Virus record (IMG/VR): IMGVR_UViG_3300028361_000013
Coordinates: 104,583-168,582 of that record
Source: a virus
Length of the DNA: 64,000 nucleotides
Strand: one strand, 5' to 3'
Below are positions 1-64,000 of this stretch, in pieces. Position 1 is the first letter of the stretch. Every line of letters begins with the position of its first letter. Made by a program: the position numbers and the translations under genes. The notes below the pieces were generated by a model. It saw only the letters and a list, made by a program, of their open reading frames with translations. It had not been told where the DNA came from and searched no databases.

Positions 1-288
1 GGTTGTGATGAATGCGACTTAATCGGTAGAAAGATTATATTAGAAGAGGATGTAATCAGCTGCTTCATATATGAGCCTGTAGAGTCAGATGATGGAAGAC
101 TTAAATATAAAATGCTTATCCTTAATGAGGATTTATTCTATGACCATTCTGGCGCATTGACAAAGGTTTACTCAAGAGTTGACCCAGGTGAACATTACAA
201 AGGAGAATGCTCTCTTATGGTGTATGCAAAAGAAGATGGTTTTATATTCCTAAAAAGGGAATCATATAGAGGAATTATTTTAAAATAA
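1..288 (+). CDS. C-terminal part of an unknown protein (cut by window edge)
   Basis: Frame 1 is open from the first base to a TAA at 286-288, giving the last 95 residues of a protein whose start lies outside the window. The visible part begins with a CxxC pair (GCDECDLIG) and is otherwise mixed alpha/beta in character. I do not recognise it. It is followed 108 nt later by the membrane-protein gene on the same strand, so it probably belongs to the same plus-strand block. Confidence 0.75.
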   Translation, partial: GCDECDLIGRKIILEEDVISCFIYEPVESDDGRLKYKMLILNEDLFYDHSGALTKVYSRVDPGEHYKGECSLMVYAKEDGFIFLKRESYRGIILK

Positions 289-395
289 CACGATGAAAAA
301 TAAAGAACCAAAAGACAACACGATAACAGTGTTAGTCGTATGTTAAATAATAATGCTATTGTGCATGATTGTACAGTGGTTATAAAAACAAAATT

Positions 396-1211
396 ATGAG
401 CGAAATAAAAGGAATAAAGGAAGAACTGGAAAGTAAGAGACAAATGTCTGTTGATAAGACAGAGAACGTTCCTTCAGTTAAACTTCTTATGTCTGGAGAA
501 GACGGTGATAGAGAAATCCTTAAAAGAACTGGTCTTGACCACGACATTAAGGAAGCTGAGAAAATCAAAGGACTTGAGATAGATAGAAAGAACCTTGAAG
601 ATACCTATAAGGGCTTTGTATTTACTGAAGAAGAGATTAAGGATATATGCATTAAGTATGACCTTAGACTCTTGCCAACAAAACACTTTAGAGGAGACCT
701 CGATACAGAAGTTGCTGAAAAGCTTAAGGCATTTGTAGCCGAGCACCCAGAGATTGGAGCAGTAAGTGAGTCATTCTACATCATCGCTCCAGAGAACTCA
801 TTCGACCTGGAGTACTCAGATGCAAAGCCATCAGCCAAGACAGACCTAATACTTGTGTACAAAGTTAGAACAGAGCGTGGTGAATTAGAAAAGTTTGTCT
901 TCATTCACAAGTGGGGAAAAGAAGAGTTCTCATCCCTAAGAAGACTTAAGGGAATATTCTATGAATCAACATCATCAATGACTTCAGTATTAATGTCTGC
1001 ATGGACTGTAATCATATCAACAGTGTTTGGAGTATTATTCAATGGATTCACTGGAGAATGGCATCAATATTTAAACTTGATTTGGATTTTGCTTATGTCA
1101 TTTGGAATGTCAATGCTTACTCTGCTCATTATGTTTAATGATGGCGACATGAAACTTTATAATAGAACTTCAGATGAAGTTTGGAACACACGTTACACCA
1201 GAAGAAGATAA
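396..1211 (+). CDS. Membrane protein with cytoplasmic N-domain and two C-terminal TM helices
   Basis: 271 aa. I chose the ATG at 396 (MSEIKGIKEEL) over the in-frame ATG at 369 because the context AAAATTATG recurs before the next gene. Residues 1-60 look like charged coiled coil; residues 80-190 look like a soluble alpha/beta domain; two hydrophobic helices follow near residues 200-250, separated by a short FNGFTGEWHQ loop. It may be a tail- or entry-related membrane protein, but nothing identifies it. It ends 4 nt before the next start, so the two genes are probably co-transcribed. Confidence 0.8.
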   Translation: MSEIKGIKEELESKRQMSVDKTENVPSVKLLMSGEDGDREILKRTGLDHDIKEAEKIKGLEIDRKNLEDTYKGFVFTEEEIKDICIKYDLRLLPTKHFRGDLDTEVAEKLKAFVAEHPEIGAVSESFYIIAPENSFDLEYSDAKPSAKTDLILVYKVRTERGELEKFVFIHKWGKEEFSSLRRLKGIFYESTSSMTSVLMSAWTVIISTVFGVLFNGFTGEWHQYLNLIWILLMSFGMSMLTLLIMFNDGDMKLYNRTSDEVWNTRYTRRR

Positions 1212-1215
1212 AATT

Positions 1216-1485
1216 ATGAAAAACTTAAATAGAACATTATTGTCATTGGTCATAGGCGTTTTTATGATTCACCTAATAGCATGGACCAAAGGAAACACAA
1301 ACACATACACTTATACTGTAGAAGAAAGCGTGAGCCTTTCAAGAATAGAAGACCCAGACACTGAAAGAAGATACTTTTATGAAACAGTCATAGAAGAAAC
1401 TGCCATGCCATCAAACTTCCCTCTGTTGTTTGAAAGCAAGTACGATACCATCAAAACCTCTCTTAAGAGTAAGGTAAGACTTTAA
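1216..1485 (+). CDS. Small membrane-anchored protein
   Basis: 89 aa from the ATG at 1216; the in-frame ATG at 1174 lies inside the preceding gene. An N-terminal hydrophobic segment (residues 5-20, LLSLVIGVFMIHLIAW) is followed by a polar, Thr/Glu-rich domain. It is an unrecognised single-pass or signal-anchored protein paired with the two-TM protein just upstream. Confidence 0.7.
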   Translation: MKNLNRTLLSLVIGVFMIHLIAWTKGNTNTYTYTVEESVSLSRIEDPDTERRYFYETVIEETAMPSNFPLLFESKYDTIKTSLKSKVRL

Positions 1486-1501
1486 CAAAAAAATTACAAC
1501 A

Positions 1502-1570
1502 ATGAATTTTATAAAAAACATGCACAAAGAATTCTATCTTAGCAAAGAGAAAGAGGCTGTTGTGTCATAA
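1502..1570 (+). CDS. Possible 22-residue peptide
   Basis: ATG at 1502 and TAA at 1568-1570 give a 22-residue, partly basic peptide (begins MNFIKNMHKEF). It sits 16 nt after the previous stop and ends just before a class B promoter. It is too short to be sure of; spacing and the A-rich upstream sequence are the only support. Confidence 0.3.
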   Translation: MNFIKNMHKEFYLSKEKEAVVS

Positions 1571-1574
1571 AAAT

Positions 1575-1603
1575 AGAACATTTCTAAATTTCTTGCGTAT
1601 AAT
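1575..1603 (+). promoter_or_regulatory. Class B promoter
   Basis: AGAACA (1575-1580), 17 nt, TATAAT (1598-1603), with TTGCG directly before TATAAT. The ATG of the WYL-like gene begins at 1609, only 5 nt after the -10 box, so its message would be leaderless. Confidence 0.8.
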
Positions 1604-1608
1604 AATAT

Positions 1609-2646
1609 ATGAATTTAAGCAATTATTTCTTTAAAATATACAATGGAACACGTTCCAAAATAACGATGTTCGATAATCTAATGTATAAGAGAACTGGTAA
1701 AGAAACATATGCAAATAAGTATAGTTGTTCCCATAGTGAAGATTACTTCTTGTCACACCTCGAAGAAAACTGTAGCAAACTTAAAACACTCCTAAAGGAG
1801 CAGTCAATCCTTATAAAAGATTTTAACTACAGAGAGAACTGTAAACTTCAAGAAATGCTTGAACAGGCTTTTGATAAAACTAAAGAGGTAGATGAATATA
1901 TTGTAAACAAGAAACGTGACAAATTAACAATACTGCTGGAGCAATCAAGAAAAGAAATTAAAAATACAATTGATGCATGCAAGGCTTTTGAAGAAATAAT
2001 TAAACCCAAGCCAAAACCAAAAGCTCCAGTAAGAGAATTCATAATAACAAAGCAAGTAAAAAATACAATTGATTCAATTCAAAAAGCCATAGATGAAAAC
2101 TCTTATATTAACATAACATACAAAGGAAGCGAAAGAGTTATATATCCTATAAACTTTGTTGGTGCAGGTAAAGTTGAAGCATTGCACATAAGCGGATACA
2201 CAAAATCTAATAGTGACTATCCAAGAAACTTTTTCGTAGATGAAATTAAAGTGATTGACTTTATAACAATAGAGACAAGACTTCAAAATATTATTGATAA
2301 GGCAGATAAAAAACTGACAGTATCCAGTGAAAACATAAATCCAAAGTTTAAAGTAATTTATCTATCTGATAACAATGGGGAAGTAAAGTATGCAATTTGT
2401 CCAGCAGATTACTCTGATGCCTACGCTTTGTTTAGTATGAAATACTATCCAGTGTCAGAATTAAAAGAACATTACGCTAAGAAAGATTATGTAGCCCACC
2501 CACAAGAAACTTGTGCTGAAGAAAATCCTAATGCTGAATATGATTATGACAATGATGGAGGAAGCAGTAGATATAGATTCTATTCTATGAGAGATGTGGT
2601 TATGGCAATTCATAATTGTGAAATTTATAATAAGGCATGGCAATAA
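1609..2646 (+). CDS. WYL-domain-like protein
   Basis: 345 aa. The middle (about residues 150-220) resembles a WYL domain: an 'I..AI.....I.I.Y' start, a basic ERVIYP strand, then 'ALHISGY' and 'FFVDEIKVIDFI', matching the family's beta-barrel plus 'F..D.I' signature. WYL domains bind nucleic acid or nucleotides and often regulate phage or defence genes. The N-terminal 130 residues are coiled coil rich in Lys/Glu and end in a KPKPKPKAP linker. The C-terminal part is acidic. No HTH is visible. It is expressed from a class B promoter with the ATG 5 nt after the -10 box, and overlaps the GIY-YIG gene by 10 nt. Confidence 0.8.
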   Translation: MNLSNYFFKIYNGTRSKITMFDNLMYKRTGKETYANKYSCSHSEDYFLSHLEENCSKLKTLLKEQSILIKDFNYRENCKLQEMLEQAFDKTKEVDEYIVNKKRDKLTILLEQSRKEIKNTIDACKAFEEIIKPKPKPKAPVREFIITKQVKNTIDSIQKAIDENSYINITYKGSERVIYPINFVGAGKVEALHISGYTKSNSDYPRNFFVDEIKVIDFITIETRLQNIIDKADKKLTVSSENINPKFKVIYLSDNNGEVKYAICPADYSDAYALFSMKYYPVSELKEHYAKKDYVAHPQETCAEENPNAEYDYDNDGGSSRYRFYSMRDVVMAIHNCEIYNKAWQ

Positions 2647-3716
2647 CAAAAGTAAATCATAAGGATGTTATTTCATCATCTAAGGATTCTAATATTAGTG
2701 GAGGCTCTGGTATATACTTTCTCGTACACGATAATAGAGTTGTTTACGTTGGACAATCCCTTAACGTAATATCAAGGTCTTTTGGCGGGCACAATGATAA
2801 AACTTTTGATGGAGTAGCTTACATAATAGTTGAAGACAACATCCACCTAAATAACTTGGAGGCATATTTCATAGGTAAGTTCAAGCCAAAATATAATTCC
2901 TCTATTCCATCCAATAAACTGGGTTTATCCAAAAAACATCTTACAAAAGAATTTGACTTTGAAAAAGTAAATCACCTTATTGAAAACCAGTATGGAAAGT
3001 TAGAGATGACTGGAGTTAAATTTAAGGACTACGATAGTCATATAGACTTACATCTTGTTAAAGAAGAGTATGACTATACCAATTTAAAAATACGCTCAAT
3101 AGAACAAAGACTTAACGATAGTGAGATGAAGTTCGAAAAAATGATTAAAGAAGGTTATAAGGAGATAGGAAGAATCTCTAAGAGAATAGGAAGGCTCATT
3201 GATAAAGAGAAAAAATTGCAATGCGAAATTGATAAAAAGAACCAGAAGATTATGAGCTTTGGTAGAGATGTTATTGAAATGTCAGAGGAAATTTCTATAC
3301 TTAGAGATAAGATTTCTGTACAAAGTGATTTCGAACCCTCTATAGACATTTGGAATAAAAATATGCACGCTGTATTCGGAGTGTATATTAAAGGTGTTAG
3401 AAACACTCCTTTCTATTATTTCGTATCTAATAATCCACTGGAAGAACTTGGTAAAATGAGAGATGGAAAATCTAAGTCTAAATCTGAGATGATACAGAAA
3501 ACTTTTAAATTTCTGTTAGACCAAGGCATCCAGGATAAGATAGAACTTAGATTCGAAGAATTCATTACGACAGGATACACAAAAAGTGTTAGCTACGAAT
3601 TTCTATCTGGTAAAGAGAGTCAGTGTTTTAATTGCAACACGCATAGGACAAGGCGTAAAGAAGCTGAATTAATCTGGAATGATATTGTATCCAAAGTGGT
3701 GAAGCTTAAATACTAA
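2637..3716 (+). CDS. GIY-YIG endonuclease-like protein (probable homing endonuclease)
   Basis: 359 aa. Residues 20-100 carry a GIY-YIG nuclease domain: GIYFLVH, then VVYVGQS about ten residues on, an Arg a few residues later (ISRSF), and LNNLEAYFIGKFKPKYN with the catalytic Glu. Residues 130-240 are a long coiled coil, and the C-terminal 120 residues end in a CxxC segment (QCFNCNTHRTRR) that could bind DNA through zinc. Free-standing GIY-YIG enzymes with variable C-terminal DNA-binding parts are typical phage homing endonucleases. It overlaps the WYL-like gene by 10 nt, so it may instead be a partner of that protein. Confidence 0.85.
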   Translation: MAITKVNHKDVISSSKDSNISGGSGIYFLVHDNRVVYVGQSLNVISRSFGGHNDKTFDGVAYIIVEDNIHLNNLEAYFIGKFKPKYNSSIPSNKLGLSKKHLTKEFDFEKVNHLIENQYGKLEMTGVKFKDYDSHIDLHLVKEEYDYTNLKIRSIEQRLNDSEMKFEKMIKEGYKEIGRISKRIGRLIDKEKKLQCEIDKKNQKIMSFGRDVIEMSEEISILRDKISVQSDFEPSIDIWNKNMHAVFGVYIKGVRNTPFYYFVSNNPLEELGKMRDGKSKSKSEMIQKTFKFLLDQGIQDKIELRFEEFITTGYTKSVSYEFLSGKESQCFNCNTHRTRRKEAELIWNDIVSKVVKLKY

Positions 3717-3740
3717 TTAAACTTTTATAAGATAAATTTT

Positions 3741-3769
3741 AGAACATTTCTAAATTTCTTGCGTATAAT
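3741..3769 (+). promoter_or_regulatory. Class B promoter
   Basis: AGAACA (3741-3746), 17 nt, TATAAT (3764-3769). The 17-nt spacer is identical to that at 1575. A 19-nt leader precedes the ATG at 3789, so this promoter should drive the five-gene plus-strand run up to 5885. Confidence 0.8.
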
Positions 3770-3788
3770 AGATTATAAATAATTAACT

Positions 3789-4223
3789 ATGTTTGAAGAT
3801 TTTAGAACACTATTAGAAACTATTGAGGACGAATACTCTATGGGTATTGAACAAGGTGGAGTTAGAGTTAAGGATAGTCTATACTCTATTGAAGTAACTG
3901 TTGACCCACCATCTAAGTATAGCGCTGCTGCAGGAGTTCAAAAGTCACTTAGAAATAAAGGCTTTGAGTCAGATGGGTGTGGTATCTATACACTTGAAAA
4001 AAATAATATACATGACCATACTGTTGAAACTGTTCATATATCAGAAATAGATACGTCAATGATTAATTCTCTTGAATGTAAATTGTTTTTGAAAAATTAC
4101 TTAGACCAAAACGGTGAAGTAGATATTCAAGGATTTAAGAAATCAATTGATGCTATAGTAAAAGGAATTCAAGAAGATTGCTCTATTGTAATGTCTGCAG
4201 AAATCTTTAAACAAAATTCATAA
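3789..4223 (+). CDS. Unknown protein
   Basis: 144 aa, acidic, no membrane segment. It is the first gene after the class B promoter at 3741-3769 and lies 6 nt before the next gene. I see no known domain. Confidence 0.75.
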   Translation: MFEDFRTLLETIEDEYSMGIEQGGVRVKDSLYSIEVTVDPPSKYSAAAGVQKSLRNKGFESDGCGIYTLEKNNIHDHTVETVHISEIDTSMINSLECKLFLKNYLDQNGEVDIQGFKKSIDAIVKGIQEDCSIVMSAEIFKQNS

Positions 4224-4229
4224 GAAGAC

Positions 4230-4616
4230 ATGAAGATAACTACATACGAATACGAGAAAGTTCCAGTAGAAGAAACTGAAATATTCATTCCAGAAAAACC
4301 ATTCTATTGTTTTCAGACAGGAGTTAGAAGAGCTATTAGAATAGTTCCAACTTTTGTTACGTGGGAAGGCAATCAATACAATAAAAAAGGAGATGTATAT
4401 GAACTTGAAGTTACTTGTGTTTATCAAAGCATGGAGTGCATAGTTGAAAGGTTTAATGTAAGAGTTAGTATGATTGAAAACCATATTAATAGAGAAGAAA
4501 AAAGTAAGGCTGCAGAAATAAGTAGAATGCTACTGGAGGAAGATTACTACACAAGAACAAAGGAACAGTTTGATGCTGACTTAGAAAGCGCACTGTCTTC
4601 TTTTAAAAAATTATAA
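4230..4616 (+). CDS. Unknown protein
   Basis: 128 aa; a beta-rich N-terminal two thirds and a helical, Glu/Lys-rich end. Separated from its upstream neighbour by 6 nt and from the next gene by 1 nt, which indicates one operon. Not recognised. Confidence 0.75.
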   Translation: MKITTYEYEKVPVEETEIFIPEKPFYCFQTGVRRAIRIVPTFVTWEGNQYNKKGDVYELEVTCVYQSMECIVERFNVRVSMIENHINREEKSKAAEISRMLLEEDYYTRTKEQFDADLESALSSFKKL

Positions 4617-4617
4617 G

Positions 4618-5067
4618 ATGAAAAATAAGTCAAGAATATGGAGAATGCTTAAAGATGCCCCTGAAGACATTAAATCTATTACAGTGGCACAACTTGTCGA
4701 TAAGTTTGGTAAAGAGCTTGAGGCAGAGCGTAAGGCTAAACTAAGCAATGATGATAAAGTATGCAGCGACTTCACTGGTGTATATATAAAAGTGAGAGAT
4801 GAGGATGCCACATTCGGACTTGATGTTGACTACATTAGAATTGATAGCATTAAGCCTGGAAGCATGGATACTGAATGGGAACAACTCTATGATGTCATAG
4901 GAGAGAAAGTTCAGTTCTCAAACATAAAGAATGCTCTTAGAGATTGTAATGATAATATGTCTGCAGATGAATTGTATGGAGCAGAAGTTATTACAAAGGA
5001 AATCTTTGACCACGCAAAAACACAGCTTGAATTGGCTAACGAAATCATAGATAAGATTAAAGCGTAG
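4618..5067 (+). CDS. Unknown protein
   Basis: 149 aa, mixed charged protein starting MKNKSRIWRMLKDAPEDIKS. It ends with TAG followed directly by TAA. The tandem stop is worth noting because of the possible amber-reading tRNA at 17320-17389. Not recognised. Confidence 0.75.
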   Translation: MKNKSRIWRMLKDAPEDIKSITVAQLVDKFGKELEAERKAKLSNDDKVCSDFTGVYIKVRDEDATFGLDVDYIRIDSIKPGSMDTEWEQLYDVIGEKVQFSNIKNALRDCNDNMSADELYGAEVITKEIFDHAKTQLELANEIIDKIKA

Positions 5068-5110
5068 TAAAGGTGAATTCCAAATTTATTTATTTTTAAT
5101 AAAAAGAACA

Positions 5111-5464
5111 ATGAAAAGAATTAAATTACCACAAGGAACAGTTGTAGTTGATGAAATTGCTGATATAAAAGGGTATTACCACGATTCTTTTACGAATAAA
5201 ATATATCATTCTGGCGATGCTGATTATGTTAAAAGCCCGCAAGTTAATAACATAGTAGCATCTACATTCTTCGTAGACAAAGACATTCCTATGTATTTAG
5301 AACAATCTAAAAAATATTTTCCAATAGAGTTTGAGATGGAAACAATTTCAACCATTCCTTTCTCTAAGGAATCTCCATATAGAGATAGAGGGTACGTTGA
5401 ACAAATTAATACCACAAGAGACAAGAGTGGTCAACTATGGTGCAAACTTAAAAAAAATGATTGA
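5111..5464 (+). CDS. Unknown small protein
   Basis: 117 aa starting MKRIKLPQGTVVVDEIADIKG. A 43-nt A/T-rich gap precedes it. Its end overlaps the next start by 8 nt, so translation is probably coupled. Not recognised. Confidence 0.75.
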   Translation: MKRIKLPQGTVVVDEIADIKGYYHDSFTNKIYHSGDADYVKSPQVNNIVASTFFVDKDIPMYLEQSKKYFPIEFEMETISTIPFSKESPYRDRGYVEQINTTRDKSGQLWCKLKKND

Positions 5465-5885
5465 ATACTCGAATAGATACAGCAGCACAGACCAACCAGA
5501 TAAAATGGGTAGGTGGGCAAGAACAGCATCTTACAATAATATTAGGATTGCCTGGATAACCAGATTGGAAGTTAAAGGTGAGGTCGCTTTTTTTGTTACT
5601 TGCCACTTTCCAACCATGCAAAATGATACAGCAAATGAAAGCGAGTCATTTGAATCCTTAGAAGAAGCAAAAGGCTTTGTAAAGGAACGCTGGGAATGGT
5701 TTTTAAATTCAGTACAAGTATCTGTGGTAGATGAACTAAAGCCAGAACAAATTAAACCAAACGATTTAGAATCATTAGTTAAATTTCTTTTTTCAGAAGG
5801 AGAAACTGAAATTAAATTAATTAAAGATAGTAACAAGGTAGAGATTTGGTCTGGAGGTAAATATATTGATAGAAGATTAATGTAA
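5457..5885 (+). CDS. Unknown protein
   Basis: 142 aa from the ATG at 5457. The frame is open further upstream to 5331, but that part only shadows the preceding gene. It starts MIEYSNRYSSTDQPDKMGRW and has a Trp-rich middle. It is the last gene of the plus-strand block, followed 3 nt later by the tRNA-like element. Confidence 0.75.
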   Translation: MIEYSNRYSSTDQPDKMGRWARTASYNNIRIAWITRLEVKGEVAFFVTCHFPTMQNDTANESESFESLEEAKGFVKERWEWFLNSVQVSVVDELKPEQIKPNDLESLVKFLFSEGETEIKLIKDSNKVEIWSGGKYIDRRLM

Positions 5886-5888
5886 TAT

Positions 5889-6001
5889 TGTAATGTGTCG
5901 AAATTGGTATCCGACCTACCCTACTGGTAGAGGAAGTGATGGTTCGACTCCATCCGACTGAATGGTTCAGTTAGCTGCAGGTTCGAGTCCTGTCATTATA
6001 A
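5889..6001 (+). tRNA. tRNA-like element of abnormal architecture
   Basis: An acceptor-like 7-bp helix is formed by TGTAATG (5889-5895) and CATTATA (5994-6000). A D-arm-like TCG/CGA helix with TTGG in the loop follows, and a T-arm (GCAGG-TTCGAGT-CCTGT) precedes the 3' strand. Between them lie about 60 nt instead of the usual 20-35, holding a second T-arm-like hairpin (GATGG-TTCGACT-CCATC) and a hairpin ACTGAA/TTCAGT. No convincing anticodon arm can be placed. It could be two fused degenerate tRNAs, a tRNA with an insertion, or a tRNA mimic. Confidence 0.5.
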
Positions 6002-6349
6002 TTTGCGTTATTAATAGGGAGAGTTGTGAAAGCAGTTCTCCTTTTTTTGTATAGGGATATTTTGATTCTGCAGGAGCAGATTGTACCCAGAGCATCACGA
6101 TTAAATAGAAACATTAAATAGATGTATTGTATAGGCATTTTCTAAATTTATAACAATTTGCATAGGGAGAGTTGTGAAACGTCAGAGTGAGCAAGGGGAG
6201 GGGTGTAAATATGTCACGATGACCTGGGTAATATCTCTGGGGAGATAAGGGGATTTTGTCTCTGGATTGGCATAGTTTTATCCCCAACCAGCAGCTTATA
6301 TTAGGGGTATAAAATCAGGGAGAAGTGGGTAATATTTGAGGTCGATTCT

Positions 6350-6378
6350 GGGGAGAGCTGGGAGGGAGCGGGAGAGGG
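6350..6378 (+). other. Canonical G-quadruplex motif
   Basis: Five G-tracts (GGGG, GGG, GGG, GGG, GGG) separated by loops of 6, 1, 3 and 3 nt, in a genome that is otherwise A/T-rich. Confidence 0.75.
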
Positions 6379-6399
6379 TGCAATTTTATGTGGTGGAGG

Positions 6400-6573
6400 G
6401 TGGGGAAATGTGGGATAAAATAATAGCCTAAAAAATGGAAATTTAGGGGGTGCATTTAGGGAAAGGTTGGTAATGTTAATAACTATTTTTTCTAATAATC
6501 AGATAGTTAGGTATTAAAAACATCGAAAAGAGGTAGTTTAATATTCGGTGCTGCACATCCCACATTTCCCCAC
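6400..6573. repeat. 17-bp inverted repeat, 140-nt spacing
   Basis: GTGGGGAAATGTGGGAT at 6400-6416 and its exact reverse complement at 6557-6573. The enclosed DNA is A/T-rich and carries related fragments (GGAAATTTAGG), so an extended cruciform or RNA stem is possible. Confidence 0.8.
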
Positions 6574-6662
6574 ACCATAGTACTGAATTTTCTCAACCAT
6601 CCAAATTTCCAAAATTTAGGCGATATTGAAATTGTTCGTACATGTGCATCACCTAAATTTCT

Positions 6663-6945
6663 AAAAAATAGGACTATACCAAAGCTTGAGTGCAAGAAGC
6701 AAGTCGAGCTCTGGGTCGTCCTATTTAGTCTTGCATCCGAAGGTGCAAAATACTGTCATAGAAATTATGGGAAATAATCTAAGAAATCTTTAGGATTCTT
6801 AAGCGCATATTGGACCACTAAGCATGGCGTGCGTAGAAGAGCTAAGAAACGAGTTCAGAGCATGGTCGGTGTTTGCTTAAAAAGTTTTGGAGATTTCTAT
6901 ATGTCAGTAATTTTTCATAATGTGTTTTTTCGTTAGTTACTTAGT
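6663..6945 (-). ncRNA. Probable small RNA from a class B promoter
   Basis: The class B promoter at 6951-6979 points into this ORF-free stretch. On the minus strand it contains a TTGCA/TGCAA hairpin with a CCTTCGGA loop and ends in a stem AATAGGAC (6667-6674) / GTCCTATT (6718-6725) followed by a T-run, which looks like an intrinsic terminator. Expected transcript about 280 nt. No open frame longer than a few codons follows the promoter. Confidence 0.55.
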
Positions 6946-6950
6946 ATTAT

Positions 6951-6979
6951 CTTATACGTAAGTTATCAACAAATGTTCT
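6951..6979 (-). promoter_or_regulatory. Class B promoter
   Basis: On the minus strand AGAACA (6979-6974), 17 nt ending ACG, TATAAG (6956-6951). It drives the putative small RNA at 6663-6945. Confidence 0.75.
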
Positions 6980-7084
6980 ATAAAATTGTAACTTTTTAAA
7001 TGATGCTTATTAAGAATGATTCTGCATAAGCACTGCGTGCTCGATGGAGCAGGCTCAAATAATAAATTGGGCAAAAAAGTTTGG

Positions 7085-7107
7085 GGCAGGAGTGGATTAA
7101 CCCTGCC
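7085..7107 (-). repeat. Intergenic element, GGCAGG-hairpin variant
   Basis: GGCAGG...CCTGCC palindrome around AGTGGATTAA, a diverged copy of the element family also at 7242, 11998, 21058, 32642, 44732 and 47663. It lies downstream of the class A promoter at 7159-7188, with no credible gene between. Only a 16-codon frame starts near that promoter. Confidence 0.5.
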
Positions 7108-7241
7108 ATAAGTTTTTCAGTTCTGGGGTAGTAGATGTGTCTCTCATTGTCTACACTTGTATAACGATAAGAATTTAAAAAGTTACAAAGAATAAAATCT
7201 TTTTCCGATTCGCTTACAAAATGGTTGGCAAGAAAATATAA

Positions 7242-7311
7242 GGCAGGCTGGAGTCTACTCTTTCGGTTCACCTCGGTGACCAGACCCGTCTCGCTGTTCG
7301 CATCGACATTT
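7242..7311 (-). repeat. Intergenic element driven by an orphan class A promoter
   Basis: Core matches GGCAGG(T/C)TGGAGTCTACTC on the plus strand. The class A promoter at 7312-7341 reads straight into it and no ORF follows. Within the transcript GGTCTGGTCACC and GAGGTGAACC can pair. Candidate short structured RNA. Confidence 0.5.
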
Positions 7312-7370
7312 GTATAACGATGTGTTTTTAAAAAGTTACAAATCTGAATTTGACCAGTCCCGACTGGACA

Positions 7371-7401
7371 AAAAAAAACCCCCAGCATAGCTGAAGGTTT
7401 T
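7371..7401 (-). terminator. Intrinsic terminator
   Basis: Minus-strand hairpin AACCTTCAGC-TATG-CTGGGGGTT followed by T7; ends the 78-aa gene at 7422-7658. Confidence 0.75.
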
Positions 7402-7421
7402 CATATATTTGTGTTCAGGGT

Positions 7422-7658
7422 TTAGGCTTTTCTTTTCCCTCTGGCGTGACCAGGAATCTTCTCGTTAGAGAGGTAATGCTTGGTAGGCTCTCCAAGCCCT
7501 TCAGCTTTAATCTTGTTTAGGATGCTTCCAACATCTTCTGGGTTCACACTTGAGAACGATAGAGTGTTAAATGTTTTTTTAACATTAACAATTCCTTCTT
7601 TGGTCTTCTTTTCGTGCGTGTCTTTCTTTGCGCCTGATACGTGTACTGTAAGTCTCAT
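7422..7658 (-). CDS. Small basic protein, unknown
   Basis: 78 aa, Lys/Arg-rich at both ends (C-terminus HARGKRKA). Unlike most neighbours it has no class A promoter. Instead a host-type promoter (7681-7712) overlaps the terminator of the upstream operon. It probably binds nucleic acid, judging from charge only. Confidence 0.75.
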   Translation of the reverse strand: MRLTVHVSGAKKDTHEKKTKEGIVNVKKTFNTLSFSSVNPEDVGSILNKIKAEGLGEPTKHYLSNEKIPGHARGKRKA

Positions 7659-7680
7659 CTCTAATTAATTTTTATGTAAG

Positions 7681-7712
7681 CAAATGTAGTGATTAAAAAA
7701 GAGACTACCAAA
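7681..7712 (-). promoter_or_regulatory. Host-type (Bacteroidetes) promoter
   Basis: Minus strand TTTG (7712-7709), 20 nt, TACATTTG (7688-7681), the TTTG-N19/20-TAnnTTTG form of the primary Bacteroidetes sigma factor. It lies 22 nt before the ATG at 7658. Confidence 0.7.
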
Positions 7713-7728
7713 TGATAATCTCTTTTTA
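7694..7728 (-). terminator. Intrinsic terminator
   Basis: Hairpin AAAAAGAGA...TCTCTTTTTT after the 8597-7750 operon; its 3' half overlaps the -33 region of the host-type promoter. Confidence 0.7.
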
Positions 7729-7749
7729 GTTTATATTGTTTTTGCCTTC

Positions 7750-8085
7750 TTAGGGCTTACGTTTCTTTTTTGAATGCTGTATTGCCCTGCGCTTGTCCAG
7801 TTGCTCACCAGTCATATCCTGGTAGTCCTGTTTAATCTTTTTGTGTGCTGCCTGTGTCTTATCATAAATCTTCTTGGTATTCTCATGGGCTACCTTCGCA
7901 AAGGTGACCCTGGTAAAAGCCAGAGTAATTTCTAAAAATAGAAAAACTGCTGCAATCATTACCAGGCTTAACAGGACGGAGCCGCTCAGGATGTTTGCCA
8001 GAGCAGGTCCAAAAATAATCGCCACCAGAAGCTCCAGAGCGAAAATTTGTTGTCTATATTTTTGTATCCAGAATAAATTAGTCAT
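7750..8085 (-). CDS. Small membrane protein, two TM helices, basic tail
   Basis: 111 aa. Hydrophobic segments near residues 15-33 and 35-57 (LLVAIIFGPALANIL; LLSLVMIAAVFLFLEITLAF), then a basic helical tail ending KKKRKP. Last gene of an operon (109-, 61- and 111-codon genes) starting at 8597; it overlaps the previous gene by 8 nt. Function unknown; a holin-like or sensor role is only a guess. Confidence 0.8.
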   Translation of the reverse strand: MTNLFWIQKYRQQIFALELLVAIIFGPALANILSGSVLLSLVMIAAVFLFLEITLAFTRVTFAKVAHENTKKIYDKTQAAHKKIKQDYQDMTGEQLDKRRAIQHSKKKRKP

Positions 8086-8263
8086 TGCTATGAGTTATTA
8101 AGTTATCGAGCGTCAACCCTTTCTCTTTTGCTTTGTCTGCCATAGCTCCTGAAGCTGCTGCAGCAATTAAGACCATCTCATGGTCTGAAGGAAGTTTTAC
8201 ATCTGAAGAGACTTCTATTGTAATAGTAAGCACTCTTGTTTGTTTTGTTCTTGCGTCTGCCAT
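8078..8263 (-). CDS. Unknown small protein
   Basis: 61 aa, beta-strand-like N-terminus (RVLTITIEVSSDVKLP) followed by an Ala-rich helix. Middle gene of the 8597-7750 operon, 4 nt after its upstream neighbour. Confidence 0.75.
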   Translation of the reverse strand: MADARTKQTRVLTITIEVSSDVKLPSDHEMVLIAAAASGAMADKAKEKGLTLDNLITHSND

Positions 8264-8267
8264 AATA

Positions 8268-8597
8268 TTAAAAGTTTCTGTTTACTAACATTTTTCTAAC
8301 TACGTATCTCACTGTCATTTTGGTAGGAACGTTATTGAATCCAGACCCCATGCAATTGTAAGTATAAACAGTATGACTAACTTCACCTCTCTTGAATCCG
8401 CCTTCTTCAGACTTCTCAATTCTAACATCACCTTGCTTAACAAGTTCTTCAAAATCTCCAGAGGTATTACACTCAATCATATTTTTAACAACATGGTCAG
8501 CTGCCTTTTGACTTGGGAACACTTCCATGTCATAGAAGTTAAATTTGTTCTCTAATTTGCTAAGCTGTCCAATTTCAATAATGTAAACGAATTTCAT
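8268..8597 (-). CDS. Unknown protein
   Basis: 109 aa starting MKFVYIIEIGQLSKLENKF; no recognised domain. Read from the class A promoter at 8663-8692 through a 66-nt leader that contains a terminator-like hairpin (8619-8651), so expression may be attenuated. Confidence 0.8.
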   Translation of the reverse strand: MKFVYIIEIGQLSKLENKFNFYDMEVFPSQKAADHVVKNMIECNTSGDFEELVKQGDVRIEKSEEGGFKRGEVSHTVYTYNCMGSGFNNVPTKMTVRYVVRKMLVNRNF

Positions 8598-8618
8598 ATC
8601 TCTAAGTTTTAATGTGGT

Positions 8619-8651
8619 TAAAAAACCTGCATGAACAATCTCACGCAGGTT
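8619..8651 (-). terminator. Terminator or attenuator inside a leader
   Basis: Minus-strand hairpin AACCTGCGTGAGATT...CATGCAGGTT followed by TTTTTT. It lies between the class A promoter 8663-8692 and the gene at 8597, so it either ends transcripts of the upstream lipoprotein gene or attenuates the downstream operon. Confidence 0.65.
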
Positions 8652-8695
8652 ATGTTATATCTGTATAACGACAGGAATTTAAAAAGTTACAAAGT

Positions 8696-9199
8696 TTACT
8701 TACCAATAGCTAAAACAACATGAGCCTGTGAGGCGTTTTGTGTTTCTATGTTATCATGGTTAAATACTTCTCCAGTAATTGTACTACTTGCATCATCATT
8801 GACTGCCAGAATATAATCTTCCCAATGAAACTCTAAAGGAACAGTTAACAAATAATTATTTGCATTATCATATATGTCTATCGTATAAACGAGACTGGTA
8901 TCTACATTACATTGAAGTGTTGCAAAGTTTGGTGAAGTAACTCCATCAGAATAATTGGAGAATGTTGTAGACAAAGAGTCAACGGACTCATTTGGGCTTT
9001 TTATGACAACTTTGAAGTCATATCCTGCAAATCCATTGCCGTCATCAAAAGAATAAACCTGAAGGTTCATTGCTACTGGTTCATTGGTTGTGACAACTGT
9101 TGTGTCTGGTTCAGGTTTCGGTTCAATTGTTTCTTTCTTGCAACTTGAAATTGAAGTGAACAATCCTGCTAATGCTAATACTAATAAATACTTTTTCAT
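8696..9199 (-). CDS. Putative lipoprotein
   Basis: 167 aa with a lipoprotein signal peptide: MKKYLLVLALAGLFTSISSC, lipobox SISSC with Cys20, then a KKETIEPKPEPD linker and an Asp/Asn/Thr-rich beta domain. It should be lipid-anchored in the host envelope. A phage-encoded lipoprotein could act in superinfection exclusion, but no homologue is recognised. Own class A promoter at 9222-9251; stop codon touches the class A promoter of the next unit. Confidence 0.85.
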   Translation of the reverse strand: MKKYLLVLALAGLFTSISSCKKETIEPKPEPDTTVVTTNEPVAMNLQVYSFDDGNGFAGYDFKVVIKSPNESVDSLSTTFSNYSDGVTSPNFATLQCNVDTSLVYTIDIYDNANNYLLTVPLEFHWEDYILAVNDDASSTITGEVFNHDNIETQNASQAHVVLAIGK

Positions 9200-9252
9200 A
9201 ATAATTGTTTTTAATTTAAGTGTATAACGATGTCAATTTAAAAAGTTACAAT

Positions 9253-9465
9253 TTAGAATAAACTAAGCTGTGTACCTGGTTTTGGCTGTGTTTTGTTTAC
9301 TGGAGTTCCGAGTCTCGGCTTTCCTTCTCCTGGCGTTCCAACCAGAATTTCTACATTACCAATTGCAGCGTACATTCCGCAAAGTGCGTCAATTGCTCTA
9401 CGCCCTGGCTTATCTCTGTAGCCTGCGTGGTTTGCTTTGTGTTTTTTTGAATTTGGGTTTCCCAT
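9253..9465 (-). CDS. Small protein with C-terminal sliding-clamp motif QLSLF
   Basis: 70 aa. The last five residues, QLSLF, match the canonical beta-clamp-binding pentapeptide (QL(S/D)LF) exactly and sit at the extreme C-terminus after a flexible Pro/Gly/Thr segment. The N-terminal half is basic (GNPNSKKHKANHAGYRDKPGRR) followed by a short helix. It could tether to, or block, the host or phage DNA polymerase clamp. Class A promoter 9470-9499; the ATG lies exactly 5 nt after the -10 box (leaderless). Confidence 0.8.
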   Translation of the reverse strand: MGNPNSKKHKANHAGYRDKPGRRAIDALCGMYAAIGNVEILVGTPGEGKPRLGTPVNKTQPKPGTQLSLF

Positions 9466-9563
9466 GATTGTATAACGACAGGAATTTAAAAAGTTACAAT
9501 GAATAAATTCATTTTCCGCTTTGCTTGCAACTTCGTTGTTCGTAACGAAGCAACTTACTATAA

Positions 9564-9597
9564 AAGCGAAAAGCTCGGTGACAAAACCGAGCTTTTC
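9564..9597 (-). terminator. Intrinsic terminator
   Basis: Strong hairpin AAAAGCTCGG-TTTTGTCA-CCGAGCTTTT; ends the class B transcript starting near 9700. Confidence 0.75.
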
Positions 9598-9697
9598 TGA
9601 TAAGAGACAATTCCGTCAGGATATTCCACCTTCAGGATAGACAACTAAAACTTCCAAAAGGAAATCTCGTTAGAATGTAGGTATCTTTCAGCCTACA
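9564..9697 (-). ncRNA. Probable small RNA from a class B promoter
   Basis: About 130 nt between the class B promoter at 9702-9730 and a strong terminator. No ATG-initiated frame of useful length. Internal hairpins TGTAGG/CCTACA and TTTCC-TTTT-GGAAG make it a compact structured RNA. Confidence 0.6.
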
Positions 9698-9701
9698 TTA
9701 T

Positions 9702-9730
9702 CTTATACGTTTATAAATTTAGAATGTTCT
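9702..9730 (-). promoter_or_regulatory. Class B promoter
   Basis: Minus strand AGAACA (9730-9725), 17 nt ending ACG, TATAAG (9707-9702). It lies directly after the stop codon of the 189-aa membrane protein. Confidence 0.75.
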
Positions 9731-9735
9731 ATTTT

Positions 9736-10305
9736 TTATGAATTATTTTCAGAGTCACCTGAACCAGGATTCTTCTTCTCCTTCAGGATTGCACTAATCT
9801 CTGTTGCAGATTCATAGTCATCATCCTTAATAGCTTTTGCCAAGAGTTTCTCTAACTCCTTGACACTCATATCTTTAAGTTCTACATTTGTCTTGCCGCT
9901 CAAGCCAGCAGCCATTGCGTTAAAAATCATCTCACTCATTTTTCCCAGTTCAGGTTTATTGGATGATGTTTCTCCTGTGTTCAGGTTTGTAACAGTCATG
10001 TTTGAGCCTGGCGGCATCATTCCCTGAAATATACTGGATATGGATTGCGGCTGGCTTTGTTTTACAATTTCCTGATTTAGCTTTGTTGTCTGCTCCAGGA
10101 TTTCACCGAACAGCATAATTGCCTTTCCGATTGTTGCGGCAACGATTACTGACATAAGCAATGTTATTCCCAGGCCTGCTGCCATGATTCCTTCGAACAT
10201 AAACCCCTGTGGTTTTATTAGGTTGTCAATAATAAAATAGCTACCCCCAGCTGTAAGAGCTAAGCCTATCAGGATTGATAAGTATATGATAATTCCTCTG
10301 TGCAT
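9736..10305 (-). CDS. Membrane protein with C-terminal UVR-like helix pair
   Basis: 189 aa. Two TM helices (about residues 5-27 and 38-65), then a polar linker rich in Gln, Ser and Pro. The C-terminal region (about residues 142-178, KELEKLLAKAIKDDDYESA) resembles a UVR motif, the helical hairpin that mediates protein contacts in UvrB/UvrC and ClpC. Orientation suggests a cytoplasmic adaptor on a membrane anchor. The ATG begins immediately after the T-run of the upstream terminator, and a TATCTTTG (-7-like) sequence lies inside that hairpin, so its promoter is uncertain. Confidence 0.8.
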   Translation of the reverse strand: MHRGIIIYLSILIGLALTAGGSYFIIDNLIKPQGFMFEGIMAAGLGITLLMSVIVAATIGKAIMLFGEILEQTTKLNQEIVKQSQPQSISSIFQGMMPPGSNMTVTNLNTGETSSNKPELGKMSEMIFNAMAAGLSGKTNVELKDMSVKELEKLLAKAIKDDDYESATEISAILKEKKNPGSGDSENNS

Positions 10306-10342
10306 AAAAAAAGTCTTTGCACAAAGATACGCAAAGACTTTT
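10306..10342 (-). terminator. Intrinsic terminator
   Basis: Hairpin AAAAGTCTTTGCG...GCAAAGACTTTTTTT downstream of the 81-aa gene; the T-run abuts the ATG of the next gene. Confidence 0.75.
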
Positions 10343-10362
10343 ACAAATAAAAATTATTTATG

Positions 10363-10608
10363 TTATTCTGACAACTTTTCGATTATCTCCTGCAGCTCCT
10401 GGACATCCTCTTCTTCTTCAGGAAGGAATTCTATTTCGTTTATGATAACTTGTAATTCTTCAGCTGAAGATATTACTTTAAAAACTGCTGTTGCTTCTTC
10501 TACTTCTGGATAAATTTGTTCAATGGTTTCAATCAGTTGTTGATTTTCTGTCTGGTAACAAAGTTCTACTATTTCTTCAAACAATTGTTTTGCTTCTTTT
10601 AGGTTCAT
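10363..10608 (-). CDS. Acidic helical protein, unknown
   Basis: 81 aa, very rich in Glu (includes an EEEEED run), predicted all-helical. No class A promoter lies upstream. The only nearby one (10665-10694) points the other way, so this gene and that plus-strand promoter diverge. Confidence 0.75.
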   Translation of the reverse strand: MNLKEAKQLFEEIVELCYQTENQQLIETIEQIYPEVEEATAVFKVISSAEELQVIINEIEFLPEEEEDVQELQEIIEKLSE

Positions 10609-10664
10609 GGTTGTTGGTTTTAGATTTTCTGATAAATATGAATTAAAAACCAGAATTCCAACGG

Positions 10665-10694
10665 TTGTAACTTTTTAAACCATTATCGTTATAA
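10665..10694 (+). promoter_or_regulatory. Plus-strand class A promoter without a gene
   Basis: TTGTAACTTTTTAAAC...TCGTTATAAC on the plus strand, one of only three class A copies in this orientation. The only frame behind it is 4 codons (ATG at 10696). Confidence 0.75.
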
Positions 10695-10845
10695 CTATGT
10701 CCCTTGAGTGAAACAGGCAAGGTAAGAATAAGTGCCCTGTGCCTTAAAGTCAAGAGCACAGCCTTGACAGGCAATCCACCCCTGCCCTAAACTTTCCTTA
10801 GACAAAATTGGTCACAAAAAAAGGAGAACATTTCTGCTCTCCTTA
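10695..10845 (+). ncRNA. Candidate structured RNA antisense to the main gene direction
   Basis: Transcript expected from the plus-strand class A promoter, ending at the bidirectional hairpin 10815-10845. It can form nested helices: CAAGG (about 10714) with CCTTG, and CTGTGC with GCACAG, plus a GC-rich tail with ACAGGC repeats. No ORF. The GC content is clearly above the surroundings. Confidence 0.6.
10815..10845. terminator. Bidirectional terminator
   Basis: AAGGAGA-ACATTTCTGC-TCTCCTT; on the minus strand it is followed by T7 (end of the DUF932 gene), on the plus strand by AAGTTTGTTGTTT (end of the small RNA). Confidence 0.7.
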
Positions 10846-10863
10846 AGTTTGTTGTTTAGCATC

Positions 10864-11739
10864 TTATGCATCAAGTAATTCAAGACCTAAGCCATAAACA
10901 ATTTGGTTTGCTTTGTTCTTTGCTCCGAACATTGTACTCAACTCATTTGAACCTCTTGAGTTCATAATATGTGTAGAATAATGTGTGACCCCATTGAATA
11001 ATCCCCAAGCGTTGTTACCAAGCTCTGCCATTTCTGTTCTAATACTTGCAGTAATGTCATCAATCTTGTTCAACTTTTGAGAAGACAACTCTGTGTTTCT
11101 CTCCTTAACAGTCATTGCTCTCTCTTCAACAGTCAAATCAACAAGACGTGCAAGACATTCTTGAACAATCTTTTCATCAATTTTTGTGTTATGAAATCTC
11201 TCAAAGTTTTCGTATAAATTTCTTTCGTAATCTCTATACGTTTGAATGTTTTTAATAATGTCTTCAACTCTTACCATGTTATTTACAGTAAGTCTGCTTT
11301 TGAAGTCCTTCACAATTGAAGAGAATTCATTTGTGCATCTAAGGTAAGTATTTGTGTGACCAATAAAGAAGCTACGCCCTCCGTCAAATCCAACACCAAT
11401 TGTTAACTTACCTTCAATCTTTGAGCCTGCAATCTCAAGAGGCTCGCTCATTTCCATCTGACAAGTAATCACGGGCTTGTTAGCTCCCATTTGCCCTTCA
11501 ACACTATTGTCATTCCAATCCTTAAAAATAAGTCCAGAACCTCCAATTGCACCTGCAACTTCGTTTGCTGTATCAGAGAATTGTTGAGTTGTCATTGGCG
11601 TATAAGACTCTTTCATAACAGCAATGCTTGACCCATTGTCATCACGAGTAATTTCTTTGTACCCTTTTATAGGGTTTCCATTAATGTCAAGAATTCCTGT
11701 TTGCTTAATGTCCCAGTTAAATGCATTTTCATTTTTCAT
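10864..11739 (-). CDS. DUF932 family protein (phage/plasmid-like)
   Basis: 291 aa from the ATG at 11739 (MKNENAFNWDIKQTGI). It matches the DUF932 pattern: a YTPMTTQQFSDTANEVAGAI segment, GFDGGRSFFIGHTNTYLRCTN, and a long helical C-terminal half with NAWGLFNGVTHYSTH. Family members are common on phages and plasmids; their biochemical role is unsettled. Two stacked promoters precede it: class B at 11885-11913 and class A at 11798-11826, so it may be expressed in both phases. A GCAGG...CCTGC hairpin lies in the class A leader. Confidence 0.85.
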   Translation of the reverse strand: MKNENAFNWDIKQTGILDINGNPIKGYKEITRDDNGSSIAVMKESYTPMTTQQFSDTANEVAGAIGGSGLIFKDWNDNSVEGQMGANKPVITCQMEMSEPLEIAGSKIEGKLTIGVGFDGGRSFFIGHTNTYLRCTNEFSSIVKDFKSRLTVNNMVRVEDIIKNIQTYRDYERNLYENFERFHNTKIDEKIVQECLARLVDLTVEERAMTVKERNTELSSQKLNKIDDITASIRTEMAELGNNAWGLFNGVTHYSTHIMNSRGSNELSTMFGAKNKANQIVYGLGLELLDA

Positions 11740-11818
11740 AATAATTGTTTTTTGCGACTGCAAAGCAGGTCTTGCCCTGCGGTCATTGGTTATGACTGTA
11801 TAACGACATAGATTTAAA

Positions 11819-11848
11819 AAGTTACAAAATGTTACAAAATGTTACAAA
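11819..11848 (-). repeat. Triplicated TTGTAAC(ATT) box
   Basis: The -35 part of the class A promoter is present three times in tandem (TTGTAACATT, TTGTAACATT, TTGTAACTTT), giving repeated binding boxes upstream of the single -10 element. Confidence 0.7.
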
Positions 11849-11884
11849 GTGTAAAAAATATAAATCTATTTGTTCTTTCATTAT

Positions 11885-11913
11885 CTTATACGTAAGAGAT
11901 TTTAAAATGTTCT
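11885..11913 (-). promoter_or_regulatory. Class B promoter
   Basis: Minus strand AGAACA (11913-11908), 17 nt ending ACG, TATAAG (11890-11885). Lies upstream of the class A promoter of the DUF932 gene. An ATG 3 nt after the -10 box opens a 19-codon frame whose function is unclear. Confidence 0.75.
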
Positions 11914-11997
11914 ACCTAAAACAATCTTTTTTAGGCGATATGTTAATAACGGGCTTTATTTTTCTAAAATTATAAATTTATATTTCACGAGAGTATT

Positions 11998-12081
11998 GGG
12001 CAGGTTGGAGCTTGTTCACAAAATCCAACGCACGTTGGAGTCTACTCTTCCGACTTTCTCCGCCAGGCCCTTTTCTTATTT
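11998..12081 (-). repeat. Intergenic element driven by an orphan class A promoter
   Basis: Copy of the GGCAGGTTGGAG(TCTACTCTTCCG) element, here with an internal partial duplication of GTTGGAG. The class A promoter 12082-12111 reads into it; there is no ORF. Confidence 0.55.
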
Positions 12082-12136
12082 GTATAACGATGGATATTTA
12101 AAAAGTTACAACGCTGCGCTCGTTCGGGGCAACGCA

Positions 12137-12170
12137 CAAAAAACCCCGTGGTGTATCATAACCACGGGGC
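12137..12170 (-). terminator. Intrinsic terminator
   Basis: Hairpin CCCCGTGGTTATG...CACCACGGGG followed by T6 on the minus strand; ends transcripts of the sigma-factor unit about 140 nt after its stop. Nothing else is visible between 12171 and 12308. Confidence 0.75.
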
Positions 12171-12308
12171 ACTTAAACTATTGGCGCTAACGCTTTGCTT
12201 CATTCACCGAACTAATAGCTTTTTATCATAACACTACTTCCAGACAATAGTCACTACACTATCACATCCCAGTAGTATGGGGTCGGTCATAAGACCGTTG
12301 GTTTTATG

Positions 12309-12950
12309 TTATGAGACATTATTTTCAAGGTTAGCTAATTTCTTTTTAAGAATCTCTTTACCTCTTGCAACAGCTGTTCTAAGTGTTGAATTCAATTCAA
12401 GACCAAGAGCCTTTGCCGTTTCTTCAAAACTCATTTCATCAATGTATCTGCAAATCATTAATTCACGAACTTTTTTGGACTTAATAGAATTAACTGCATC
12501 AGAAACTTGTTTTGTTACCTCATCATGAACAAGAATTTGCAATGGGTTTGGAGTATCTGAATCTAATTGAAATTCCATTCCATCATTGTCGTCTGACGTC
12601 TTACTTTGAAGCGAATCCAAAGAAAGAACTTCGAACTTTGCTTTTCTCAACAAGTCAATCAAAGAGTTGTTTGCAATCTTGTACAACCAAGTAGAAAATG
12701 CACCCACTTTTGGGTCATAAGTGTTAATGTTCTCATGCGCCTTTACAAAAGTTATCATAAGCAAATCCTCAGCAACATCTGTATCTCTCAATCTCTTGAG
12801 GAAGTGAATGCGGACTTGTTGGTTGTGTCTACCATACAGCTTACTAAAAGCATCATCTTTTGCTCTTGCTGTGGCATTAATATCTTGAAGCACTGCTACG
12901 TTTGCTTTATCTTTAGTAGCTTGTTCTGAATCTTTCTTTACGTTTGTCAT
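12309..12950 (-). CDS. ECF-like RNA polymerase sigma factor
   Basis: 213 aa. Region 2 spans about residues 34-100: AFSKLYGRHNQQVRIHFLKR, then DTDVAEDLLMITFVKAHENI (the DAEDL..TF.KA.. signature), then FSTWLYKIANNSLIDLLRK. After an acidic linker, region 4 (about residues 160-210) shows ELMICRYIDEMSFEETAKAL and a recognition helix STLRTAVARGKEILKKKL. This two-domain layout is that of ECF/sigma70 region 2-4 factors. It should redirect host RNA polymerase. I infer that it recognises the class B promoters, whose GAAC -35 motif resembles ECF targets. Its own gene has a class A promoter (12979-13008), so it would be made early. Confidence 0.92.
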   Translation of the reverse strand: MTNVKKDSEQATKDKANVAVLQDINATARAKDDAFSKLYGRHNQQVRIHFLKRLRDTDVAEDLLMITFVKAHENINTYDPKVGAFSTWLYKIANNSLIDLLRKAKFEVLSLDSLQSKTSDDNDGMEFQLDSDTPNPLQILVHDEVTKQVSDAVNSIKSKKVRELMICRYIDEMSFEETAKALGLELNSTLRTAVARGKEILKKKLANLENNVS

Positions 12951-12994
12951 ATCTCTCTCTATTTATTGGTTCGTGTATGTATAACGATGGTTAT

Positions 12995-13903
12995 TTAAAA
13001 AGTTACAAAATACTTTTTAGTTAATTCACTCATCAGTTTTGTAACTGATAAACAAATCTCAAGGTCATCATCAATAGAATTATAAATCACCTTAATCTTC
13101 TTGTTGAATTCTTTCTTAAATACAGAATACGAATCGTGGTTCCTGTAGGCGTTTGAATACTGGAAGATGATGTTCATTAACATCTCTGGCAAAGTGACAC
13201 CCATTTTAATTACATCCCATTCTTCTTGAGTGTAGAACTTCATCACCTCAACTCCTGAAGAGAACTCATAATAAATCGAGTCCAGTTGACCCATTCTATT
13301 TTTCTTCGTATCCATTGTTCTAACTCCTGTTTTAGAGTTGTACTCTAAGTGTACCTGAACATCCGCATCGAACAACATTCCTGACGGTCCTGAAAACGTG
13401 TTGTCTTTATTCAACTGACAAATAAGAATTACAATTCCTTGCGTCTCATCTTTCCATCTGTATAAAGAGTCCAGTACGTGGTGGTAAGCCTCATCTTTTC
13501 CCATGCCTTTTTTCCTAAGTTGTTTCACAGCGTGTTGAAGTGAATCAACCATAACAAATCTTGGCTTATCTCTATAAATGAAATCCATGAACTCATCAAA
13601 GTCTTGGTAATCTTTCCCGTCAGTAATAAAACAGTTGGAATGTGTTTTAATTCTAAGAGTTTGTCTCTTAACTGAAGACGCTAAACTTTCTAAGGCGTGA
13701 AATAATGTTGGTTTTTTAATTTCTCTTTGAATCAGTTTGCAAAGAGTTGTCTTACCTGCACCTGAAGTTCCTGTCATAAGAATCAGGTTTCCAAGTTCGA
13801 ACCCTCCATTGTTAGAAAGGAACAGGTCAAGAGTTTTAATCCCTGTCTTAATAGACGGAGTATTAATAATCTCAACTTCATCATATGTTCTTTTCGTTTT
13901 CAT
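12995..13903 (-). CDS. RadA/RecA-like ATPase
   Basis: 302 aa. Walker A GTSGAGKTT (about residues 44-52), Walker B FVMVDSLQ (about 115), and a later ICQLNKDNTFSGPSGMLFDADV segment that parallels the RadA/Sms 'H.TKDG..AGP..L.H..D' loop. The family remodels recombination intermediates or acts as a DnaB-like helicase. No N-terminal zinc finger or C-terminal Lon-like domain is present, so it is a core-only enzyme. The last codons (VTF-stop) are supplied by the class A promoter sequence itself (12979-13008). It is 7 nt from the upstream 69-aa gene. Confidence 0.85.
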   Translation of the reverse strand: MKTKRTYDEVEIINTPSIKTGIKTLDLFLSNNGGFELGNLILMTGTSGAGKTTLCKLIQREIKKPTLFHALESLASSVKRQTLRIKTHSNCFITDGKDYQDFDEFMDFIYRDKPRFVMVDSLQHAVKQLRKKGMGKDEAYHHVLDSLYRWKDETQGIVILICQLNKDNTFSGPSGMLFDADVQVHLEYNSKTGVRTMDTKKNRMGQLDSIYYEFSSGVEVMKFYTQEEWDVIKMGVTLPEMLMNIIFQYSNAYRNHDSYSVFKKEFNKKIKVIYNSIDDDLEICLSVTKLMSELTKKYFVTF

Positions 13904-13910
13904 CTTTATC

Positions 13911-14120
13911 TTAGTTTAATTTTGCTGTATCATTGTATACTGGAGAAACATCTGTAAATGCTACATATGTTACTGCCTCAGCAGCGAGCATTCTTGTGAC
14001 CAACTTGTCACACACTATGAATGTATCGAAAAATGCTTCATCAGTCATCATCCCTCTAAGCATATCATACTCTCCTTTGTTTATAATCTTTTTCTTTATG
14101 CTAAAATCTCTCTTCTTCAT
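13911..14120 (-). CDS. Unknown small protein upstream of RadA-like gene
   Basis: 69 aa starting MKKRDFSIKKKIINKGEYDM; basic N-terminus, mixed C-terminus. Class A promoter 14132-14161 drives it and, 7 nt later, the RadA-like gene, so a role alongside that ATPase is likely. Confidence 0.75.
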   Translation of the reverse strand: MKKRDFSIKKKIINKGEYDMLRGMMTDEAFFDTFIVCDKLVTRMLAAEAVTYVAFTDVSPVYNDTAKLN

Positions 14121-14171
14121 GACTATTATGTTTATAACGATTAATATTTAAAAAGTTACAGTCTGTATTAT

Positions 14172-14318
14172 TCAGGCCTTTGGAGTGGGGTTCACTTTCG
14201 GTGCGGGCACTGTCCATGGGTCTCCTCTCCTTGGTTTCTCCTTGGGCTTTTCCGTTGGAGATGGTTTCGTAACTGGCTTTGGTTCTACCAAAGGTTCAAT
14301 CATCTGTATATTCCTCAT
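14172..14318 (-). CDS. Proline/lysine-rich small protein
   Basis: 48 aa starting MRNIQMIEPLVEPKP, then alternating Pro/Lys/Thr (KPSPTEKPKEKPRRGDPW). Low-complexity, disordered. The class B promoter 14324-14352 places its -10 box 5 nt before the ATG (leaderless). It is the clearest protein-coding target of class B in the minus-strand block. Confidence 0.75.
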   Translation of the reverse strand: MRNIQMIEPLVEPKPVTKPSPTEKPKEKPRRGDPWTVPAPKVNPTPKA

Positions 14319-14323
14319 CTTAT

Positions 14324-14352
14324 ATTATACGATTTTAAATTTTAAAAGTTCT
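14324..14352 (-). promoter_or_regulatory. Class B promoter overlapping a gene end
   Basis: Minus strand AGAACT (14352-14347), 17 nt ending TCG, TATAAT (14329-14324). The element encodes the C-terminus (IELLKFKIV) and stop of the 325-aa gene. Confidence 0.8.
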
Positions 14353-15302
14353 ATTTTTCCTGATTCTTTTGAATCTTGTTGTATAGATATGAACACAGTT
14401 TTTAATTCTTCATAATTTAGTTGAGATAATTTTGATATTACATCAGGTAATTTATTTGATTCTATTTCTATTGTTTCTAAAAAATCAGAATATATAACTG
14501 GAGACAATGTATTATGCCAAATTTCTTGATTATAATCATCTGAAAGAGCATAATATAATTTTAACTCTTCTTCACTAAAATCGGTTGGTATACCTTTACA
14601 AATAAGATAATCAATCACCACTTTATTTGTCTCCAATAAAAGTACTGGAAAATTTATTCCTTCACAACTTAATCCATCTTCAAAATCAATTTCACAAACT
14701 CCTTGTTTTTCTACTCCAGACAAATCTTGACTTGGTTCCTGAAGCCAAAGTAAATAACTAACAACTGCAGAATAAATATCATATAGTTCAATTAATTTAT
14801 TATTTAATTCATCAAGTTTTTCTTTTACAATATAATATGCGCTTGACCAAATCATAACAGATGAACCATGAACAATAGAATTTAGTATTATTCTTTTATT
14901 TGCTTCTTCTTTTATTAATCTTAGTCTTTCTGGGGAGACTTCTATTTTTTCATTTTCAGAGTCAAAATCATATTCAATATCATCTTGATTAACAATCTTT
15001 GGTTTAATATTTATATCTTCTGGTACATCATACATTTCTCTAATTGTATCTTCCGCTATTTGTTCAAGCTCTGATTTAATGCTACTCTCAATAATATCTA
15101 TTTTAAATTGATACGTTTTATATAAATTAAATAAATATACTGGGGAGAGATTGTGGTCTCCAACTCTTCTTTTAATTAACTCAAGAGATTTATTAAAACC
15201 AATATCCATTAATCTTTTTGGATTATGACTAAAAACTGGATGCGAACTTAAATTGAAATTCCCGTCTTCTATTTGTTTAATTATGTTTTGGCCTGGCTTC
15301 AT
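14325..15302 (-). CDS. Unknown 325-aa protein
   Basis: 325 aa, acidic and helical, starting MKPGQNIIKQIEDGNFNLSS. Segment SVMIWSSAYYIVKEKLDELNNKLIELYDIYSA looks like a long helix pair. Not recognised; its size and lack of membrane segments would suit a virion or morphogenesis protein, which is inference only. It overlaps the homing-endonuclease-like gene by 4 nt (ATGA), and its last codons lie in a class B promoter. Confidence 0.8.
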   Translation of the reverse strand: MKPGQNIIKQIEDGNFNLSSHPVFSHNPKRLMDIGFNKSLELIKRRVGDHNLSPVYLFNLYKTYQFKIDIIESSIKSELEQIAEDTIREMYDVPEDINIKPKIVNQDDIEYDFDSENEKIEVSPERLRLIKEEANKRIILNSIVHGSSVMIWSSAYYIVKEKLDELNNKLIELYDIYSAVVSYLLWLQEPSQDLSGVEKQGVCEIDFEDGLSCEGINFPVLLLETNKVVIDYLICKGIPTDFSEEELKLYYALSDDYNQEIWHNTLSPVIYSDFLETIEIESNKLPDVISKLSQLNYEELKTVFISIQQDSKESGKIELLKFKIV

Positions 15303-16396
15303 TTTAATAGTTTATCTAATTTATTTTTAACATTCTCATCAAAACGAATTCTTAATAATTTAATTTCATTTTTTTTACAAAATTCAGTCTTGATAAGGTC
15401 ATTTTCTTGTGTCTTCTTAAGTTTTAATTTTGCAACTTCTGTATCTTTTAATCTCCAAGGATAAAAATGCTGCGCACCATCAAATTCAATCAAAACATTT
15501 AAGTCTGGTAAATAAAAATCAAAAGGGAGAACTGCTTTATTTTTGCAATATTTAAATCTCTTTTGTCTTACAAAGTTAACGCTTTTTTCTTTAAGAATTT
15601 TTGCAACCAACTTTTCTCCTTTAGACTCATTACATGTTGGGCATCCTGAGCCCATCATATGGTGAGAGGGAGATTGCATAAATTCTCCATGCTTTAAGCA
15701 AATTATTTTAACTTTTTTTTTGCTATTGATTAATTCTGATTTAGAGTAATCATATTTAAAATCGTGAATCAAATTACTCCTATCTATAAAGCCTTCAAGA
15801 GAAAGTTTAGAGGTGCCTCCACATTTAGGACAACCATTTCCAGATAAATGATAATTAGGTTTTTGATTAAAATCTCCATGAAACTTACAAGTTATAATAA
15901 TAGGAGTTCTATTGTTGATATATTTGACTTTATCATAAATGAATTTGTCACCATGAACGCTGATAGTTTTATCTACAAACTCTTGACGAGTAAGGGAGAG
16001 TTTGTGTGATGCAGAGTTGTTTCCACATCTTGGACAACCGTGACTCTTTATATGAGTTTTGGGAGACTGTGTAAACTCACCATGATTAGGGCATACAATA
16101 ACAAAAGCTTTTTCTATATCAACATAAGATTCTTTATTATAAGAAAATTTGTTTCCATGTTTATCTTTAGCTCTTATCAGGAAGTCATCAAAAGTAATTC
16201 TCTTCCCTATCCTTCTTTTAATTTTACCACACTCTGGACAACCTTGGCCACTAATGTGGGCTGCTGTAGTTTGAAGGAATTCACCATGAACTTTACACCC
16301 TATAGCTACTTTAGTTAATCTGTCTTTATAATCTACGTATGAATAATCATACAATTCACCATGAACCTTTTTAAATTTTATTAATATATCTTTCAT
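15299..16396 (-). CDS. Vsr/EDxHD-like homing endonuclease with DUF723-type zinc repeats
   Basis: 365 aa from the ATG at 16396. Four tandem repeats of about 58 residues each end in a CPxCG or CPxCN knuckle preceded by 'C..HGEF.Q....H' (residues about 10-60, 70-118, 130-178, 190-238). The C-terminal 120 residues carry a PD-(D/E)xK/Vsr-type nuclease core: VRQKRFKYC, PFDFYLPDLNVLIEFDGAQH, then LRIRFDE. Phage proteins with such repeats plus a Vsr-like domain are homing endonucleases (I-Bth0305I type). Its 3' end overlaps the 325-aa gene by 4 nt. Confidence 0.88.
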   Translation of the reverse strand: MKDILIKFKKVHGELYDYSYVDYKDRLTKVAIGCKVHGEFLQTTAAHISGQGCPECGKIKRRIGKRITFDDFLIRAKDKHGNKFSYNKESYVDIEKAFVIVCPNHGEFTQSPKTHIKSHGCPRCGNNSASHKLSLTRQEFVDKTISVHGDKFIYDKVKYINNRTPIIITCKFHGDFNQKPNYHLSGNGCPKCGGTSKLSLEGFIDRSNLIHDFKYDYSKSELINSKKKVKIICLKHGEFMQSPSHHMMGSGCPTCNESKGEKLVAKILKEKSVNFVRQKRFKYCKNKAVLPFDFYLPDLNVLIEFDGAQHFYPWRLKDTEVAKLKLKKTQENDLIKTEFCKKNEIKLLRIRFDENVKNKLDKLLK

Positions 16397-16494
16397 ATTA
16401 ATAAATATATAAAATAAAAATGAAAAACCAAAATAACTCTGTTTTCTATTTTTATAAAACAATACTTCAAAGAACGTTTTCTAAATTTATAATT

Positions 16495-16863
16495 TTAGTA
16501 TGCTCCGTCTGGAGTTGAATAATCTGCCTCACCACTTCCGAACTCTACATCACCAGCAGCGTCAATTGCATTCTCACAAGCTTCTTGTTCAGTTGTTGCT
16601 ACAACTTTCATTGTTCTGAAGGCGTGAGTTGTTCGACAAACTTCAACAGTCCATATTCTTGACTTAGGTTCTTCAGGCAAGCAGTGCTCTGCCATGTCTG
16701 AGTTAGCGTCATTTGCTACAGGGGCTTTCACTGGACAGTTATCAATAATGAACTTTCTTCTCTGGTCCTGTGGAATTACTTCAACAGCTGCTCTTAACAT
16801 ATTTGCCACTACTTGGTCCAAGGTATTCAGGTACTGTTCGAATTTATTATCTATGCTGCTCAT
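16495..16863 (-). CDS. Unknown protein
   Basis: 122 aa from the ATG at 16863; upstream in-frame codons only shadow the preceding gene. N-terminal helix (MSSIDNKFEQYLNTLDQVV), C-terminal half WTVEVCRTTHAFRTMKVVAT..ACENAIDAAGD, which resembles a small beta domain that modifies or binds. Third gene of the 17258 operon. Confidence 0.7.
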   Translation of the reverse strand: MSSIDNKFEQYLNTLDQVVANMLRAAVEVIPQDQRRKFIIDNCPVKAPVANDANSDMAEHCLPEEPKSRIWTVEVCRTTHAFRTMKVVATTEQEACENAIDAAGDVEFGSGEADYSTPDGAY

Positions 16864-16864
16864 G

Positions 16865-17023
16865 TTATTTAGTTTTTGGAGTGTACAACATTGTACGTTT
16901 TTTTTTTTTCTCAGTGTATTCAGGAGTCTTAACGAATCCAAATTTCTGGTACCACTTAGGGAGACTTCGAATTAGAATCTTATCCTTCTTAACTCTTCCG
17001 TGACCCACAACTGGGTGAGACAT
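16865..17023 (-). CDS. Small basic protein
   Basis: 52 aa from the ATG at 17023 (MSHPVVGHGRVKKDKILIRS), 13 nt after the previous stop; an earlier in-frame ATG at 17053 overlaps that gene. Lys/Tyr-rich C-terminus with KKKKR. It is 1 nt from the next ATG, so translation is coupled. Confidence 0.65.
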   Translation of the reverse strand: MSHPVVGHGRVKKDKILIRSLPKWYQKFGFVKTPEYTEKKKKRTMLYTPKTK

Positions 17024-17036
17024 CCCTACAATTCTA

Positions 17037-17258
17037 TCAGTTAACCTTAACATCAAAAGTCTTACATAGTTCTTTGTCTATATTTACAATCGAAACATAT
17101 AGCAATTTACCGCTGTAGAAAGGTATCTTTCTCATTAACGCTGACTCAACTTGGCTAATTCTTGTAAATCCGCTATCATATACTGAAGCTAAAATTTTTC
17201 TACTTTTTGAGCAACATACAGTTGCTTTAATTGTATCTGTTTCTTTAATTCTAAACAT
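17037..17258 (-). CDS. Unknown protein, paralogue of the gene at 20526
   Basis: 73 aa. It aligns over its full length with the 76-aa protein at 20526-20756: FRIK..DT.KAT..CS.S.K.LA..YDSGFT, then SALMRKIPFY.GKL and FDVKVN at the end, roughly 60% identical by eye. Probable small beta protein; function unknown. Class A promoter 17286-17315. Confidence 0.8.
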   Translation of the reverse strand: MFRIKETDTIKATVCCSKSRKILASVYDSGFTRISQVESALMRKIPFYSGKLLYVSIVNIDKELCKTFDVKVN

Positions 17259-17319
17259 TTTATTTTGGTTTTTTATTAGTTAATTATATAACGATGGTGA
17301 TTTAAAAAGTTACAACTTG

Positions 17320-17389
17320 TGCTCCCACACGGGTTCGAACCGTGGACTGCGGGTTTTAGAAGCCCAGCTTTCTACCAACTGATAGGAGC
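17320..17389 (-). tRNA. tRNA, anticodon CUA (amber) or UCU (Arg)
   Basis: Acceptor GCTCCTA/TGGGAGC (two weak pairs), T-arm CACGG-TTCGAAC-CCGTG and AGTTGGTA D-loop are clear; the D-stem is shortened to about 2 bp. The anticodon arm TGGGC-TTCTAAA-ACCCG gives a 7-nt loop with U33 and anticodon CUA if a C-A mismatch at 31/39 is allowed. Otherwise a 9-nt loop gives UCU (Arg). It lies right after the ParB terminator and 5 nt before a class A promoter that points away from it. Phage amber-suppressor tRNAs are known, which makes the CUA reading worth testing. Confidence 0.7.
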
Positions 17390-17390
17390 G

Positions 17391-17418
17391 AAAAAAGGGA
17401 GAGGTGTGAATTCCTCCC
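17391..17418 (-). terminator. Intrinsic terminator
   Basis: GGGAGG-AATTCACAC-CTCTCCC followed by T6, just after the ParB-like gene and before the tRNA. Confidence 0.75.
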
Positions 17419-17426
17419 TATCAATC

Positions 17427-18236
17427 TTATTTCAATAGCTTGGCAATATCTTCTGCCGAAGCCTTAGACTTCAATTTGTTAACAATTGCTTTAAGTACTG
17501 CTGCTTTACCACTTGCAGGGTTATCCTCAATTGCAAGTTCAATTGCTGCTTCCAACTTGGCAACATCCGCTGACAATTTCTTTGTGTTAGCATTTGCTGA
17601 GGTAGCCTTCTTTTTCTTTGGCTCTCCATCCTCATCCCCTGCATCAACATTCGCATTTGCCACAGCCTCTTCTGCCAACTTCACTTGCTCTTCTGGGTCT
17701 TTGGTTGTTCTCTGAATCTCATTCACAAGAGCCACAGAAATCAATCCTTTCTCAACCATGTCTTGAATGGTCTGAGGTGCTTTGGTGACATTAATAATGT
17801 TGTACACCTGCGCTTGTGAAAGACCTACGTTTGCACCAATCTCCAACGGCTTCATTCCCATTGCTTTAAGTCTTGCAAACCCAGTAGCCATCTCAGAGGC
17901 TGAAAGTTTCTTTGAAGCCTCTCCATCAAGCAACATTGTTAAGACACGACCTTTCTCATCTCCTTTTGCGCTCATCACATTTACGTGAGTAATGTTTGCA
18001 CCATACTTTTTGTTGGCAATCGCAATTGCTGCCAATCTACGGTGTCCTGCTGTCAAGAGGAATTTGTCCTCTCCACGAACTTTCGTTGCAATAATTGGAG
18101 TCTGCTGTCCAAGTTTTGCAATTGACTGAGCGAGCGCATCAATGTCTCCAAGGTCTGTTCTGACGTTGAATCCCTTCTCAACAATTATTGCTGCTAATGC
18201 TACTTTGTAAAAATCACTTTTTTGAATTATTTTCAT
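17427..18236 (-). CDS. ParB-like DNA-binding protein
   Basis: 269 aa. N-terminal ParB/Srx fold with NVRTDLGDIDALAQSIAKLG and the nucleotide-binding motif TAGHRRLAA (about residues 63-71). A central HTH follows (GMKPLEIGANVGLSQAQVYNIINV, about 130-155), then an acidic linker and an Ala/Lys-rich helical tail. Phage ParB-like proteins act in partition, DNA binding or nicking; no ParA is visible here. Class A promoter 18264-18293. Confidence 0.88.
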   Translation of the reverse strand: MKIIQKSDFYKVALAAIIVEKGFNVRTDLGDIDALAQSIAKLGQQTPIIATKVRGEDKFLLTAGHRRLAAIAIANKKYGANITHVNVMSAKGDEKGRVLTMLLDGEASKKLSASEMATGFARLKAMGMKPLEIGANVGLSQAQVYNIINVTKAPQTIQDMVEKGLISVALVNEIQRTTKDPEEQVKLAEEAVANANVDAGDEDGEPKKKKATSANANTKKLSADVAKLEAAIELAIEDNPASGKAAVLKAIVNKLKSKASAEDIAKLLK

Positions 18237-18293
18237 AATATGTATTTGTTTATTGGTTCACTTGTATAACGATGGCAATTTAAAAAGTTACAA

Positions 18294-18506
18294 TTAAACT
18301 ATAACTTTCTCAACAGAATCATCAATAACACTTGAAGAAACTTTAATTTTTCTTGTAAATGTTTCACTATCTTCAGGTGCAAGCCCTTCTCTATCAGCTG
18401 CAAATGACAAACCATCTGCAACATTGTGCATGACTTCACGAATATCTCCATCTGAACACACCTTATCTTCAAATTCTATTTCTACTGTAAAAATTAATTT
18501 TTTCAT
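18294..18506 (-). CDS. Unknown small protein
   Basis: 70 aa, acidic: a beta strand (KLIFTVEIEFEDKV), a helix, then a second strand pair (TRKIKVSSSVIDD), suggesting a ferredoxin-like fold. Single-gene class A unit (promoter 18530-18559). Confidence 0.75.
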   Translation of the reverse strand: MKKLIFTVEIEFEDKVCSDGDIREVMHNVADGLSFAADREGLAPEDSETFTRKIKVSSSVIDDSVEKVIV

Positions 18507-18557
18507 AATGTTTTTTTATTAGTTCAAGTGTATAACGATGGTAATTTAAAAAGTTAC

Positions 18558-18586
18558 AAAAAGCCCCCACGTCAATGAGGGCTTTA
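18558..18586 (-). terminator. Intrinsic terminator
   Basis: AAAGCCCTC-ATTGAC-GTGGGGGCTTTTT downstream of the 186-aa gene, between its stop and the next class A promoter. Confidence 0.7.
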
Positions 18587-18589
18587 GTT

Positions 18590-19150
18590 TTATGCTTTTA
18601 CACCTATTGACTTTAGGTATTCTAAGTTTAGAATTTTGTTTCCTGCTTTAAGTTCTCTCTTCACTACGCCCTGAAGCATAGTTGCCACAGCCTCCTGCTT
18701 GTACTTTTTAAGCATTGCTGTAATTGTACCTGCTTTGAATGAAATAATGCTGTAGCCATTCGGTACTTCAATAAGAATTCCTTTTTTAGCATCTCTATTT
18801 AATTGTTTTTGAAATCCTGCTTCAGAAACAAGCGCACCAATTACACAATCAAGTGTATCACGGCTTGAGTAAGTTCGTCCACCACCCATCTCTGTTTCAT
18901 GTTCAGGAAAGGTTTTCAACTTCTCTTCTAATTCAGCCTCAACGTTTCTTGCTTGTTTGTAGTCAGTTCCAATTGGGCTGTACTCAAAGCATCCACCATG
19001 TGCGCTGTCATATACGTGCAGGACAGCTTTGCCATCCACACAAATATCTGCGTCAAATCCCTCCATTCCATCATGTCCTGGAAAGGTCTTTAACTTTTTT
19101 AAAGTAATCTTTAATTCTGAGGCTGTCGCCAATGTGTTTTTAATACTCAT
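18590..19150 (-). CDS. Unknown protein
   Basis: 186 aa. Contains GMEGFDADICVDGKAVLHVYDSAHGGCFEYSPIGTD near the N-terminus and a helical C-terminal half (TITAMLKKYKQEAVATMLQG). Typical of phage/plasmid accessory proteins; not recognised. Class A promoter 19177-19206. Confidence 0.8.
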   Translation of the reverse strand: MSIKNTLATASELKITLKKLKTFPGHDGMEGFDADICVDGKAVLHVYDSAHGGCFEYSPIGTDYKQARNVEAELEEKLKTFPEHETEMGGGRTYSSRDTLDCVIGALVSEAGFQKQLNRDAKKGILIEVPNGYSIISFKAGTITAMLKKYKQEAVATMLQGVVKRELKAGNKILNLEYLKSIGVKA

Positions 19151-19208
19151 GTTGTTATATTTTTTATGTTACAAGTATATAACGACACGGATTTAAAAAG
19201 TTACAAAA

Positions 19209-19571
19209 CTACCAACACATATAGTTAGAAATTATAACAACCTTACCATCATCAAGCGTTGCTGTACCATCAATGCTGTGTGCTCCGTGTACATATTCCA
19301 ACCAGTATTCAACTGCTCCTTGGTCTTCTGCTTTGCATACAACACTTACACTCTTATAAGGTAGAGTCTTTTTTGTTATTGGACAAATAGCAGGAACGCC
19401 AATCTTTTTTGAAAGGTCTTTACCTTCTGGTGAGTTTGGCTTATAAGGAATTCCTTGAGCTATAATCATTCCTTGACTAATCTTTTTGTGAGAACCTCTT
19501 GGGTCACCTGCTTCAGTGTATTCACCCCATACGTCATCTTTGGTAATTCCTTGGTAAATTTCTTTGTTCAT
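19209..19571 (-). CDS. Unknown protein
   Basis: 120 aa with ICPITKKTLP and YWLEYVHGAHSIDGTA segments; a single CPxT. Single-gene class A unit (19589-19618). Confidence 0.75.
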   Translation of the reverse strand: MNKEIYQGITKDDVWGEYTEAGDPRGSHKKISQGMIIAQGIPYKPNSPEGKDLSKKIGVPAICPITKKTLPYKSVSVVCKAEDQGAVEYWLEYVHGAHSIDGTATLDDGKVVIISNYMCW

Positions 19572-19661
19572 GGTATCGTGTTTTTATTTTATAACGATTA
19601 TTATTTAAAAAGTTACAATCCGCTTCGCTACTTGGCGTAAACGCACAAAGGGAGACTTTAC

Positions 19662-20468
19662 TTATGCTGCTTGCCTATCTAATAGGGAGACTTTGAAATT
19701 GTCAAGCAATGCCAACCTCTCTCTTGCTGTTGCGTGAAATTCTGCTGTTGTCTGGCTTGAAGCCTCTTCATTTAAAGTTGTGGAAAGGTTTCGAGTTTGG
19801 TTCTTAATCATTCTATTAATATGAATTTCAATTGCTTCTGGCGTACCAACTTCAAAAAGAAACTGCGTCATCATTTCAACGTGCTTCTTTGTTGCAATTC
19901 TATTGTTTCCACTAATGTTAACTTTGAAGCCTTGGAAAGTTCTCCAGAGCATTCCAATAGCTCCTTCAACCTTTGTCTGGTTAATCTTTTTTGTCTCTTC
20001 TGGCGTTTGGCACAATTTGTATAATTCACGTACCTCAGCCTCAGTAATATAAACGTCTTCAATTTTTGTGCTGTACTTCTTAAGAACAACAACATCAGTA
20101 TCCAGACCAGTCTTTGGGTGAGCTATCATTACCTTAAGGCATGAAGAGAACATACTATCAGAATTACTTTCACCTCCTGCTTTAATCATGTAATCCAGAC
20201 CTTCACCTGGGTATCCAAGACCCCATATCATTGCGTGGCGTACCTGTTGAGCTGTTGGTTGTTTAACATTCTCAAGAATTCCTACAGCATCACCTAAGTA
20301 ATCTGGGTTGCCCTGAAAGTTTTTGTGGTTGTAAAAGCAAATTGCTTCTGGCTGTTCGAATAAAAGAGCTTCTTTGCGTTCTTTGCTGGCTCTATTCAAC
20401 AGCTCCTTAAGTGCTCCTGAAACACCGTCAATATAATAAGTCTTGTTGTTTAATTTTACAGTCTTCAT
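19662..20468 (-). CDS. Unknown 268-aa protein
   Basis: 268 aa, helical, starting MKTVKLNNKTYYIDGVSGAL; notable segment QQVRHAMIWGLGYPGEGLDY. No motif identifies it. The ending FKVSLLDRQAA overlaps a GGGAGA motif on the opposite strand. Class A promoter 20495-20524. Confidence 0.78.
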   Translation of the reverse strand: MKTVKLNNKTYYIDGVSGALKELLNRASKERKEALLFEQPEAICFYNHKNFQGNPDYLGDAVGILENVKQPTAQQVRHAMIWGLGYPGEGLDYMIKAGGESNSDSMFSSCLKVMIAHPKTGLDTDVVVLKKYSTKIEDVYITEAEVRELYKLCQTPEETKKINQTKVEGAIGMLWRTFQGFKVNISGNNRIATKKHVEMMTQFLFEVGTPEAIEIHINRMIKNQTRNLSTTLNEEASSQTTAEFHATARERLALLDNFKVSLLDRQAA

Positions 20469-20525
20469 GTCTAATGTTTTTATTGGTTACAAGTGTATAA
20501 CGACAGGAATTTAAAAAGTTACAAA

Positions 20526-20756
20526 CTATCGGTTTACTTTAACGTCAAAAGACTTATGTGTCTCTTCATCAATATTTGTAATTGAAATGCTTATTAACTT
20601 TCCGCCATAGAAGGGTATCTTCCTCATCAAAGCTGACCTAGCGCTATTAATTGTTGTAAAGCCACTATCGTATAGTGTTGCTAAAAGCTTTCCACTTCTT
20701 GAGCAGGTTGCTGTTGCTTTAACTGTATCTCTATCTTTAATTCTAAATCTTGACAT
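20526..20756 (-). CDS. Unknown protein, paralogue of the gene at 17037
   Basis: 76 aa, about 60% identical by eye to the 73-aa protein at 17037-17258 (shared RFRIKDRDTVKAT, YDSGFT, SALMRKIPFYGGKL, SFDVKVN). It follows the 64-aa gene by 7 nt in a two-gene class A unit (20989-21018). Confidence 0.8.
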   Translation of the reverse strand: MSRFRIKDRDTVKATATCSRSGKLLATLYDSGFTTINSARSALMRKIPFYGGKLISISITNIDEETHKSFDVKVNR

Positions 20757-20763
20757 TGCTTTC

Positions 20764-20958
20764 TTATTTTTTATTGTTATAAATTTCTCTAGCGTGCTTG
20801 GTAATTTTTGCTTTATCCCAGGGAGATGGAGCTAAATACTCTTCACAAACTTTTGCTCCAAATCTCAAACTATTGCAGGCATCAATCATTTTTTGCTTGC
20901 TTATTGACTTGGCGTGCAGGTAATCTCCAGAGTTGTTATGTAGTGTATAAACTGCCAT
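20764..20958 (-). CDS. Unknown small protein
   Basis: 64 aa, basic (MAVYTLHNNSGDYLHAKSIS..). First gene of the class A unit at 20989; may work with the 76-aa paralogue behind it. Confidence 0.72.
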   Translation of the reverse strand: MAVYTLHNNSGDYLHAKSISKQKMIDACNSLRFGAKVCEEYLAPSPWDKAKITKHAREIYNNKK

Positions 20959-21057
20959 TGTCTTAATGTTTTTTTATTGGTTATGACTATATAACGATGG
21001 CAATTCAAAAAGTTACAAAACGCCTAAAACAATAAAATATAGGTCAAAAAAGTTTAA

Positions 21058-21112
21058 GGCAGGTTGGAGTCTACTCTTCCGCCATTTTTGAATGTCGTGC
21101 CCGTCTCCATGT
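21058..21112 (-). repeat. Intergenic element driven by an orphan class A promoter
   Basis: GGCAGGTTGGAGTCTACTC followed by TTCCGCC, with GGGCA/TGCC ends able to pair. The class A promoter 21113-21142 reads into it; no ORF follows before 20989. Confidence 0.55.
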
Positions 21113-21146
21113 GTATAACGATAGGAATTCAAAAAGTTACAAAGCA

Positions 21147-21172
21147 CAAAAAAGCCCCCTGTTACGGAGGCT
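21147..21172 (-). terminator. Intrinsic terminator
   Basis: AAGCCTCC-GTAACA-GGGGGCTTTTTT after the 121-aa gene. Confidence 0.7.
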
Positions 21173-21179
21173 TGTAGGC

Positions 21180-21545
21180 TTATTCTTCTTTAGGCTGTCT
21201 TGGAGGTTCGAGGAAATCTTCTGTTTCCATGTACTGACCTCCACCGTCTATCATCATGCTGGAGCTGTACTCTGCAACTTCTGTAATTTCTCCAGACTGG
21301 ACCATTACTTTAAGTTCGTCAACAACCATTTCCATTTGAAATTCACAGTTTTGAGTTCTACCAGAGGAAAGTCTTATCTCGACCATTTCTCCGTGTACAT
21401 CCGAATCGTGAACAGCAAAGTGACCATCTTGCTTTAGGCGTTTATCGGTTCGCTCTTTAATGTTCTTAATCATTTCGCATACTTTTACAGCTTCTTCTTC
21501 GCTGTTAAGGTATATTTGTATGCTACCTTCTGCAAATACTCCCAT
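21180..21545 (-). CDS. Unknown protein
   Basis: 121 aa with helical N-terminal half (NSEEEAVKVCEMIKNIKERTDK) and Gly/Met-rich end (EYSSSMMIDGGGQYME). Second gene of the two-gene class A unit at 21938. Confidence 0.75.
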   Translation of the reverse strand: MGVFAEGSIQIYLNSEEEAVKVCEMIKNIKERTDKRLKQDGHFAVHDSDVHGEMVEIRLSSGRTQNCEFQMEMVVDELKVMVQSGEITEVAEYSSSMMIDGGGQYMETEDFLEPPRQPKEE

Positions 21546-21565
21546 GAGGTTTTAGTTTTTGAGGT

Positions 21566-21910
21566 TTATTTATATTTTGCCCACGCTTCTTCGGGTAGGC
21601 TTTGAATTAATACTTCTTTTGGTACATTCTTTAGAATTTCGTCCAATACCGTTGTATCGCCAGAGTTAGCATCTGCTACCACTTGCTCTATAACTTCATC
21701 AACAAGTTTTTGAAGTTCTTCTTCTTTTGGTTTATTGAAATCGTCAAGGTGTTTTGAAAGTTCTACAAGCGCACCTGTTCCTCCTGTATATTTACCAGTA
21801 GTAATTGAAATTCTTCCAATCTCTGAGCCTGCTTCTGCAATTGGAGAGCCAAGTTCTCCTTTTTGTGTTCTGTACGCAATGAATGCGTTTCCTTTTTTTA
21901 AAATTTTCAT
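21566..21910 (-). CDS. Unknown protein
   Basis: 114 aa: short beta segment (NAFIAYRTQKGELGSPIAE), then a helical acidic part. Class A promoter 21938-21967; followed 20 nt later by the 121-aa gene. Confidence 0.75.
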   Translation of the reverse strand: MKILKKGNAFIAYRTQKGELGSPIAEAGSEIGRISITTGKYTGGTGALVELSKHLDDFNKPKEEELQKLVDEVIEQVVADANSGDTTVLDEILKNVPKEVLIQSLPEEAWAKYK

Positions 21911-21967
21911 TTGTTGAGGTTTTAAAGTGTTATATTTGTATAACGATGAGTATTTAAAAAGTTACAA

Positions 21968-22486
21968 TTATCCTTTTAGGTTAAGAATTTCTTCTCTACA
22001 AAGCACAAAGTTATACTTTCCATTTACAACATCAGCCAGCACTTGAGCAAGTTCTTCAATGCTGTGGTCACTTCCGTGCCAATTAAGAACGTCCATAGCC
22101 GTCACAGTTGACTCTTCGTATTCCATTTCATTGTGAGCATCAATTGACTTTCGTTCTCCATCAATTTCAAATTCTAATTTAATACTTTCAATTTCAAATT
22201 CTTCTTCATCACTTTCTACAAAGAATAAGGCTAACAAATCTTCGCTTAACAAATCTTCCTGTGTTAAGTCGTACTTACAGTCTTCAAAAATTTCTTTGTC
22301 AACTTCAAGTTTACAAATAATTTCTGTTGCTTCTCCACAATCAGGTTCTCCATAGGTTTCGCTATAACATACATCTAAAATGTATTCTCTACCGCCCCTG
22401 CTTAGAGTTACTGCGCCAATGTTTGGGCTAAATTGTAATAGTCTATCAAATACTATTGTTAATTGAATAATCTTTACGTTTTTCAT
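21968..22486 (-). CDS. Acidic protein, unknown
   Basis: 172 aa, strongly acidic (FVESDEEEFEIESIKLEFEID). DNA-mimic proteins are often this acidic, but that is only a possibility. Single-gene class A unit (22512-22541). Confidence 0.75.
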   Translation of the reverse strand: MKNVKIIQLTIVFDRLLQFSPNIGAVTLSRGGREYILDVCYSETYGEPDCGEATEIICKLEVDKEIFEDCKYDLTQEDLLSEDLLALFFVESDEEEFEIESIKLEFEIDGERKSIDAHNEMEYEESTVTAMDVLNWHGSDHSIEELAQVLADVVNGKYNFVLCREEILNLKG

Positions 22487-22569
22487 TTGTTGAAGTTTTT
22501 AATGCTCAAGGTTATAACGACAGGAATTTAAAAAGTTACAATCCGCTTAGCTACTTGGCGTAAACGCAC

Positions 22570-22592
22570 AAAGGGGACATTTCTGCCCCCCT
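22570..22592 (-). terminator. Intrinsic terminator
   Basis: AGGGGGGC-AGAAAT-GTCCCCTTT downstream of the 171-aa gene. Confidence 0.6.
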
Positions 22593-22598
22593 GTATTA

Positions 22599-23114
22599 TT
22601 AAATGTATTTCTTTACTACATCAAAAACATCCTTAGAAATCTCCTGCGTTCCACCTGCGAAACACATAATTTCTCCATTGAACCAGTAGCCACCATCTTC
22701 TTCATCTCCACCGCCACCGTAGAAGTCGCTTGTATACTCTTCAAGCCACTCATCAGCGTTTGTTCCATCATCCAATGCAACAACTCCTTTGTGGGTGTAT
22801 TCGTATTCTCCGTTTCTCTCATCAATAGAGTAAGTGTAGAAACGTTGACCTTCAAAAGGTTCAAATACACTGCATACATCATCAAAGCCGTCATACATTG
22901 CTGGAATATATCCTGTGGCATTCTCAACGTGTTCTTTGAAAATCTTTGTTAGTACTTTCTTGCACTTGTGGTTCAGAAAATGGTTGTTAATAAGAAGTTT
23001 TATTTGCTCTAATCCCTTTTCACTGGCATCATAGCCAAGGTTAGCAAATTCTTTTTGAAGACTCTCGTTTTGTTGAATAAGCAGAGTCATGCTCATTTCG
23101 TTGAAGTAACGCAT
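22599..23114 (-). CDS. Acidic protein, unknown
   Basis: 171 aa: helical N-terminus, then beta-rich acidic region with FYTYSIDERNGEYEYTHKGV and a GGGGDEEDGGYW loop. Class A promoter 23151-23180. Confidence 0.75.
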   Translation of the reverse strand: MRYFNEMSMTLLIQQNESLQKEFANLGYDASEKGLEQIKLLINNHFLNHKCKKVLTKIFKEHVENATGYIPAMYDGFDDVCSVFEPFEGQRFYTYSIDERNGEYEYTHKGVVALDDGTNADEWLEEYTSDFYGGGGDEEDGGYWFNGEIMCFAGGTQEISKDVFDVVKKYI

Positions 23115-23174
23115 AATTTTGAGGTTTTAATTAATTATTCTTAGGTACTGGTATAACGACAGGAATTTAAAAAG

Positions 23175-23399
23175 TTACAACTTGGCCAACAAGTCGTCAA
23201 CTGACCATCCATCATTTTCAAATTGTTGCTTAAATCCGTACTTCGACAATACAGGCGTCAGTTTTTCAATATGTTCAGCACTCAATTTTCTTCTACCATT
23301 AACGTAATGACTTAAAGTTTTAGTTGGCAAATCAGCCTCTGTTTCCAGTCTACGCAAAGAAAGGCTTGGTCTGTCTTTTAAAAATTCTTCTATACTCAT
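23175..23399 (-). CDS. Helix-turn-helix protein
   Basis: 74 aa from the ATG at 23399, which overlaps the upstream stop as ATGA. A Cro/XRE-like HTH spans most of it: SLSLRRLETEADLPTKTLSH then NGRRKLSAEHIEKLTPVL. Likely DNA-binding regulator of its own operon, arranged like a small antitoxin/regulator. The final TTG-TAA is supplied by the class A promoter 23151-23180 of the next unit. The operon has a host-type promoter, suggesting origin from a bacterial chromosome. Confidence 0.82.
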   Translation of the reverse strand: MSIEEFLKDRPSLSLRRLETEADLPTKTLSHYVNGRRKLSAEHIEKLTPVLSKYGFKQQFENDGWSVDDLLAKL

Positions 23400-23620
23400 A
23401 ACACTATAACCTTTGTTTCGGGTTTCACATACATACTTTTGTACCTCAATCCTAAAATAAAAGGTTTTCCACCGCTTTTTACTATTCGAGTTAAGTAACA
23501 TTTATCTGTATTTTGAGCATAAGAAATGCTTTCCCACACAACTCTACCACCTTTCAACTTAAACTTTTGGTCTTGGTAGTTTCCGCAAAGTTCAAATGCT
23601 GTTATTTCTTTATATTCCAT
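23396..23620 (-). CDS. Unknown protein of a host-like three-gene operon
   Basis: 74 aa from the ATG at 23620 (MEYKEITAFELCGNYQDQKF). Overlaps the upstream gene by 19 nt and the HTH gene by 4 nt. Beta-rich, basic. Toxin-antitoxin-like organisation with the HTH gene is possible but unproven. Confidence 0.75.
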   Translation of the reverse strand: MEYKEITAFELCGNYQDQKFKLKGGRVVWESISYAQNTDKCYLTRIVKSGGKPFILGLRYKSMYVKPETKVIVL

Positions 23621-23811
23621 CCCCAACCTTTTATTTTAGTTAAATCCTCACCTATCCATCCAATCTCGTTTCCGTTCTCGGTTATAGTTGCTGTCTTTTT
23701 TTGTTCAGCGTATTTCTTTGCTTTCCGTTCTATAACGTTTAAGTCATAAGAAGTTTCAACGCTATTACTAAGCTGTATTGCATAAATCACCATAGTTCTA
23801 TAATTAATCAT
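23602..23811 (-). CDS. Unknown protein, first gene of host-like operon
   Basis: 69 aa from the ATG at 23811 (MINYRTMVIYAIQLSNSVET); 23793 is an alternative. A perfect host-type promoter ends 8 nt upstream. Not recognised. Confidence 0.72.
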   Translation of the reverse strand: MINYRTMVIYAIQLSNSVETSYDLNVIERKAKKYAEQKKTATITENGNEIGWIGEDLTKIKGWGWNIKK

Positions 23812-23819
23812 TGTACCAA

Positions 23820-23851
23820 CAAAGGTACTAAATAAAATTGAGAGTACCAAA
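23820..23851 (-). promoter_or_regulatory. Host-type (Bacteroidetes) promoter
   Basis: Minus strand TTTG (23851-23848), exactly 20 nt, TACCTTTG (23827-23820). It drives the three-gene operon 23811-23175. Confidence 0.82.
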
Positions 23852-23921
23852 TGCAGTACACATAAAGTCGCAACAAAAACTAAGCACAACACAAAATATA
23901 GTGCATAGCTCGTGCCTCGCT

Positions 23922-23943
23922 ACTACACATACACAAAACGTTA
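23922..23943. repeat. TACTACACATACACAAAACGTT repeat, copy 1 (half-site)
   Basis: Same 20-odd bp as one arm of the hairpin at 24273-24363, here without its partner arm. Lies between two cassette-like genes. Confidence 0.7.
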
Positions 23944-23965
23944 GCGTTCATTTGCCAACGCATTT

Positions 23966-24235
23966 CTATCTACTTAAAAAATCGTCTATAAAATATGGTC
24001 GCATACCTTTTTTAGAACCTGCCGTTGTTAGTTTTTTACCAGTATTAGCATCTTCAACCCTACTTCCAAGAGAATATGTTTTATATCCTTTTTTGTCTAA
24101 ATTTATAATATACTTATAATCACCCTTAGTATTAGGTTTCACGTATATTACTGCACCATTTCCAAAGTCTGATGGTTTTGATTTTTTAATATCAGCAGTT
24201 GTACATACCCATAAATTTTTATCTACTTTTTTCAT
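23966..24235 (-). CDS. Unknown basic protein (cassette-like gene)
   Basis: 89 aa from the ATG at 24235 (MKKVDKNLWVCTTADIKKSK); the in-frame extension to 24256 would need a TTG start. Contains GNGAVIYVKPNTKGDYKYIIN and GKKGMRPYF-like basic end. Flanked by the inverted-repeat element 24273-24363 and a half-site; no class A promoter. Confidence 0.7.
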   Translation of the reverse strand: MKKVDKNLWVCTTADIKKSKPSDFGNGAVIYVKPNTKGDYKYIINLDKKGYKTYSLGSRVEDANTGKKLTTAGSKKGMRPYFIDDFLSR

Positions 24236-24272
24236 TTTATTGTTGTTTACTGCCAACGCTCAAAAACGAAAC

Positions 24273-24363
24273 GCTAACAAAGTGTATATGTAATAAGGCT
24301 AAATTAGTTCAGCTCTTCTATTCAATGTACGTGCATAGCCTTACTACACATACACAAAACGTT
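24273..24363. repeat. Imperfect inverted repeat, attC-like
   Basis: Arms 24273-24301 (starts GCTAACAAAGTG, ends AAGGCTA) and 24336-24363 (TAGCCTTACTACAC...AACGTT) pair over about 20 bp with a few mismatches around a 34-nt loop. The terminal GTTAGC/CGTT ends recall integron attC core sites, but do not fit the RYYYAAC/GTTRRRY consensus exactly. Confidence 0.6.
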
Positions 24364-24401
24364 CGTGCTGTAATTAAAGTTTAGTGCTTTTAATGCCATA
24401 A

Positions 24402-24641
24402 TTAAATTTCTAAAAATCTACGTATCCAACTTCTAGTATCAATTAACTTTAGTATTGTTTTTGTAGTCTGCGTATCTAATTCCGCCTTATAACTATGTAT
24501 TCTCCATTTACCTTTTGGTAGTGGAAATTTTAAAGTGTCCCATTCAGCACTATTGTTTGTGTCGGCTACTAATTCGTTATTATTAGTAATTCCTACATTC
24601 ATAAAGTTTTTAGGCAATTCAATATTTAAGTATGTTTTCAT
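24402..24641 (-). CDS. Unknown small protein (cassette-like gene)
   Basis: 79 aa: MKTYLNIELPKNFMNVGITN, later WDTLKFPLPKGKWRIHSYK. Pattern of a small beta domain common in flavobacterial chromosomes. No class A promoter; may be read from 25340. Confidence 0.7.
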   Translation of the reverse strand: MKTYLNIELPKNFMNVGITNNNELVADTNNSAEWDTLKFPLPKGKWRIHSYKAELDTQTTKTILKLIDTRSWIRRFLEI

Positions 24642-24735
24642 TTTTTAGAAATTTAATTATTTAGTTCTGTTATTAATTCAAGGTTCCGTGCATTTAATGT
24701 CGCACTATTCATATAGCAATACGTTGTACACAATG

Positions 24736-25026
24736 CTAAGCGTACAATGGTTTTTCAGAGTTCACGTTTTCAACCCAAAAAGAATGGCATTCGTCAGGGC
24801 TGTTAAATCTTGTGTTCTCAATAAATTCATCAGTTCTACTTGACGGCATTGGTTCTCTATGAAATTCACCATCTTTACCCAATACCCATTCGTGCATTTT
24901 CAGAACCCATTTTTCAGTATCATCTATTTGCAATCTTCTTTCAATTACAATGGGTCTTTTGTAAAAAATGCACTCTCCTAAGTCAAATTTTACTGCTCTT
25001 TCAAGCCATTCTTTTTGATTCATCAT
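24736..25026 (-). CDS. Unknown protein
   Basis: 96 aa starting MMNQKEWLERAVKFDLGECI; Trp/Glu-rich. Follows the 89-aa gene by 21 nt in the class A unit at 25340. Confidence 0.72.
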   Translation of the reverse strand: MMNQKEWLERAVKFDLGECIFYKRPIVIERRLQIDDTEKWVLKMHEWVLGKDGEFHREPMPSSRTDEFIENTRFNSPDECHSFWVENVNSEKPLYA

Positions 25027-25047
25027 ATATTTAAAGTTTTGTCGTCA

Positions 25048-25317
25048 TTATCCGAAAATGTATTTAACAATCATGTTAACATTATCAGGGTTCAATCCTG
25101 AATTTTTTAATCTACCTTTCCACATTGCCAGACCCTGAGCATGGCTAACTTCTCCATCACAGTAAAAGTTTTCAGGCGCATGGCTTGGCTCAAGAACAAT
25201 AACTGCTTGTTCAGGAGTTAGGGAGAGTTGGAATTTCTTGTCTGCTTTTAATTCAGCCTGACATTCCTTTTCATAATTATTTTGTCTCTCTTCGTACTCT
25301 TGTTTGAAATCTTTCAT
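25048..25317 (-). CDS. Unknown protein
   Basis: 89 aa from the ATG at 25317 (MKDFKQEYEERQNNYEKECQ). The frame extends back through the class A promoter, whose translation (NCYRYTT..) is not part of the protein. Helical N-terminus; C-terminal SHAQGLAMWKGRLKNSG. Class A promoter 25340-25369. Confidence 0.75.
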   Translation of the reverse strand: MKDFKQEYEERQNNYEKECQAELKADKKFQLSLTPEQAVIVLEPSHAPENFYCDGEVSHAQGLAMWKGRLKNSGLNPDNVNMIVKYIFG

Positions 25318-25371
25318 TGTCTTTTGTTTTAGTCTGGTTGTATAACGATAGCAATTCAAAAAGTTACAAAC

Positions 25372-25400
25372 AAAAAAAGAGAGCTTATTCGCTCTCTCTC
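25372..25400 (-). terminator. Intrinsic terminator
   Basis: AGAGAGAGC-GAATAA-GCTCTCTTTTTTT; overlaps the end of the 89-aa gene at 25385. Confidence 0.7.
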
Positions 25401-25654
25401 TTACTAATAATTATCGTGACGTTCTGGGTGTCATTCTCTTCGGTTGGAAATTCCCACTCAAACTCTTCGCCTTCATGTTGCATCCGTTCCAACTCATCCT
25501 CTTCCAGAGGTACTTTGACAGTAAATTTTTGTTGAGTCAATGTTGCCCAAGCTTTTCTAACTCTCTCCTGCTCTTCTGGGTCTTCGCTTGAACAATCTTC
25601 AAGGTAACAATTAATTACATTAATCAATATGTCTTGTGCGTCTGTTATTTTCAT
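25385..25654 (-). CDS. Acidic protein, unknown
   Basis: 89 aa, Glu-rich, ending NVTIIISKRESE. Second gene of the class A unit at 25977, 10 nt after the 95-aa gene. Confidence 0.75.
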   Translation of the reverse strand: MKITDAQDILINVINCYLEDCSSEDPEEQERVRKAWATLTQQKFTVKVPLEEDELERMQHEGEEFEWEFPTEENDTQNVTIIISKRESE

Positions 25655-25664
25655 TTTCGTGTTT

Positions 25665-25952
25665 TTAAAAATCAGTATCTAATTGAATGTCCTCTTGTCC
25701 ATCTTCATACTCAACTTCACATACAAGGAATCCTATTCTGTTTACATAGTGGAATCCTGCAACGTAAAACATTGTATCATCATCCCCCTCAATAATTGTC
25801 CAAACTTTCTTTGTAGTTTTAGCGAGGTTGAAAACGTAGTCAACTTCTTCTCCGTATGTTTCATACATACATCCGTTGAATCCTGCGTTGTCGTCAAGGT
25901 GGTTGGTTTGAGGTTTGAATACCTCGTCAAAATTGTCTTCTGTAATATTCAT
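25665..25952 (-). CDS. Acidic protein, unknown
   Basis: 95 aa, starting MNITEDNFDEVFKPQTNHLD. Class A promoter 25977-26006. Confidence 0.75.
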   Translation of the reverse strand: MNITEDNFDEVFKPQTNHLDDNAGFNGCMYETYGEEVDYVFNLAKTTKKVWTIIEGDDDTMFYVAGFHYVNRIGFLVCEVEYEDGQEDIQLDTDF

Positions 25953-26015
25953 GTCGTGTTTTATTGGTTCGTGTCTGTATAACGACAGGAATTTAAAAAG
26001 TTACAAATTAGACAA

Positions 26016-26342
26016 TCAGTTACAAATCACCTTTGGGTCATATCCAATAGCAACTTCACCACTCATAAAAATATCGGGGTTGTCTATGTAGTCCAACACT
26101 ATGGTCGCTCCGTCTTGAATCATCTCTTGGTAAATTGTAATACAGTTTTGTCTGAATTCCTCAGGTGAATCAAATCCTCCTTCTTGGTAATAATCCTTAA
26201 CCTCTATCATTTGACCTGAAAGTTCACACGTAGTTATTACTTGTTTTGCATTAATATGGTAATTAAAAATAATGCCTGTGCCAATGGCGTGAAAGTGCCA
26301 GTATGTTTGACCTGTGAGTGTAAATAGAGCTGTTCTTTTCAT
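26016..26342 (-). CDS. Unknown protein, leaderless
   Basis: 108 aa starting MKRTALFTLTGQTYWHFHAI. ATG exactly 5 nt after the -10 box of class A promoter 26347-26376. Confidence 0.75.
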   Translation of the reverse strand: MKRTALFTLTGQTYWHFHAIGTGIIFNYHINAKQVITTCELSGQMIEVKDYYQEGGFDSPEEFRQNCITIYQEMIQDGATIVLDYIDNPDIFMSGEVAIGYDPKVICN

Positions 26343-26393
26343 ACGTGTATAACGATTAATTTTAAAAAAGTTACAAAAACATTTGGATTTAAT

Positions 26394-26422
26394 AGAACTT
26401 TATTCTTATATTTGCGTATAAT
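26394..26422 (+). promoter_or_regulatory. Class B promoter for the tRNA cluster
   Basis: AGAACT (26394-26399), 17 nt ending TTTGCG, TATAAT (26417-26422); tRNA-Met begins 28 nt later. It points away from the neighbouring class A promoter. Confidence 0.8.
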
Positions 26423-26450
26423 AAATAAAAAAGATTACTATTTATATATA

Positions 26451-26521
26451 GTGCGGTGGAGCAGTTGGTAGCTCGCAAGGCTCATAATCTTGAGGTCGTC
26501 AGTTCGAGTCTGGCCTGCGCA
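26451..26521 (+). tRNA. tRNA-Met (CAU)
   Basis: D-arm GAGC-AGTTGGTA-GCTC, anticodon arm CAAGG-CTCATAA-TCTTG (CAU), T-arm GTCAG-TTCGAGT-CTGGC; acceptor GTGCGG/CTGCGC with two G-U pairs. The central part closely follows the flavobacterial initiator/elongator tRNA-Met pattern. First gene after the class B promoter. Confidence 0.9.
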
Positions 26522-26536
26522 ACAAAAAATAAGAAA

Positions 26537-26611
26537 ATGAAAAGATTTGTAAACATAGAGAACAGTGAACGTTTGGAGGAGACTCCACTACTTCGCTATG
26601 CTCTAAGTTAA
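26537..26611 (+). CDS. Possible 24-residue peptide between tRNAs
   Basis: ATG at 26537, TAA at 26609-26611; 24 residues (MKRFVNIENSERLEETPLLR..). Sits between tRNA-Met and a terminator. Unverified. Confidence 0.25.
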   Translation: MKRFVNIENSERLEETPLLRYALS

Positions 26612-26652
26612 CAAACCAGATTGAGGGATTTTTAAATCGCAAAATCGTAGTC

Positions 26653-26687
26653 AAGAGGATAGCACAAGTGTTATCCTCTTTTTTTGT
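26653..26687 (+). terminator. Intrinsic terminator
   Basis: AAGAGGATA-GCACAAGTG-TTATCCTCTT followed by T-run. It separates tRNA-Met from the two Glu-type tRNAs, which may be processed from read-through. Confidence 0.75.
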
Positions 26688-26697
26688 GCTTATATTT

Positions 26698-26779
26698 CTT
26701 GCGTTATACAAGCGGCTCAAAGTAACTGCCCTTTCAAGGCAGCCCGAAAGGTTCATCGGTTCGAATCCGATACGCAAGA
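26698..26779 (+). tRNA. tRNA-Glu (UUC) with a long variable region
   Basis: Acceptor CTTGCGT/ACGCAAG, anticodon arm CTGCC-CTTTCAA-GGCAG (UUC), T-arm ATCGG-TTCGAAT-CCGAT. The variable region is 12 nt (contains CC-GAAA-GG), unusual for a Glu tRNA, and the D-stem is short (TAC/GTA). Confidence 0.75.
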
Positions 26780-26785
26780 CCAAAC

Positions 26786-26859
26786 GCTCCGTTAGTGTAG
26801 CGACCCAACACGTCTCACTTTCTATGAGAAGACCATCGGTTTGAATCCGATACGGAGTG
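26786..26859 (+). tRNA. tRNA-Glu-like (UUC), second copy, atypical loops
   Basis: Acceptor GCTCCGT/ACGGAGT, D-stem GTG/CAC, anticodon arm TCTCA-CTTTCTA-TGAGA (UUC, U at 37), T-arm ATCGG-TTTGAAT-CCGAT. The T-loop has U at position 56 and the D-loop lacks the GG pair, so the usual G19-C56 contact is missing. Confidence 0.65.
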
Positions 26860-26937
26860 CAAGTTAATAGCCCTATAAACTTAATTGTGAAATTGGGGTT
26901 CGATTTTATATTTTTTATCTATTTATAATAAAAATAG

Positions 26938-26970
26938 AAAAGCGTTACCAAATTAATGATAACGCTTTTT
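26938..26970. terminator. Bidirectional terminator
   Basis: AAAAGCGTTA-CCAAATTAATGA-TAACGCTTTTT between the plus-strand tRNAs and the minus-strand histone-like gene. Confidence 0.75.
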
Positions 26971-26990
26971 GTAGTTTAGTTTAAGTTTTC

Positions 26991-27158
26991 TTATTTGTCA
27001 GCCTCAACAGATGCAGCTCTATAAGCAGTAACTAATTTTTTGATTTCACCAATAGCTTTTCTTGCTCTTCCTGCAGATGCTTTAGTTCCTCCGCTGTGTT
27101 CAGTTTCAAAAGTTGTCCACAACTCTTGCATTTCTTCGAAAATCTCTTCTTTGTTCAT
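26991..27158 (-). CDS. Histone H1-like (Hc1-type) protein
   Basis: 55 aa: begins MNKEEIFEEMQELWTTFETE, then SGGTKASAGRARKAIGEIKK and a short tail. This matches the Bacteroidetes H1-like family (acidic N-helix, 'G(N/T)KAAG.RARK...ELK.L' core). Such proteins condense DNA. The strong Lys/Ala tail of chlamydial Hc1 is absent. It has a perfect host-type promoter (27179-27210) and no normal class A promoter, so it can be transcribed by unmodified host polymerase or may be a recent host acquisition. Confidence 0.85.
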   Translation of the reverse strand: MNKEEIFEEMQELWTTFETEHSGGTKASAGRARKAIGEIKKLVTAYRAASVEADK

Positions 27159-27178
27159 AATTTATGTTTTAATTTACA

Positions 27179-27210
27179 CAAATGTATGAATAAAGATTTT
27201 AATTACCAAA
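27179..27210 (-). promoter_or_regulatory. Host-type (Bacteroidetes) promoter
   Basis: Minus strand TTTG (27210-27207), 20 nt, TACATTTG (27186-27179), 20 nt before the histone-like ATG. Confidence 0.82.
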
Positions 27211-27253
27211 ATTAAATGAGGCACAGGGGGAGGAATTTAGTTCTTAGTCGTTA

Positions 27254-27284
27254 TTCAACGTCCAGTTATTTTAAAAAGTTACAA
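27254..27284 (-). promoter_or_regulatory. Degenerate class A promoter
   Basis: TTGTAACTTTTTAAAA is intact but the -10 side reads CGTTGAATAA with altered spacing; probably inactive or weak. Confidence 0.5.
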
Positions 27285-27662
27285 AATGTCAGTCTTTATT
27301 AGTTTCATAATCTCATCAACTCCACCATCAATAAGGGAGAGTTTCTTTTCTAAGGGAGAGCCGTCAGTAAAAGTTAACCTTGGTTTTGCGTTTAAATCAT
27401 AAACAACGTTGGTAACAGCTTTTTTAATCTCATTTTTTAAAGCCTCTCGCTGCTCCTGTTGCCATTTCTTTACTTCTGCAACAGTTTCTATAACATAAGG
27501 GTCAAACTGGTACTCTGGGTCTCTCCAGTATGGCTCACCGTTTATTACAACTCCAATAACAACTCCTTCTTCATCGCTGTCATTTGTTTTATAACCATCC
27601 ATGTGTACAACTCCGTTTTCATCAACGTGGTCTGTAAGAATTTCTGTGAATTTGCTTTTCAT
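27279..27662 (-). CDS. Unknown acidic protein
   Basis: 127 aa; N-terminal half beta-rich (GVVIGVVINGEPYWRDPEYQ), C-terminal half helical. Encodes two GGGAGA motifs on its template strand (SPLEKKLSL). Follows the 61-aa gene by 25 nt. Confidence 0.75.
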   Translation of the reverse strand: MKSKFTEILTDHVDENGVVHMDGYKTNDSDEEGVVIGVVINGEPYWRDPEYQFDPYVIETVAEVKKWQQEQREALKNEIKKAVTNVVYDLNAKPRLTFTDGSPLEKKLSLIDGGVDEIMKLIKTDIL

Positions 27663-27687
27663 TATGTCGTGTTTTATAAAATTAGAA

Positions 27688-27873
27688 TTATTTGCTCTCT
27701 AAAAATCTTCTGAATGCAATGTCAACATCTCCGCTGTGCCAATCTTTTGGGTCAGCTGTCTCTTTGACATCATCCACAATGAAATCAACAATCTCTTCAT
27801 GGTTCTCTGGTTTGTCTATTCCAATTGCTGGGTAAGTTGTTCCAGTTAAATATGTATCTACGAATTTTCTCAT
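27688..27873 (-). CDS. Unknown protein, possibly truncated by an in-frame ochre codon
   Basis: 61 aa from the ATG at 27873 (MRKFVDTYLTGTTYPAIGID). The frame continues upstream through a TAA at 27877-27879 to an ATG at 27912 that sits exactly 5 nt after the -10 box of class A promoter 27917-27946. The 11 codons before the TAA (MKQIELTIETF) read like a natural N-terminus. Confidence 0.72.
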   Translation of the reverse strand: MRKFVDTYLTGTTYPAIGIDKPENHEEIVDFIVDDVKETADPKDWHSGDVDIAFRRFLESK

Positions 27874-27876
27874 CTC

Positions 27877-27912
27877 TTAAAATGTTTCTATGGTAAGTTC
27901 TATTTGTTTCAT
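27877..27912 (-). other. 11-codon leader frame in phase with the next gene
   Basis: ATG AAA CAA ... TTT TAA, then GAG ATG AGA in the same frame. Either a leader peptide or the start of the 27873 gene interrupted by one nonsense change. Confidence 0.55.
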
Positions 27913-27946
27913 ATTAATATAACGATAGGGTTTTAAAAAGTTACAA

Positions 27947-28231
27947 TTAGTGTTTTACAAACCTCTCTTCACTACCATAAAATGAAGCCATACACATTAC
28001 AGTTCTTGAAATTTTATTAAGCAAACCTGCTTCAATGTTAATTTTATGGTTTGGTAAAAATGCTCTAAACTGACGGTGCAATGTTTTCATTTGAAATTCC
28101 AACTGCTTATCGTTGAATACTGTTATTTCGAAATTCATTCCAGTAGTTTTAATTCCTTTTTTGTCTTCTACGACCTTGCCGTTCTCATCTCGAATGGCAA
28201 CGCTAATTAAGTATGTAGTATCTTTTTCCAT
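27947..28231 (-). CDS. Unknown protein, leaderless
   Basis: 94 aa starting MEKDTTYLISVAIRDENGKV; beta-rich N-terminus, helical C-terminus. ATG exactly 5 nt after the -10 box of class A promoter 28236-28265. Confidence 0.78.
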   Translation of the reverse strand: MEKDTTYLISVAIRDENGKVVEDKKGIKTTGMNFEITVFNDKQLEFQMKTLHRQFRAFLPNHKINIEAGLLNKISRTVMCMASFYGSEERFVKH

Positions 28232-28292
28232 ATATGTATAACGATAGGTTTTTAAAAAGTTACAAGCTGACGCTTTTCCGCTGCGCTTACAA

Positions 28293-28787
28293 TTAAACGC
28301 TTTTTGACCACTTCTCTTGTGTCATTTGAATAATCTCTTCTAATACGAACTGACCTTTGTAAGGCATCTTTGACTCAACGCCTTTGGCTTTAGCAAGGGA
28401 GACATCAACTTTGTCTGTAAGCTCCTTATACAATTCGTCAACTACATTCATTAACTCTGGGTACTTTAACCTTTTGTTAATCTCATGCGCACCTTCAACA
28501 TCTTTGTTCCAGAGCAATCCAACTAAGGGAGAGTTCACCAGTGGTGCATCTAAGCAATCTTGGTAAGCCTCACCACTCAAAATAGAATCTACTTCCGTTT
28601 GAATAGCTGACTGAATATTTCTATAAAGCCTTTGCTTGTAATGTCCAGGTGAAGCTTTGAACTGCGCCAGAGTCAATTTTTTTAATCCAAACTCTGGGTG
28701 TTCAGTTGTGTTCGCTTCCGTTTCTATGAACGCCAGAGAAAGTGCTTCTGGAAATGTTCTGAGTATATGTGCTATGGATAATTTCAT
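28293..28787 (-). CDS. Unknown protein, leaderless
   Basis: 164 aa from the ATG at 28787 (MKLSIAHILRTFPEALSLAF). Helical. The upstream open frame is translated promoter and is excluded. ATG 5 nt after the -10 box of class A promoter 28792-28821. Confidence 0.78.
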   Translation of the reverse strand: MKLSIAHILRTFPEALSLAFIETEANTTEHPEFGLKKLTLAQFKASPGHYKQRLYRNIQSAIQTEVDSILSGEAYQDCLDAPLVNSPLVGLLWNKDVEGAHEINKRLKYPELMNVVDELYKELTDKVDVSLAKAKGVESKMPYKGQFVLEEIIQMTQEKWSKSV

Positions 28788-28838
28788 AATTGTATAACGA
28801 CAGGTTTTTAAAAAGTTACAATTTATCTTGTGTCTCAA

Positions 28839-29166
28839 TTAATAGTTTACATTTACAACAGGTCTCCAAGCTCCACTAACACGTAGCTGCGACTTATCAC
28901 CCATTCGTACTAATTCCATTTGAATAAACTGCTTTGCAAGGTGTGGAAAGTCATGTATCAAGCCAGTTGTTTTAAAACTAATACCATAAGAGCTTTTGAA
29001 GGTGTATGTAAAAATTCCTTCTGTTTCTGTTTTTTTTCTTGGTAAAAGTAATGTTCTGCTTTTCCAACAAATCTTTCAAATCTCCTTTGAAGGACAGAGT
29101 TTTTGAGCCCATGTTCCACCAGTGTAACTCACAATATGTTTCTAATTCTTTTTTTAACTGTCTCAT
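28839..29166 (-). pseudogene. Unknown gene split by a +1 shift at an A8 run
   Basis: Frame 0 gives 62 aa and stops at 28978. If one A of the A8 run (29030-29037) is skipped, translation continues as TETEGIFTYTFKSSYG... to a TAA at 28839-28841, giving 108 aa whose C-terminal half looks like ordinary protein (FPHLAKQFIQMELVRMGDKS) and which ends just before the next class A promoter. Sequencing error, decay or programmed slippage are all possible. Class A promoter 29192-29221. Confidence 0.75.
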
Positions 29167-29240
29167 AATTTCTTTTTCTTTGGTTATATCTGTATAACGA
29201 TAGCAATTTAAAAAGTTACAATTTCATTGTTCGTACCGAA

Positions 29241-29278
29241 GCAAAAACAAGAAAGGGAGACCTAAGCCTCCCCCCTAT
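29241..29278 (-). terminator. Intrinsic terminator
   Basis: GGGGGGAGGCTTAGGTCTCCC followed by TTTC and T5 after the 71-aa gene. Confidence 0.55.
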
Positions 29279-29296
29279 TGTAACCAAACAATATTT

Positions 29297-29512
29297 TTAA
29301 TCTTTATAATATTTTAGTCCTAAATGAATGTCTTTGCAAATTTCTTTTTCCTTCTCTTCACTCATTTTTTCATTACGCCTTGTCTCTTTAAACAAAGCAC
29401 TGTCAAGTCTTGAGAAAAATCGTGACTCTCTACCGTTGCCAGTAGTCACAATTCCTATTTGCTCCTGAAGAAAGAAGTTAAAATCTTTTGAGTATAAAGT
29501 TACCTTTTTCAT
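29297..29512 (-). CDS. Unknown small protein
   Basis: 71 aa, basic (MKKVTLYSKDFNFFLQEQIG). Third gene of the class A unit at 30226; 2 nt after the 138-aa gene. Confidence 0.75.
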   Translation of the reverse strand: MKKVTLYSKDFNFFLQEQIGIVTTGNGRESRFFSRLDSALFKETRRNEKMSEEKEKEICKDIHLGLKYYKD

Positions 29513-29514
29513 TT

Positions 29515-29931
29515 TTATTTGCTTTTTAAGGGAGAGTAAGTATTTGAATTAATTGCAATTCTTAAAATCTTCTCCGTCTTGTTATCGAAAAATTGTAGGT
29601 AGCCTCCATGAGTCTCTGCCATTAGCTGACAGCTCTTGTAAGTGTCTGGCTCAATATTGAGGTATCCTGGAATGTCTGACGTTACATCTGCGAAATAAGG
29701 CAGCTTGTCTGAGCTCTCTTCTCTATTGAGAACCTGAATGTCCTTACCCTGAATTTCTTTCAGGTCACTTACGTAAAATCTTCTTGGGTGTTTTACCACA
29801 GGCTTATTAACTCTCGTGTTAATTAGTCTCTCTGGCATATTCTTTTCTTTCACCAATTCTAAGTAATCAACTTCTTGGTATAAGAAAATGGTTAGCCCTA
29901 TGAGTTTGAATGTTTCTACTTCGTAAATCAT
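29515..29931 (-). CDS. Unknown protein
   Basis: 138 aa from the ATG at 29931, which overlaps the upstream stop as TAATG. N-terminus hydrophobic strand (FKLIGLTIFLYQEV), later RRFYVSDLKEIQGKD. Middle gene of a three-gene unit. Confidence 0.75.
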   Translation of the reverse strand: MIYEVETFKLIGLTIFLYQEVDYLELVKEKNMPERLINTRVNKPVVKHPRRFYVSDLKEIQGKDIQVLNREESSDKLPYFADVTSDIPGYLNIEPDTYKSCQLMAETHGGYLQFFDNKTEKILRIAINSNTYSPLKSK

Positions 29932-30203
29932 TATATAAAACATTTTAAGTTAGAAACATCTTTCTTCATTTCTTTCTCAAATGAAGTGCCTTTTGCTTTG
30001 TATTGCTCTGCCTCATCTTCCATAATTGCAATAACAATTACTTTAGGGAGAATTGAAGGGTTTGAGTTTTCATCCCATTCGTCAACATCCAACGCTCCAG
30101 AGTTTAAAGCCTTATCAATCTTAGCCTCCATTTCTTTAAGGGAGGTTTTTAACATTTTCTTTGCTAATGCTTTTATTTTCTTTTTCTTTGCTGAATTTGT
30201 CAT
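29931..30203 (-). CDS. Unknown protein with basic N-terminus
   Basis: 90 aa from the ATG at 30203 (MTNSAKKKKIKALAKKMLKT); the longer frame runs through the promoter. Lys-rich helix followed by an acidic segment. Class A promoter 30226-30255. Confidence 0.75.
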   Translation of the reverse strand: MTNSAKKKKIKALAKKMLKTSLKEMEAKIDKALNSGALDVDEWDENSNPSILPKVIVIAIMEDEAEQYKAKGTSFEKEMKKDVSNLKCFI

Positions 30204-30255
30204 GTCTAATGTATTGGTTATGTATGTATAACGATATGAATTTAAAAAGTTACAA

Positions 30256-30840
30256 TTATGCTTTAGAATTATAAGGTTCGCTTTGACCTTCAAAAGTTGG
30301 CTCTTCATTTAACCTTAAATCATAAGGTTCAGCGTTGAGGTAGTAACTACAAGTGTAGCCTAATTCTTCAAGCCTTGCAATAAGTTTGTCGCAATCTTCA
30401 TAAGTGTCCTCTAATTCACCAAGTTCAATTAAAAGGTCTTGTACGTTTTGAGGAAGAAGTTCGTAGTGTTCAAATAAGTTAAGTGCCTCTTCATCACCAT
30501 CAATATGAACAATATCATTTTCACGGTCTGCCCACACTTCACTATTGAATCTACACAATTCACAAATTGCAGTAAGTTCTTTTCCGTTTGGCAAATCTCT
30601 ATCCCAAAATCCTGCACCATGTCCGCCACGAGTAAGCCATAAGTCATGACCTATTTGTTCGTCTGTCCATTCCTCAGTAAGCAAAGGGAGAGCTGCACCT
30701 AAGAAGCATTGCACTTGCAATATAGCATCTTTAATTGACTTGCTACTTACATTGCACTTAACTGACATATCGTCAATCTCATTTGTCCATAAAGCGGCTA
30801 CTAAATAATGTTCTACTATGGTTGCTATATTTCTTTTCAT
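30256..30840 (-). CDS. Widespread phage protein with GHGAGFWDR motif
   Basis: 194 aa. The segment IGHDLWLTRGGHGAGFWDRD (about residues 63-85) is the signature of a protein family I know from many phages and plasmids, of unknown function. The C-terminal half is very acidic. Class A promoter 30864-30893. Confidence 0.8.
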   Translation of the reverse strand: MKRNIATIVEHYLVAALWTNEIDDMSVKCNVSSKSIKDAILQVQCFLGAALPLLTEEWTDEQIGHDLWLTRGGHGAGFWDRDLPNGKELTAICELCRFNSEVWADRENDIVHIDGDEEALNLFEHYELLPQNVQDLLIELGELEDTYEDCDKLIARLEELGYTCSYYLNAEPYDLRLNEEPTFEGQSEPYNSKA

Positions 30841-30894
30841 CTCTTTCTTATTTGGTTACAATAGTATAACGATAGGAATTCAAAAAGTTACAAT

Positions 30895-31335
30895 TTATCT
30901 TGCATTGTATTCTACAATCTTAATACTTTTGTATGGAGAACCAATTGCGCCACCACCTCCAGAAGAATCTGTTCTTTTAATTTCAAGGTGGCAAGGAATC
31001 CATCCCGTAGACTTTCCTACAATGAAACGAACTTTTTCTCCATAAGAAGTAACAACCTCTACTCTATGACCTTCTTTGCCAATTAATTCTGGAGTAAGCC
31101 CTGCTTTGCTTTGCCATCCAGTAGCAATGTTTTTCTCTCTTGCAAGGGAGACAAGCGTTTCGTAATTGTTGTATGCCTTCTTTGTTCCTTTGCGTGTTGG
31201 AATCAAATCTTCTCTATCCAATTCTTTTGCTAACTTAATAGTTTTGTTGTGGCAAACGTCAAAGCCTAAACAAGAGAATCCACCTCCGCAGGGAGTTACA
31301 TATAATTTCTGTTCTTTATTTATTGAGCTTAACAT
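30895..31335 (-). CDS. Widespread phage/plasmid protein (CLGFDVC/GKSTGWIPCHLEI family)
   Basis: 146 aa. Motifs YVTPCGGGFSCLGFDVC near the start and VGKSTGWIPCHLEIKR near the end match a conserved accessory family of phages and conjugative elements of unknown function, often near the GHGAGFWDR gene, as here. Class A promoter 31361-31390. Confidence 0.8.
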   Translation of the reverse strand: MLSSINKEQKLYVTPCGGGFSCLGFDVCHNKTIKLAKELDREDLIPTRKGTKKAYNNYETLVSLAREKNIATGWQSKAGLTPELIGKEGHRVEVVTSYGEKVRFIVGKSTGWIPCHLEIKRTDSSGGGGAIGSPYKSIKIVEYNAR

Positions 31336-31393
31336 AATTTATTTTTATTTGGTTACAACTATATAACGATAGGAATTCAAAAAGTTACAAAAC

Positions 31394-31423
31394 AAAAAGG
31401 GAGACTTTGAAAATCCCCCTTTC
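31394..31423 (-). terminator. Intrinsic terminator
   Basis: AAGGGGGATTTTCAAAGTCTCCCTTTTT; a second hairpin (GACCAGC...GCGGTC, 31425-31455) precedes it on the transcript of the 231-aa gene. Confidence 0.65.
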
Positions 31424-31460
31424 TGACCGCAGGTATAGACCTGCTTTGCTGGTCGCAAAT

Positions 31461-32156
31461 TTATAAACTTGGTAGTACTCTGTAAATTACTGGCACTTTT
31501 GCTTTAATCAACTCTTTAAGTTTTTCAACTCTTTGCTTAATGTTCCAATTAATTTCTCCATCAATTGTGCTTTGTGCATGGTCAAGAAGTCCGCTTTTGT
31601 CGTGGTCATACCCGTAGAATCCACCACAAGAACCGTCCTCAACTTCTTCACCGTCTTTATCTTTAACAGTGAATTGGTAAACTTGTCCGCTAATGTAGTT
31701 GTCGTATGTTTCAACGTCACTCACCATAAAGTCTGTAAGAATTTCTTCTCTTGTCTTACCTTTGTATTTTTCGTCATCACCTTTTGCTAAAGTTTTGGCA
31801 TATGCTTTTGTCCATCCAATTTCTTTAGCCTTTGCTTCATTAATGAAAATGAATCCTACTTGTCCTGAATCCCAACCACAACTGAATCCCGTTGTGTTCA
31901 TTGTAATTCCTGAATGGTCATACAAGTAAAGTGGCAAAATTACAATTGGCTTTTTTTGCTTTACAATTGCTTTTTTAACATCAGCCCAACTATTGCATCC
32001 GTCAAGGTCAACCCCATGCTTTTCGTCACCTAAAGAGTAACGTCCGTGTTGACAAACCATTATTGTTTCATTGTCCCAAGCTGTACGTGGGTTCATTGGA
32101 CAATCATCACTTTCAATCTCAATTGAATATCCTTTATAATCTACTGACTCACTCAT
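31461..32156 (-). CDS. Widespread phage/plasmid protein (YDHSGITM/WDSGQVG family)
   Basis: 231 aa. VILPLYLYDHSGITMNT and FSCGWDSGQVGFIFI (about residues 90-130) are the hallmark of a family carried by many phages and mobile elements; function unknown. Third member, with the two preceding genes, of a commonly linked accessory set. Class A promoter 32185-32214. Confidence 0.8.
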   Translation of the reverse strand: MSESVDYKGYSIEIESDDCPMNPRTAWDNETIMVCQHGRYSLGDEKHGVDLDGCNSWADVKKAIVKQKKPIVILPLYLYDHSGITMNTTGFSCGWDSGQVGFIFINEAKAKEIGWTKAYAKTLAKGDDEKYKGKTREEILTDFMVSDVETYDNYISGQVYQFTVKDKDGEEVEDGSCGGFYGYDHDKSGLLDHAQSTIDGEINWNIKQRVEKLKELIKAKVPVIYRVLPSL

Positions 32157-32216
32157 AATTTCTTTTATTTATTTGGTTATACCTATATAACGATAGGAAT
32201 TTAAAAAGTTACAAAA

Positions 32217-32555
32217 TCAATTCAATGTACATTCAAAATGTTGCAATGCGTCTGCAATAGCATATTTTTCTGTATTACCTTTTGCTGACAAATGTACATT
32301 GTACTTTCCGCTATAAGGGTTACAGTTAAATTTACCTTTTGCTTTGTCAACCTCTTCAAATCTACTGTAAACAGTATAAAGAAATTTTTGAGAGCCATAC
32401 AGCGTAATATTCAACTTACCTGCAATTGTATTCAAAACAAATTGAGTATCACTAAACTCTTGCTTTACAATTGTTGCGCCCATATCTAATAAGCCCTTTT
32501 TAATTGCTTCAACAAAGTTGTTTTGTTTTTTTAGAGTAATATTATCGTGTGCCAT
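32217..32555 (-). CDS. Unknown protein
   Basis: 112 aa: helix (KQNNFVEAIKKGLLDMGATI), then beta-rich part. Single-gene class A unit (32579-32608). Confidence 0.75.
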   Translation of the reverse strand: MAHDNITLKKQNNFVEAIKKGLLDMGATIVKQEFSDTQFVLNTIAGKLNITLYGSQKFLYTVYSRFEEVDKAKGKFNCNPYSGKYNVHLSAKGNTEKYAIADALQHFECTLN

Positions 32556-32641
32556 AATGTTTTTATTTGGTTATACCTATATAACGATATGAATTCAAAA
32601 AGTTACAATTCCATTCGTCATGATGATAGCACCAGACTTTC

Positions 32642-32696
32642 GGGCAGGAGTGGATTACTCTTACGATAGGTAAAAAAGAAAACCTATCGGACATTT
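32642..32696 (-). repeat. Intergenic element driven by an orphan class A promoter
   Basis: GGCAGGAGTGGATTACTC variant of the element family, preceded on the transcript by a perfect hairpin CCGATAGGTTTTC...TACCTATCG. Class A promoter 32697-32726 reads into it; no ORF. Confidence 0.55.
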
Positions 32697-32728
32697 GTAT
32701 AACGATAGGTTTTCAAAAAGTTACAAAT

Positions 32729-32878
32729 CTAAATTTCGTTTCCGTCCTCATCAACTTCATAGCCCCGTGGGTTCTTAATATCTTCCTCCTCACATCTATC
32801 ACAGTATGCAAGTTTTGGGTTTTCAGTATCTTTGCCTAAGTTGTTTCCACACTCAGGGTACGTTAAATCACAAGCCAT
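32729..32878 (-). CDS. Small zinc-ribbon-like protein
   Basis: 49 aa: MACDLTYPECGNNLGKDTEN, then LAYCDRCEEEDIKN. Four cysteines (residues 3, 10, 26, 29) could bind one zinc. Starts 2 nt after the previous stop, so it is the second gene of the class A unit at 33299. Ends with TAG. Confidence 0.75.
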   Translation of the reverse strand: MACDLTYPECGNNLGKDTENPKLAYCDRCEEEDIKNPRGYEVDEDGNEI

Positions 32879-32880
32879 AA

Positions 32881-33276
32881 TTATACAGTTTTTACGTTAC
32901 TTAATTTTAGGTGAAAATTCTTATCACTAACTTGAAAGAATTGGTCTTGAAGTTCTACTTCTCCTTCGTAAACTCCCACAATGTCAATCATGAAAATTCG
33001 AATTGTAGTCTTATCTTCTCTCAAAGGCACTTCATTGTTACATGAGTAGTTGAGGTCATTTGGTTTGCAGAATTTTTTAATACCCCAAAAGTTGTTTGAA
33101 GTAATACTTGCATCTCTAATGGTAATACCATTTACAACCTTTCCCGTTAAAGAGTCTAAGTACTTTTTAAGCTCACGGTAAATGTAATTGTGCTTGCCTG
33201 CATTGGTCTTGTAGGTTTCGTATTTCTTTGGGCTTATGTAGAAGTCTATAATTGCTCCTGCTAATAATATTTTCAT
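32881..33276 (-). CDS. Unknown protein
   Basis: 131 aa from the ATG at 33276 (MKILLAGAIIDFYISPKKYE). Mixed fold; not recognised. Class A promoter 33299-33328. Confidence 0.75.
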   Translation of the reverse strand: MKILLAGAIIDFYISPKKYETYKTNAGKHNYIYRELKKYLDSLTGKVVNGITIRDASITSNNFWGIKKFCKPNDLNYSCNNEVPLREDKTTIRIFMIDIVGVYEGEVELQDQFFQVSDKNFHLKLSNVKTV

Positions 33277-33333
33277 AATGTATTGTTTGGTTATGTATGT
33301 ATAACGATAGCAATTCAAAAAGTTACAAGACAC

Positions 33334-33371
33334 AAAAAAGCCAGCGCTTAAAACCTCTTAAAAGCGCTGGC
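33334..33371 (-). terminator. Intrinsic terminator
   Basis: GCCAGCGCTTTTAAGAGGTT...AAGCGCTGGC followed by T6. Confidence 0.8.
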
Positions 33372-33500
33372 CTAAATTTGCATGGTCCCTAAAACCTCTT
33401 AAAGGCTTGATGCATGCGAGCGCTCGAAAAACGCATGGACCATAGGTCCCACATCGTAATATATTTCAAAGTATCATGGTCCCTCTCTTGGTCCCTACAA
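33334..33500 (-). ncRNA. Candidate structured RNA from an orphan class A promoter
   Basis: The class A promoter 33501-33530 is followed by about 165 nt without a credible gene, ending in a strong terminator (33334-33371). The transcript contains four GGGACC boxes, a GGACC-TAT-GGTCC hairpin, the palindromes CGAGCGCTCG and GCATGC, and two copies of TTTAAGAGGTTTTA. A 21-codon frame (MWDLWSMRF..) inside is the only coding option. Confidence 0.65.
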
Positions 33501-33557
33501 ATATAACGATGAGAATCTAAAAAGTTACAACAGCTGAAGAAATTAATTTTTAATGCA

Positions 33558-33590
33558 CAAAAAAGTCCTTACTCAATAGTAAGGACTTTC
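33558..33590 (-). terminator. Intrinsic terminator
   Basis: AAAGTCCTTACTATTGAGTAAGGACTTTTTT after the secreted repeat protein. Confidence 0.75.
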
Positions 33591-33605
33591 AATATAATAT
33601 AATGT

Positions 33606-34181
33606 TTATAAGTTGTATTTGGTAAACTTACCCACGTTGGTTGCAATGTCCTTGACTAACTTGGGACTGGCATAACCATATATTTCGTTGTAATTGGTGA
33701 CGTACTCGGTCAAATTTGGTATGGGTTCATTCAATGTAAAGTTATTAACACTAAAGGTAAACTCGGTCAAATTTGGTATAGGTTTATTGTCGCTCAAAGT
33801 AAACTCTGTCAAATTTGGTATGGGTTCATTCAAGGTAAACTTATCTATATTCGTGGAATAGCCGTCATCAATAGGTATGTCAAACTTTAAGTTAGAGGTG
33901 TACAAGCCTTCCGTGTTCACGGCAAACTCAAAGTCCTCCCCCACACTTGCGCTATTCACAGACACGTCTGCTGACTGAAAGTCATAACTGACTTGCTCAG
34001 TTTCAACGTTAAAGGTAAATTCAGTTACCACTGGCACGAATTCAAATGCTACTGCATCAACGTGTGCGCTTTCAATGACAAACTCTGTGTTGTCGTTATT
34101 GCTATCAGAATCTGAAGCAAAGGCATTTGAGGAAAATGCTACCATCAAGCCGACTACGGCTATCGCAAATAATTTTTTCAT
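33606..34181 (-). CDS. Secreted protein with EPIPNLTEFT repeats
   Basis: 191 aa. Sec signal peptide (MKKLFAIAVVGLMVAFSSNA, cleavage after AFA). The mature part is Thr/Asn/Glu/Phe-rich, beta-like, with a 15-20-residue unit (NEPIPNLTEFTL, DNKPIPNLTEFTF, NEPIPNLTEYV) repeated three times near residues 115-165. It should be exported to the periplasm or surface, perhaps for host-envelope interaction. Class A promoter 34216-34245. Confidence 0.82.
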   Translation of the reverse strand: MKKLFAIAVVGLMVAFSSNAFASDSDSNNDNTEFVIESAHVDAVAFEFVPVVTEFTFNVETEQVSYDFQSADVSVNSASVGEDFEFAVNTEGLYTSNLKFDIPIDDGYSTNIDKFTLNEPIPNLTEFTLSDNKPIPNLTEFTFSVNNFTLNEPIPNLTEYVTNYNEIYGYASPKLVKDIATNVGKFTKYNL

Positions 34182-34239
34182 TCTTTTGGGTTTTAATTAA
34201 TTTATTGGTTCATTTATATAACGATGAGTTATCAAAAAG

Positions 34240-34317
34240 TTACAAATTTCGTTGTGACCACTCTTTAGGTCAGTTTATTATTTCAGATTTGTACTTTTTG
34301 AATGGCTCGTTTGCTAT
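34240..34317 (-). pseudogene. Remnant of a small gene behind a class A promoter
   Basis: Following class A promoter 34326-34355, one frame reads ANEPFKKYKSEIIN, a TGA, then PKEWSQRNL and a final TTG-TAA inside the next class A promoter, as intact units do. There is no ATG; the expected start is ATA (34317). Confidence 0.5.
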
Positions 34318-34359
34318 TCTTGTTTGTATAACGATGGTAATTTAAAAAGTTACAATTTC

Positions 34360-34665
34360 TTATCTGCTCTTAACTTTTTCAATTGCCTCAGTTCCTGAGT
34401 TAATCATTTTAATCACTTCTTTCCACTCTCCTGCATCAGCAGCCCACTCAATATCGTGAATTGTATGTTTCATTTGCCAATTGCTTAAGGCAAATCCCAT
34501 CCCTGACATTTTAAAGTCACCACTATCATTTTTTCTGAATCTAAGCGTCCCAACGTTATCACACATACAACTTATTGTTGTGAAAATAACCTCTCTCGAC
34601 TGTTTGCTTACCTCCAACTTTGGAGGACTAATTCTTAATGCTCTGTATTTGTTGTTGTGTGCCAT
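34360..34665 (-). CDS. Unknown protein
   Basis: 101 aa from the ATG at 34665 (MAHNNKYRALRISPPKLEVS). Basic; C-terminal helix. Class A promoter 34690-34719. Confidence 0.75.
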   Translation of the reverse strand: MAHNNKYRALRISPPKLEVSKQSREVIFTTISCMCDNVGTLRFRKNDSGDFKMSGMGFALSNWQMKHTIHDIEWAADAGEWKEVIKMINSGTEAIEKVKSR

Positions 34666-34719
34666 GTTTTTTTGTTTTTTGTTACAAGTATATAACGACA
34701 TGAATTTGAAAAGTTACAA

Positions 34720-35187
34720 TTACATGCAACGCTCCATTGTTTTGTCGTCTTCAATTTCTTTTTGTTCAAGCAATTCAAGAATCTCATCAATAATGTCTTC
34801 CTCAAGCTCTTCGTAGCTCAAATCTCCTTCTGAAATTTCAGTTTCATTGTGGTAAGTAAAAATACCCACACCATCTGTCGAGAATCTTTCAACTAAAACT
34901 GAAATATTATTTCTGTTAGTTCCTGTGCTACTAATACAAGGAGAGCCATCTGCTTCAAGGTCGCAAGTTGACGTACTGTCATCACAACACTTTCTAAGAA
35001 TTCTTTTTATCTCAGCAATCTTTTGGTCTTTTGAGGTTCCTACCTCTTCTACTGACAATGTGAATGAATGGGGTTTAAGTGTCATCTCATTCATTTCATC
35101 TCCACCAAGAACGTCACAGAATAAATCCATAAGCAAACTTGTTTGTGCATCCGTTAGGTCGCCAGTATTTATTGTTAATTTTTTCAT
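34720..35187 (-). CDS. Unknown acidic protein, leaderless
   Basis: 155 aa from the ATG at 35187 (MKKLTINTGDLTDAQTSLLM). The middle is Cys/Asp-rich (KCCDDSTSTCDLEADGSPC); the end is Glu-rich. ATG exactly 5 nt after the -10 box of class A promoter 35192-35221. Confidence 0.78.
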   Translation of the reverse strand: MKKLTINTGDLTDAQTSLLMDLFCDVLGGDEMNEMTLKPHSFTLSVEEVGTSKDQKIAEIKRILRKCCDDSTSTCDLEADGSPCISSTGTNRNNISVLVERFSTDGVGIFTYHNETEISEGDLSYEELEEDIIDEILELLEQKEIEDDKTMERCM

Positions 35188-35225
35188 ATTAGTATAACGA
35201 TGAGGTTTCAAAAAGTTACAAATAG

Positions 35226-35255
35226 AAAAAGCCCAGAAGAATTTCCTCTGAGCTC
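35226..35255 (-). terminator. Intrinsic terminator
   Basis: AGCTCAGAGGAAATTCTTCTGGGCTTTTT, nearly the same as the one at 38492; ends the HNH unit. Confidence 0.7.
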
Positions 35256-35335
35256 TAACTAATATAAATAACAAAACAACTGAATATGAAAACAATCGTT
35301 GTGTTAATATAATAAATTAGATATTAAAAATCAAG

Positions 35336-35866
35336 TTACTCTTTGAATAAAATTCCACTATAATTTTTTGATTCTTTAATTAAATTTTCATTTTGATAAT
35401 CTGAATGTTCAAGTCGATGACACAAAGCGCAAAGTAAATCACATTTATCAAGCTCCTGCTTAACAAGTTTCCATGTTTTATTTGCAACTGTTAGAGCACT
35501 AATTCCAAAACTTTTTTCTTCTGAAACTCTGTGGTGAAAATCAAATCCAGATATATCACCAGACCAGTCGCATCTTTTACATTTATTTCCAAGATATTCA
35601 ACAGATGTTTTTCTTTCAATATACCTTCTAACCTTAGTCATACAAGTACCGCATTTTGTTCTTTTTCTTGAATTGTTAGTTATTTCTCTTCTACAGATTG
35701 AACATTTTATATTTACAGACTTCCTTAGTTGAACCCCATTTCTTTCAAGAATTAGGTATACATTTTTTCTTTGTATTTTTACAATCTTAGAAATATTAGT
35801 ACAAGTTTCTCCTTCTTCGGTATATAATCGAATAATATCTTTTTCTCTGTCTTTATTTTTCATCAT
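35336..35866 (-). CDS. HNH endonuclease (probable homing endonuclease)
   Basis: 176 aa. N-terminal HTH-like segment (DIIRLYTEEGETCTNISKIV), then two zinc-binding CxxC pairs (IKCSICRRE; TKCGTCMTK), and an HNH core at residues 90-155: CKRCDW, then GFDFHHR, then LLCALCHRLEH. It lies behind a terminator and next to a tRNA gene, a typical spot for a homing endonuclease. No phage promoter is visible directly upstream. Confidence 0.88.
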   Translation of the reverse strand: MMKNKDREKDIIRLYTEEGETCTNISKIVKIQRKNVYLILERNGVQLRKSVNIKCSICRREITNNSRKRTKCGTCMTKVRRYIERKTSVEYLGNKCKRCDWSGDISGFDFHHRVSEEKSFGISALTVANKTWKLVKQELDKCDLLCALCHRLEHSDYQNENLIKESKNYSGILFKE

Positions 35867-35881
35867 AAATAGTATGAAAAA

Positions 35882-35930
35882 TAAAAAGACTCACTTATAA
35901 ATTGATTAAAAATCTAAGTGAGTCTTTTTT
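35882..35930. terminator. Terminator after the D-loop-expanded tRNA
   Basis: AAAAAGACTCACTTA...TAAGTGAGTCTTTTT, near-perfect over 15 bp, T-runs on both strands. Confidence 0.8.
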
Positions 35931-35932
35931 AG

Positions 35933-36024
35933 TGGAGAGAGCAAGATTCGAACTTGCGACACACGGGTGTTCAGCGCCGCTGCTCTACCTGATTCTTTTA
36001 CAGAACTCTCTGAGCTACCTCTCC
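35933..36024 (-). tRNA. tRNA-Phe-like (GAA) with expanded D-loop and anticodon loop
   Basis: Acceptor GGAGAGG/TCTCTCC, D-stem GCTC/GAGC, T-arm GCAAG-TTCGAAT-CTTGC and variable loop are normal and follow the flavobacterial tRNA-Phe pattern. The D-loop is 26 nt instead of about 8. The anticodon arm GCGG-(C)GCTGAACA(C)-CCGT has an 8-10-nt loop around GAA. Either a decayed tRNA, a frameshift-type tRNA or a decoy. A terminator follows 3 nt later. Confidence 0.7.
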
Positions 36025-36084
36025 TTCGTGTAGACAATATATAAAAGTATTTTTAGAATATCAAGTGGTAATCGAAGCGTATTT

Positions 36085-36222
36085 TTAAAAAAGAATGAGC
36101 AATAGCTTCACTTGGTTTTTAAACCATCTTTTGCAGGTTATTAGCATTGTTGACCATCCGAAAGGGTTATCTTGCTTTTTACCGCTACTACTCATATTCT
36201 TGTACAAACCGTTAGCAAACAT
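36085..36222 (-). CDS. Unknown small protein, translationally coupled
   Basis: 45 aa (MFANGLYKNMSSSGKKQDNP..), starting in a TAATG overlap with the previous stop; hydrophobic C-terminus (VKLLLILF). Second gene of the unit at 36548. From 36025 to 36084 I see nothing. Confidence 0.6.
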   Translation of the reverse strand: MFANGLYKNMSSSGKKQDNPFGWSTMLITCKRWFKNQVKLLLILF

Positions 36223-36434
36223 TAGAGGTTATCAATCTCTTTCATTACCTCTGTGTAGTAATCAAACTTTTTATCTGCTATTGTTGTAACTGCATCTAAT
36301 ATAGCTTGTACACAAATTTTTGTGCGTTCTTTTGCTCTTTCAATCTCCTTTAAGTGTCCTTGTTTATCATAATCAAATACACTCCCTTGGTAAAATTTGT
36401 TACCTAATTCGTTTGCTTTTTCTTTTGGTGTCAT
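36222..36434 (-). CDS. Unknown helical protein
   Basis: 70 aa (MTPKEKANELGNKFYQGSVF..), charged helices. Class A promoter 36548-36577 with an unusually long 113-nt leader that holds two AAGATGCTG repeats and a 16-codon frame. Confidence 0.75.
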   Translation of the reverse strand: MTPKEKANELGNKFYQGSVFDYDKQGHLKEIERAKERTKICVQAILDAVTTIADKKFDYYTEVMKEIDNL

Positions 36435-36582
36435 AATTTATTTTTTGTGTTGAGTCACGCCAGCATCTTACTGGATAGATACGAGGTTAAGGGAATCGTA
36501 CCAATACCGTTGCAGCATCTTAAATCAGTTCGCCTTTGGTTCTAAATATATAACGATAGGATTTCAAAAAGTTACAAAAGGC

Positions 36583-36879
36583 TTACGCCTCCCATAACAT
36601 TACGGTTCCAGGGTCGTTGAACTCTGCATACCATCCACGCTCTTCAAGGAACTCATAAAACTTGTTGTTCACTCCGAATGTGTAGTAGTTGCTTCCACCG
36701 TCTTGTGAGTAGTAGTTGAATAAAGGCAGGTGGTTCATAATAGGACCATCAATCCCGTCCTCTCCAGAAGTCCATATGCCTCCCTCTGCTCCGTCAAACT
36801 GTTCTGTTGTTCTTAGTAACATTTTTGGAAACATTCCTTCTAATTCCGCTGTCAACTCTTCTCTTGTCAATACGCTCAT
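36583..36879 (-). CDS. Unknown protein
   Basis: 98 aa, aromatic/Gly-rich (MSVLTREELTAELEGMFPKM, later YYSQDGGSNYYTFGVNNKFY). Class A promoter 36905-36934. Confidence 0.75.
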   Translation of the reverse strand: MSVLTREELTAELEGMFPKMLLRTTEQFDGAEGGIWTSGEDGIDGPIMNHLPLFNYYSQDGGSNYYTFGVNNKFYEFLEERGWYAEFNDPGTVMLWEA

Positions 36880-36928
36880 GTCTATGTGTTTTTTGGTTAC
36901 AAGTGTATAACGATGAGTATTTAAAAAG

Positions 36929-37432
36929 TTACAAAGCTCTCAAATAATCAGCAACTTCTTGGTCATCTCCTTGAAGGCCAGAGGCGCTTTTGTTGCACCA
37001 TAGTTCAGCGGCTTCATCCCAGAAGTAGTCATCTCCCATAATCATGTCATCAGAATCCTCTTCGTCATATCCCAGACAGCTGCAAATTTCCTCATGACTT
37101 TGCCCCCAGTCTTCTCTAAATCTCTTAATTCTCTCTTTTGTTGGCTTATTCATCTTCACCCCTTCTCCAAATACGTGACTTCCAATTGAATCAATAAATT
37201 CTCCATCTACATCAAATAAATCTATGACCAAGAAGTCTTCATCTTCAAATTTAACTTGCGTAAAAGAATTGTCCTCGTGAGTAAGGTACACATAATCTTC
37301 CACGCCCTCATCATGGTTTGCTTCTACAATTGTTCTCACATCGTATTCTCTACTCTCTCCGAGTTTGGTTACTACAATGGTTGTTGGCGTGGTAATCTCA
37401 AGAACCCAGCCCTCATGTTCAAATTTTCTCAT
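36929..37432 (-). CDS. Unknown acidic protein
   Basis: 167 aa (MRKFEHEGWVLEITTPTTIV); beta-rich N-terminal half, then a helix-turn-helix-like basic patch (TKERIKRFREDWGQSHEEIC) and an acidic end. Its stop TAA is the TTGTAA of class A promoter 36905-36934. Own class A promoter 37454-37483. Confidence 0.78.
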   Translation of the reverse strand: MRKFEHEGWVLEITTPTTIVVTKLGESREYDVRTIVEANHDEGVEDYVYLTHEDNSFTQVKFEDEDFLVIDLFDVDGEFIDSIGSHVFGEGVKMNKPTKERIKRFREDWGQSHEEICSCLGYDEEDSDDMIMGDDYFWDEAAELWCNKSASGLQGDDQEVADYLRAL

Positions 37433-37483
37433 ATCTTTTGTTTTAGTCTGGTGTTATAACGACCCAGATTTAAAAAGTTACAA

Positions 37484-37622
37484 AACACAAATACCCCAAC
37501 TTGTAGGCTGGGGCATTCTGGACTGACAAATGGTTTTAACCATTCAAACAAAAGTGGTAACCGCCATTATCGGCTACCTACGGAATGGGTACGAGACCCA
37601 GCAGAGGAGACAAACCCTCCAT
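37484..37622 (-). other. Gene-free spacer with hairpins
   Basis: Terminator GCCCCAGCC...GTTGGGGT at 37484-37516; further hairpins AATGGTT-AA-AACCATT and TGGGT-CTCG-ACCCA. The longest ATG frame is 14 codons. Confidence 0.6.
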
Positions 37623-37814
37623 TTAATTTTTATCATTCAAGGCTTTCACTGTAGAGACGTACTTTGTCTGTAGGTCTTCTGCTGCGGCTTCATCCATCTC
37701 CTTGAGACGGGTAATCAATTTGCCTATCCCAGCGTCCTTAACTGTTAATTCTCCTTTGGAAACCTTGCTAATGTTTCCTATAATTTTTCTTTCTAATTGT
37801 CTTGCGAAACTCAT
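37623..37814 (-). CDS. Unknown small helical protein
   Basis: 63 aa (MSFARQLERKIIGNISKVSK..), basic N-terminus, helical. Class A promoter 37838-37867. Confidence 0.75.
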   Translation of the reverse strand: MSFARQLERKIIGNISKVSKGELTVKDAGIGKLITRLKEMDEAAAEDLQTKYVSTVKALNDKN

Positions 37815-37867
37815 CTGTGTGTTTTTTGGTTACAAGTGTATAACGACACGAATTTAAAAAGTTACAA

Positions 37868-38038
37868 TTAATCTTCTGTAATTTCTGTAATCAAAATATC
37901 ATCATCATAAGTTCCCTCTAATTCATCAACGCCGCCATGAACATTTGCAACTTGCATTTTTCTTGCAATATCTAATAGTCTTGTTGCAATTTGGTCAACT
38001 GTACCACTTCCTGCAATTTTAATTTCAAAGTTTTTCAT
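37868..38038 (-). CDS. Unknown small protein
   Basis: 56 aa (MKNFEIKIAGSGTVDQIATR.., ends ILITEITED). Small alpha/beta protein, 5 nt after the 131-aa gene in the unit at 38464. Confidence 0.75.
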   Translation of the reverse strand: MKNFEIKIAGSGTVDQIATRLLDIARKMQVANVHGGVDELEGTYDDDILITEITED

Positions 38039-38043
38039 ATATA

Positions 38044-38439
38044 TTAAATTAAATGGTTTCCATTCAAATATTCTCTTGCACTCTCAAACTCTTCTTTGTA
38101 CTCATCACTTTCAGAACTCTCAAAGTCAAATCCATTCTCACTTGAAATGCTTTCCAATTCATCAACAACGTTACAGTGCATATAAATTGGCTCTTCATCT
38201 GAAATGTTCTCATCAACTTTATCACGAATCTCATCACTCACTTCATTCTCAATCACGTAGTAAAGAGGTGTTAACTCATAAGAAGGTGTAATCTCACAAA
38301 GGTTTGTAGTTACAGAACTATCGTACATATAAACCGTTTCAATCTTTCCACAAGCATCTTGAAGTTGTTGTTTCCAAAATCTTGTTTCATCAATTGCTAT
38401 TACTCTAATTTCGCTTTTTACTAATGTTGTAGTTTCCAT
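38044..38439 (-). CDS. Unknown acidic protein
   Basis: 131 aa (METTTLVKSEIRVIAIDETR..), Glu/Ser-rich C-terminal half. Class A promoter 38464-38493. Confidence 0.75.
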   Translation of the reverse strand: METTTLVKSEIRVIAIDETRFWKQQLQDACGKIETVYMYDSSVTTNLCEITPSYELTPLYYVIENEVSDEIRDKVDENISDEEPIYMHCNVVDELESISSENGFDFESSESDEYKEEFESAREYLNGNHLI

Positions 38440-38491
38440 AATTTCTTTTTTTTGGTTATATCTGTATAACGATTAATTTTTAAAAAGTTAC

Positions 38492-38522
38492 AAAAAAAGC
38501 CCAGAAGAAAATCCTCTGGGCT
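38492..38522 (-). terminator. Intrinsic terminator
   Basis: AGCCCAGAGGATTTTCTTCTGGGCTTTTTTT, close copy of the terminator at 35226. Confidence 0.75.
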
Positions 38523-38680
38523 CTCATATTGTTCGTTATATGCAATGTAAAAGTTTTATTAGTGTGTAACACCACCCTTGCAATTATACAGCATATAACA
38601 CTGTTCAACACCGTTGCCATAAGTGTTTTAATAGTAGGTATCACCATTCTACCATTATATGAACATATCGTTTCCTATTT
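38495..38680 (-). ncRNA. Candidate RNA (or 55-codon membrane peptide) behind class A promoter 38681
   Basis: About 185 nt between class A promoter 38681-38710 and a terminator. A 55-codon frame (MVIPTIKTLMATVLNSVICC..) with a hydrophobic centre runs through the terminator, which argues against it. The RNA can fold AACACT/AGTGTT and GGTGGTGTTACAC helices. Confidence 0.45.
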
Positions 38681-38710
38681 GTATAACGAAATCAATTTAA
38701 AAAGTTACAA

Positions 38711-38992
38711 TTATCTTCTTCTATGGCTAAAATTTCTTTTTTTAGCCAAATGTTTACCTTTTTGTTTTGTTTCTCTAAATTTAGAAAATGGAACTTTATC
38801 TGGTTCAATAAAAACCTCTGGCATTTCTAAAATATCATTTCTGGTAATTAGAAATACTTCTGGCTCTGGCTCAAAAACATTCTTAACGTCATCAACTACT
38901 ATGGTATAGCCTTGCTCCATTGCAAGTTCCATCAAAGCTAACTTTGCACCAGCAGAACCACCGCTACCGCATCCCACAACAACTACATTCAT
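38711..38992 (-). CDS. Small protein with glycine-rich N-terminus
   Basis: 93 aa. Begins MNVVVVGCGSGGSAGAKLAL, resembling a nucleotide-binding GxGxxG start, but it is too short for a full Rossmann domain; the C-terminus is basic (KKRNFSHRRR). ATGA overlap with the upstream gene. Confidence 0.75.
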   Translation of the reverse strand: MNVVVVGCGSGGSAGAKLALMELAMEQGYTIVVDDVKNVFEPEPEVFLITRNDILEMPEVFIEPDKVPFSKFRETKQKGKHLAKKRNFSHRRR

Positions 38993-39324
38993 ATTGCTAC
39001 GTTTGTGTAAAACATGAACATTCTCTCGTCATTCATGTGAACCCAGACATGACTTCTGGTTCTTCCACATTCAAACTTTCCTGTTCTTTTTGCAGTATCA
39101 GAATTACAGAAAGTTCTGCAATCAATCAGCATCTTATCCAGAACTTCATCATCAAATGCTTTTGTATGTTCGTCTGGCTCTTCCTCTCTGGCAATTTGCA
39201 ATTCAGCAATTCCCGTATTGTTCCAGAATCTCATACATTCAAGTAAGTTTCTTGAAATGTAGTTAGACGCACCTTTGAAGGCGTTCTCTACTTTAATTTC
39301 TACTATCTGTGTCTGTGTGTCCAT
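38989..39324 (-). CDS. Unknown protein, leaderless
   Basis: 111 aa from the ATG at 39324 (MDTQTQIVEIKVENAFKGAS..). ATG 5 nt after the -10 box of class A promoter 39329-39358. Overlaps the next gene by 4 nt. Confidence 0.78.
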   Translation of the reverse strand: MDTQTQIVEIKVENAFKGASNYISRNLLECMRFWNNTGIAELQIAREEEPDEHTKAFDDEVLDKMLIDCRTFCNSDTAKRTGKFECGRTRSHVWVHMNDERMFMFYTNVAI

Positions 39325-39365
39325 ATCTGTATAACGATGGTTTTTTAAAAAGTTACAAAAAGCGA

Positions 39366-39396
39366 AAGAGGATAACAACCTCAGTCATTACCCTCT
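39366..39396 (-). terminator. Intrinsic terminator
   Basis: AGAGGGTAATGACTGAGGTTGTTATCCTCTTT downstream of the 149-codon gene. Confidence 0.6.
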
Positions 39397-39426
39397 CTCT
39401 ATGTTCATAACCAAACAAACAAATAT

Positions 39427-39876
39427 CTATTTTTGCAACTTGTTTTTCAAGTCCAATAATCCCATATAGCCAAGTTCGTTTTCGTCACATTTTCTGTCGC
39501 TAATGTTATTATTAATCAATTGCAAAACTGCTGTTAATTCTCTATCAGTAAATTCTAATTGAGTTTTATCATTTACATCTTCTATTGGTGTAAATGCGTC
39601 CACTATTTCGCAAAGTTGTTCAAACTCAATTCCACTATGTGCATAACTGTAACCGCTTTCGCTAATCAATGCGTATGGAGAAACTGCAACAACATAAGTT
39701 GAAGCTCCATCAATGTTGTACATCAATTCATCATCTTTGCCGTTTTCTAATTTTAGAACGTTCTCGCTGACAACATTGCTTTTTACTCCTATCCCTTTTG
39801 TATTAACAAGTTCAATTATTTTCTGAATAACCTCTTGCTCAATTTCCTCTAATTTATCTTTAAATCCTTTTGCTAT
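39427..39876 (-). CDS. Unknown protein with probable ATA start
   Basis: The frame is open from the class A leader (promoter 39900-39929) to 39427 and reads as ordinary protein throughout: AKGFKDKLEEIEQEVIQKII, later DDELMYNIDGASTYVVAVSP. The only in-frame ATG (39723) would remove 51 codons of good sequence. At the expected start position there is ATA (39876). Either AUA initiates, or the start codon was lost by mutation. 149 aa if complete. Confidence 0.7.
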   Translation of the reverse strand: MAKGFKDKLEEIEQEVIQKIIELVNTKGIGVKSNVVSENVLKLENGKDDELMYNIDGASTYVVAVSPYALISESGYSYAHSGIEFEQLCEIVDAFTPIEDVNDKTQLEFTDRELTAVLQLINNNISDRKCDENELGYMGLLDLKNKLQK

Positions 39877-39929
39877 TGCTTTAGTGTTTTTAGTTATGTT
39901 TATAACGATTTGTTTTTAAAAAGTTACAA

Positions 39930-40178
39930 TCAATCTTCTAAGTTAAACACTTCATTTTCATCCTTACCCAATACATCAACTGCGTAGTCTTGAATGTGGT
40001 CAATCAAATGAATAATGCCTTGCACTTCGTTAATTTTTTCTTCACTAACGGTTTTAATTATCCCATTCTTTACACCTTTAACTGCACCCAATATTTCAAT
40101 CAATGCTTCCTTTTGCTCTCTTAACTTATTAAAGTCAATGAAGTCTATAATGTCGTCTGCTGAATCAAATTCTGCCAT
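39930..40178 (-). CDS. Unknown protein
   Basis: 82 aa (MAEFDSADDIIDFIDFNKLR..), acidic and helical. Class A promoter 40205-40234. Confidence 0.75.
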   Translation of the reverse strand: MAEFDSADDIIDFIDFNKLREQKEALIEILGAVKGVKNGIIKTVSEEKINEVQGIIHLIDHIQDYAVDVLGKDENEVFNLED

Positions 40179-40228
40179 GTCTTAAAGTTTTATTGGTTAT
40201 GTTTGTATAACGATTTGTTTTTAAAAAG

Positions 40229-40570
40229 TTACAATATATTAATAATCTTTTTTGTCTTCTCTAAATCAGGCAATCCGTTGAACTCTCTTGAAAGTTCTTT
40301 GTAGTTCTTTACCAAGTACTCAAGCGTAATTACTTGCACGTAATTGTATTTATCTCCATACACCAAAATTGCGTGGTATCTATCAGAATAAAGTTCGTTG
40401 AACTCCTTAACTCCATCAAACAACATATCAGAATTTGAATCCTTTGTTGCTTCATCATAGAACTTTCCAAATGCAATGGTAGATTTTTCTTCCTCTTCCT
40501 CCTGACGTTCTTCTGCTAAGTCCCATAGCACCACAGACTTCAGGTCTTTAAATAATTTTCGCTTACTCAT
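40229..40570 (-). CDS. Unknown protein
   Basis: 113 aa (MSKRKLFKDLKSVVLWDLAE..); Glu run near residue 22-30. Overlaps the upstream gene by 8 nt; its TTG-TAA end lies in class A promoter 40205-40234. Confidence 0.75.
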   Translation of the reverse strand: MSKRKLFKDLKSVVLWDLAEERQEEEEEKSTIAFGKFYDEATKDSNSDMLFDGVKEFNELYSDRYHAILVYGDKYNYVQVITLEYLVKNYKELSREFNGLPDLEKTKKIINIL

Positions 40571-40745
40571 CTTCTAATAAATCTTTACAAGCCCCAATGA
40601 ATAAATCTAATTCGTTCTGCTCTGACTCTCCCGCTTCTATTTCATCTTGCATAAGTTGAAACATATCGTTAACTTCATCTTTTAATTCAGGGTTCTTTCC
40701 TAAAAACTCTTTTGCAAATTCTTGTGCTTCTGCTGTTGCGCTCAT
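40563..40745 (-). CDS. Acidic helical protein, unknown
   Basis: 60 aa (MSATAEAQEFAKEFLGKNPE..). First gene of the class A unit at 40769-40798. Confidence 0.72.
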   Translation of the reverse strand: MSATAEAQEFAKEFLGKNPELKDEVNDMFQLMQDEIEAGESEQNELDLFIGACKDLLEDE

Positions 40746-40825
40746 GTTATAATGTTTTTGTTACAAGTGTATAACGATGAGTATTTAAAAAGTTACAAGC
40801 TGACGCTTTTCCGCTTCGCTTACAA

Positions 40826-41248
40826 TTATGACTTTAAGTAAAAGTTGTGGTGTTTTTCAAGAATTTCTCTTTGAATCGCTACTTCTTTAATCGCTTCATC
40901 AAGTTTTTTTGAATACTTCGCTTCAACTTCTTCAATGAGTCCATCGACTCTAATTCTTTTATGAAAGAAGGTACGGTTTATGCGCTCTTTTTCAGCCTTA
41001 ATTCGGTTTATAATACTTTCCTTGGTTTGAAGCGCTCCTGTATATTCTAAAGACTTTACACAATGAAATGAAGGCTTCATAATTTCTTCGAACTCTGTTT
41101 TGAATTCTGAAATGCTTTTGCCAGCATATTTTTCATTTAGTTTGTCTTCCATCTTTCCTTCGTGAGGAAAATCTGTAATAACACCATCTTTTACGTTAAT
41201 AAAAATAGGGTGTCCAAATGCTCTGTCTATATAAAATTGTGCGTCCAT
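40826..41248 (-). CDS. Unknown protein, leaderless
   Basis: 140 aa (MDAQFYIDRAFGHPIFINVK..), C-terminal half coiled coil (IEEVEAKYSKKLDEAIKEVA). ATG 5 nt after the -10 box of class A promoter 41253-41282. Confidence 0.78.
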   Translation of the reverse strand: MDAQFYIDRAFGHPIFINVKDGVITDFPHEGKMEDKLNEKYAGKSISEFKTEFEEIMKPSFHCVKSLEYTGALQTKESIINRIKAEKERINRTFFHKRIRVDGLIEEVEAKYSKKLDEAIKEVAIQREILEKHHNFYLKS

Positions 41249-41283
41249 ATCTGTATAACGATTGAAGTTTAAAAAGTTACAAT

Positions 41284-41559
41284 TTAACGAATCTCAATTG
41301 TTAAAAGTTTTGACTGCGCATTATAATAAAAATGCGCTTTATTGTTGTCGAACTCTGAACTCACGTAAAAACGACCCAACCTTTTCTCTGTTATCGTTCT
41401 CTGCTTGTCCAATTGCCCCAGCAACTCAAAACCAATAGCGTTAGCCTTTTTCATGCTGGGCATCTTTCCTAAAAAACCACCAGCTTTAATAATATCTTTG
41501 ACTAATTCGCTGGTAGTTATTTCACTTTTTAACCAGCTGGCTATATTTAACTTTCTCAT
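41284..41559 (-). CDS. Unknown protein
   Basis: 91 aa (MRKLNIASWLKSEITTSELV..), basic. Third gene of the class A unit at 41993; 4-nt ATGA overlap with the gene before. Confidence 0.75.
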   Translation of the reverse strand: MRKLNIASWLKSEITTSELVKDIIKAGGFLGKMPSMKKANAIGFELLGQLDKQRTITEKRLGRFYVSSEFDNNKAHFYYNAQSKLLTIEIR

Positions 41560-41750
41560 TTCTTTATCATTGTTTGTGAATACTCATTTTCAAAAGTAGT
41601 ATCTTTGTGTTGAGTTCCCGAAAATCTGTTTTGTTGGTGTACCGTCACCACTTGGTGAGAACCCAACGGCTCCCACCCTTCAGCTTGCATGTCAGCAATC
41701 TTTTTATTAAGACCGCTTGCGTGTCTTGAAGTAATTATTTTCTGCTCCAT
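41556..41750 (-). CDS. DUF1737-like small protein
   Basis: 64 aa from the ATG at 41750 (TAATG overlap). The pattern SGLNKKIADMQAEGWEPLGS-HQVV fits the DUF1737 family: a short helix then 'GW.P.G'. Function unknown. Confidence 0.75.
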   Translation of the reverse strand: MEQKIITSRHASGLNKKIADMQAEGWEPLGSHQVVTVHQQNRFSGTQHKDTTFENEYSQTMIKK

Positions 41751-41965
41751 TATTTTATCTTTAGTTCTTTTCTTAACCATGCGTTACCTTCCCTATTAGG
41801 ACTTACAATAAATCCTCTTCCCGTTTCAGCGTGCTGAATCGAGCCACCGTATCCGTTTTCAAGAATGTTAATTGCATTTTCTGCGCTATACTGACCCCCA
41901 TCACTTGGTTGAAGGCAGTGGTTTTCGAAGTCATCTTCTCCTAAAGCTTTACTAATTTCGTACAT
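41750..41965 (-). CDS. Unknown small protein
   Basis: 71 aa (MYEISKALGEDDFENHCLQP..). First gene of the three-gene class A unit at 41993-42022. Confidence 0.75.
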   Translation of the reverse strand: MYEISKALGEDDFENHCLQPSDGGQYSAENAINILENGYGGSIQHAETGRGFIVSPNREGNAWLRKELKIK

Positions 41966-42043
41966 AAGTTGTTATATTAATTTGTTACAATTATATAACG
42001 ATGCGAATTTAAAAAGTTACAAACTAACGTTTTTCAGCTTTGC

Positions 42044-42229
42044 TTACAAAGGGAGAGTTCCGTTTTTGTTACCGAACTTAATAATGTTTTTGACTTGCTC
42101 ACAATTTTCAATAACAGTCTTACCACCAAATTCAACTTTAACCTTTATTAGGGAGAGTCTTAAATCTTGTTGTTCTTGGTTTAAATTTTGTCCTTGTGTC
42201 AGTTGGTCGAGCGCTTGATTAATTGTCAT
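42044..42229 (-). CDS. Unknown small protein
   Basis: 61 aa (MTINQALDQLTQGQNLNQEQ..), ends GTLPL, where the CTCTCCC of a GGGAGA motif encodes TLP. Last gene of the unit at 42920. Confidence 0.7.
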   Translation of the reverse strand: MTINQALDQLTQGQNLNQEQQDLRLSLIKVKVEFGGKTVIENCEQVKNIIKFGNKNGTLPL

Positions 42230-42269
42230 TTTGAGTGTATTTAATTACTTCTATAAATATAGGGAGAAT

Positions 42270-42674
42270 TTATAAACTTTCAAAACTTTTCCATGTCAAT
42301 TCCCACGCTAAATCTTCAAATTCGTTTTTAGTTAAACCCTTTTCAATTGACTTTAAAAAATCAAAAGTATCTTTGTCTTTTTTTATTTGACGTTTTCTAC
42401 TTTTAAATGAATCTCTAAAGAAATGCCAACGCTTTAAACTAAATTTAATTGAAGCTACGTCTTTAAATGGAATGTAAGCTCCTGCAACGCCATATCCACC
42501 TATTGTGTTGGCGAAAACTTTATGACACCTTACAAACCTTCTATCTCCGTCTGAAAAGTTGTAACAAAAGTAGTACCCAGTCACTCTATAGCTTCTACCA
42601 TCTTTTGTTTGAAAACTCGACAAACCTATGCAGGTGAAAAGTTTTATCAACCTTTTTTTAATCCAGTTTTTCAT
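42270..42674 (-). CDS. Basic protein, unknown
   Basis: 134 aa (MKNWIKKRLIKLFTCIGLSS..), rich in Lys, Arg and Phe; middle beta-rich (GYYFCYNFSDGDRRFVRCHK). Could bind nucleic acid or membrane. 3 nt after the 72-aa gene. Confidence 0.75.
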   Translation of the reverse strand: MKNWIKKRLIKLFTCIGLSSFQTKDGRSYRVTGYYFCYNFSDGDRRFVRCHKVFANTIGGYGVAGAYIPFKDVASIKFSLKRWHFFRDSFKSRKRQIKKDKDTFDFLKSIEKGLTKNEFEDLAWELTWKSFESL

Positions 42675-42677
42675 ATC

Positions 42678-42896
42678 TTAGTTCAGTGTTGCCTTCCAAA
42701 ATGTATTTCTTTTTGAAAGTAGTTGAGAATATCTGTTTGCTTTTTGAATTGCCTCTGTAACATCCGCATGGTTGTCGGGCATAATTCCAATTCCATTTGA
42801 ATCGAAAACCTCTAATTTAAGTTTAGCAATTTCTTCTGTGAATTCGAATGGCAATCCTGCCAATCCGTCTATTATTTCATCTTTGTCAAATCTCAT
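42678..42896 (-). CDS. Unknown small protein
   Basis: 72 aa (MRFDKDEIIDGLAGLPFEFT..). First gene of the three-gene class A unit at 42920-42949. Confidence 0.75.
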   Translation of the reverse strand: MRFDKDEIIDGLAGLPFEFTEEIAKLKLEVFDSNGIGIMPDNHADVTEAIQKANRYSQLLSKRNTFWKATLN

Positions 42897-42946
42897 CTTG
42901 TTATGTTTTGGTTACATAAGTATAACGATGAATATTTAAAAAGTTA

Positions 42947-42979
42947 CAAAAAAGCCCCCAAACTAATTGAGGGCTTTTG
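42947..42979 (-). terminator. Intrinsic terminator
   Basis: AAAGCCCTCAATTAGTTTGGGGGCTTTTTT after the 105-aa gene. Confidence 0.7.
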
Positions 42980-42981
42980 TT

Positions 42982-43299
42982 TTATTTTCTTTCTATTCTG
43001 TGGTCAATTGTCTGCACCAATACGTCAACGTAAACGTTTTCATCAATGCTAATTACTTTGCCTTTAAGCGTGGTTAAAATTACTTTGAATGTATCATCCC
43101 ACCCTAAAATAATGTAAACGTGTCCCTTATGCAAAAATCCTTCTGACTTGAATCTTAAAAACTTGTCTTTGTTAATTGTCCAAGCGTGCGCACCCCAGCA
43201 CCATACTGTTTGAAGTCTTCTAAGGTTGTTAAACAAATCCTTTGGGTCAAATCCTCTTTCTCCTATTTCTGCTGGGTTTAAAACGTCTCCTACTTTCAT
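42982..43299 (-). CDS. Unknown protein
   Basis: 105 aa from the ATG at 43299 (MKVGDVLNPAEIGERGFDPK..). Contains WCWGAHAWTINKDKFLRFKS and a beta-rich GWDDTFKVILTTLKGKV region, a layout I associate with small phage accessory proteins. Class A promoter 43328-43357. Confidence 0.75.
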   Translation of the reverse strand: MKVGDVLNPAEIGERGFDPKDLFNNLRRLQTVWCWGAHAWTINKDKFLRFKSEGFLHKGHVYIILGWDDTFKVILTTLKGKVISIDENVYVDVLVQTIDHRIERK

Positions 43300-43358
43300 A
43301 ATTTCCTTTTGTTTATTGGTTACATAGGTATAACGACACGAATTTAAAAAGTTACAAA

Positions 43359-43634
43359 TTAGTAAACCCAAGTTTGTTGAATCTCTATTTTAAAATCTTC
43401 CTCTCCTACTTCTGCTTCAACTCTAACAACAACATCTAAAGGTGGGCTATTTTTAACATCAGAAAACCCAAGACCGTCTTGAATTTTAATAGACGTAACT
43501 TTAGCGTCAAAATGACTTTCAATTGCTTTGGTAGCTTTTTTAACCAACTCTTCTTCGTCTGTAGTATTAGAAATAATTGTACCAATGTTCGGTGCTTCAC
43601 AGTTGTCTAACTCTATAAGTGTTATTGCTATCAT
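43359..43634 (-). CDS. Unknown protein
   Basis: 91 aa (MIAITLIELDNCEAPNIGTI..), alpha/beta. Class A promoter 43661-43690. Confidence 0.75.
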   Translation of the reverse strand: MIAITLIELDNCEAPNIGTIISNTTDEEELVKKATKAIESHFDAKVTSIKIQDGLGFSDVKNSPPLDVVVRVEAEVGEEDFKIEIQQTWVY

Positions 43635-43690
43635 AATTTTATTTTTATTTGGTTATATCTGTATAACGACAGTAATTTAAAAAGTTACAA

Positions 43691-43951
43691 TTACCAACCC
43701 ATATTGGCTTCGGCTTGTTTTGCCATTCCTTTTGCAAGGTGCAACAAATAGTCAAATACATCTCCATTATGAAAATCTATTTTTACAAGCATTGTACGAA
43801 TTTCTTTTTGCATCTCATTAGGAATGCCTTCAATGAATTCTATAAGGTTTTGGTATGTAATCCCAATGTGACCTTCAATTTTAATTTCAGCATCAACACT
43901 TTTACCTTTCTCTTCAATTAAATTTGCTAGGTATGTCTTAATTTCGCTCAT
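43691..43951 (-). CDS. Unknown protein
   Basis: 86 aa (MSEIKTYLANLIEEKGKSVD..), helical. Class A promoter 43976-44005. Confidence 0.75.
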   Translation of the reverse strand: MSEIKTYLANLIEEKGKSVDAEIKIEGHIGITYQNLIEFIEGIPNEMQKEIRTMLVKIDFHNGDVFDYLLHLAKGMAKQAEANMGW

Positions 43952-44005
43952 TGTCTTTATGTATTGGTTACATAGGTATAACGATAGGAATTTAAAAAGT
44001 TACAA

Positions 44006-44383
44006 TTAGTCCAGTCTAAACTTTCTGGCTATTTCTTTGTGCATTTCTGGCTTAATTACAACATAGTTATTTGAACCTCCTGAATAATCTTTGTTGTGTT
44101 TTGCTGTACGAACTAACATTTCTGGCTCATTGTTTCTATTAAAACCGAATCCACCTCTAACATCTGAAATTGAGAAGTAATAAAATTGCTCATCAACTTT
44201 AAAAAATCCGCTCAATCCAAAATGACCTTTACTAAATTCAATACTTGTTGCTGCAATGTTTAACAACTCTTTTGTAAACTCTTTTTTGAATAATCTGAAG
44301 AATTTATTAAACTCATCAGAGTTTCTTGAACTGCTTCCAAAATAATTAATTCCTCCTAATAAGTTCTGTACAATCGTTTTCAT
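44006..44383 (-). CDS. Unknown protein
   Basis: 125 aa (MKTIVQNLLGGINYFGSSSR..), Phe/Asn-rich. Class A promoter 44407-44436. Confidence 0.75.
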   Translation of the reverse strand: MKTIVQNLLGGINYFGSSSRNSDEFNKFFRLFKKEFTKELLNIAATSIEFSKGHFGLSGFFKVDEQFYYFSISDVRGGFGFNRNNEPEMLVRTAKHNKDYSGGSNNYVVIKPEMHKEIARKFRLD

Positions 44384-44430
44384 ATCTTTTTTGTTTGGTT
44401 ATATCTGTATAACGAAATTAATTTAAAAAG

Positions 44431-44646
44431 TTACAATCTACTTGGAACAAATGAAGGTGAATTTATTTTTTGAATGGCTAAATCTTTCATTGACTCGTCA
44501 TTACCTCTAACGCCTTCAAACTCTTCTGTTGTAACGTGAACAAACACAGGAAACATTTCTCCTTTAAATACAGGTGTCAAGTCACGTCCGCCCTTTGCAC
44601 TTCTTAATGCACGTATTGAACGGATGTTTTCTTTCTTAATTTCCAT
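44431..44646 (-). CDS. Unknown protein
   Basis: 71 aa from the ATG at 44646 (MEIKKENIRSIRALRSAKGG..). Ends in TTG-TAA within class A promoter 44407-44436. Own class A promoter 44669-44698. Confidence 0.75.
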   Translation of the reverse strand: MEIKKENIRSIRALRSAKGGRDLTPVFKGEMFPVFVHVTTEEFEGVRGNDESMKDLAIQKINSPSFVPSRL

Positions 44647-44731
44647 GTCTTTTGTATTGGTTACAAGCATATAACGATAGTAATTCAAAAAGTTACAATT
44701 TCATTCGTCATGACGAACAAGGAAAATATAA

Positions 44732-44784
44732 GGCAGGTTGGAGTCTACTCTTCCGACTTATAAAGCCAGGCCCGTTTCCTATTT
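44732..44784 (-). repeat. Intergenic element driven by an orphan class A promoter
   Basis: GGCAGGTTGGAGTCTACTC plus TTCCG, flanked by GGGCC. Class A promoter 44785-44814 reads into it. Next to it, at 44704-44717, is the 14-bp palindrome TTCGTCATGACGAA. Confidence 0.55.
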
Positions 44785-44814
44785 GTATAACGATACGATT
44801 TCAAAAAGTTACAA

Positions 44815-44966
44815 ATCACGTTTTTCCCGCCCCTTGTGAGGACGAGTTATGATTAGGAAAAATCAGGTCTGCTCTTGCAGTTGTTAATCTCTGTTTTTTG
44901 GAAGTTCAGACTTTGCTGTATCAGAATCTTTTTTTCATGGCTTCTTTATTTTATTGGTTCTTATCT
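44815..44966 (-). other. Class A unit without an intact gene
   Basis: Behind class A promoter 44967-44996 the leader and ATG (ATGAAAAAAAG) are normal, but the frame stops after 5 codons. One extra A in the A7 run would open 28 codons (MKKKILIQQSLNFQKTEINN..). Broken gene or leader RNA. Confidence 0.45.
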
Positions 44967-44997
44967 GTATAACGACTGTATTTTAAAAAGTTACAAT

Positions 44998-45183
44998 TTA
45001 ATCCTCTTCAAGGTCTTCTTCAAATTCTTCAGCCAATTCAATCAAATAATCACCCTCCAAATTTTCGCCAACTTCAAATCCTGGATACACCCCAACTTCT
45101 TGACCATTCTTTTCAATTAACATACCGTCCTCTATGTTTGAAAAAATGTACTTATCTAATCCGCTAAAAATTATTCTTTTCAT
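44998..45183 (-). CDS. Acidic small protein, unknown
   Basis: 61 aa from the ATG at 45183 (MKRIIFSGLDKYIFSNIEDG.., C-terminal EEFEEDLEED). An ATG at 45210 in frame is possible. It lies downstream of the broken gene 45216-45417. Confidence 0.7.
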   Translation of the reverse strand: MKRIIFSGLDKYIFSNIEDGMLIEKNGQEVGVYPGFEVGENLEGDYLIELAEEFEEDLEED

Positions 45184-45215
45184 TTCTGTTGTTTTTATGT
45201 TGTCACACATTAAAA

Positions 45216-45417
45216 CTACGCTTCGCTATTGCTAACACGTTGTATAAGTAATTGCTCCTCCAACCATTTAACATACCTATCGCTAAATAATACATCATTA
45301 AAATGAGGTTCAGACCAACATTTATTATAGGTCTTTTTCTCAAATTCATCTCTTAATTTCTCTTGTTCTTCTTCCAATTTCTTTAGTTTTTAATTCAGAA
45401 ACTACTCATACAACCAT
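45216..45417 (-). pseudogene. Decayed gene behind class A promoter 45429
   Basis: A convincing protein stretch (LEEEQEKLRDEFEKKTYNKC, then WSEPHFNDVLFSDRYVKWLE, ending TAG at 45216) has no proper start. The ATG at 45417 is followed by a TGA three codons later, and joining the frames needs one extra A in an A5 run. The end (caacgtgttagc) resembles cassette-type host sequence. Confidence 0.6.
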
Positions 45418-45458
45418 CTGTTACAGCAGTATAACGATGAGGTTTTAAAAAGTTACAA

Positions 45459-45641
45459 TTAAAACTTAACTACTGTACACCCTTCTCTATCCGTCCACCA
45501 CAAAGTCTTTTGAACTCCGTTGCCCATTGTCACCACAACGGCATCCATAATCTCATCATTCTTTGCTGAACCAACTGAATCTACTGTGTAATCAGTTCCA
45601 TAAAATTTAATTTGAGAGCCTTGTTGTACTGGATTTGTCAT
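45459..45641 (-). CDS. Unknown small beta protein
   Basis: 60 aa from the ATG at 45641 (MTNPVQQGSQIKFYGTDYTV..), SH3-like beta pattern with WWTDREG near the end. Class A promoter 45664-45693. Confidence 0.75.
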   Translation of the reverse strand: MTNPVQQGSQIKFYGTDYTVDSVGSAKNDEIMDAVVVTMGNGVQKTLWWTDREGCTVVKF

Positions 45642-45696
45642 GTCTTTTGTTTTGGTTACATCTATATAACGATGAATGTTTAAAAAGTTACAAACT

Positions 45697-45722
45697 AAAA
45701 AAGAGGACATAAGCCCTCTTAA
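45697..45722 (-). terminator. Intrinsic terminator
   Basis: AAGAGGGC-TTAT-GTCCTCTTTTTT after the 62-aa gene. Confidence 0.7.
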
Positions 45723-45743
45723 TTATCGTATATTCAAGAAATA

Positions 45744-45932
45744 CTAAGCTGGTATTATCATTATTTCTTTGTTTTTAATACCAGCATACTTAATTGCAAT
45801 ACCTAATAACTCAGCTTCTTCGTTTGCAAAAGCTTCTTGAGTTAATAAAATTGTTCCTTCATCTCCAGAACAGGCTTTTACGAATTCTGGTAATTCTTTT
45901 TCTACTTTTTTTATTACTTCTTGATTTGACAT
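45744..45932 (-). CDS. Unknown small protein
   Basis: 62 aa from the ATG at 45932 (MSNQEVIKKVEKELPEFVKA..). Class A promoter 45958-45986, which has the variant end GTTACAG. Confidence 0.75.
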   Translation of the reverse strand: MSNQEVIKKVEKELPEFVKACSGDEGTILLTQEAFANEEAELLGIAIKYAGIKNKEIMIIPA

Positions 45933-45993
45933 ATTTTTTGTTTTATTGGTTATATCTATATAACGATGACATTTTAAAAAGTTACAGAAATGC

Positions 45994-46022
45994 GAAAAGG
46001 CAGGGTAACAACTCCCTGCCTT
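45994..46022 (-). terminator. Intrinsic terminator
   Basis: AAGGCAGGGAGTTGTTACCCTGCCTTTTC after the 89-aa gene. Confidence 0.7.
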
Positions 46023-46064
46023 CTCTATTTGTAACATTGTAACATATAACAAACAATAATATTT

Positions 46065-46334
46065 TTAGTTCTGGTTCACCTTCTGGACTAACATCTCTAA
46101 GGTATCCCTGACCAGCTCCGAGCTGGTAATTTTTTCTTTTGTCTTCAGGACGGTCTTCTGGTCTTGCTTCAGGTCATCCTTAAAACTTACCTGAACATCC
46201 GACTCCTGTATCCTGTATTCACCAGCAATCATGGTTTTGTATCCGTCAATCACATCCTGTCCAGTACATCCCCTGTACTCTATCTGGTACACCTGCTGGT
46301 CATCAATGGTGAATACTATCCAAGCCCTGTTCAT
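46065..46334 (-). CDS. Unknown protein
   Basis: 89 aa (MNRAWIVFTIDDQQVYQIEY..), beta then helix. 4-nt overlap with the upstream gene. Confidence 0.75.
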   Translation of the reverse strand: MNRAWIVFTIDDQQVYQIEYRGCTGQDVIDGYKTMIAGEYRIQESDVQVSFKDDLKQDQKTVLKTKEKITSSELVRDTLEMLVQKVNQN

Positions 46335-46648
46335 AATTTCACGCCTGTAATTCTAACTACTTTGTTGCTGGAGAAATCACCTTCAAAAAGTTCTTCAAAT
46401 AACGCCTCCTGCTCATTAATAGCGTAAACCTCATCCCAGTTGACATATAACACAGGCGTTTCACCGTCCATCTCAATATACACCCTTCCCTGTCTGCCTC
46501 TACCTTCGTTCTTGTCGTCATCAGCATCAAAGAATCCGTCATACTGCTGGTTTCTTAGAATGAATCTCATTGCAGCCTCAAGCTCCTGAACCTTTGCGGC
46601 TATGGTTGCTTTTGCCCACTCTTGTAAATCTTTCTTTGCTGTTTTCAT
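46331..46648 (-). CDS. Unknown protein, leaderless
   Basis: 105 aa (MKTAKKDLQEWAKATIAAKV..); N-terminal helix, then GYDGFFDADDDKNEGRGRQG-like acidic stretch and beta end. ATG 5 nt after the -10 box of class A promoter 46653-46682. Confidence 0.78.
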   Translation of the reverse strand: MKTAKKDLQEWAKATIAAKVQELEAAMRFILRNQQYDGFFDADDDKNEGRGRQGRVYIEMDGETPVLYVNWDEVYAINEQEALFEELFEGDFSSNKVVRITGVKL

Positions 46649-46676
46649 ATCTGTATAACGATTCAGGTTTAAAAAG

Positions 46677-47006
46677 TTACAAAGGGAGAGTTATAAAATT
46701 GTCATCTCCCATAATAAAATCATTCTTTGTAGCGCACACATCCACTTTGTATCCCAAGCCCATAAGTTCTTCCAGAGCTTTTGCTGAATTATACACCTGC
46801 TCCTTCTGGTTAAGTCTGTGAGAAATCTCTGGCATCAGGTAAATTACTTGGTCTGGCTTCTCACCTTTCATTGAGGCTGGTAACCCATCTCTTTCCCACG
46901 CTCTAACATTGCTCATGCTGAATTTGCATACAACAATATAATTAGTCCTATCATTGAACTCTAACCCTATCAAAAGTTCTTTTAATATGTTTAAAATATC
47001 TTCCAT
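46677..47006 (-). CDS. Unknown protein
   Basis: 109 aa (MEDILNILKELLIGLEFNDR..). Starts in TAATG overlap; its last codons TTG-TAA belong to class A promoter 46653-46682 and follow a TCTCCC motif. Confidence 0.75.
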   Translation of the reverse strand: MEDILNILKELLIGLEFNDRTNYIVVCKFSMSNVRAWERDGLPASMKGEKPDQVIYLMPEISHRLNQKEQVYNSAKALEELMGLGYKVDVCATKNDFIMGDDNFITLPL

Positions 47007-47350
47007 TAGTCCAGTATAATTTTTTTAGTTAATGGCATATTTAAAGCCTCTTCCAGTTCATTTATTTCTACCAGTAATTCCTCTTTCAAAACCTCAACCC
47101 TATCCATCTTCGTTGGAAATCTTGAAGCGTCTTTCTCAATCATTTGAGTTTTATCTGTATTCTGAATTCTGCCAGTATGGTATCCGCCTGCTTCATTAAG
47201 GTAAATTACTTTATTGTTTGTCAACGCCTCCAAATAAACATCCATTGCTCTGTTGGTCATGTTCATATGCTTCAGGGCAAATTCCAGTTCCTCTGCGGTT
47301 CTAATAATCAGCCAGTAACATCCGTTGCTAAATCCAAATAAAAATTTCAT
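47006..47350 (-). CDS. Unknown protein
   Basis: 114 aa (MKFLFGFSNGCYWLIIRTAE..). Class A promoter 47373-47402; coupled to the next gene. Confidence 0.75.
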   Translation of the reverse strand: MKFLFGFSNGCYWLIIRTAEELEFALKHMNMTNRAMDVYLEALTNNKVIYLNEAGGYHTGRIQNTDKTQMIEKDASRFPTKMDRVEVLKEELLVEINELEEALNMPLTKKIILD

Positions 47351-47396
47351 AATTGTCTTGTTGGTTATGTATGTATAACGACACAGTTTTAAAAAG

Positions 47397-47609
47397 TTAC
47401 AAAGACTTTAATACATCATTGACTTTGAAAAACCAATGTTGTGTGAACTTATGTTCACTGTCATTTACAAGAGAGAGTATTCCATCCTTTATGACCACCT
47501 CACGCTCACTGTATCCCCACTTAGGGCAGGTTAAGTAATTTCCATCAGGCAAAGCATTATCCATTGCCTTAGCGTTTAATTCTGCGTTGGGTGTCTGCGT
47601 TAGTTTCAT
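47397..47609 (-). CDS. Unknown protein, leaderless
   Basis: 70 aa (MKLTQTPNAELNAKAMDNAL..). ATG 5 nt after the -10 box of class A promoter 47614-47643; stop supplied by class A promoter 47373-47402. Confidence 0.78.
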   Translation of the reverse strand: MKLTQTPNAELNAKAMDNALPDGNYLTCPKWGYSEREVVIKDGILSLVNDSEHKFTQHWFFKVNDVLKSL

Positions 47610-47662
47610 ATCTGTATAACGATGAGGTTTTAAAAAGTTACAAGGGAGAGTTTTAAAAAAAG

Positions 47663-47733
47663 AGGGCGTGTTGGAGTCTACTCTTCCGCCATTTTTGAAA
47701 TGTCATGCCCGTATCAGTTTCCTACCTACATTC
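47663..47733 (-). repeat. Intergenic element driven by an orphan class A promoter
   Basis: TTGGAGTCTACTCTTCCGCC copy with GGGCATGACATTT upstream, almost as in the 21058 copy. Class A promoter 47734-47763 reads into it. Confidence 0.55.
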
Positions 47734-47789
47734 ATATAACGATGGTTATTTAAAAAGTTACAACGCTTCGCTCGTTCGGGGCAAACAAA

Positions 47790-47818
47790 GAAAAGGGAGA
47801 CTTTTCAGCCTCCCCTTA
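47790..47818 (-). terminator. Intrinsic terminator
   Basis: AAGGGGAGGCTGAAAAGTCTCCCTTTTC after the SprT-like gene. Confidence 0.6.
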
Positions 47819-47846
47819 TTGTCGTAACCACACAAACAATAATCTC

Positions 47847-48425
47847 TTAATAGTTCTGTATCTGTGTTAGTGCATACTTTTCGGTGTATCTTCCGTTGTT
47901 GTGTTCGTTACAACATTTTCCACAAGCACTAATTCTTTTCTTCTTTTTGTGACTCGCACTTTTTTTCCCGCATCCATTTTCACAAACTAATGTGTATTTA
48001 CTTTGAGTGTCGCTAATGTCCTCCGACTTGTAGCATCTTTCTGCGGTGCAAAGTACTTTTCTTGCTATTGCTTTCCACACGTTGTTGTGGTGGTTTCTTC
48101 CTCCCATTGCTCCATCAAGTGCGTGCGCTAATTCGTGACGCAATGTGTTTTCAAATTCTAATCCTTTGCTTAAGTTTTGAGTTACCAAATACTTTGAAAG
48201 GTAAATCGTTTTGTTTCTGTAATTACAAAGACCTGCTGCTCTTTTTCTTGAATTATACTCAAACTTCCACCCCAATTCTTTTAAGTTAATAACACTTGCT
48301 TCTTTGAAACTGTAAATATCAATTGTCCAAATCGTTGCAAGTAATCTGTTTGCTAATCTTTCAAGTTCTCCAAGGGTTGTCTTACAGTTTTCCTCGAAGT
48401 GCATTTCTTTTGTTAAGTCTTTCAT
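47847..48425 (-). CDS. SprT-like zinc metalloprotease
   Basis: 192 aa. Active-site motif LRHELAHALD (HExxH, about residues 88-97), followed by a second zinc region HNNVWKAIARK. A C-terminal zinc ribbon follows, with CENGCGKK and ISACGKCC cysteine pairs around basic residues. This is the SprT/Spartan layout, linked to DNA-protein crosslink processing. N-terminal helical part normal in length. Class A promoter 48450-48479. Confidence 0.85.
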   Translation of the reverse strand: MKDLTKEMHFEENCKTTLGELERLANRLLATIWTIDIYSFKEASVINLKELGWKFEYNSRKRAAGLCNYRNKTIYLSKYLVTQNLSKGLEFENTLRHELAHALDGAMGGRNHHNNVWKAIARKVLCTAERCYKSEDISDTQSKYTLVCENGCGKKSASHKKKKRISACGKCCNEHNNGRYTEKYALTQIQNY

Positions 48426-48473
48426 TGTCGTTGTTTTTATGTTACATACATATAACGATACGATTTCAAAAAG

Positions 48474-48605
48474 TTACAATTTCTTTCTCTGCGCTTTTCT
48501 CTTCTCTCTGCGCTTTTCTTTTCCACACTTTGGAATGTCAAAGTTTTTGGTGGTTCTACCCTCATCACTATAAGGGTTTGTTATGTAATAAATTTTATCA
48601 ACCAT
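48474..48605 (-). CDS. Small basic protein
   Basis: 43 aa (MVDKIYYITNPYSDEGRTTK.., ends KRREKRKAQRKKL). Very basic tail suggests nucleic-acid binding. Starts 1 nt after the upstream stop; the final TTG-TAA is the -35 box of class A promoter 48450-48479. Confidence 0.75.
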   Translation of the reverse strand: MVDKIYYITNPYSDEGRTTKNFDIPKCGKEKRREKRKAQRKKL

Positions 48606-48606
48606 C

Positions 48607-48999
48607 TTATCCAAAAATTACTTCTCCATATAAACAGTGCTGAAGCAATTCAGTAGCCGTTATCGCATCATCCCCCTCTTCTTTGTAGGTCAACACTATT
48701 TCAGACGCATCTTCATTGCTAAGGGCTTCTATCGCACCCTCAAGCGTGAATTCTAACGCTTCATCCCCCTCATAGTCAAAAAACTGTAAAGGCTTTCCGC
48801 TTTTAAGAATTTGAGCGTAAATGTCCTCACGACACGGGCTATTGTCATTCTCTGCGTTCCAAGTGTTTTTCGCTTCCTCATAGTCCTCTTGAACTATGTT
48901 TAATCGAACCGAACACATTGCGAGTTCGCTTAACCCTCCGTTGCAAAGTGCGTTATGCACCATCTCTAAAACTTCTACTTTATCTAAAATAATTTTCAT
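48607..48999 (-). CDS. Unknown acidic protein
   Basis: 130 aa (MKIILDKVEVLEMVHNALCN..). Class A promoter 49023-49052; followed by the 43-aa basic gene. Confidence 0.75.
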   Translation of the reverse strand: MKIILDKVEVLEMVHNALCNGGLSELAMCSVRLNIVQEDYEEAKNTWNAENDNSPCREDIYAQILKSGKPLQFFDYEGDEALEFTLEGAIEALSNEDASEIVLTYKEEGDDAITATELLQHCLYGEVIFG

Positions 49000-49056
49000 G
49001 TCTTTTGTTTTTGGTTACAAGTGTATAACGATACGATTTCAAAAAGTTACAATTAT

Positions 49057-49320
49057 CTAAGCTTCAAAATCTCCAATATATAATTTTCCATTTTGAAAAC
49101 TTGGCTCATATTCTCCATGCTCTGCTTCCATGTCATCAGTTTCAAAAAACGTGCTATCTGCCGCTTTCTCTAATTTGTGGCATACACATATAACAACTGA
49201 CATATCTCCTTGCATTGGGTGCTCAAAGAACTCTATCTCTTGACCCTTTGAGTTTGTCATTGCTCCGTAGCTTGTCGGGTTATGCTCCATTAATTTTTCG
49301 TACTTATAATGCTTTGCCAT
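49057..49320 (-). CDS. Unknown protein
   Basis: 87 aa (MAKHYKYEKLMEHNPTSYGA..). Class A promoter 49347-49376. Confidence 0.75.
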   Translation of the reverse strand: MAKHYKYEKLMEHNPTSYGAMTNSKGQEIEFFEHPMQGDMSVVICVCHKLEKAADSTFFETDDMEAEHGEYEPSFQNGKLYIGDFEA

Positions 49321-49370
49321 TTTGTTTGTCTTTATTGGTTACAAGTGTATAACGAAATGAATTTAAAAAG

Positions 49371-49613
49371 TTACAAAACGTTTGCAAGGTTTGTGAAATA
49401 TGCAAAATCAATTAACATCATTTCTTTTTGTGCCACGGGGAGAGTTGCAAAATTTGGTGAGCAAATCATATCGCCCAAGGCTTGCATTTTTTGTATTGTC
49501 TGAGCTTGTAAGTGACCCGTAGGCATTTCGCCCATTTGTTGAGGTTGGGGAGAGTTTTGTCCTTCTAACTCTTCTGCTTGTCTTTTTGACGGTGTGTTGA
49601 ATCCTATTGCCAT
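49371..49613 (-). CDS. Unknown protein, Gln/Met-rich
   Basis: 80 aa (MAIGFNTPSKRQAEELEGQN.., later MGEMPTGHLQAQTIQKMQAL). Stop is part of class A promoter 49347-49376. Own class A promoter 49640-49669. Confidence 0.75.
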   Translation of the reverse strand: MAIGFNTPSKRQAEELEGQNSPQPQQMGEMPTGHLQAQTIQKMQALGDMICSPNFATLPVAQKEMMLIDFAYFTNLANVL

Positions 49614-49670
49614 TTTGTTTATCTTTATTGGTTACATAGATATAACGATAGCAATTCAAAAAGTTACAAT

Positions 49671-49889
49671 CTAATTAGGGAGAGTTTCAATGCGTTCTAA
49701 GGTGTTTTTATCTACTGAGTAAGGCTGGCTATGCCCGTTACCTTTTAAGACCAATACAATAGGTATTGGGGAGAGTTCTAATAGTATTCCATGCACAGTA
49801 ACGCCATCGCCAATGCCACACGTACCAACTGCCTTAACAAGTCCGCCAATCATCTTTTTTGCATCTTCTAATAATACTATCTTTGCCAT
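49671..49889 (-). CDS. Unknown small protein
   Basis: 72 aa (MAKIVLLEDAKKMIGGLVKA..). No class A promoter lies between it and the terminator upstream, so it depends on read-through or an unseen promoter. Three GGGAGA motifs flank or overlap it (49679, 49769, 49892). Confidence 0.7.
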   Translation of the reverse strand: MAKIVLLEDAKKMIGGLVKAVGTCGIGDGVTVHGILLELSPIPIVLVLKGNGHSQPYSVDKNTLERIETLPN

Positions 49890-49910
49890 TAGGGAGAGTT
49901 TCTAAGTTTA

Positions 49911-49941
49911 TAAAAAAAAAGGGGAGCAATTCGCCCCCCTC
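49911..49941 (-). terminator. Intrinsic terminator
   Basis: GAGGGGGGCGAATTGCTCCCCTTTTTTTTT after the 189-aa gene. Confidence 0.75.
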
Positions 49942-49957
49942 GTTGTTGTTTCGTTTC

Positions 49958-50527
49958 TTATCCCTCAATTAGGTACATATTACCATTCATATTGAAAGAA
50001 ATTAAGTTGTTAAAGTCAAGCGTTCTGAAAAAGAAGTTATTTTCTTCGTTAATCGTTCCACGTCCTGCAACTGCATTTGGTTTCAATCCCGCAGGTGTAA
50101 TGTAAGTATCATTCCAAACATCTTTACGGTCAACTAACTTTCCATCTAAAATCAATTGTGTTTGTGGCTTTGAATGTCCTTCAACAATGAATACTAAGTA
50201 TCTTTTTTCTTGTGTCTTTGTGTCCATACACACTGGGTTTCCTTCTGAAACATAATCTTTACCTCTCATTGGTTGCGCTTCAAAAACAATTTCCTTTCCC
50301 TCTCTGTCAAGAATTTTGTTAACTTTCTTTGCATAATCACTCCCTATTGTTGCGTTCGTTTCAACCATTTTCTGTAAAACTTTCTTACCTTTTACAGTTT
50401 TAGACTTTGACTCGTCTACTAAGTATGCAATGTTTGAAAATGCTACACCCGAAGCCGAAACTTCTTTTTTGTAGTTAGTGAACATTGTTACTGCTTGGTC
50501 TCTTGTAATTCTTACTAAATTTTTCAT
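49958..50527 (-). CDS. Unknown protein at the head of the minus-strand array
   Basis: 189 aa (MKNLVRITRDQAVTMFTNYK..), basic N-terminal helix region with GKKVLQKMV, then a beta-rich C-terminal half ending FNNLISFNMNGNMYLIEG. Like the DUF932 gene, it has a class B (50621-50648) and a class A (50556-50585) promoter in series, suggesting sustained expression. Confidence 0.78.
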   Translation of the reverse strand: MKNLVRITRDQAVTMFTNYKKEVSASGVAFSNIAYLVDESKSKTVKGKKVLQKMVETNATIGSDYAKKVNKILDREGKEIVFEAQPMRGKDYVSEGNPVCMDTKTQEKRYLVFIVEGHSKPQTQLILDGKLVDRKDVWNDTYITPAGLKPNAVAGRGTINEENNFFFRTLDFNNLISFNMNGNMYLIEG

Positions 50528-50620
50528 AATGTTTGTTTTATTATTGGTTACATACTTATAACGATATGTTTTTAAAAAGTTACAAAATCAAATTTCTACC
50601 TTAGAAAGTTCGCTTACTTT

Positions 50621-50648
50621 CTTATACGCAAATAAAAATTAATGTTCT
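50621..50648 (-). promoter_or_regulatory. Class B promoter (16-nt spacer)
   Basis: Minus strand AGAACA (50648-50643), 16 nt ending TTTGCG, TATAAG (50626-50621). It overlaps nothing coding and diverges from the plus-strand class A promoter at 50655. Confidence 0.7.
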
Positions 50649-50654
50649 ATATCT

Positions 50655-50684
50655 TTGTAACTTTTTGAATTTTGGTCGTTATAT
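50655..50684 (+). promoter_or_regulatory. Plus-strand class A promoter
   Basis: TTGTAACTTTTTGAATTT...TCGTTATAT; leader ATATGTAACCAATAAAAACA before the ATG at 50712. Confidence 0.85.
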
Positions 50685-50711
50685 ATATGTAACCAATAAA
50701 AACATTAAAAG

Positions 50712-50972
50712 ATGATTGATTTAACGCAAGAGCAAAAGAACAAAATTCAGGAGAATACTGTAAGAGATTCAGGAGTCATTTGCTTTGAAGAGTACCATTC
50801 AGCTGACGGTGAAGTAACAGTAACCAATATTAATATTAACAAGCAGCCTGGATTCTATGCCGACAGGGTATATACCTTAAAAAACAAAAACAAAAACATT
50901 CTTGTCTCTAAAAGCGCTGGTGATATTCTTGATGAATATACAAAGATAATGCTTGTAAAATTAAAATTGTAA
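50712..50972 (+). CDS. Unknown protein
   Basis: 86 aa (MIDLTQEQKNKIQENTVRDS..), one of only two plus-strand class A genes. The final TTG-TAA belongs to the class A promoter at 50967-50996, as in the minus-strand array. Confidence 0.78.
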   Translation: MIDLTQEQKNKIQENTVRDSGVICFEEYHSADGEVTVTNININKQPGFYADRVYTLKNKNKNILVSKSAGDILDEYTKIMLVKLKL

Positions 50973-50996
50973 CTTTTTAAATTCCTGTCGTTATAT
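50967..50996 (+). promoter_or_regulatory. Plus-strand class A promoter
   Basis: TTGTAACTTTTTAAATTCC...TCGTTATAT, leader with GTAACCAAACAAG, before the ATG at 51022. Confidence 0.85.
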
Positions 50997-51021
50997 TAAT
51001 GTAACCAAACAAGTAGAAATT

Positions 51022-51162
51022 ATGAGCAAAGATATTAAAGCACCAAAGTTTGAAGTCATTCAATTGACGCAAGGTGAGATACAAGATGCAATGAAGCATA
51101 GCGTACACAAGTCTAAGAAGACGTACACACGAAAGGCAAAGCACAAAGGTAAGAGGTACTAA
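51022..51162 (+). CDS. Small basic protein
   Basis: 46 aa (MSKDIKAPKFEVIQLTQGEI..), tail KSKKTYTRKAKHKGKRY strongly basic; probably nucleic-acid binding. Ends at the border of the repeat-rich region. Confidence 0.78.
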   Translation: MSKDIKAPKFEVIQLTQGEIQDAMKHSVHKSKKTYTRKAKHKGKRY

Positions 51163-51483
51163 CCCCCTACCCTGTTTAAGCCCCTTACAGATAGGCTCTT
51201 ATTTAAGGGGTCTATTTAAGGCTCGGAAGGAAAATAAGCCCCTAAAAAAGCCGCCCCTCCATAGGGGGTCCAAGACCTCTCACGAATTTTTCCCCATTTT
51301 TTTTACAATATTCTCAACCAACGTATATTCCCTATCATACGCATTGTTGCTCCAGGTTTATTATTATTTTTCTCAACCAATCCCGTCAAGGACAAAATGT
51401 CCTATAGAATGTCTTTGAGAATTGTGAATATAAGCTATATTGCTTATAAAGGACAATATAAGCTCCTGGGCTTATAATACGTT

Positions 51484-51762
51484 CGGAATGACCATCGGAA
51501 TTTTCTTAATACTTATTTGCCGCATCCTTTACTGCGATTAGGATAGCTAACTGCCGTAACGTTCGGAATAAATAGTTCTTTCATCATGACGAGGAAAAGT
51601 TTTCTCTTTGTTAATAAGTCAATCCTTAAAAATTTTTTCCCAAATTTTTTAAGCTAATTTCTGGACCAATTACGCTCGGAATGACCATCGGAATCTCTCT
51701 GAGAAAAAACCTCTACACAACACTGATAGCAAAGCTTTAACGAGCGGAATGACCATCGGAAT
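51484..51762. repeat. CGGAATGACCATCGGAAT, three copies
   Basis: Copies begin at 51484, 51677 and 51745; a partial TTCGGAATAAATAG occurs at 51553 and a related TCGGAATCCGCCTGTCGGC at about 57985. Confidence 0.8.
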
Positions 51763-51943
51763 TATTTGCCGCATAAAGCGCTGCGATTAGGTGTTCTATT
51801 TGCCGCACTCAAAGATATTGTTCATTCGTCATGACGAACAAGAAACTTTCTCTGGGGGGTAGGGGGTCCGTATAAGGGGGTGCCCCTTTTTCCTATGGAC
51901 TTACAAAAAGTGAATCCTTAAAAATTTTTTCCCAAATTTTTTA
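51621..51943. repeat. 31-bp direct repeat, two copies
   Basis: AATCCTTAAAAATTTTTTCC followed by CAAATTTTTTA at 51621-51651 and 51913-51943. Confidence 0.8.
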
Positions 51944-52021
51944 TTGTAAATTTTGGGAACAAGTTAACAGTGGTCTTTGAATAGTTTCTTCATTCTATGT
52001 ATGTGAGAAATGACAAGACAC

Positions 52022-52132
52022 TTATATGCAAGGTGCAGCAACGAAGTTTCTGATAGGCCCATCTTTTTTCTCTTCAAATGTTCGAGTATATTCTTCGTAC
52101 TTAAATTCCCAGAGTTCTATATCTTCATTCAT
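52022..52132 (-). CDS. 36-aa protein, last of the small-gene operon
   Basis: MNEDIELWEFKYEEYTRTFE.., ends APCI. Starts in a TAATG overlap with the previous gene. Shares only the terminal Cys with its neighbours. Confidence 0.65.
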   Translation of the reverse strand: MNEDIELWEFKYEEYTRTFEEKKDGPIRNFVAAPCI

Positions 52133-52320
52133 TAGCAGTAATCTTGTATTATTTTTTCACGCCTACACCTGACAGCCAAATCCAGGAAACGATAAGCTCT
52201 AACGAGTTCATGAGTACCTGTGCTGAGGCCCCAGAAATGGACTTCAGTTTCATAATCTCCTATTGATTGGTTGCACCTGGTTTCCCACTTAATTATTTCT
52301 TCTCTTGTAATCTTACTCAC
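52132..52320 (-). CDS. Small protein of the C-terminal (D/K)(H/Y)C family
   Basis: 62 aa, GTG start inside the end of the previous gene (TGTGAGTAAG). Ends CRREKIIQDYC. N-terminus (MSKITREEIIKWETRCNQSI) differs from its neighbours except for an 'II.WET' resemblance to the 68-aa member. Confidence 0.75.
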   Translation of the reverse strand: MSKITREEIIKWETRCNQSIGDYETEVHFWGLSTGTHELVRAYRFLDLAVRCRREKIIQDYC

Positions 52321-52498
52321 AGTGTTTTCTATATATTTTATGGTAATGCAATTTAATAATCCAATAGTGAGACTCCTCTTGTTTGTCTTCTCCCATGATT
52401 CTTAAATTACTTTCCATTAGATTCAACAATTGCTCCAGCGTCAAACCTTGTTGCTTGAGAACTCCATTGACTTCTTCTTTTGTTAGGTTATTTATCAC
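52313..52498 (-). CDS. Small protein of the C-terminal (D/K)(H/Y)C family
   Basis: 61 aa, GTG start overlapping the previous gene by 11 nt. Ends HYHKIYRKHCE. Helical. Confidence 0.75.
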   Translation of the reverse strand: MINNLTKEEVNGVLKQQGLTLEQLLNLMESNLRIMGEDKQEESHYWIIKLHYHKIYRKHCE

Positions 52499-52727
52499 AA
52501 TGCTTCAATTTAATTAACATCATCCTATATTCAATTGAATTTGTTACACAGAAGAGTGCGGTTTCTTCCCACCCTCTCTTGGAGCCAAGTCTATTCTGAA
52601 CTGAACCGTCACTTCTAATGTGACTTACATATCCGCAATCCATAGCCTTGCAGTACTTAACATAATCAAGGTCATAAATTTTGGTCCTATATTCCAATTC
52701 GTTTATATCATTTCTAAAATCATCCAC
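52488..52727 (-). CDS. Small protein of the C-terminal (D/K)(H/Y)C family
   Basis: 79 aa, GTG start (TGTGGATGA). Ends EYRMMLIKLKHCDK; the YRM..IK segment matches the 85- and 68-aa members. Confidence 0.75.
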   Translation of the reverse strand: MDDFRNDINELEYRTKIYDLDYVKYCKAMDCGYVSHIRSDGSVQNRLGSKRGWEETALFCVTNSIEYRMMLIKLKHCDK

Positions 52728-52926
52728 AGTGGTCTTGTTTTATTTTTATCATTCTAAGTTGTATTACCTTAAATATTGAAAACACTGACATTTCAGCACA
52801 TTCTTCATATGACATTTCAATGGTATTATCGTAGAGATTGTCTAAATATTCTTGATGGACGGTTTCCCAGTTAATAATTTGGTTCTCGGTGACCTTGCCT
52901 CCCCTCCTTCTTCTAATATTCGCCAT
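52720..52926 (-). CDS. Small protein of the C-terminal (D/K)(H/Y)C family
   Basis: 68 aa, ATG start inside CCATGG of the previous gene. Basic N-terminus (MANIRRRRGGK); ends QLRMIKIKQDHCG. Confidence 0.75.
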   Translation of the reverse strand: MANIRRRRGGKVTENQIINWETVHQEYLDNLYDNTIEMSYEECAEMSVFSIFKVIQLRMIKIKQDHCG

Positions 52927-53170
52927 GGTCTCTAAGTATCTTTTTCATCCTGTAGTAAATTGATTTCATAAGTGCGTCACATGCTCTCCCAAGAGATAAC
53001 ATGGAGTCTTTGTTGCATTCATAATTAATGTCGTAGTGACGAATGTTGTCCTCCAGGGAAAAAGTCTGTTCTATGATTTTTTCAGTAGAAGTAACTTGGA
53101 AGTTTAAATATATAAGTTCTCCTTTTGGAGTTATAATCCCTGGCGGTATAAATTCTTTTCCTTTATGCAC
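52913..53170 (-). CDS. Small protein of the C-terminal (D/K)(H/Y)C family
   Basis: 85 aa, GTG start (TGTGCATAAAGG). Ends YYRMKKILRDHGEY with Gly in place of Cys; stop is TAG. Confidence 0.75.
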   Translation of the reverse strand: MHKGKEFIPPGIITPKGELIYLNFQVTSTEKIIEQTFSLEDNIRHYDINYECNKDSMLSLGRACDALMKSIYYRMKKILRDHGEY

Positions 53171-53453
53171 AGTGTTTTTTTAAAATTAATAAATTCATGT
53201 AATACAAATATTTCTCCAGGTGATACATGGTAAACTCATCTTTATACTCTCCTTGTTTAAAGTAAGCATCTGAATATCTCTTATGAGATTCAACATTATT
53301 CTCAATGCTATCCTTGGTATCAATAAAAATGTCCCTCATATGAATGGGTGGCATTCTAAGCGATTTCCTCAAACTTGCAAGAAACCGTTCCATATCCTCA
53401 TCGCTAACTGTATTTGGATACACGACAAACGTTCTTTTATTATCCTTACTCAC
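53163..53453 (-). CDS. Small protein of the C-terminal (D/K)(H/Y)C family
   Basis: 96 aa, GTG start (TGTGAGTAAGG). Ends YYMNLLILKKHCA. Confidence 0.75.
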   Translation of the reverse strand: MSKDNKRTFVVYPNTVSDEDMERFLASLRKSLRMPPIHMRDIFIDTKDSIENNVESHKRYSDAYFKQGEYKDEFTMYHLEKYLYYMNLLILKKHCA

Positions 53454-53541
53454 AATGCTTCTCTTTTATGTTATAGTGCATTAGGTGGATGCATTTCTTG
53501 GGCTTGAACTCGTTGGGGTCATATATATTCTGTTCACTCAC
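53446..53541 (-). CDS. 31-aa protein of the C-terminal (D/K)(H/Y)C family
   Basis: GTG start (TGTGAGTGAAC). Begins MSEQNIYDPNEFKPKKC and ends MHYNIKEKHCE. The exact 8-nt overlaps at both ends argue that it is a real gene. Confidence 0.7.
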   Translation of the reverse strand: MSEQNIYDPNEFKPKKCIHLMHYNIKEKHCE

Positions 53542-53872
53542 AGTAGTCCTTTCTTATTTTCTTCTCCATCACAGTCAAGAGGTTTGCCAGAATATCTTTC
53601 CTAAGAAAGTCTGGAATATCTGTATCAAGCATTGACTTCATCTTCTCTACTCTTCCCTCCAGAGAAAGAGTGCTAAGTTCAATTGTTTTTGTTTTAGCTA
53701 TTTCCTTATCAATTTCTTTTTTAAGAATGCTTGTGAGAGCTGCTTCTATGTCAATGCCATACAGTTCCAACAGCTCTCTTGTTTCTTGTGAAACAGGCTT
53801 AATTGAGAACTCGGTGCCATGGAATTCATAGGTGTATTCTTCTGTTGGCAATTTTATCTCTTCTTTTGTCAT
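53534..53872 (-). CDS. Small protein of the C-terminal (D/K)(H/Y)C family
   Basis: 112 aa, ATG in TAATG overlap. Begins MTKEEIKLPTEEYTYEFHGT; helical C-terminal half ends VMEKKIRKDYCE. Confidence 0.78.
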   Translation of the reverse strand: MTKEEIKLPTEEYTYEFHGTEFSIKPVSQETRELLELYGIDIEAALTSILKKEIDKEIAKTKTIELSTLSLEGRVEKMKSMLDTDIPDFLRKDILANLLTVMEKKIRKDYCE

Positions 53873-54135
53873 TAGCAGTGGTCTATTTTTATTTTCTTCA
53901 TCATAACTCCTATTATTGTATCGAGCGTCAATAATTTTTCTGTAATTGTTCGCTCATGCGTAATTCTCTCCTTAAGATTTGTTAGCTGCGTGCTTATGCT
54001 AATTGTTGAAAGTCCTGCTATTTGCATCATCTCATTGAATGCTTCGGCTCCCATATTTTCTCCGTCAACCACAAATCCCACAATATTGGTACCAGTCTGG
54101 TTCCAGACAATCTCTGTTTTATTCGATTCGTTCAT
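53872..54135 (-). CDS. First protein of the small-gene operon, (D/K)(H/Y)C family
   Basis: 87 aa (MNESNKTEIVWNQTGTNIVG..), ends IGVMMKKIKIDHC. Read from a host-type promoter (54141-54171) whose -7 box ends 5 nt before the ATG. Confidence 0.78.
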   Translation of the reverse strand: MNESNKTEIVWNQTGTNIVGFVVDGENMGAEAFNEMMQIAGLSTISISTQLTNLKERITHERTITEKLLTLDTIIGVMMKKIKIDHC

Positions 54136-54140
54136 GTGCT

Positions 54141-54171
54141 CAAAGTTATGAAAAAATGGTCAATTTTCAAA
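54141..54171 (-). promoter_or_regulatory. Host-type (Bacteroidetes) promoter
   Basis: Minus strand TTTG (54171-54168), 19 nt, TAACTTTG (54148-54141). Drives the ten-gene operon 54135-52022, leaderless first gene. Confidence 0.72.
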
Positions 54172-54222
54172 AAGAATGTATATTTATTAAATATAACAAA
54201 ACAACACAAAAACAAAACAATT

Positions 54223-54444
54223 ATGGCATTACCAGGAGTATCATTTAAGGAATTCGTAAAGAATCCGATAGTGGCATTACTCTTCATGTCCCTAATGGCG
54301 GTGGGTTACCTTTATTACGATAATAAGAGTACCTTAACGTCACAAGTGGAGACATTGCAAGAGGACATTAAAACCCTCAAAGAGGATTACAAAGAATTAA
54401 ACGAGAAGTTCATTGAGTCACTCAAAGAGCTTCACAATCACTAA
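54223..54444 (+). CDS. Small membrane-anchored coiled-coil protein
   Basis: 73 aa from the ATG at 54223 (MALPGVSFKEFVKNPIVALL..). One TM helix (residues 15-32), then a Lys/Glu coiled coil. With its neighbour it resembles a pair of envelope-spanning (spanin-like) or structural scaffolding proteins; no lipobox is present. Confidence 0.75.
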   Translation: MALPGVSFKEFVKNPIVALLFMSLMAVGYLYYDNKSTLTSQVETLQEDIKTLKEDYKELNEKFIESLKELHNH

Positions 54445-54449
54445 AAAAT

Positions 54450-55010
54450 ATGAAAAAAGAATATAAGAAAGCTATATTAATAGCGGTATCAGGATTGGCG
54501 CTGATGTTCATGGTTAAAATGTGCAAGTCAGAAGATTTCACAAAGATTTACCAGAAGGATAAGGAGGATATAAAAAAGTTAGGAGAGTTGCAGCACGAGA
54601 GCGACAGCTTGCTAACAGAGATGCTTCATGACCTTGATACCAGGAGAAATATGTACAGCAGTGAGATTGACAGCTTGAACAACATCGTCCTAAACGATAA
54701 CCTTACAGTAGAAGAGGTTGAGAAACTTAAAAAGAAAGTGAAAGATGCGCAGAAGCTATTGAAGGATGCTCAAGATGCCAAGGGTGTTATTATAATTGAC
54801 GCTGGCATGACGATTAGCGAAATAGTTCTTGACTCAATTATTTACAACTATATTTACAAAGATTCTGTACAGTGGAATATTGTTGAGAAAGACTCTATTG
54901 TATACAACATAGTCCACAAAGACACTGTGATTGACAGGAAAGTTTATAAAATAGACACTGTTTACTATGACGGTGATGACGTTAAGAAGCTGAAGCTTAA
55001 AAACGATTAA
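54450..55010 (+). CDS. Membrane-anchored coiled-coil protein
   Basis: 186 aa. TM helix at residues 8-25, long coiled coil (30-120), then repeated 'D(S/T)(I/V)xYxxVxKDS' beta units (IIYNYIYKDS, IVEKDSIVYN, IVHKDTVIDR) suggesting a fibrous C-terminal part. 5 nt after the 73-aa gene. Confidence 0.78.
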   Translation: MKKEYKKAILIAVSGLALMFMVKMCKSEDFTKIYQKDKEDIKKLGELQHESDSLLTEMLHDLDTRRNMYSSEIDSLNNIVLNDNLTVEEVEKLKKKVKDAQKLLKDAQDAKGVIIIDAGMTISEIVLDSIIYNYIYKDSVQWNIVEKDSIVYNIVHKDTVIDRKVYKIDTVYYDGDDVKKLKLKND

Positions 55011-55038
55011 GAGGTCAAAAAATTTTTACGTAAAAACG

Positions 55039-55067
55039 GTCATTCTAAATTTAGAGTGACTTTTTTT
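55039..55067. terminator. Terminator between convergent genes
   Basis: GTCATTCTAAA-TTTAGAGTGAC followed by T7 on the plus strand. Confidence 0.75.
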
Positions 55068-55070
55068 ATT

Positions 55071-55493
55071 TTAGACCTTTGACATTACCCAGCTGCTATT
55101 TTCCCATTTGCCAGCGCCATAATATTTAACATTACCACCACACTTAGGGCAAGGATTGTGAGCCCACATATCACTTTGCATTCCTATCGCTTCGCAGTTA
55201 CCGCATCTGTTGACTTTTGTAAATGTTCCTCTATAGTATGTGATGCCAGGTTTAACATGCTCAACTTTCTTCTTTGGTGGAGTTGGCATTGTGCCTTCTT
55301 TAATTATCCTTGATGGTGGCGGAGGTGGTGGAGCAACTCTACCTTTGATTACCTTTTTGATTGCACCTCCTTCATCACGAATAAATTCATTAATGTTAAA
55401 CTTGGGTTCTTCCTTAATTTTTTCTCTGGCTTTAATCTTGGCAATAGCCTTAGACTTAATTCCGATTATGTATCCAATTGCAAATGCAATCAC
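55071..55493 (-). CDS. Membrane protein with Pro-rich linker and zinc ribbon
   Basis: 140 aa from a GTG at 55493. The hydrophobic N-terminus is short in this frame. A coupled ATG at 55516, overlapping the previous stop as TAATG, would add MGYFFIA if one T were added to (or slipped at) the T6 run. Then KIKAREKIKEE, a PPPPPP linker, and a C-terminal zinc ribbon RCGNCEA...NPCPKCGGNV. Confidence 0.78.
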   Translation of the reverse strand: MIAFAIGYIIGIKSKAIAKIKAREKIKEEPKFNINEFIRDEGGAIKKVIKGRVAPPPPPPSRIIKEGTMPTPPKKKVEHVKPGITYYRGTFTKVNRCGNCEAIGMQSDMWAHNPCPKCGGNVKYYGAGKWENSSWVMSKV

Positions 55494-55512
55494 TGCTATA
55501 AAAAATATCCCA

Positions 55513-55749
55513 TTATTTAAAGTCTATGTGAAATGTAACATCTGTTGTATCGTTGTTATGCATTTCGTAAATATAAGTTGTATCTCCTTCTGCGGAAATC
55601 TCAAGTGTTGGCTCCATTGGACTGTCGAGTCTTGTTGATAGCTTGGTTACGTGTATTGCGTTAATTACGATTACCAGAAGTATCATCCCAAGGATTCCTG
55701 GGAGTATCTTTAGAAAGTAATCTAAAAAGCTATTGTGTGGTTCTTTCAT
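55513..55749 (-). CDS. Small single-pass membrane protein
   Basis: 78 aa; TM helix residues 10-32 (YFLKILPGILGMILLVIVIN), then an acidic/Thr-rich outer domain. ATG overlaps the previous stop by 4 nt. Confidence 0.75.
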   Translation of the reverse strand: MKEPHNSFLDYFLKILPGILGMILLVIVINAIHVTKLSTRLDSPMEPTLEISAEGDTTYIYEMHNNDTTDVTFHIDFK

Positions 55750-56273
55750 ATATTAATTGGCGCTTTGGTGCTGTTTACAATCTCCTGGAGCCACGTTCTC
55801 TTCTCTTCGGCAATATCTCTTAGATTTTTCATAACGATGTCTGTAAGGACTTCTTTTTTGATTCTCTCGTAGAAGTTTTTCCCCTCTACATTATCCCAAG
55901 CTTTCTTTTCATCATCACGAAGTTTAGCGGCTCTATCGTATTCTTGGGCTACTATCATTTCGCCTTTCTCCTCTTTGATTCTGATGAGTTCAGCAATACC
56001 GCAATCTTTAGATATTTCTTGATACTTTTCATTAGCAACGCTCTTCACTTCTTCAGATAAACCTCCTGCTCCGAATCTTTTAGTCAATTTTTCACCAGAC
56101 ACAAGTTGAATTGTGAATTGTACGTGAACGGTTTTCTTTTTTGGATTGATGATGTCTTTTGTTATATCTAAAAAAGATTTTGTCTCCAATTCTGGAATAT
56201 ACTCCTCCAATTCTGAAATCGTCTCAATGTATTCAGCTGTAAATATTTTATCATCTAATCTTAGTGTTGTCAT
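55746..56273 (-). CDS. Protein with UVR-like motif
   Basis: 175 aa (MTTLRLDDKIFTAEYIETIS..). Residues about 108-130, KGEMIVAQEYDRAAKLRDDE, fit the UVR motif consensus (Q.Y..AA.LRD.E). Likely protein-protein adaptor. TAATG coupling on both sides. Confidence 0.78.
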   Translation of the reverse strand: MTTLRLDDKIFTAEYIETISELEEYIPELETKSFLDITKDIINPKKKTVHVQFTIQLVSGEKLTKRFGAGGLSEEVKSVANEKYQEISKDCGIAELIRIKEEKGEMIVAQEYDRAAKLRDDEKKAWDNVEGKNFYERIKKEVLTDIVMKNLRDIAEEKRTWLQEIVNSTKAPINI

Positions 56274-56602
56274 TATATTTTATTTAAAGTATCTGTAACA
56301 ATGTCAAGCGCTGCAGGGCGAGTGCTTCCTTTTCTGTCAAGGTCTCCTTCTGTGATTCCTTTTCCCTTGTATTTTTCGAACAAAGCAGAGATGTCAGCCA
56401 TGAAATCTCTGAAGTGAATGTTTACCTCTGTAATACTTTCTGACTCAACATAGAATCTAAGTTCGTAATTGCTTTCAGTGATGCCGTAGCCGTTTTTAAT
56501 TCTAAGAATGGCAGCGTCAACCTGTTCAGCATCTTGGTATTCCAGGAGCCTTTTATATTCACGATGTTCTCTGGTTTTCTCCAAAAATTCTTCTTCGTTC
56601 AT
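56273..56602 (-). CDS. Unknown protein
   Basis: 109 aa (MNEEEFLEKTREHREYKRLL..), helical and charged; member of the operon reading from 57612 towards 55071. Confidence 0.75.
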   Translation of the reverse strand: MNEEEFLEKTREHREYKRLLEYQDAEQVDAAILRIKNGYGITESNYELRFYVESESITEVNIHFRDFMADISALFEKYKGKGITEGDLDRKGSTRPAALDIVTDTLNKI

Positions 56603-56603
56603 C

Positions 56604-56856
56604 TTAGTATTTTTTAATCATTGGATGCTCAATTACTTTGACAAATTCTTTCTTTGTCAAGTATATGGATTCGATTATTTTTGTCGAGGAGGGCAGATTT
56701 ATCTGTATCAGTGTATTCATATAAGACAGAGCCTCCGCCACAACCGCCAACTTCGTATCTATAACTACGCCATCCAAAGAAAGTTTTCCTCTGGATGGTG
56801 TAATCATGTTTTTCTCCATGTTGGACGAATCTTATATTTAAGACAAGTCTTCCCAC
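56604..56856 (-). pseudogene. Small gene split by a +1 shift at an A5 run
   Basis: GTG at 56856 starts MGRLVLNIRFVQHGEKHDYT, continuing RKTFFGWRSYRYEVGGCGGG to ALLDK. At the A5 run (56678-56682) skipping one A joins it to IIESIYLTKKEFVKVIEHPM-IKKY, ending 56604. The joined 83-aa product is coherent; each frame alone is not. Confidence 0.72.
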
Positions 56857-57612
56857 TTAGAAGTGTATTTTACCAGTTCTTGTGTGGAAGTTGTATAGCT
56901 TAACAAGCTCATTGACCATGTCTCCAACTTTAGATTGTTCACGAACGATACCTGAGTTAAGTTTAAGCTTGGTAGTCATTTTCTCATGAACATAGTTAGG
57001 GTGCATATAAAGTTTAAGCATTGCCTTAACAAACTTTTCTTTCTTAGCGAAATCATAGTAATTTTCGAAGATAGCCATGTGAGTAAAGAAATCGTCAATG
57101 TCGATGTCTTCTCTAAATTCGAAAGAACCTTGTTTAATGTTGTGTGAGTGAGAACGTGCGTTCTTTGAGATTTTACCGAATGCACCAACTACAGAAATTC
57201 TCTGGTCGTATTTAGCACAAAGGTCTAAAAGCATGATGTAAGAGTCTTTCCCTCTCTTAGCATAGTGACGAGCATAATCCATAGCGTTCCAGTTCTTAGC
57301 AGCTCTGTTGATGTCTGCAGCAGCATAGATATGAATATCTTCTGATACGATGAAATGAATTGGAAGGCCAAGCTCTTTACATGCAAGGTATCTGTTTTGT
57401 CCATCGACAATCTCCATTTGCTTGTTAACAAGGATTGGTTGATATTGAGTATAATCGTTTGCTTCGATTGACTCTTTAACTTTTTTGTAGTGAGACGGGT
57501 CTCTGTTGAATTCGCTTAGTACGAACTTTTCATACTGTGTAGAAATCCAGATTTTAATGTCGGACATCTTTGCGAATGCTGCATCTTGTGCAGTATCATT
57601 TTTCGTTTCCAT
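56857..57612 (-). CDS. ParB/Srx-like nuclease-fold protein
   Basis: 251 aa. ParB-type N-terminal domain: ANDYTQYQPILVNKQMEIVD then GQNRYLACKELGLPIHFIV, where GQNR replaces the GxRR box (about residues 72-75). The C-terminal half is helical. The sequence resembles phage ParB-like proteins of unknown role rather than partition ParB. Host-type promoter 57643-57674; the next gene starts directly after its stop. Confidence 0.8.
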   Translation of the reverse strand: METKNDTAQDAAFAKMSDIKIWISTQYEKFVLSEFNRDPSHYKKVKESIEANDYTQYQPILVNKQMEIVDGQNRYLACKELGLPIHFIVSEDIHIYAAADINRAAKNWNAMDYARHYAKRGKDSYIMLLDLCAKYDQRISVVGAFGKISKNARSHSHNIKQGSFEFREDIDIDDFFTHMAIFENYYDFAKKEKFVKAMLKLYMHPNYVHEKMTTKLKLNSGIVREQSKVGDMVNELVKLYNFHTRTGKIHF

Positions 57613-57642
57613 AAATTTTTGTTTTGTAATTAAATTAGACTA

Positions 57643-57674
57643 CAAATCTATAGAAACTTTTTAACCCTTGCAAA
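57643..57674 (-). promoter_or_regulatory. Host-type (Bacteroidetes) promoter
   Basis: Minus strand TTTG (57674-57671), 20 nt, TAGATTTG (57650-57643); 30-nt leader before the ParB-like ATG. Confidence 0.8.
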
Positions 57675-57676
57675 TT

Positions 57677-57886
57677 TTAAATGCAATATTTGCTCATTAT
57701 TAGCTGAATTTGTCTATCTATAAGGTATTTTTGAGCCTTTATTCTTATTAGATTGAGCGATTGATATTCGTCAGTCTCATAAAAGTCAACAATATTTTCG
57801 AGGTACCTCTCAATATCTCGTTCGGCTGCTCCAACTATGTAGTATATTTCTCCGTTGTGGATAAAACACGCATCTTCCTTGCTCAT
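57677..57886 (-). CDS. Small protein with C-terminal KYC tail
   Basis: 69 aa (MSKEDACFIHNGEIYYIVGA..), ends IQLIMSKYCI, like the 52-54 kb family. Upstream 57887-58037 is gene-free and A/T-rich with one TCGGAATCCGCC...GTCGGC box. Confidence 0.75.
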   Translation of the reverse strand: MSKEDACFIHNGEIYYIVGAAERDIERYLENIVDFYETDEYQSLNLIRIKAQKYLIDRQIQLIMSKYCI

Positions 57887-58037
57887 CTATTTGCTTATTA
57901 TAAGTCTTAATAATAAATATACAATAAATAAGAAGAAATTTAATTAGAATATTTTTAAATTTAATTAATGGTGAAAAAATTTTGTCGGAATCCGCCTGTC
58001 GGCAATGACTGTGCGATGAAAAAATTGTATTATTTTT

Positions 58038-58367
58038 TTATAGAAATTTCTTTAAAAAACAAATTCTTTCCTGCTCTAACTTAATGCCTCTTTCTTTAGA
58101 GTCAATATATTTTTGAATATCTTCTTTGCTTATTTCTTGAAAACACGGGTAGTTTTGATTTTTCACCAGTTTCATTTCACGTTCTAATTCTCCTAAGTTG
58201 TGTTTAGAACTATTTGTGAAGTTAGTTAACTTGCATAGATAAACGCCAGAAAACTTTCCTGGATAGGATTCTATCAATTCACCAGTGTCCTTAATGAATT
58301 CTACAATGAAGTCGCCCATTTGGTAAAACTTACTTGGTTCAAGTTCTTTTCCGCTAAAGTGCTTCAT
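58038..58367 (-). CDS. Unknown protein
   Basis: 109 aa (MKHFSGKELEPSKFYQMGDF..), beta-rich then helical. Third gene of the class B unit at 59131. Confidence 0.75.
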   Translation of the reverse strand: MKHFSGKELEPSKFYQMGDFIVEFIKDTGELIESYPGKFSGVYLCKLTNFTNSSKHNLGELEREMKLVKNQNYPCFQEISKEDIQKYIDSKERGIKLEQERICFLKKFL

Positions 58368-58369
58368 AA

Positions 58370-58819
58370 TTAATCCATTCCATCTACATCATCTTGAGTA
58401 ATCTCAAGACAATCAAATTTATCCATGCAATCCTCAAGAATTACATGCAAGAAAGAGCTGTTGTTTCTTGGAGACAAACCTCTTAACATGGTGTGTCCAT
58501 TCTTGTTTTTGTACTTCCACACTGGGATGTTCCACTTCTTATAACCTGCATCATCATTTTTTGCCCAGCTATCATCATAAGTTTCGAACATATCAATTCT
58601 AAGATTTTTGTCTCCGCCAAATCCTGCTCCAAGTCTATTGAATCCTTTCGGCATTCCAAGAAAAAACTTACCTATGCCAACTGCTGCAGTTCCAGCTCTG
58701 TGATTTCCACAAGCTGAACTTAATCCTTCGTCATCTTTCTTGAAGCATGTAATGTCGCTTCCAGCCATGCATCCTGGGCACTGGTATTCTTCGATTGCGT
58801 CTTTAACGTTATCTTTCAT
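58370..58819 (-). CDS. Cys-containing protein, unknown
   Basis: 149 aa from the ATG at 58819 (MKDNVKDAIEEYQCPGCMAG..). Four Cys near the N-terminus (CPGC, C, C..H) may hold zinc; later GKFFLGMPKGFNRLG. 2 nt after the 100-aa gene. Confidence 0.75.
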   Translation of the reverse strand: MKDNVKDAIEEYQCPGCMAGSDITCFKKDDEGLSSACGNHRAGTAAVGIGKFFLGMPKGFNRLGAGFGGDKNLRIDMFETYDDSWAKNDDAGYKKWNIPVWKYKNKNGHTMLRGLSPRNNSSFLHVILEDCMDKFDCLEITQDDVDGMD

Positions 58820-58821
58820 GT

Positions 58822-59124
58822 TTAGTGTTCTAAAAATTCGTAAACTTCTGTGACTGTATCCCAAACGTCTTGGCCAATAACTTCACAGTATTGTTCGTGA
58901 GTAAACCCAAGTTGCTTAAGGATTTCGTTTTGAATGTCAGTGCTTACTTCAGACTCAGCTTCTCCACGACCAGTTTCTCGATAAGCATCTTGCTCGTCTT
59001 CATACTCGTCTTCCCAATCTTCATCAAGATAATTATAGATTGCCTCTTCAACTAAATGCTGAAGGACACTTTCTTCATATTCTTTTCTCAAAAATTCGAT
59101 TACTGATTCTTTAGTAGCTTCCAT
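58822..59124 (-). CDS. Acidic protein, unknown
   Basis: 100 aa (MEATKESVIEFLRKEYEESV..), strongly acidic middle. Class B promoter 59131-59159 with -10 box 6 nt before the ATG. Confidence 0.77.
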   Translation of the reverse strand: MEATKESVIEFLRKEYEESVLQHLVEEAIYNYLDEDWEDEYEDEQDAYRETGRGEAESEVSTDIQNEILKQLGFTHEQYCEVIGQDVWDTVTEVYEFLEH

Positions 59125-59130
59125 ACTTAG

Positions 59131-59159
59131 GTTATACGATAAATAAAAGAAAGTGTTCT
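59131..59159 (-). promoter_or_regulatory. Class B promoter
   Basis: Minus strand AGAACA (59159-59154), 17 nt ending TCG, TATAAC (59136-59131). Drives 59124-58038. Confidence 0.78.
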
Positions 59160-59170
59160 ATTTATCTCGA

Positions 59171-59638
59171 CTAAGCTGTTTGTTTCCACTTGGTTGGAAA
59201 CTTATAATCTTTTAAAAGCTCAAAAGCTTTCTCTGGAGTTATATAGCCATCAATTTTAACAAAGAACTCTCTCCAGTTCTCATCAGACTTTGCTCTCTTA
59301 GCGTTTTTAGCCTTCTCTTTCTTCTTCTTTTCTTCATCAAGAGAGACTACTGAAAATCCATCACCCATTTCTTCATCACAGACAGATTGGTCTTTTCTGT
59401 AAGAACTCCCATCAACTTCAAATCTAAAACCATCTATTGTAGTGTGGTATGTGCATGTGATATAGCACGAGCCTGTAGTCTCGTCATAGTCATCATAACT
59501 TTCTCTTAGGCATTCTACTACCTCCTCGATAGTCATTTCTTCGCCCTCACCTTCTTCCTCTTGAAAGTATTCTGCAAACACTTTCTTAAGAACTACCATT
59601 ACATCACTTGGGATGTCTTCTATTTTATCAATATACAT
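59171..59638 (-). CDS. Unknown protein with acidic and basic tracts
   Basis: 155 aa (MYIDKIEDIPSDVMVVLKKV..). Glu-rich stretch (EEEGEGEE), then a Lys/Ala-rich stretch near residues 104-120 (EEKKKKEKAKNAKRAKSDEN) and C-terminal GYITPEKAFELLKDYKFP. Confidence 0.75.
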   Translation of the reverse strand: MYIDKIEDIPSDVMVVLKKVFAEYFQEEEGEGEEMTIEEVVECLRESYDDYDETTGSCYITCTYHTTIDGFRFEVDGSSYRKDQSVCDEEMGDGFSVVSLDEEKKKKEKAKNAKRAKSDENWREFFVKIDGYITPEKAFELLKDYKFPTKWKQTA

Positions 59639-59652
59639 AATTATTTATTTTT

Positions 59653-59904
59653 TTATGAGTCCATTACGTGGTCTGAACATAAGTTATAGTCAACGCAATC
59701 TTGGTTAGTTGTATCAACGGGTTGTCCGCAATAACATTTCTTTGGAACTTCTGAAGCTGGAACTGCGTCCAGGTGCTCCATTAGTTTTTCTTTAAATTTT
59801 CTATATCCGTCAGCATTCTCAAACCCTTCTTCGTCCAAGCAGATACCTATTCCATAAAGGAAATCGTCTATGATTGTTTTCACGCTATATTTCTTGTGAC
59901 CCAT
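59653..59904 (-). CDS. Small protein with Cys cluster
   Basis: 83 aa (MGHKKYSVKTIIDDFLYGIG..). C-terminal CYCGQPVDTTNQDC...CSDH could bind zinc. Confidence 0.75.
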   Translation of the reverse strand: MGHKKYSVKTIIDDFLYGIGICLDEEGFENADGYRKFKEKLMEHLDAVPASEVPKKCYCGQPVDTTNQDCVDYNLCSDHVMDS

Positions 59905-59947
59905 CTGGCCATCATAAGTGTTAACGTATTTCTTAAATTTTTATAAG

Positions 59948-60154
59948 TCAAAATTCTCCATCATCAAGTATATCTTTGTTGCTAACTTTTTCTTTTTCCC
60001 ACCCCATTAATAATCGACCTATAATTGACACAACAAAACCTGCAGGTACAAGTGTGTATTTTAAGTCTGGCCTTCCAGTCATCATTGGAATAAACATTAC
60101 AACGATTCCGATTACATAAAAAAAATATTGAGGCAATTTTATAAACCATATCAA
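59948..60154 (-). CDS. Small membrane protein, two TM helices
   Basis: 68 aa; hydrophobic segments 2-25 and 34-52 (YTLVPAGFVVSIIGRLL), acidic tail. 4-nt overlap with the upstream gene. Confidence 0.75.
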   Translation of the reverse strand: MIWFIKLPQYFFYVIGIVVMFIPMMTGRPDLKYTLVPAGFVVSIIGRLLMGWEKEKVSNKDILDDGEF

Positions 60155-60480
60155 GCTTCTTTTCTTAGTTTTTCAGCAAATTCCTGGAGTTCGTTCCACT
60201 CTTTTTCATATACCTCTGGGTCTTCGTTATATTTTTCTTTTCTATTCTTAAGTCTCCAAGGAGTTATTGAATGCATGGACGTATTGTGGTAATCTAATTC
60301 AATTTCTTCAACCGTCTTTAGTATTTCCTCCTTTGTCTTCGCAAGCCTAAGAGTGAAGTGAATTTGATTCATAGCTGTCTTGGCGGCTTCGTTTTGTTCC
60401 TCTATGATTTTTTCAATCTCAACATCAAGTTCTTCAATGCTTGAGGAGTTGAGCTACTCTAAGTGTTCTTCCCAGTTCAT
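60151..60480 (-). CDS. Unknown protein with in-frame amber codon
   Basis: The ATG at 60480 lies 1 nt after the upstream stop, normal for this operon. Codon 9 is TAG (60454-60456): MNWEEHLE, amber, LNSSSIEELDVEIEKIIEEQ, and the frame stays open to 60151 (109 aa if read through). Without read-through only 73 aa from the ATG at 60372 remain. The sequence between is fully protein-like. A tRNA that may read UAG lies at 17320-17389. Confidence 0.7.
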
Positions 60481-60481
60481 A

Positions 60482-60778
60482 TTATTGAATTGTAAAATCT
60501 ACAACTTGTATTTCATCAACAGTGTTGTGCCATCTATTTTCTCTCTTGTCACATTTTCTCCACTTAAACTCTTCATAGTGCCTTAACATAACTTCATGGT
60601 CTTCATCTTCTACTTCAAGTTTTCTATATTCTTCTTGGCGAGCTATCTCCATTTCAAAAATCCTTGTCGCTTCAGCAACTGCAGCTTCTTTATCTTTGAA
60701 GAGGTTTTTGTTGACTCCTCCACCTTCGTAGATGCAGCCTTGATGTATTCCGTATACAACGTCTTTATCTTCGCTCAT
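60482..60778 (-). CDS. Unknown protein
   Basis: 98 aa (MSEDKDVVYGIHQGCIYEGG..), helical charged middle (AAVAEATRIFEMEIARQEEY). 2 nt after the 52-aa gene. Confidence 0.75.
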   Translation of the reverse strand: MSEDKDVVYGIHQGCIYEGGGVNKNLFKDKEAAVAEATRIFEMEIARQEEYRKLEVEDEDHEVMLRHYEEFKWRKCDKRENRWHNTVDEIQVVDFTIQ

Positions 60779-60780
60779 AT

Positions 60781-60939
60781 TTACTCGCCATTTTGTTCGT
60801 TAATAAACTCTTCTCTAATTGCTACCAAAAGCTCCATTAACAATTTATTGGCCTCATCTGCTTTGTCAACCATTCCGAAGCTCATCATTATTTTGATTCT
60901 TTCTTCCATTGTGGCAACCTGGAGCACAACTTTTTGCAT
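60781..60939 (-). CDS. Small helical protein
   Basis: 52 aa (MQKVVLQVATMEERIKIMMS..), one long helix pair, ends EEFINEQNGE. Closely followed by the 98-aa gene. Confidence 0.72.
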   Translation of the reverse strand: MQKVVLQVATMEERIKIMMSFGMVDKADEANKLLMELLVAIREEFINEQNGE

Positions 60940-61026
60940 ACTTCTCCGACAAGGGCTTGGTGTGCTCGTATGACAATATTTGCATTAATTGTGTTGCTTT
61001 TTTCACTGCTCAAATTTAGTTAAAAT

Positions 61027-61257
61027 TTATTTATTTACCAAATGTATTTTAATGAACCTGGAAATTAACCCTGGAGTTACAGTTGGCATTCCAGTCGGAG
61101 GATTAACCCACTCAGGTTCTGAAATATATCTTTTTTCATACTTAAGTTTTTTATCCTTCCATATTTTAATAGTTGAAACTCCTTGATAGCCTCTTATTAC
61201 TGACCACGCCCATAAGTCGCCCCCATCTATCGTTATATTTCTGTGCTTCTTTTTCAT
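61027..61257 (-). CDS. Unknown basic protein
   Basis: 76 aa from the ATG at 61257, an ATGA overlap with the previous stop (MKKKHRNITIDGGDLWAWSV..). Confidence 0.72.
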   Translation of the reverse strand: MKKKHRNITIDGGDLWAWSVIRGYQGVSTIKIWKDKKLKYEKRYISEPEWVNPPTGMPTVTPGLISRFIKIHLVNK

Positions 61258-61448
61258 ATGCAATGTTTTATAAAAATTTCTCTAAACATTTCGTGGTAAT
61301 TTCTTTCATACCCTTTAATCAAATAATTTACTTGATAATCTGAAAGCCCGTTGTTTACTATTATGCGCAAGTCTTTAGATGACAAGTGAACAAATTTCTT
61401 GTTTCTGAGATGTTCTGGAAGTCTTCTTATTTTGTCTTCTTCTAACAT
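61254..61448 (-). CDS. Small protein with C-terminal KHC tail
   Basis: 64 aa, ATG in TAATG overlap (MLEEDKIRRLPEHLRNKKFV..), ends MFREIFIKHCI. Confidence 0.75.
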   Translation of the reverse strand: MLEEDKIRRLPEHLRNKKFVHLSSKDLRIIVNNGLSDYQVNYLIKGYERNYHEMFREIFIKHCI

Positions 61449-61639
61449 TAGCAATATTTTTTTAAGATGTATTTATTTTTCTCCTCAATAGAAAAGATAA
61501 GACTTTGCCTTGTCATCCACAAACCTCTTTTTACAAAAGCTGTATTAGCAAACTTAGGGTCCTTAAGTCTTTCTGTTAAAATTTTATGCAATTGCTCCCC
61601 CGCTTTATCCCACTTCATTTTTCTTGCTCTTGTTTTCAT
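61448..61639 (-). CDS. Small basic protein with C-terminal KYC tail
   Basis: 63 aa from the ATG at 61639 (MKTRARKMKWDKAGEQLHKI..), ends KNKYILKKYC. I chose this start because a host-type promoter ends 5 nt upstream; the frame extends to 61675. Confidence 0.75.
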   Translation of the reverse strand: MKTRARKMKWDKAGEQLHKILTERLKDPKFANTAFVKRGLWMTRQSLIFSIEEKNKYILKKYC

Positions 61640-61644
61640 TGCAG

Positions 61645-61676
61645 CGAAGGTACGAATAAATGAAAAAATTTCCAAA
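61645..61676 (-). promoter_or_regulatory. Host-type promoter (one mismatch)
   Basis: Minus strand TTTG (61676-61673), 20 nt, TACCTTCG (61652-61645). Confidence 0.62.
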
Positions 61677-61711
61677 AATAAAAACTATTTATTAAGACAA
61701 CACAAAAATAG

Positions 61712-61762
61712 ATGGAGCCTGAAGAAGACTACGATGACTATAACTGGTTTAACGAACAATGA
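61712..61762 (+). CDS. Possible 16-residue acidic peptide coupled to the kinase-like gene
   Basis: MEPEEDYDDYNWFNEQ; its TGA overlaps the next ATG as ATGA, typical of coupled genes. Confidence 0.4.
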   Translation: MEPEEDYDDYNWFNEQ

Positions 61763-62544
61763 ATATAAAAAAAATAATACAAGAAGAACTTAAAAAGGTT
61801 TTTGAAGCTGTTGTCTATAGTGACTACAAAGACTTTCCAGACTTTTTTGACCCACAGTTCAACCCACAGATGAGGAGCTATCCTACGACTGGGCAGCACA
61901 AATTTGGAACCATGGTGAAAGAAGATTCTTTGGAAGAGGGTTATCCTGAAATGTTTAAGATAGAGGAGTTTAAGACTCTTACAACGTTTGCAGAGAGAAT
62001 TAGATATTGTGAAGCATTTCTTCAAAGGATTTCTTCTGGTTCGTCAAGAATTGTATATAAAATTGATGATGAGAAAGTTTTAAAGCTTGCTAAGAACAAA
62101 AAAGGTATTGCTCAAAACCAGGTTGAGATTGACTTTGCAAAAGAAGGCTTAGATGATGTTTTGGCTACAATTTATGACTATGACCCAAATAGCTTGTGGA
62201 CCGAAATGGAATTGGCCCAAAAGCTTAAAGTGGCTGATTTTAAAAAAATTACTGGATTTGATTTTAGAGATTTTGCTGTAGCTATTCACAATTATGGAGA
62301 AGATGCGAATGGGATTGGTGACAGAAGTTCGTATAAGCAAGATATTGATAAAGCTGTTGTAGAAGAGATGTGGGAAGACGAGTTTGTGTATGGAATATTT
62401 CAGTACATAGGAAATTTTGGAATACCTGCAGGGGATTTAACAAGACTTAGCTCCTACGGTGTCGTTAAAGAGGGTGGAATAGAAAGGGTTGTGATTATTG
62501 ATTATGGTTTAAATTCTGAAGTTTACGGCTCTTATTATTCTTAA
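61759..62544 (+). CDS. Protein-kinase-like-fold protein
   Basis: 261 aa. SGSSRIVYKIDDEKVLKLAK (about residues 92-112) resembles a kinase glycine-loop plus ATP-binding Lys. NQVEIDFAKE could supply the C-helix Glu, and ERVVIIDYGLNSEVYGS near the C-terminus resembles the DFG region (IDYGL). A clear HRD-type catalytic loop is not visible, so it may be a pseudokinase or phosphotransferase-like protein. It is an isolated plus-strand gene between minus-strand operons and ends at a strong terminator. Confidence 0.68.
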   Translation: MNIKKIIQEELKKVFEAVVYSDYKDFPDFFDPQFNPQMRSYPTTGQHKFGTMVKEDSLEEGYPEMFKIEEFKTLTTFAERIRYCEAFLQRISSGSSRIVYKIDDEKVLKLAKNKKGIAQNQVEIDFAKEGLDDVLATIYDYDPNSLWTEMELAQKLKVADFKKITGFDFRDFAVAIHNYGEDANGIGDRSSYKQDIDKAVVEEMWEDEFVYGIFQYIGNFGIPAGDLTRLSSYGVVKEGGIERVVIIDYGLNSEVYGSYYS

Positions 62545-62548
62545 AATC

Positions 62549-62578
62549 GAAAAAGCCCCCATTGCTGGAGGCTTTTTC
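62549..62578 (+). terminator. Intrinsic terminator
   Basis: AAAAAGCCCCCATTGCTGGAGGCTTTTTC after the kinase-like gene. Confidence 0.78.
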
Positions 62579-62652
62579 TTTGAACCAATAAATAAAGATG
62601 TCAATTGCGAGACGCATAGATGACCATCCTTAGATACAGACGTTATATATCT

Positions 62653-62991
62653 TTAGTCCCAAATACCCTTGCTGCTGCTTGAGTTTGGAGACTTTTCAAT
62701 TTCTTCTTCATTTGCAAACTTAAACGCTTCATTTGTTCTATCGTAAACTTCTGTTCCAGCCTTAACGACTTTATCATAAGCTTTTGCAACGAATGAATTC
62801 ATTTGCTCGTTCATCTTTGTCATCTTCTCTCCAAGCAGCGCTCCAGTTCCTCTTTCGATTTCCTCGTGACACCATTGAGTAAAGACAGCTTTATTATCAA
62901 CTTCAAGAGTTGAGAACATTGCTTTTAATATTTCAATTTTTTCTTCTTGGCTTAGCGTTTCTGAGCCAGTTCCTGTGTTTGCTGTTTCCAT
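62653..62991 (-). CDS. Unknown protein, leaderless class B gene
   Basis: 112 aa (METANTGTGSETLSQEEKIE..), helical, Ser-rich tail (SPNSSSSKGIWD). Class B promoter 62996-63024 with 4 nt to the ATG. Confidence 0.77.
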   Translation of the reverse strand: METANTGTGSETLSQEEKIEILKAMFSTLEVDNKAVFTQWCHEEIERGTGALLGEKMTKMNEQMNSFVAKAYDKVVKAGTEVYDRTNEAFKFANEEEIEKSPNSSSSKGIWD

Positions 62992-62995
62992 ATTC

Positions 62996-63024
62996 TTTAT
63001 ACGATTATTATTATAAAATGTTCT
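62996..63024 (-). promoter_or_regulatory. Class B promoter
   Basis: Minus strand AGAACA (63024-63019), 17 nt ending TCG, TATAAA (63001-62996). Begins right after the stop of the 162-aa gene. Confidence 0.78.
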
Positions 63025-63026
63025 AT

Positions 63027-63515
63027 TTAATTTGTTCTAATATATTCGACATCATCTAAATCGCTATTTTTTAGATGTTTATTGTTTAAATAAACTTTGT
63101 TCATAACGATGCTTTGCTTGTCTTTGAAGTCTGGGTGTTGCATTAAATCGCTTGCAATAGCCCATCTTCTATCTGCCTCCTCTCTTGAGAGGTCAAGAAT
63201 AGATGTCATGAGCCATACAATGTGACCTTTTTCTTTAGGCTCATACTGATAAGCGTCTTTAAACGCTTCGCATCTTGTGCTCCAGGATTTGCTTTTTCTT
63301 TTTTCGTCTTCATTCTCTATAGTTTCGAAAATAGAATGTACTGTTTTTTCTAATATAGCCTTCTTTTCTCCTATAGATAGATTGAATCCAGATTCATAGA
63401 AGTTTATTCTGGCGAAAAGCTTTTCTGAGGCTTCGTTGAATATGAAACCTTGTTCTCCATCGTCAGATACGCTGCAGCTTATTTTAACTCCTTTTTCTAT
63501 TTCTTCATTTGTCAT
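63027..63515 (-). CDS. Unknown protein
   Basis: 162 aa from the ATG at 63515 (MTNEEIEKGVKISCSVSDDG..). Beta-rich N-terminus; helical C-terminal half (LDLSREEADRRWAIASDLMQ). Overlaps the membrane-protein gene by 11 nt. Confidence 0.75.
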   Translation of the reverse strand: MTNEEIEKGVKISCSVSDDGEQGFIFNEASEKLFARINFYESGFNLSIGEKKAILEKTVHSIFETIENEDEKRKSKSWSTRCEAFKDAYQYEPKEKGHIVWLMTSILDLSREEADRRWAIASDLMQHPDFKDKQSIVMNKVYLNNKHLKNSDLDDVEYIRTN

Positions 63516-63756
63516 CTGGAATGTTTTTGTAATTATTAAATGCGTAAACATATATCAATGATATAAGTGTTGACAAAGATATGATTAAAATCTCAAGTGA
63601 AAAAAATAATCTTAAATTAAATTCTAAAGAAATTGGTTTTCCTTCTGAAACATAATTTACAAGATTCATTACTACTTGAATTGCTATTAGAGTTAGTGTA
63701 AAAAGCACTACTCCAAATGTAAACATTTCTATAAAATCTCTTAACTTATTCTTCAT
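63505..63756 (-). CDS. Small membrane protein, two TM helices
   Basis: 83 aa; TM segments about 12-35 and 50-72 (LEILIISLSTLISLIYVYAF). Holin-like in size and topology, but with no other support. Confidence 0.75.
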   Translation of the reverse strand: MKNKLRDFIEMFTFGVVLFTLTLIAIQVVMNLVNYVSEGKPISLEFNLRLFFSLEILIISLSTLISLIYVYAFNNYKNIPDDK

Positions 63757-63782
63757 GTAAAAATATTAGTTAAACAATAAGC

Positions 63783-63983
63783 TTACTTGTCGCAGCTACA
63801 ATTTGTGCATTTACAGTCTGGGTTATTTTTTATAGCCTCCACTGCAATATTCATCTTAGAGAACATGTCCTTTAAAATAGTCGAAACACTATCAACAGCG
63901 TCATAATCATTAATTGACTCAGTTGTTTTTGTTACGATTCCTTCGGCAATATCTCGAATCTCTTTGTTAGTTACTTCCTTCAT
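63783..63983 (-). CDS. Small protein with Cys-rich tail
   Basis: 66 aa (MKEVTNKEIRDIAEGIVTKT..); the end NPDCKCTNCSCDK carries four Cys, a possible metal site. Its upstream region is cut by the window end. Confidence 0.75.
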   Translation of the reverse strand: MKEVTNKEIRDIAEGIVTKTTESINDYDAVDSVSTILKDMFSKMNIAVEAIKNNPDCKCTNCSCDK

Positions 63984-64000
63984 TTTGTTTTTTTTTTTTT

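Follow-up and report, generated by a model that had tools for sequence, protein, structure and literature searches.

An array of 74 near-identical, probably ECF-type promoters around a sigma factor gene in a large phage

A large phage, whose host is probably a member of the Bacteroidota, carries 74 near-identical copies of an element (class A) that is very probably a promoter, because it has a pyrimidine/purine (YR) step in a fixed position, because an ATG can stand on the predicted +1 and because it replaces a host-type promoter before an RNA-like gene shared with other phages. Judging from sequence, we think it likely that these elements are ECF-type promoters read by the host core polymerase together with a 213-aa phage sigma factor, whose synthesis would be self-amplifying, and that some 75 units are turned on together. 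Because its genome also codes for a sigma factor of the kind that should recognize class A, the phage seems to control a whole gene block through a switch of its own. On this reading an anonymous repeat becomes a testable sigma/promoter pair with a very large and very uniform target set. The window analyzed is a stretch of 64,000 nucleotides, positions 104583–168582 of a virus record of 168,582 bp.

Consensus, predicted start and gene layout of class A

A search allowing up to two mismatches to the 30-mer TTGTAACTTTTTRAA-N7-CGTTATAC yielded 74 elements between 7159 and 50996, 71 on the minus and 3 on the plus strand, compared with a chance mean of 0.01 and a largest value of 1 in 100 dinucleotide shuffles. 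The sequence-only reading had given the same count, strands and coordinates but an N8 spacer, one base too long; its literal pattern gave 0 matches even with three mismatches. The 29-bp core, TTGTAACTTTTTRAA-N6-TCGTTATA, which is followed by the YR initiator, is exact in 68 of the 74 elements and has one mismatch in the other 6, whereas the final C of the 30-mer is variable (C in 47, T in 20 and A in 7). No sites with two or three mismatches to the core exist, and the next-best sites have four and five. That with four, at 6986 (plus strand), resembles class A in its left half only, and in the shuffled background (n = 100) a four-mismatch site arose once and five-mismatch sites 29 times. As the record holds just one extra exact copy outside the window, at record position 60660, the array is limited to the 7159–50996 block.

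The YR step occupies −1/+1 in 73 of 74 elements, the predicted +1 being a purine, the sixth base after the TATA, at which we infer that transcription begins. An ATG lies precisely on this base in 10 of the 74, and 9 of these 10 open an ORF of at least 30 aa. One such leaderless case is the element at 41253–41282 (minus strand; ORF 40826–41248), and the cores of the nine others start at 9471, 26348, 27918, 28237, 28793, 35193, 39330, 46654 and 47615. For 72 elements (the two that lack an ATG ORF of at least 30 aa in the searched stretch being omitted), the ATG coincides with +1 in 9, follows it by 17–24 nt in 42 and by 1–16 nt in only 2. On the plus strand, the ATG follows the predicted start by 23 nt at 50655–50684 (ORF 50712–50972) and by 21 nt at 50967–50996 (ORF 51022–51162), and the first ATG ORF of at least 30 aa behind the element at 10665–10694 begins 167 nt past it.

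According to a crude gene caller, 38 of the 71 units between consecutive minus-strand elements contain a single gene, 15 contain two and 7 three or more, while 11 have none. An arrangement of typically one promoter per gene, as first proposed, therefore holds only as the commonest case.

The class A boxes and a sigma factor gene inside the array

All 74 elements contain AAC-N15-CGTT. With AAC at −35 and CGT at −10 described as hallmarks of ECF promoters (PMC8103513), the class A boxes fit the ECF type, although their spacing is one base short of the consensus sequences cited for SigW (TGAAAC-N16,17-CGTA) and BldN (CGTAAC-N16-CGTTGA) (PMC2375139). The parts of such a promoter would be a −35 box, TTGTAACTTTTT, a −10 box, TCGTTATA, and the YR initiator, with +1 at the sixth base after the TATA.

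The array itself contains the gene for the proposed reader, an ECF (group 4) sigma factor of 213 aa (12309–12950, minus strand), identified by Pfam, NCBIfam, a PDB profile and its fold. The protein scores 54.3 bits against Pfam Sigma70_r2 (PF04542; cut-off 24, E 1.1e-14) and 80.9 bits against NCBIfam sigma70-ECF (TIGR02937; cut-off 42.9) over residues 33–205, and a profile from the sigma alignment (A3) matches SigW in the PDB at 2.8e-32 across the whole length. An AF2 model of only moderate confidence (pLDDT 70.8, pTM 0.49) gave a Foldseek match to SigW at 1.4e-7. Its sigma2 part matches by fold region 2 of sigmaE in the 2map complex (rmsd 1.2, TMt 0.81, E 0.034). A probable sigma4 stays under the PF08281 cut-off (19.1 against 25.7 bits) but is favored by the SigW profile match, by the TIGR02937 match and by a fold match to sigmaE region 4 in 2h27 (rmsd 2.7, E 0.02). 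The protein thus probably consists of sigma2 and sigma4 alone, with a linker of fewer than 50 residues (of low confidence in the model at residues 106–133) and no further Pfam domain. No anti-sigma gene was recognized beside it by Pfam among its neighbors, of which the upstream one (12995–13903) encodes a KaiC/AAA ATPase, while the 69-aa product of the nearby 13911–14120 has no Pfam match and so might still be one. A cognate anti-sigma in the same operon is common for ECF sigmas but not obligatory.

We propose that the host core RNA polymerase, carrying this sigma factor, recognizes class A. The sigma gene stands behind a class A element of its own (12979–13008, minus strand), with its ATG 24 nt past the predicted start, so that positive autoregulation would make sigma synthesis self-amplifying. 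The order of events would then be that read-through, a class B promoter or a host-type one supplies the first sigma molecules, and that about 75 units, most of which comprise one or two genes, are turned on together without the sigma factor of the host. The layout resembles the SigW (Bacillus subtilis) and BldN (Streptomyces coelicolor) regulons as described in the cited text (PMC2375139), which share the AAC/CGT(T) boxes, a protein with sigma2 and, here probably, sigma4, and an element before the sigma gene; it differs from them in being phage-borne, in the one base less of spacing and in having no recognized anti-sigma beside the window sigma.

The record also encodes a second ECF sigma (record 17677–18312) and an RpoD-like sigma, and it holds a second ECF-type promoter class, class B, with the sequence GAACTTT-N13-CGTATAA. 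The class B site at 14325–14351 (minus strand; record 118907–118933) lies upstream of the ATPase/sigma stretch and may start sigma expression; another, at 26395–26421 (plus strand), precedes a plus-strand tRNA cluster. Other exact copies in the window are found at 1576–1602 and 3742–3768 (plus strand) and at 6952–6978, 9703–9729, 11886–11912 and 62997–63023 (minus strand). Among 28 other records, class B had one match each in 3, in one of which the backward control also matches once, and a dyad search over 40 kb of the 344-kb record revealed no array.

Having two ECF sigmas as well as two classes of ECF-type promoter, the phage leaves room for cross-regulation, with class A read by the second ECF sigma, or by an ECF sigma of the host, and the window sigma reading class B; autoregulation is common among ECF sigmas but not universal, at around 55% (PMC8103513). 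We regard this arrangement as unlikely. It is class A that lies 24 nt before the window sigma gene, whereas before the second ECF gene there is a class B site 258 nt upstream, ahead of a 74-codon ORF that ends 2 nt before that gene. A host reader is disfavored because, across the 257 Gb of cellular genomes scanned, a slightly relaxed class A element matched just once, in isolation, so that these genomes contain no class A array. For the same reason it is unlikely that class A is a promoter of the host. We infer that the window sigma, and not the second ECF sigma, reads class A.

Host-type promoters before a shared RNA-like gene

Five class A copies precede a small RNA-like gene on the minus strand: those at 47734–47763, 44785–44814, 21113–21142, 12082–12111 and 7312–7341 stand before gene copies at 47662–47716, 44729–44779, 21055–21108, 12026–12076 and 7239–7293, respectively. 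No Rfam match was obtained for these genes, either from the window or from six other loci. The primary-sigma promoter of Bacteroidota has TAnnTTTG at −7. This motif occurs within 110 nt upstream of the RNA-like gene in 17 of 22 non-redundant copies in other phages (copies with identical flanks having been removed as duplicates before counting and alignment, and one locus, L054, being scored as a miss although omitted from the alignment), compared with 14% of random 110-nt windows. In those copies that have TAnnTTTG, the gene starts 10–11 or 19–30 nt past the TTTG; in this phage it starts 11–12 or 24–25 nt past TCGTTATA. The class A element was rightly described as unlike the host form, as only 1 of 74 runs into TTTG in the host-promoter register. 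Against the ECF reading, host-type TTG-N17-23-TAnnTTTG sites are in excess in the window, at 27 versus 13 in the reversed control. The matched RNA-like genes, which other phages place behind a host-type promoter and this phage behind its own type, amount to a natural experiment.

These data also bear on the proposal of the sequence-only reading that class A is a strong sigma70-type promoter, which would be used by the host primary sigma at once upon infection. The promoter-like character stood; the sigma70 type did not, and we consider it very improbable. There is a suitably spaced TTG, an AT-rich −10 region and, if the hexamers are taken as TTGTAA and TTATAC, an 18-nt gap. By inspection, however, these match TTGACA at 4 of 6 positions and TATAAT at only 2 of 6, and within the putative 18-base spacer 11 positions are invariant or nearly so, which is not expected of a sigma70 spacer. 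On these two grounds, and with TAnnTTTG mostly preceding the same RNA-like gene in other phages, we reject it.

Less probable again is that class A serves a single-subunit RNA polymerase of the phage, or that it binds an activator through which the phage brings in the host polymerase. Near-invariance across 29 bp is closer to T7-type than to ordinary sigma promoters. The single-subunit model PF00940 had no match in the record and none in the controls either, which makes that search uninformative. A multisubunit RNA polymerase gene was not found in the record with a search whose positive control matched in 14 of 14 genomes, so that neither of the two models tried recognized a phage polymerase. 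The bipartite −35/−10 geometry with a variable 6-bp middle suits a sigma factor, and the array contains an ECF sigma gene. That class A is instead a processing site, terminator or translation signal in RNA is scarcely credible, for although a terminator-like hairpin lies within 70 nt before 13 of the 74 elements (19 of 740 at random) and 24 of them start 0–4 nt past the end of the called upstream gene, with 10 more overlapping it, with the ATG on +1 there is no leader that could carry a translation signal, five copies precede an RNA-like gene instead of an ORF, and host-type promoters stand in for class A before its homologs.

Relatives, known sigma regulons and uniformity of the array

Among viral contigs, the exact class A pattern was present in only two, both of the same phage, and a relaxed pattern added only single matches in five others; the other array-bearing contigs are 99.98–100% identical to this phage in the pieces compared, so that no independent array was found. 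As the sequence-only reading suggested, the block may be an early-gene region whose cassettes are gained or lost by recombination between elements. Apart from the same phage, a search for close relatives of the window sigma gave a single match, at 24%, and an alignment added six at 28–34%. Homologous ECF ("sigma-W") genes of crAss-like and Lak phages have 25–34% identity in the best 40 of 79 records. Unlike this phage, the crAss-like and Lak records or stretches examined show no ECF-type promoter array, and none was seen in huge-phage or Rhizobium phage stretches. Dyad searches, with shuffles as the control because sequence reversal preserves dyads, covered parts (11–100 kb) of 13 further records or loci that carry a sigma gene, and none of these had an ECF-type array. 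Of 15 ECF genes from other phages, only 2 have AAC-N14-18-CGT in the 200 nt upstream (per-locus background 2–36%), and the second ECF gene of this phage lacks it there too. ECF boxes before such genes are therefore not a general rule, which counts against our reading.

Two sets of loci with the same RNA-like gene (L058/L067/L068 and L051/L071/L073/L074) have many near-identical promoters per block, several followed by an ATG; these arrays use the host form TTTG...TAnnTTTG, where the present one uses an ECF form. Sigma region 2 exceeded the cut-off in 9 of 23 records carrying the RNA gene, three of them in ECF-size frames of ∼200 aa. As phages with host-type arrays also carry sigma genes, an ECF gene alone does not imply an ECF array. 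The ECF-size gene of record G011 stands behind a host-type box, and this record (L055) was rejected as a second non-host array, its boxes reading as host-like TATATTTA/G.

Phage sigma regulons are already known. The sigma factors gp36 of phiEco32 and gp47 of Salmonella phage 7-11 redirect the host RNA polymerase to phage-specific promoters (PMC8948821), and the likeness lies in a phage-encoded sigma with a phage-specific promoter set, a pairing that is proposed here. The promoters given there, tAATGTAtA or GTAAtg-(16)-aCTA, differ from class A, although that of 7-11 is likewise bipartite and has GTAA in common with it. The phiEco32 and 7-11 sets comprise six and eight promoters, before middle/late or late genes, and the main text of that paper does not use the term ECF; here there are 74–75 near-identical promoters, most often one per gene, in another phage and host, with two ECF sigmas and an RpoD-like sigma in the record.

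If our reading is true, an ECF code of its own has taken the place of host-type promoters across 40 kb of a Bacteroidota phage, while the layout of many single-gene units, run on host code in other phages, has been retained. An orthogonal and uniform promoter of this kind could serve as an expression tool in Bacteroidota. A wider reading, which we offer tentatively and think rather doubtful, is that the gene programme is a cascade of three phage sigmas (RpoD-like and two ECF), one of which commands an orthogonal regulon of ∼75 promoters that replaced host-type promoters unit by unit and is kept uniform by copying between promoters; any small gene placed behind a copy would then join the programme at once. 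The 100 called proteins include only one paralogous pair at E < 1e-3, 17037–17258 and 20526–20756; its DNA likeness ends about 5 bases within the element of the former, and the latter has no element (n = 1). Promoters of cellular ECF regulons are far less uniform in sequence than class A. Identical 6-bp spacers are shared by 54 pairs of elements, compared with a shuffled mean of 14.3 and a largest value of 42 in 2000 shuffles. This excess fits copying between elements but also a correlated preference, and the pairs are not clustered along the array.

The class A element and its gene layout

All 74 copies of a 30-bp element claimed by the sequence-only reading were recovered between 7159 and 50996, with 71 on the minus strand and 3 on the plus strand. 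The element itself stands, but its spacer is N7 and not the proposed N8; the literal N8 pattern has no match in the window. Dinucleotide shuffles of the window gave a mean of 0.01 matches, and the 29-bp core of this class A element is exact in 68 of the 74 copies, with one mismatch in the other 6. The next-best site, at 6986 (+), has 4 mismatches, a level reached once in 100 shuffles, and keeps the left half alone. One extra exact copy lies in the virus record beyond the window.

The position table reveals a (near-)invariant TTGTAACTTTTT(A/G)AA, a soft 6-bp middle and an invariant TCGTTATA, downstream of which a pyrimidine and then a purine occur in 73/74 copies, with an A-rich leader following. 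We take this purine as the predicted +1. From it onward (A/G)TAACCAA is found in 29/74 copies, and it is the A of an ATG in 10/74. For the 72 elements followed within the searched stretch by an ATG ORF of 30 aa or more, the distance from purine to ATG is 0 nt in 9, 1–16 nt in only 2 and 17–24 nt in 42.

Ten elements overlap a called gene, always at the 3' end of the upstream gene; the TAA within TTGTAAC is the end of that gene in 9 elements, and in 24 the upstream gene ends 0–4 nt ahead. A terminator-like hairpin is present within 70 nt upstream of 13/74 elements compared with 19/740 at random. Genes were called with a simple codon-usage script of our own, giving approximate counts for the 71 minus-strand units (the stretches between successive elements) of one gene in 38, two in 15, none in 11 and three or more in 7. 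Identical class A spacers are more frequent than expected, which fits copying between promoters but is no proof of it. Comparing the genes called in the block gives a single paralogous pair, 17037–17258 and 20526–20756; its DNA similarity stops about 5 bases inside the class A element of one copy, and the other copy has no element.

Probable promoter exchange ahead of a small RNA-like gene

In place of an ORF, five class A units open with a short conserved sequence, GGG(C/T) - variable stem - G(G/A)AAGAGUAGACUCCA. These five, all on the minus strand (7239–7293, 12026–12076, 21055–21108, 44729–44779 and 47662–47716), are the only copies found in the record, and all lie behind class A elements. 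The exact 18-mer GGAAGAGTAGACTCCAAC of this RNA-like gene was found in 35 viral-contig stretches, 30 of these in 23 other contigs; the gene, in the window as in the stretches L045–L074 and L089, has the pattern GGGC - variable stem - GGAAGAGUAGACUCCA.

Among 22 non-redundant copies drawn from the 23 other contigs, the host-type TAnnTTTG lies within 110 nt upstream in 17 (14% of random windows), and a TTG is also present 17–23 nt ahead of it in 14 (4% of random windows). The RNA core starts 10–11 or 19–30 nt past TTTG in the other phages and 11–12 or 24–25 nt past TCGTTATA in the window. The distances match, and class A thus occupies the place where a host-type promoter mostly stands in the other phages. 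We regard this swap as the strongest evidence for class A being a promoter; it also indicates a Bacteroidota host. The motif also occurs behind a host-type promoter in Tenacibaculum phage Larrie, with a weak match (E 5) in Cellulophaga phages. Rfam gave no match over the gene in the window and six other loci, and RNAalifold supported the short hairpin GAG-UAGA-CUC only; the gene may represent a phage RNA family so far undescribed.

ECF sigma factors as candidate readers

The window gene at 12309–12950 (−) codes for an ECF sigma of 213 aa. A profile built from nine phage sequences, of which this phage contributes two, has SigW as its top PDB match (2.8e-32), and an AF2 model of the window sigma (pLDDT 70.8) likewise matches the SigW fold (1.4e-7). 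Regions 2 and 4 of the model match the sigmaE-promoter DNA structures 2map and 2h27, with weak E-values but a close shape. ECF promoters are described in PMC8103513 as having AAC at −35 and CGT at −10, with frequent autoregulation. Class A reads TGTAAC-N15-CGTT, beside TGAAAC-N16,17-CGTA for SigW and CGTAAC-N16-CGTTGA for BldN in PMC2375139.

A class A element precedes the window sigma gene with a leader of 24 nt, the usual length. A second ECF sigma (17677–18312 of the record) and an RpoD-like sigma (10382–11320) are encoded beyond the window. The class B motif, GAACNTT-N13-CGTATAA, has 37 copies at up to one mismatch, 27 on the plus and 10 on the minus strand, against 1 and 1 in the backward control. 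One copy stands ahead of a 74-codon ORF whose end lies 2 nt upstream of the second ECF gene. By the autoregulation argument alone, each class lying upstream of its ECF gene, we assign the window sigma as the putative reader of class A and the other ECF sigma as that of class B. The 74-codon ORF (1199–1423 of L018, the stretch holding the second ECF gene) is apparently hydrophobic by sequence and is a possible anti-sigma. Upstream of the RpoD-like gene there are two class-B-like boxes.

Within the minus-strand array, a class B site is followed by three tRNA genes, 26395–26860 (+). In the 344-kb record G022, the sole class B match of the whole record sits 94 nt upstream of the ECF sigma gene (stretch L081); the backward control in G022 also gave one match, and 40 kb of the record showed no array. 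A search of the phage record for a multisubunit RNA polymerase, with a control that worked, found none; the single-subunit search lacked a working control. A coarse search of open-access literature on phage sigma factors did not reveal this system of ECF sigma and promoter array, the nearest precedents being phiEco32 and 7-11 (PMC8948821). A jumbo-phage review (PMC7824862) mentions sigma factors in its group 2, some of them RpoD-like, without using the term ECF.

Host-type promoters and arrays in other phages

Host-type TTG-N17–23-TAnnTTTG sites number 27 in the window versus 13 in the reversed sequence, an excess from which some host-type promoters probably remain; that these could act first is a guess. 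Sites at 7711 (−), 23850 (−) and 27209 (−), with an ATG within about 50 nt, are candidate host-read promoters inside the class A array.

ECF sigmas are common among crAss-like and Lak phages. No class A-like array was seen in 13 other records or loci tested, and of 15 ECF genes from other phage loci just 2 have AAC/CGT boxes upstream. In the 23 records with the RNA-like gene, sigma region 2 matched at E ≤ 0.01 in 15 and over the cut-off in 9, three of the latter in ECF-size frames, and host-type promoters prevail despite these matches. Carrying an ECF gene is not enough to predict an ECF array. In some of these phages near-identical host-type promoters form arrays, for example TTTGG-N23-TTTGT with 22 copies in 25 kb and 25 copies in 27 kb. 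Since such arrays occur there, the layout is shared with other phages, and the predicted ECF chemistry is found, among those examined, in the window's phage only. Similarity of the large terminase (27–31% among 15 listed of 2,439 records) places the phage near T4-like phages, which we take the listed matches to be.

The arrays with 22 and 25 copies, of the form TTTGG...CTTATCTTTGT, were seen in the stretches L058, L067 and L068 and in L051, L071, L073 and L074. In L062 a repeated palindrome, GCATAAGTGAAAACTTATGC, stands directly ahead of TTATCTTTG at 4535, 7666 and 8927, and in L059 (8862–11784) TTATC-N9-TCGTA stands ahead of a TTTTG box; both repeats are possible operators built into host-type promoters. 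The Lak phage stretch L039 contains GAACTTGAATTnGTTTCAAA in five near-identical copies at 4252–6395 (−).
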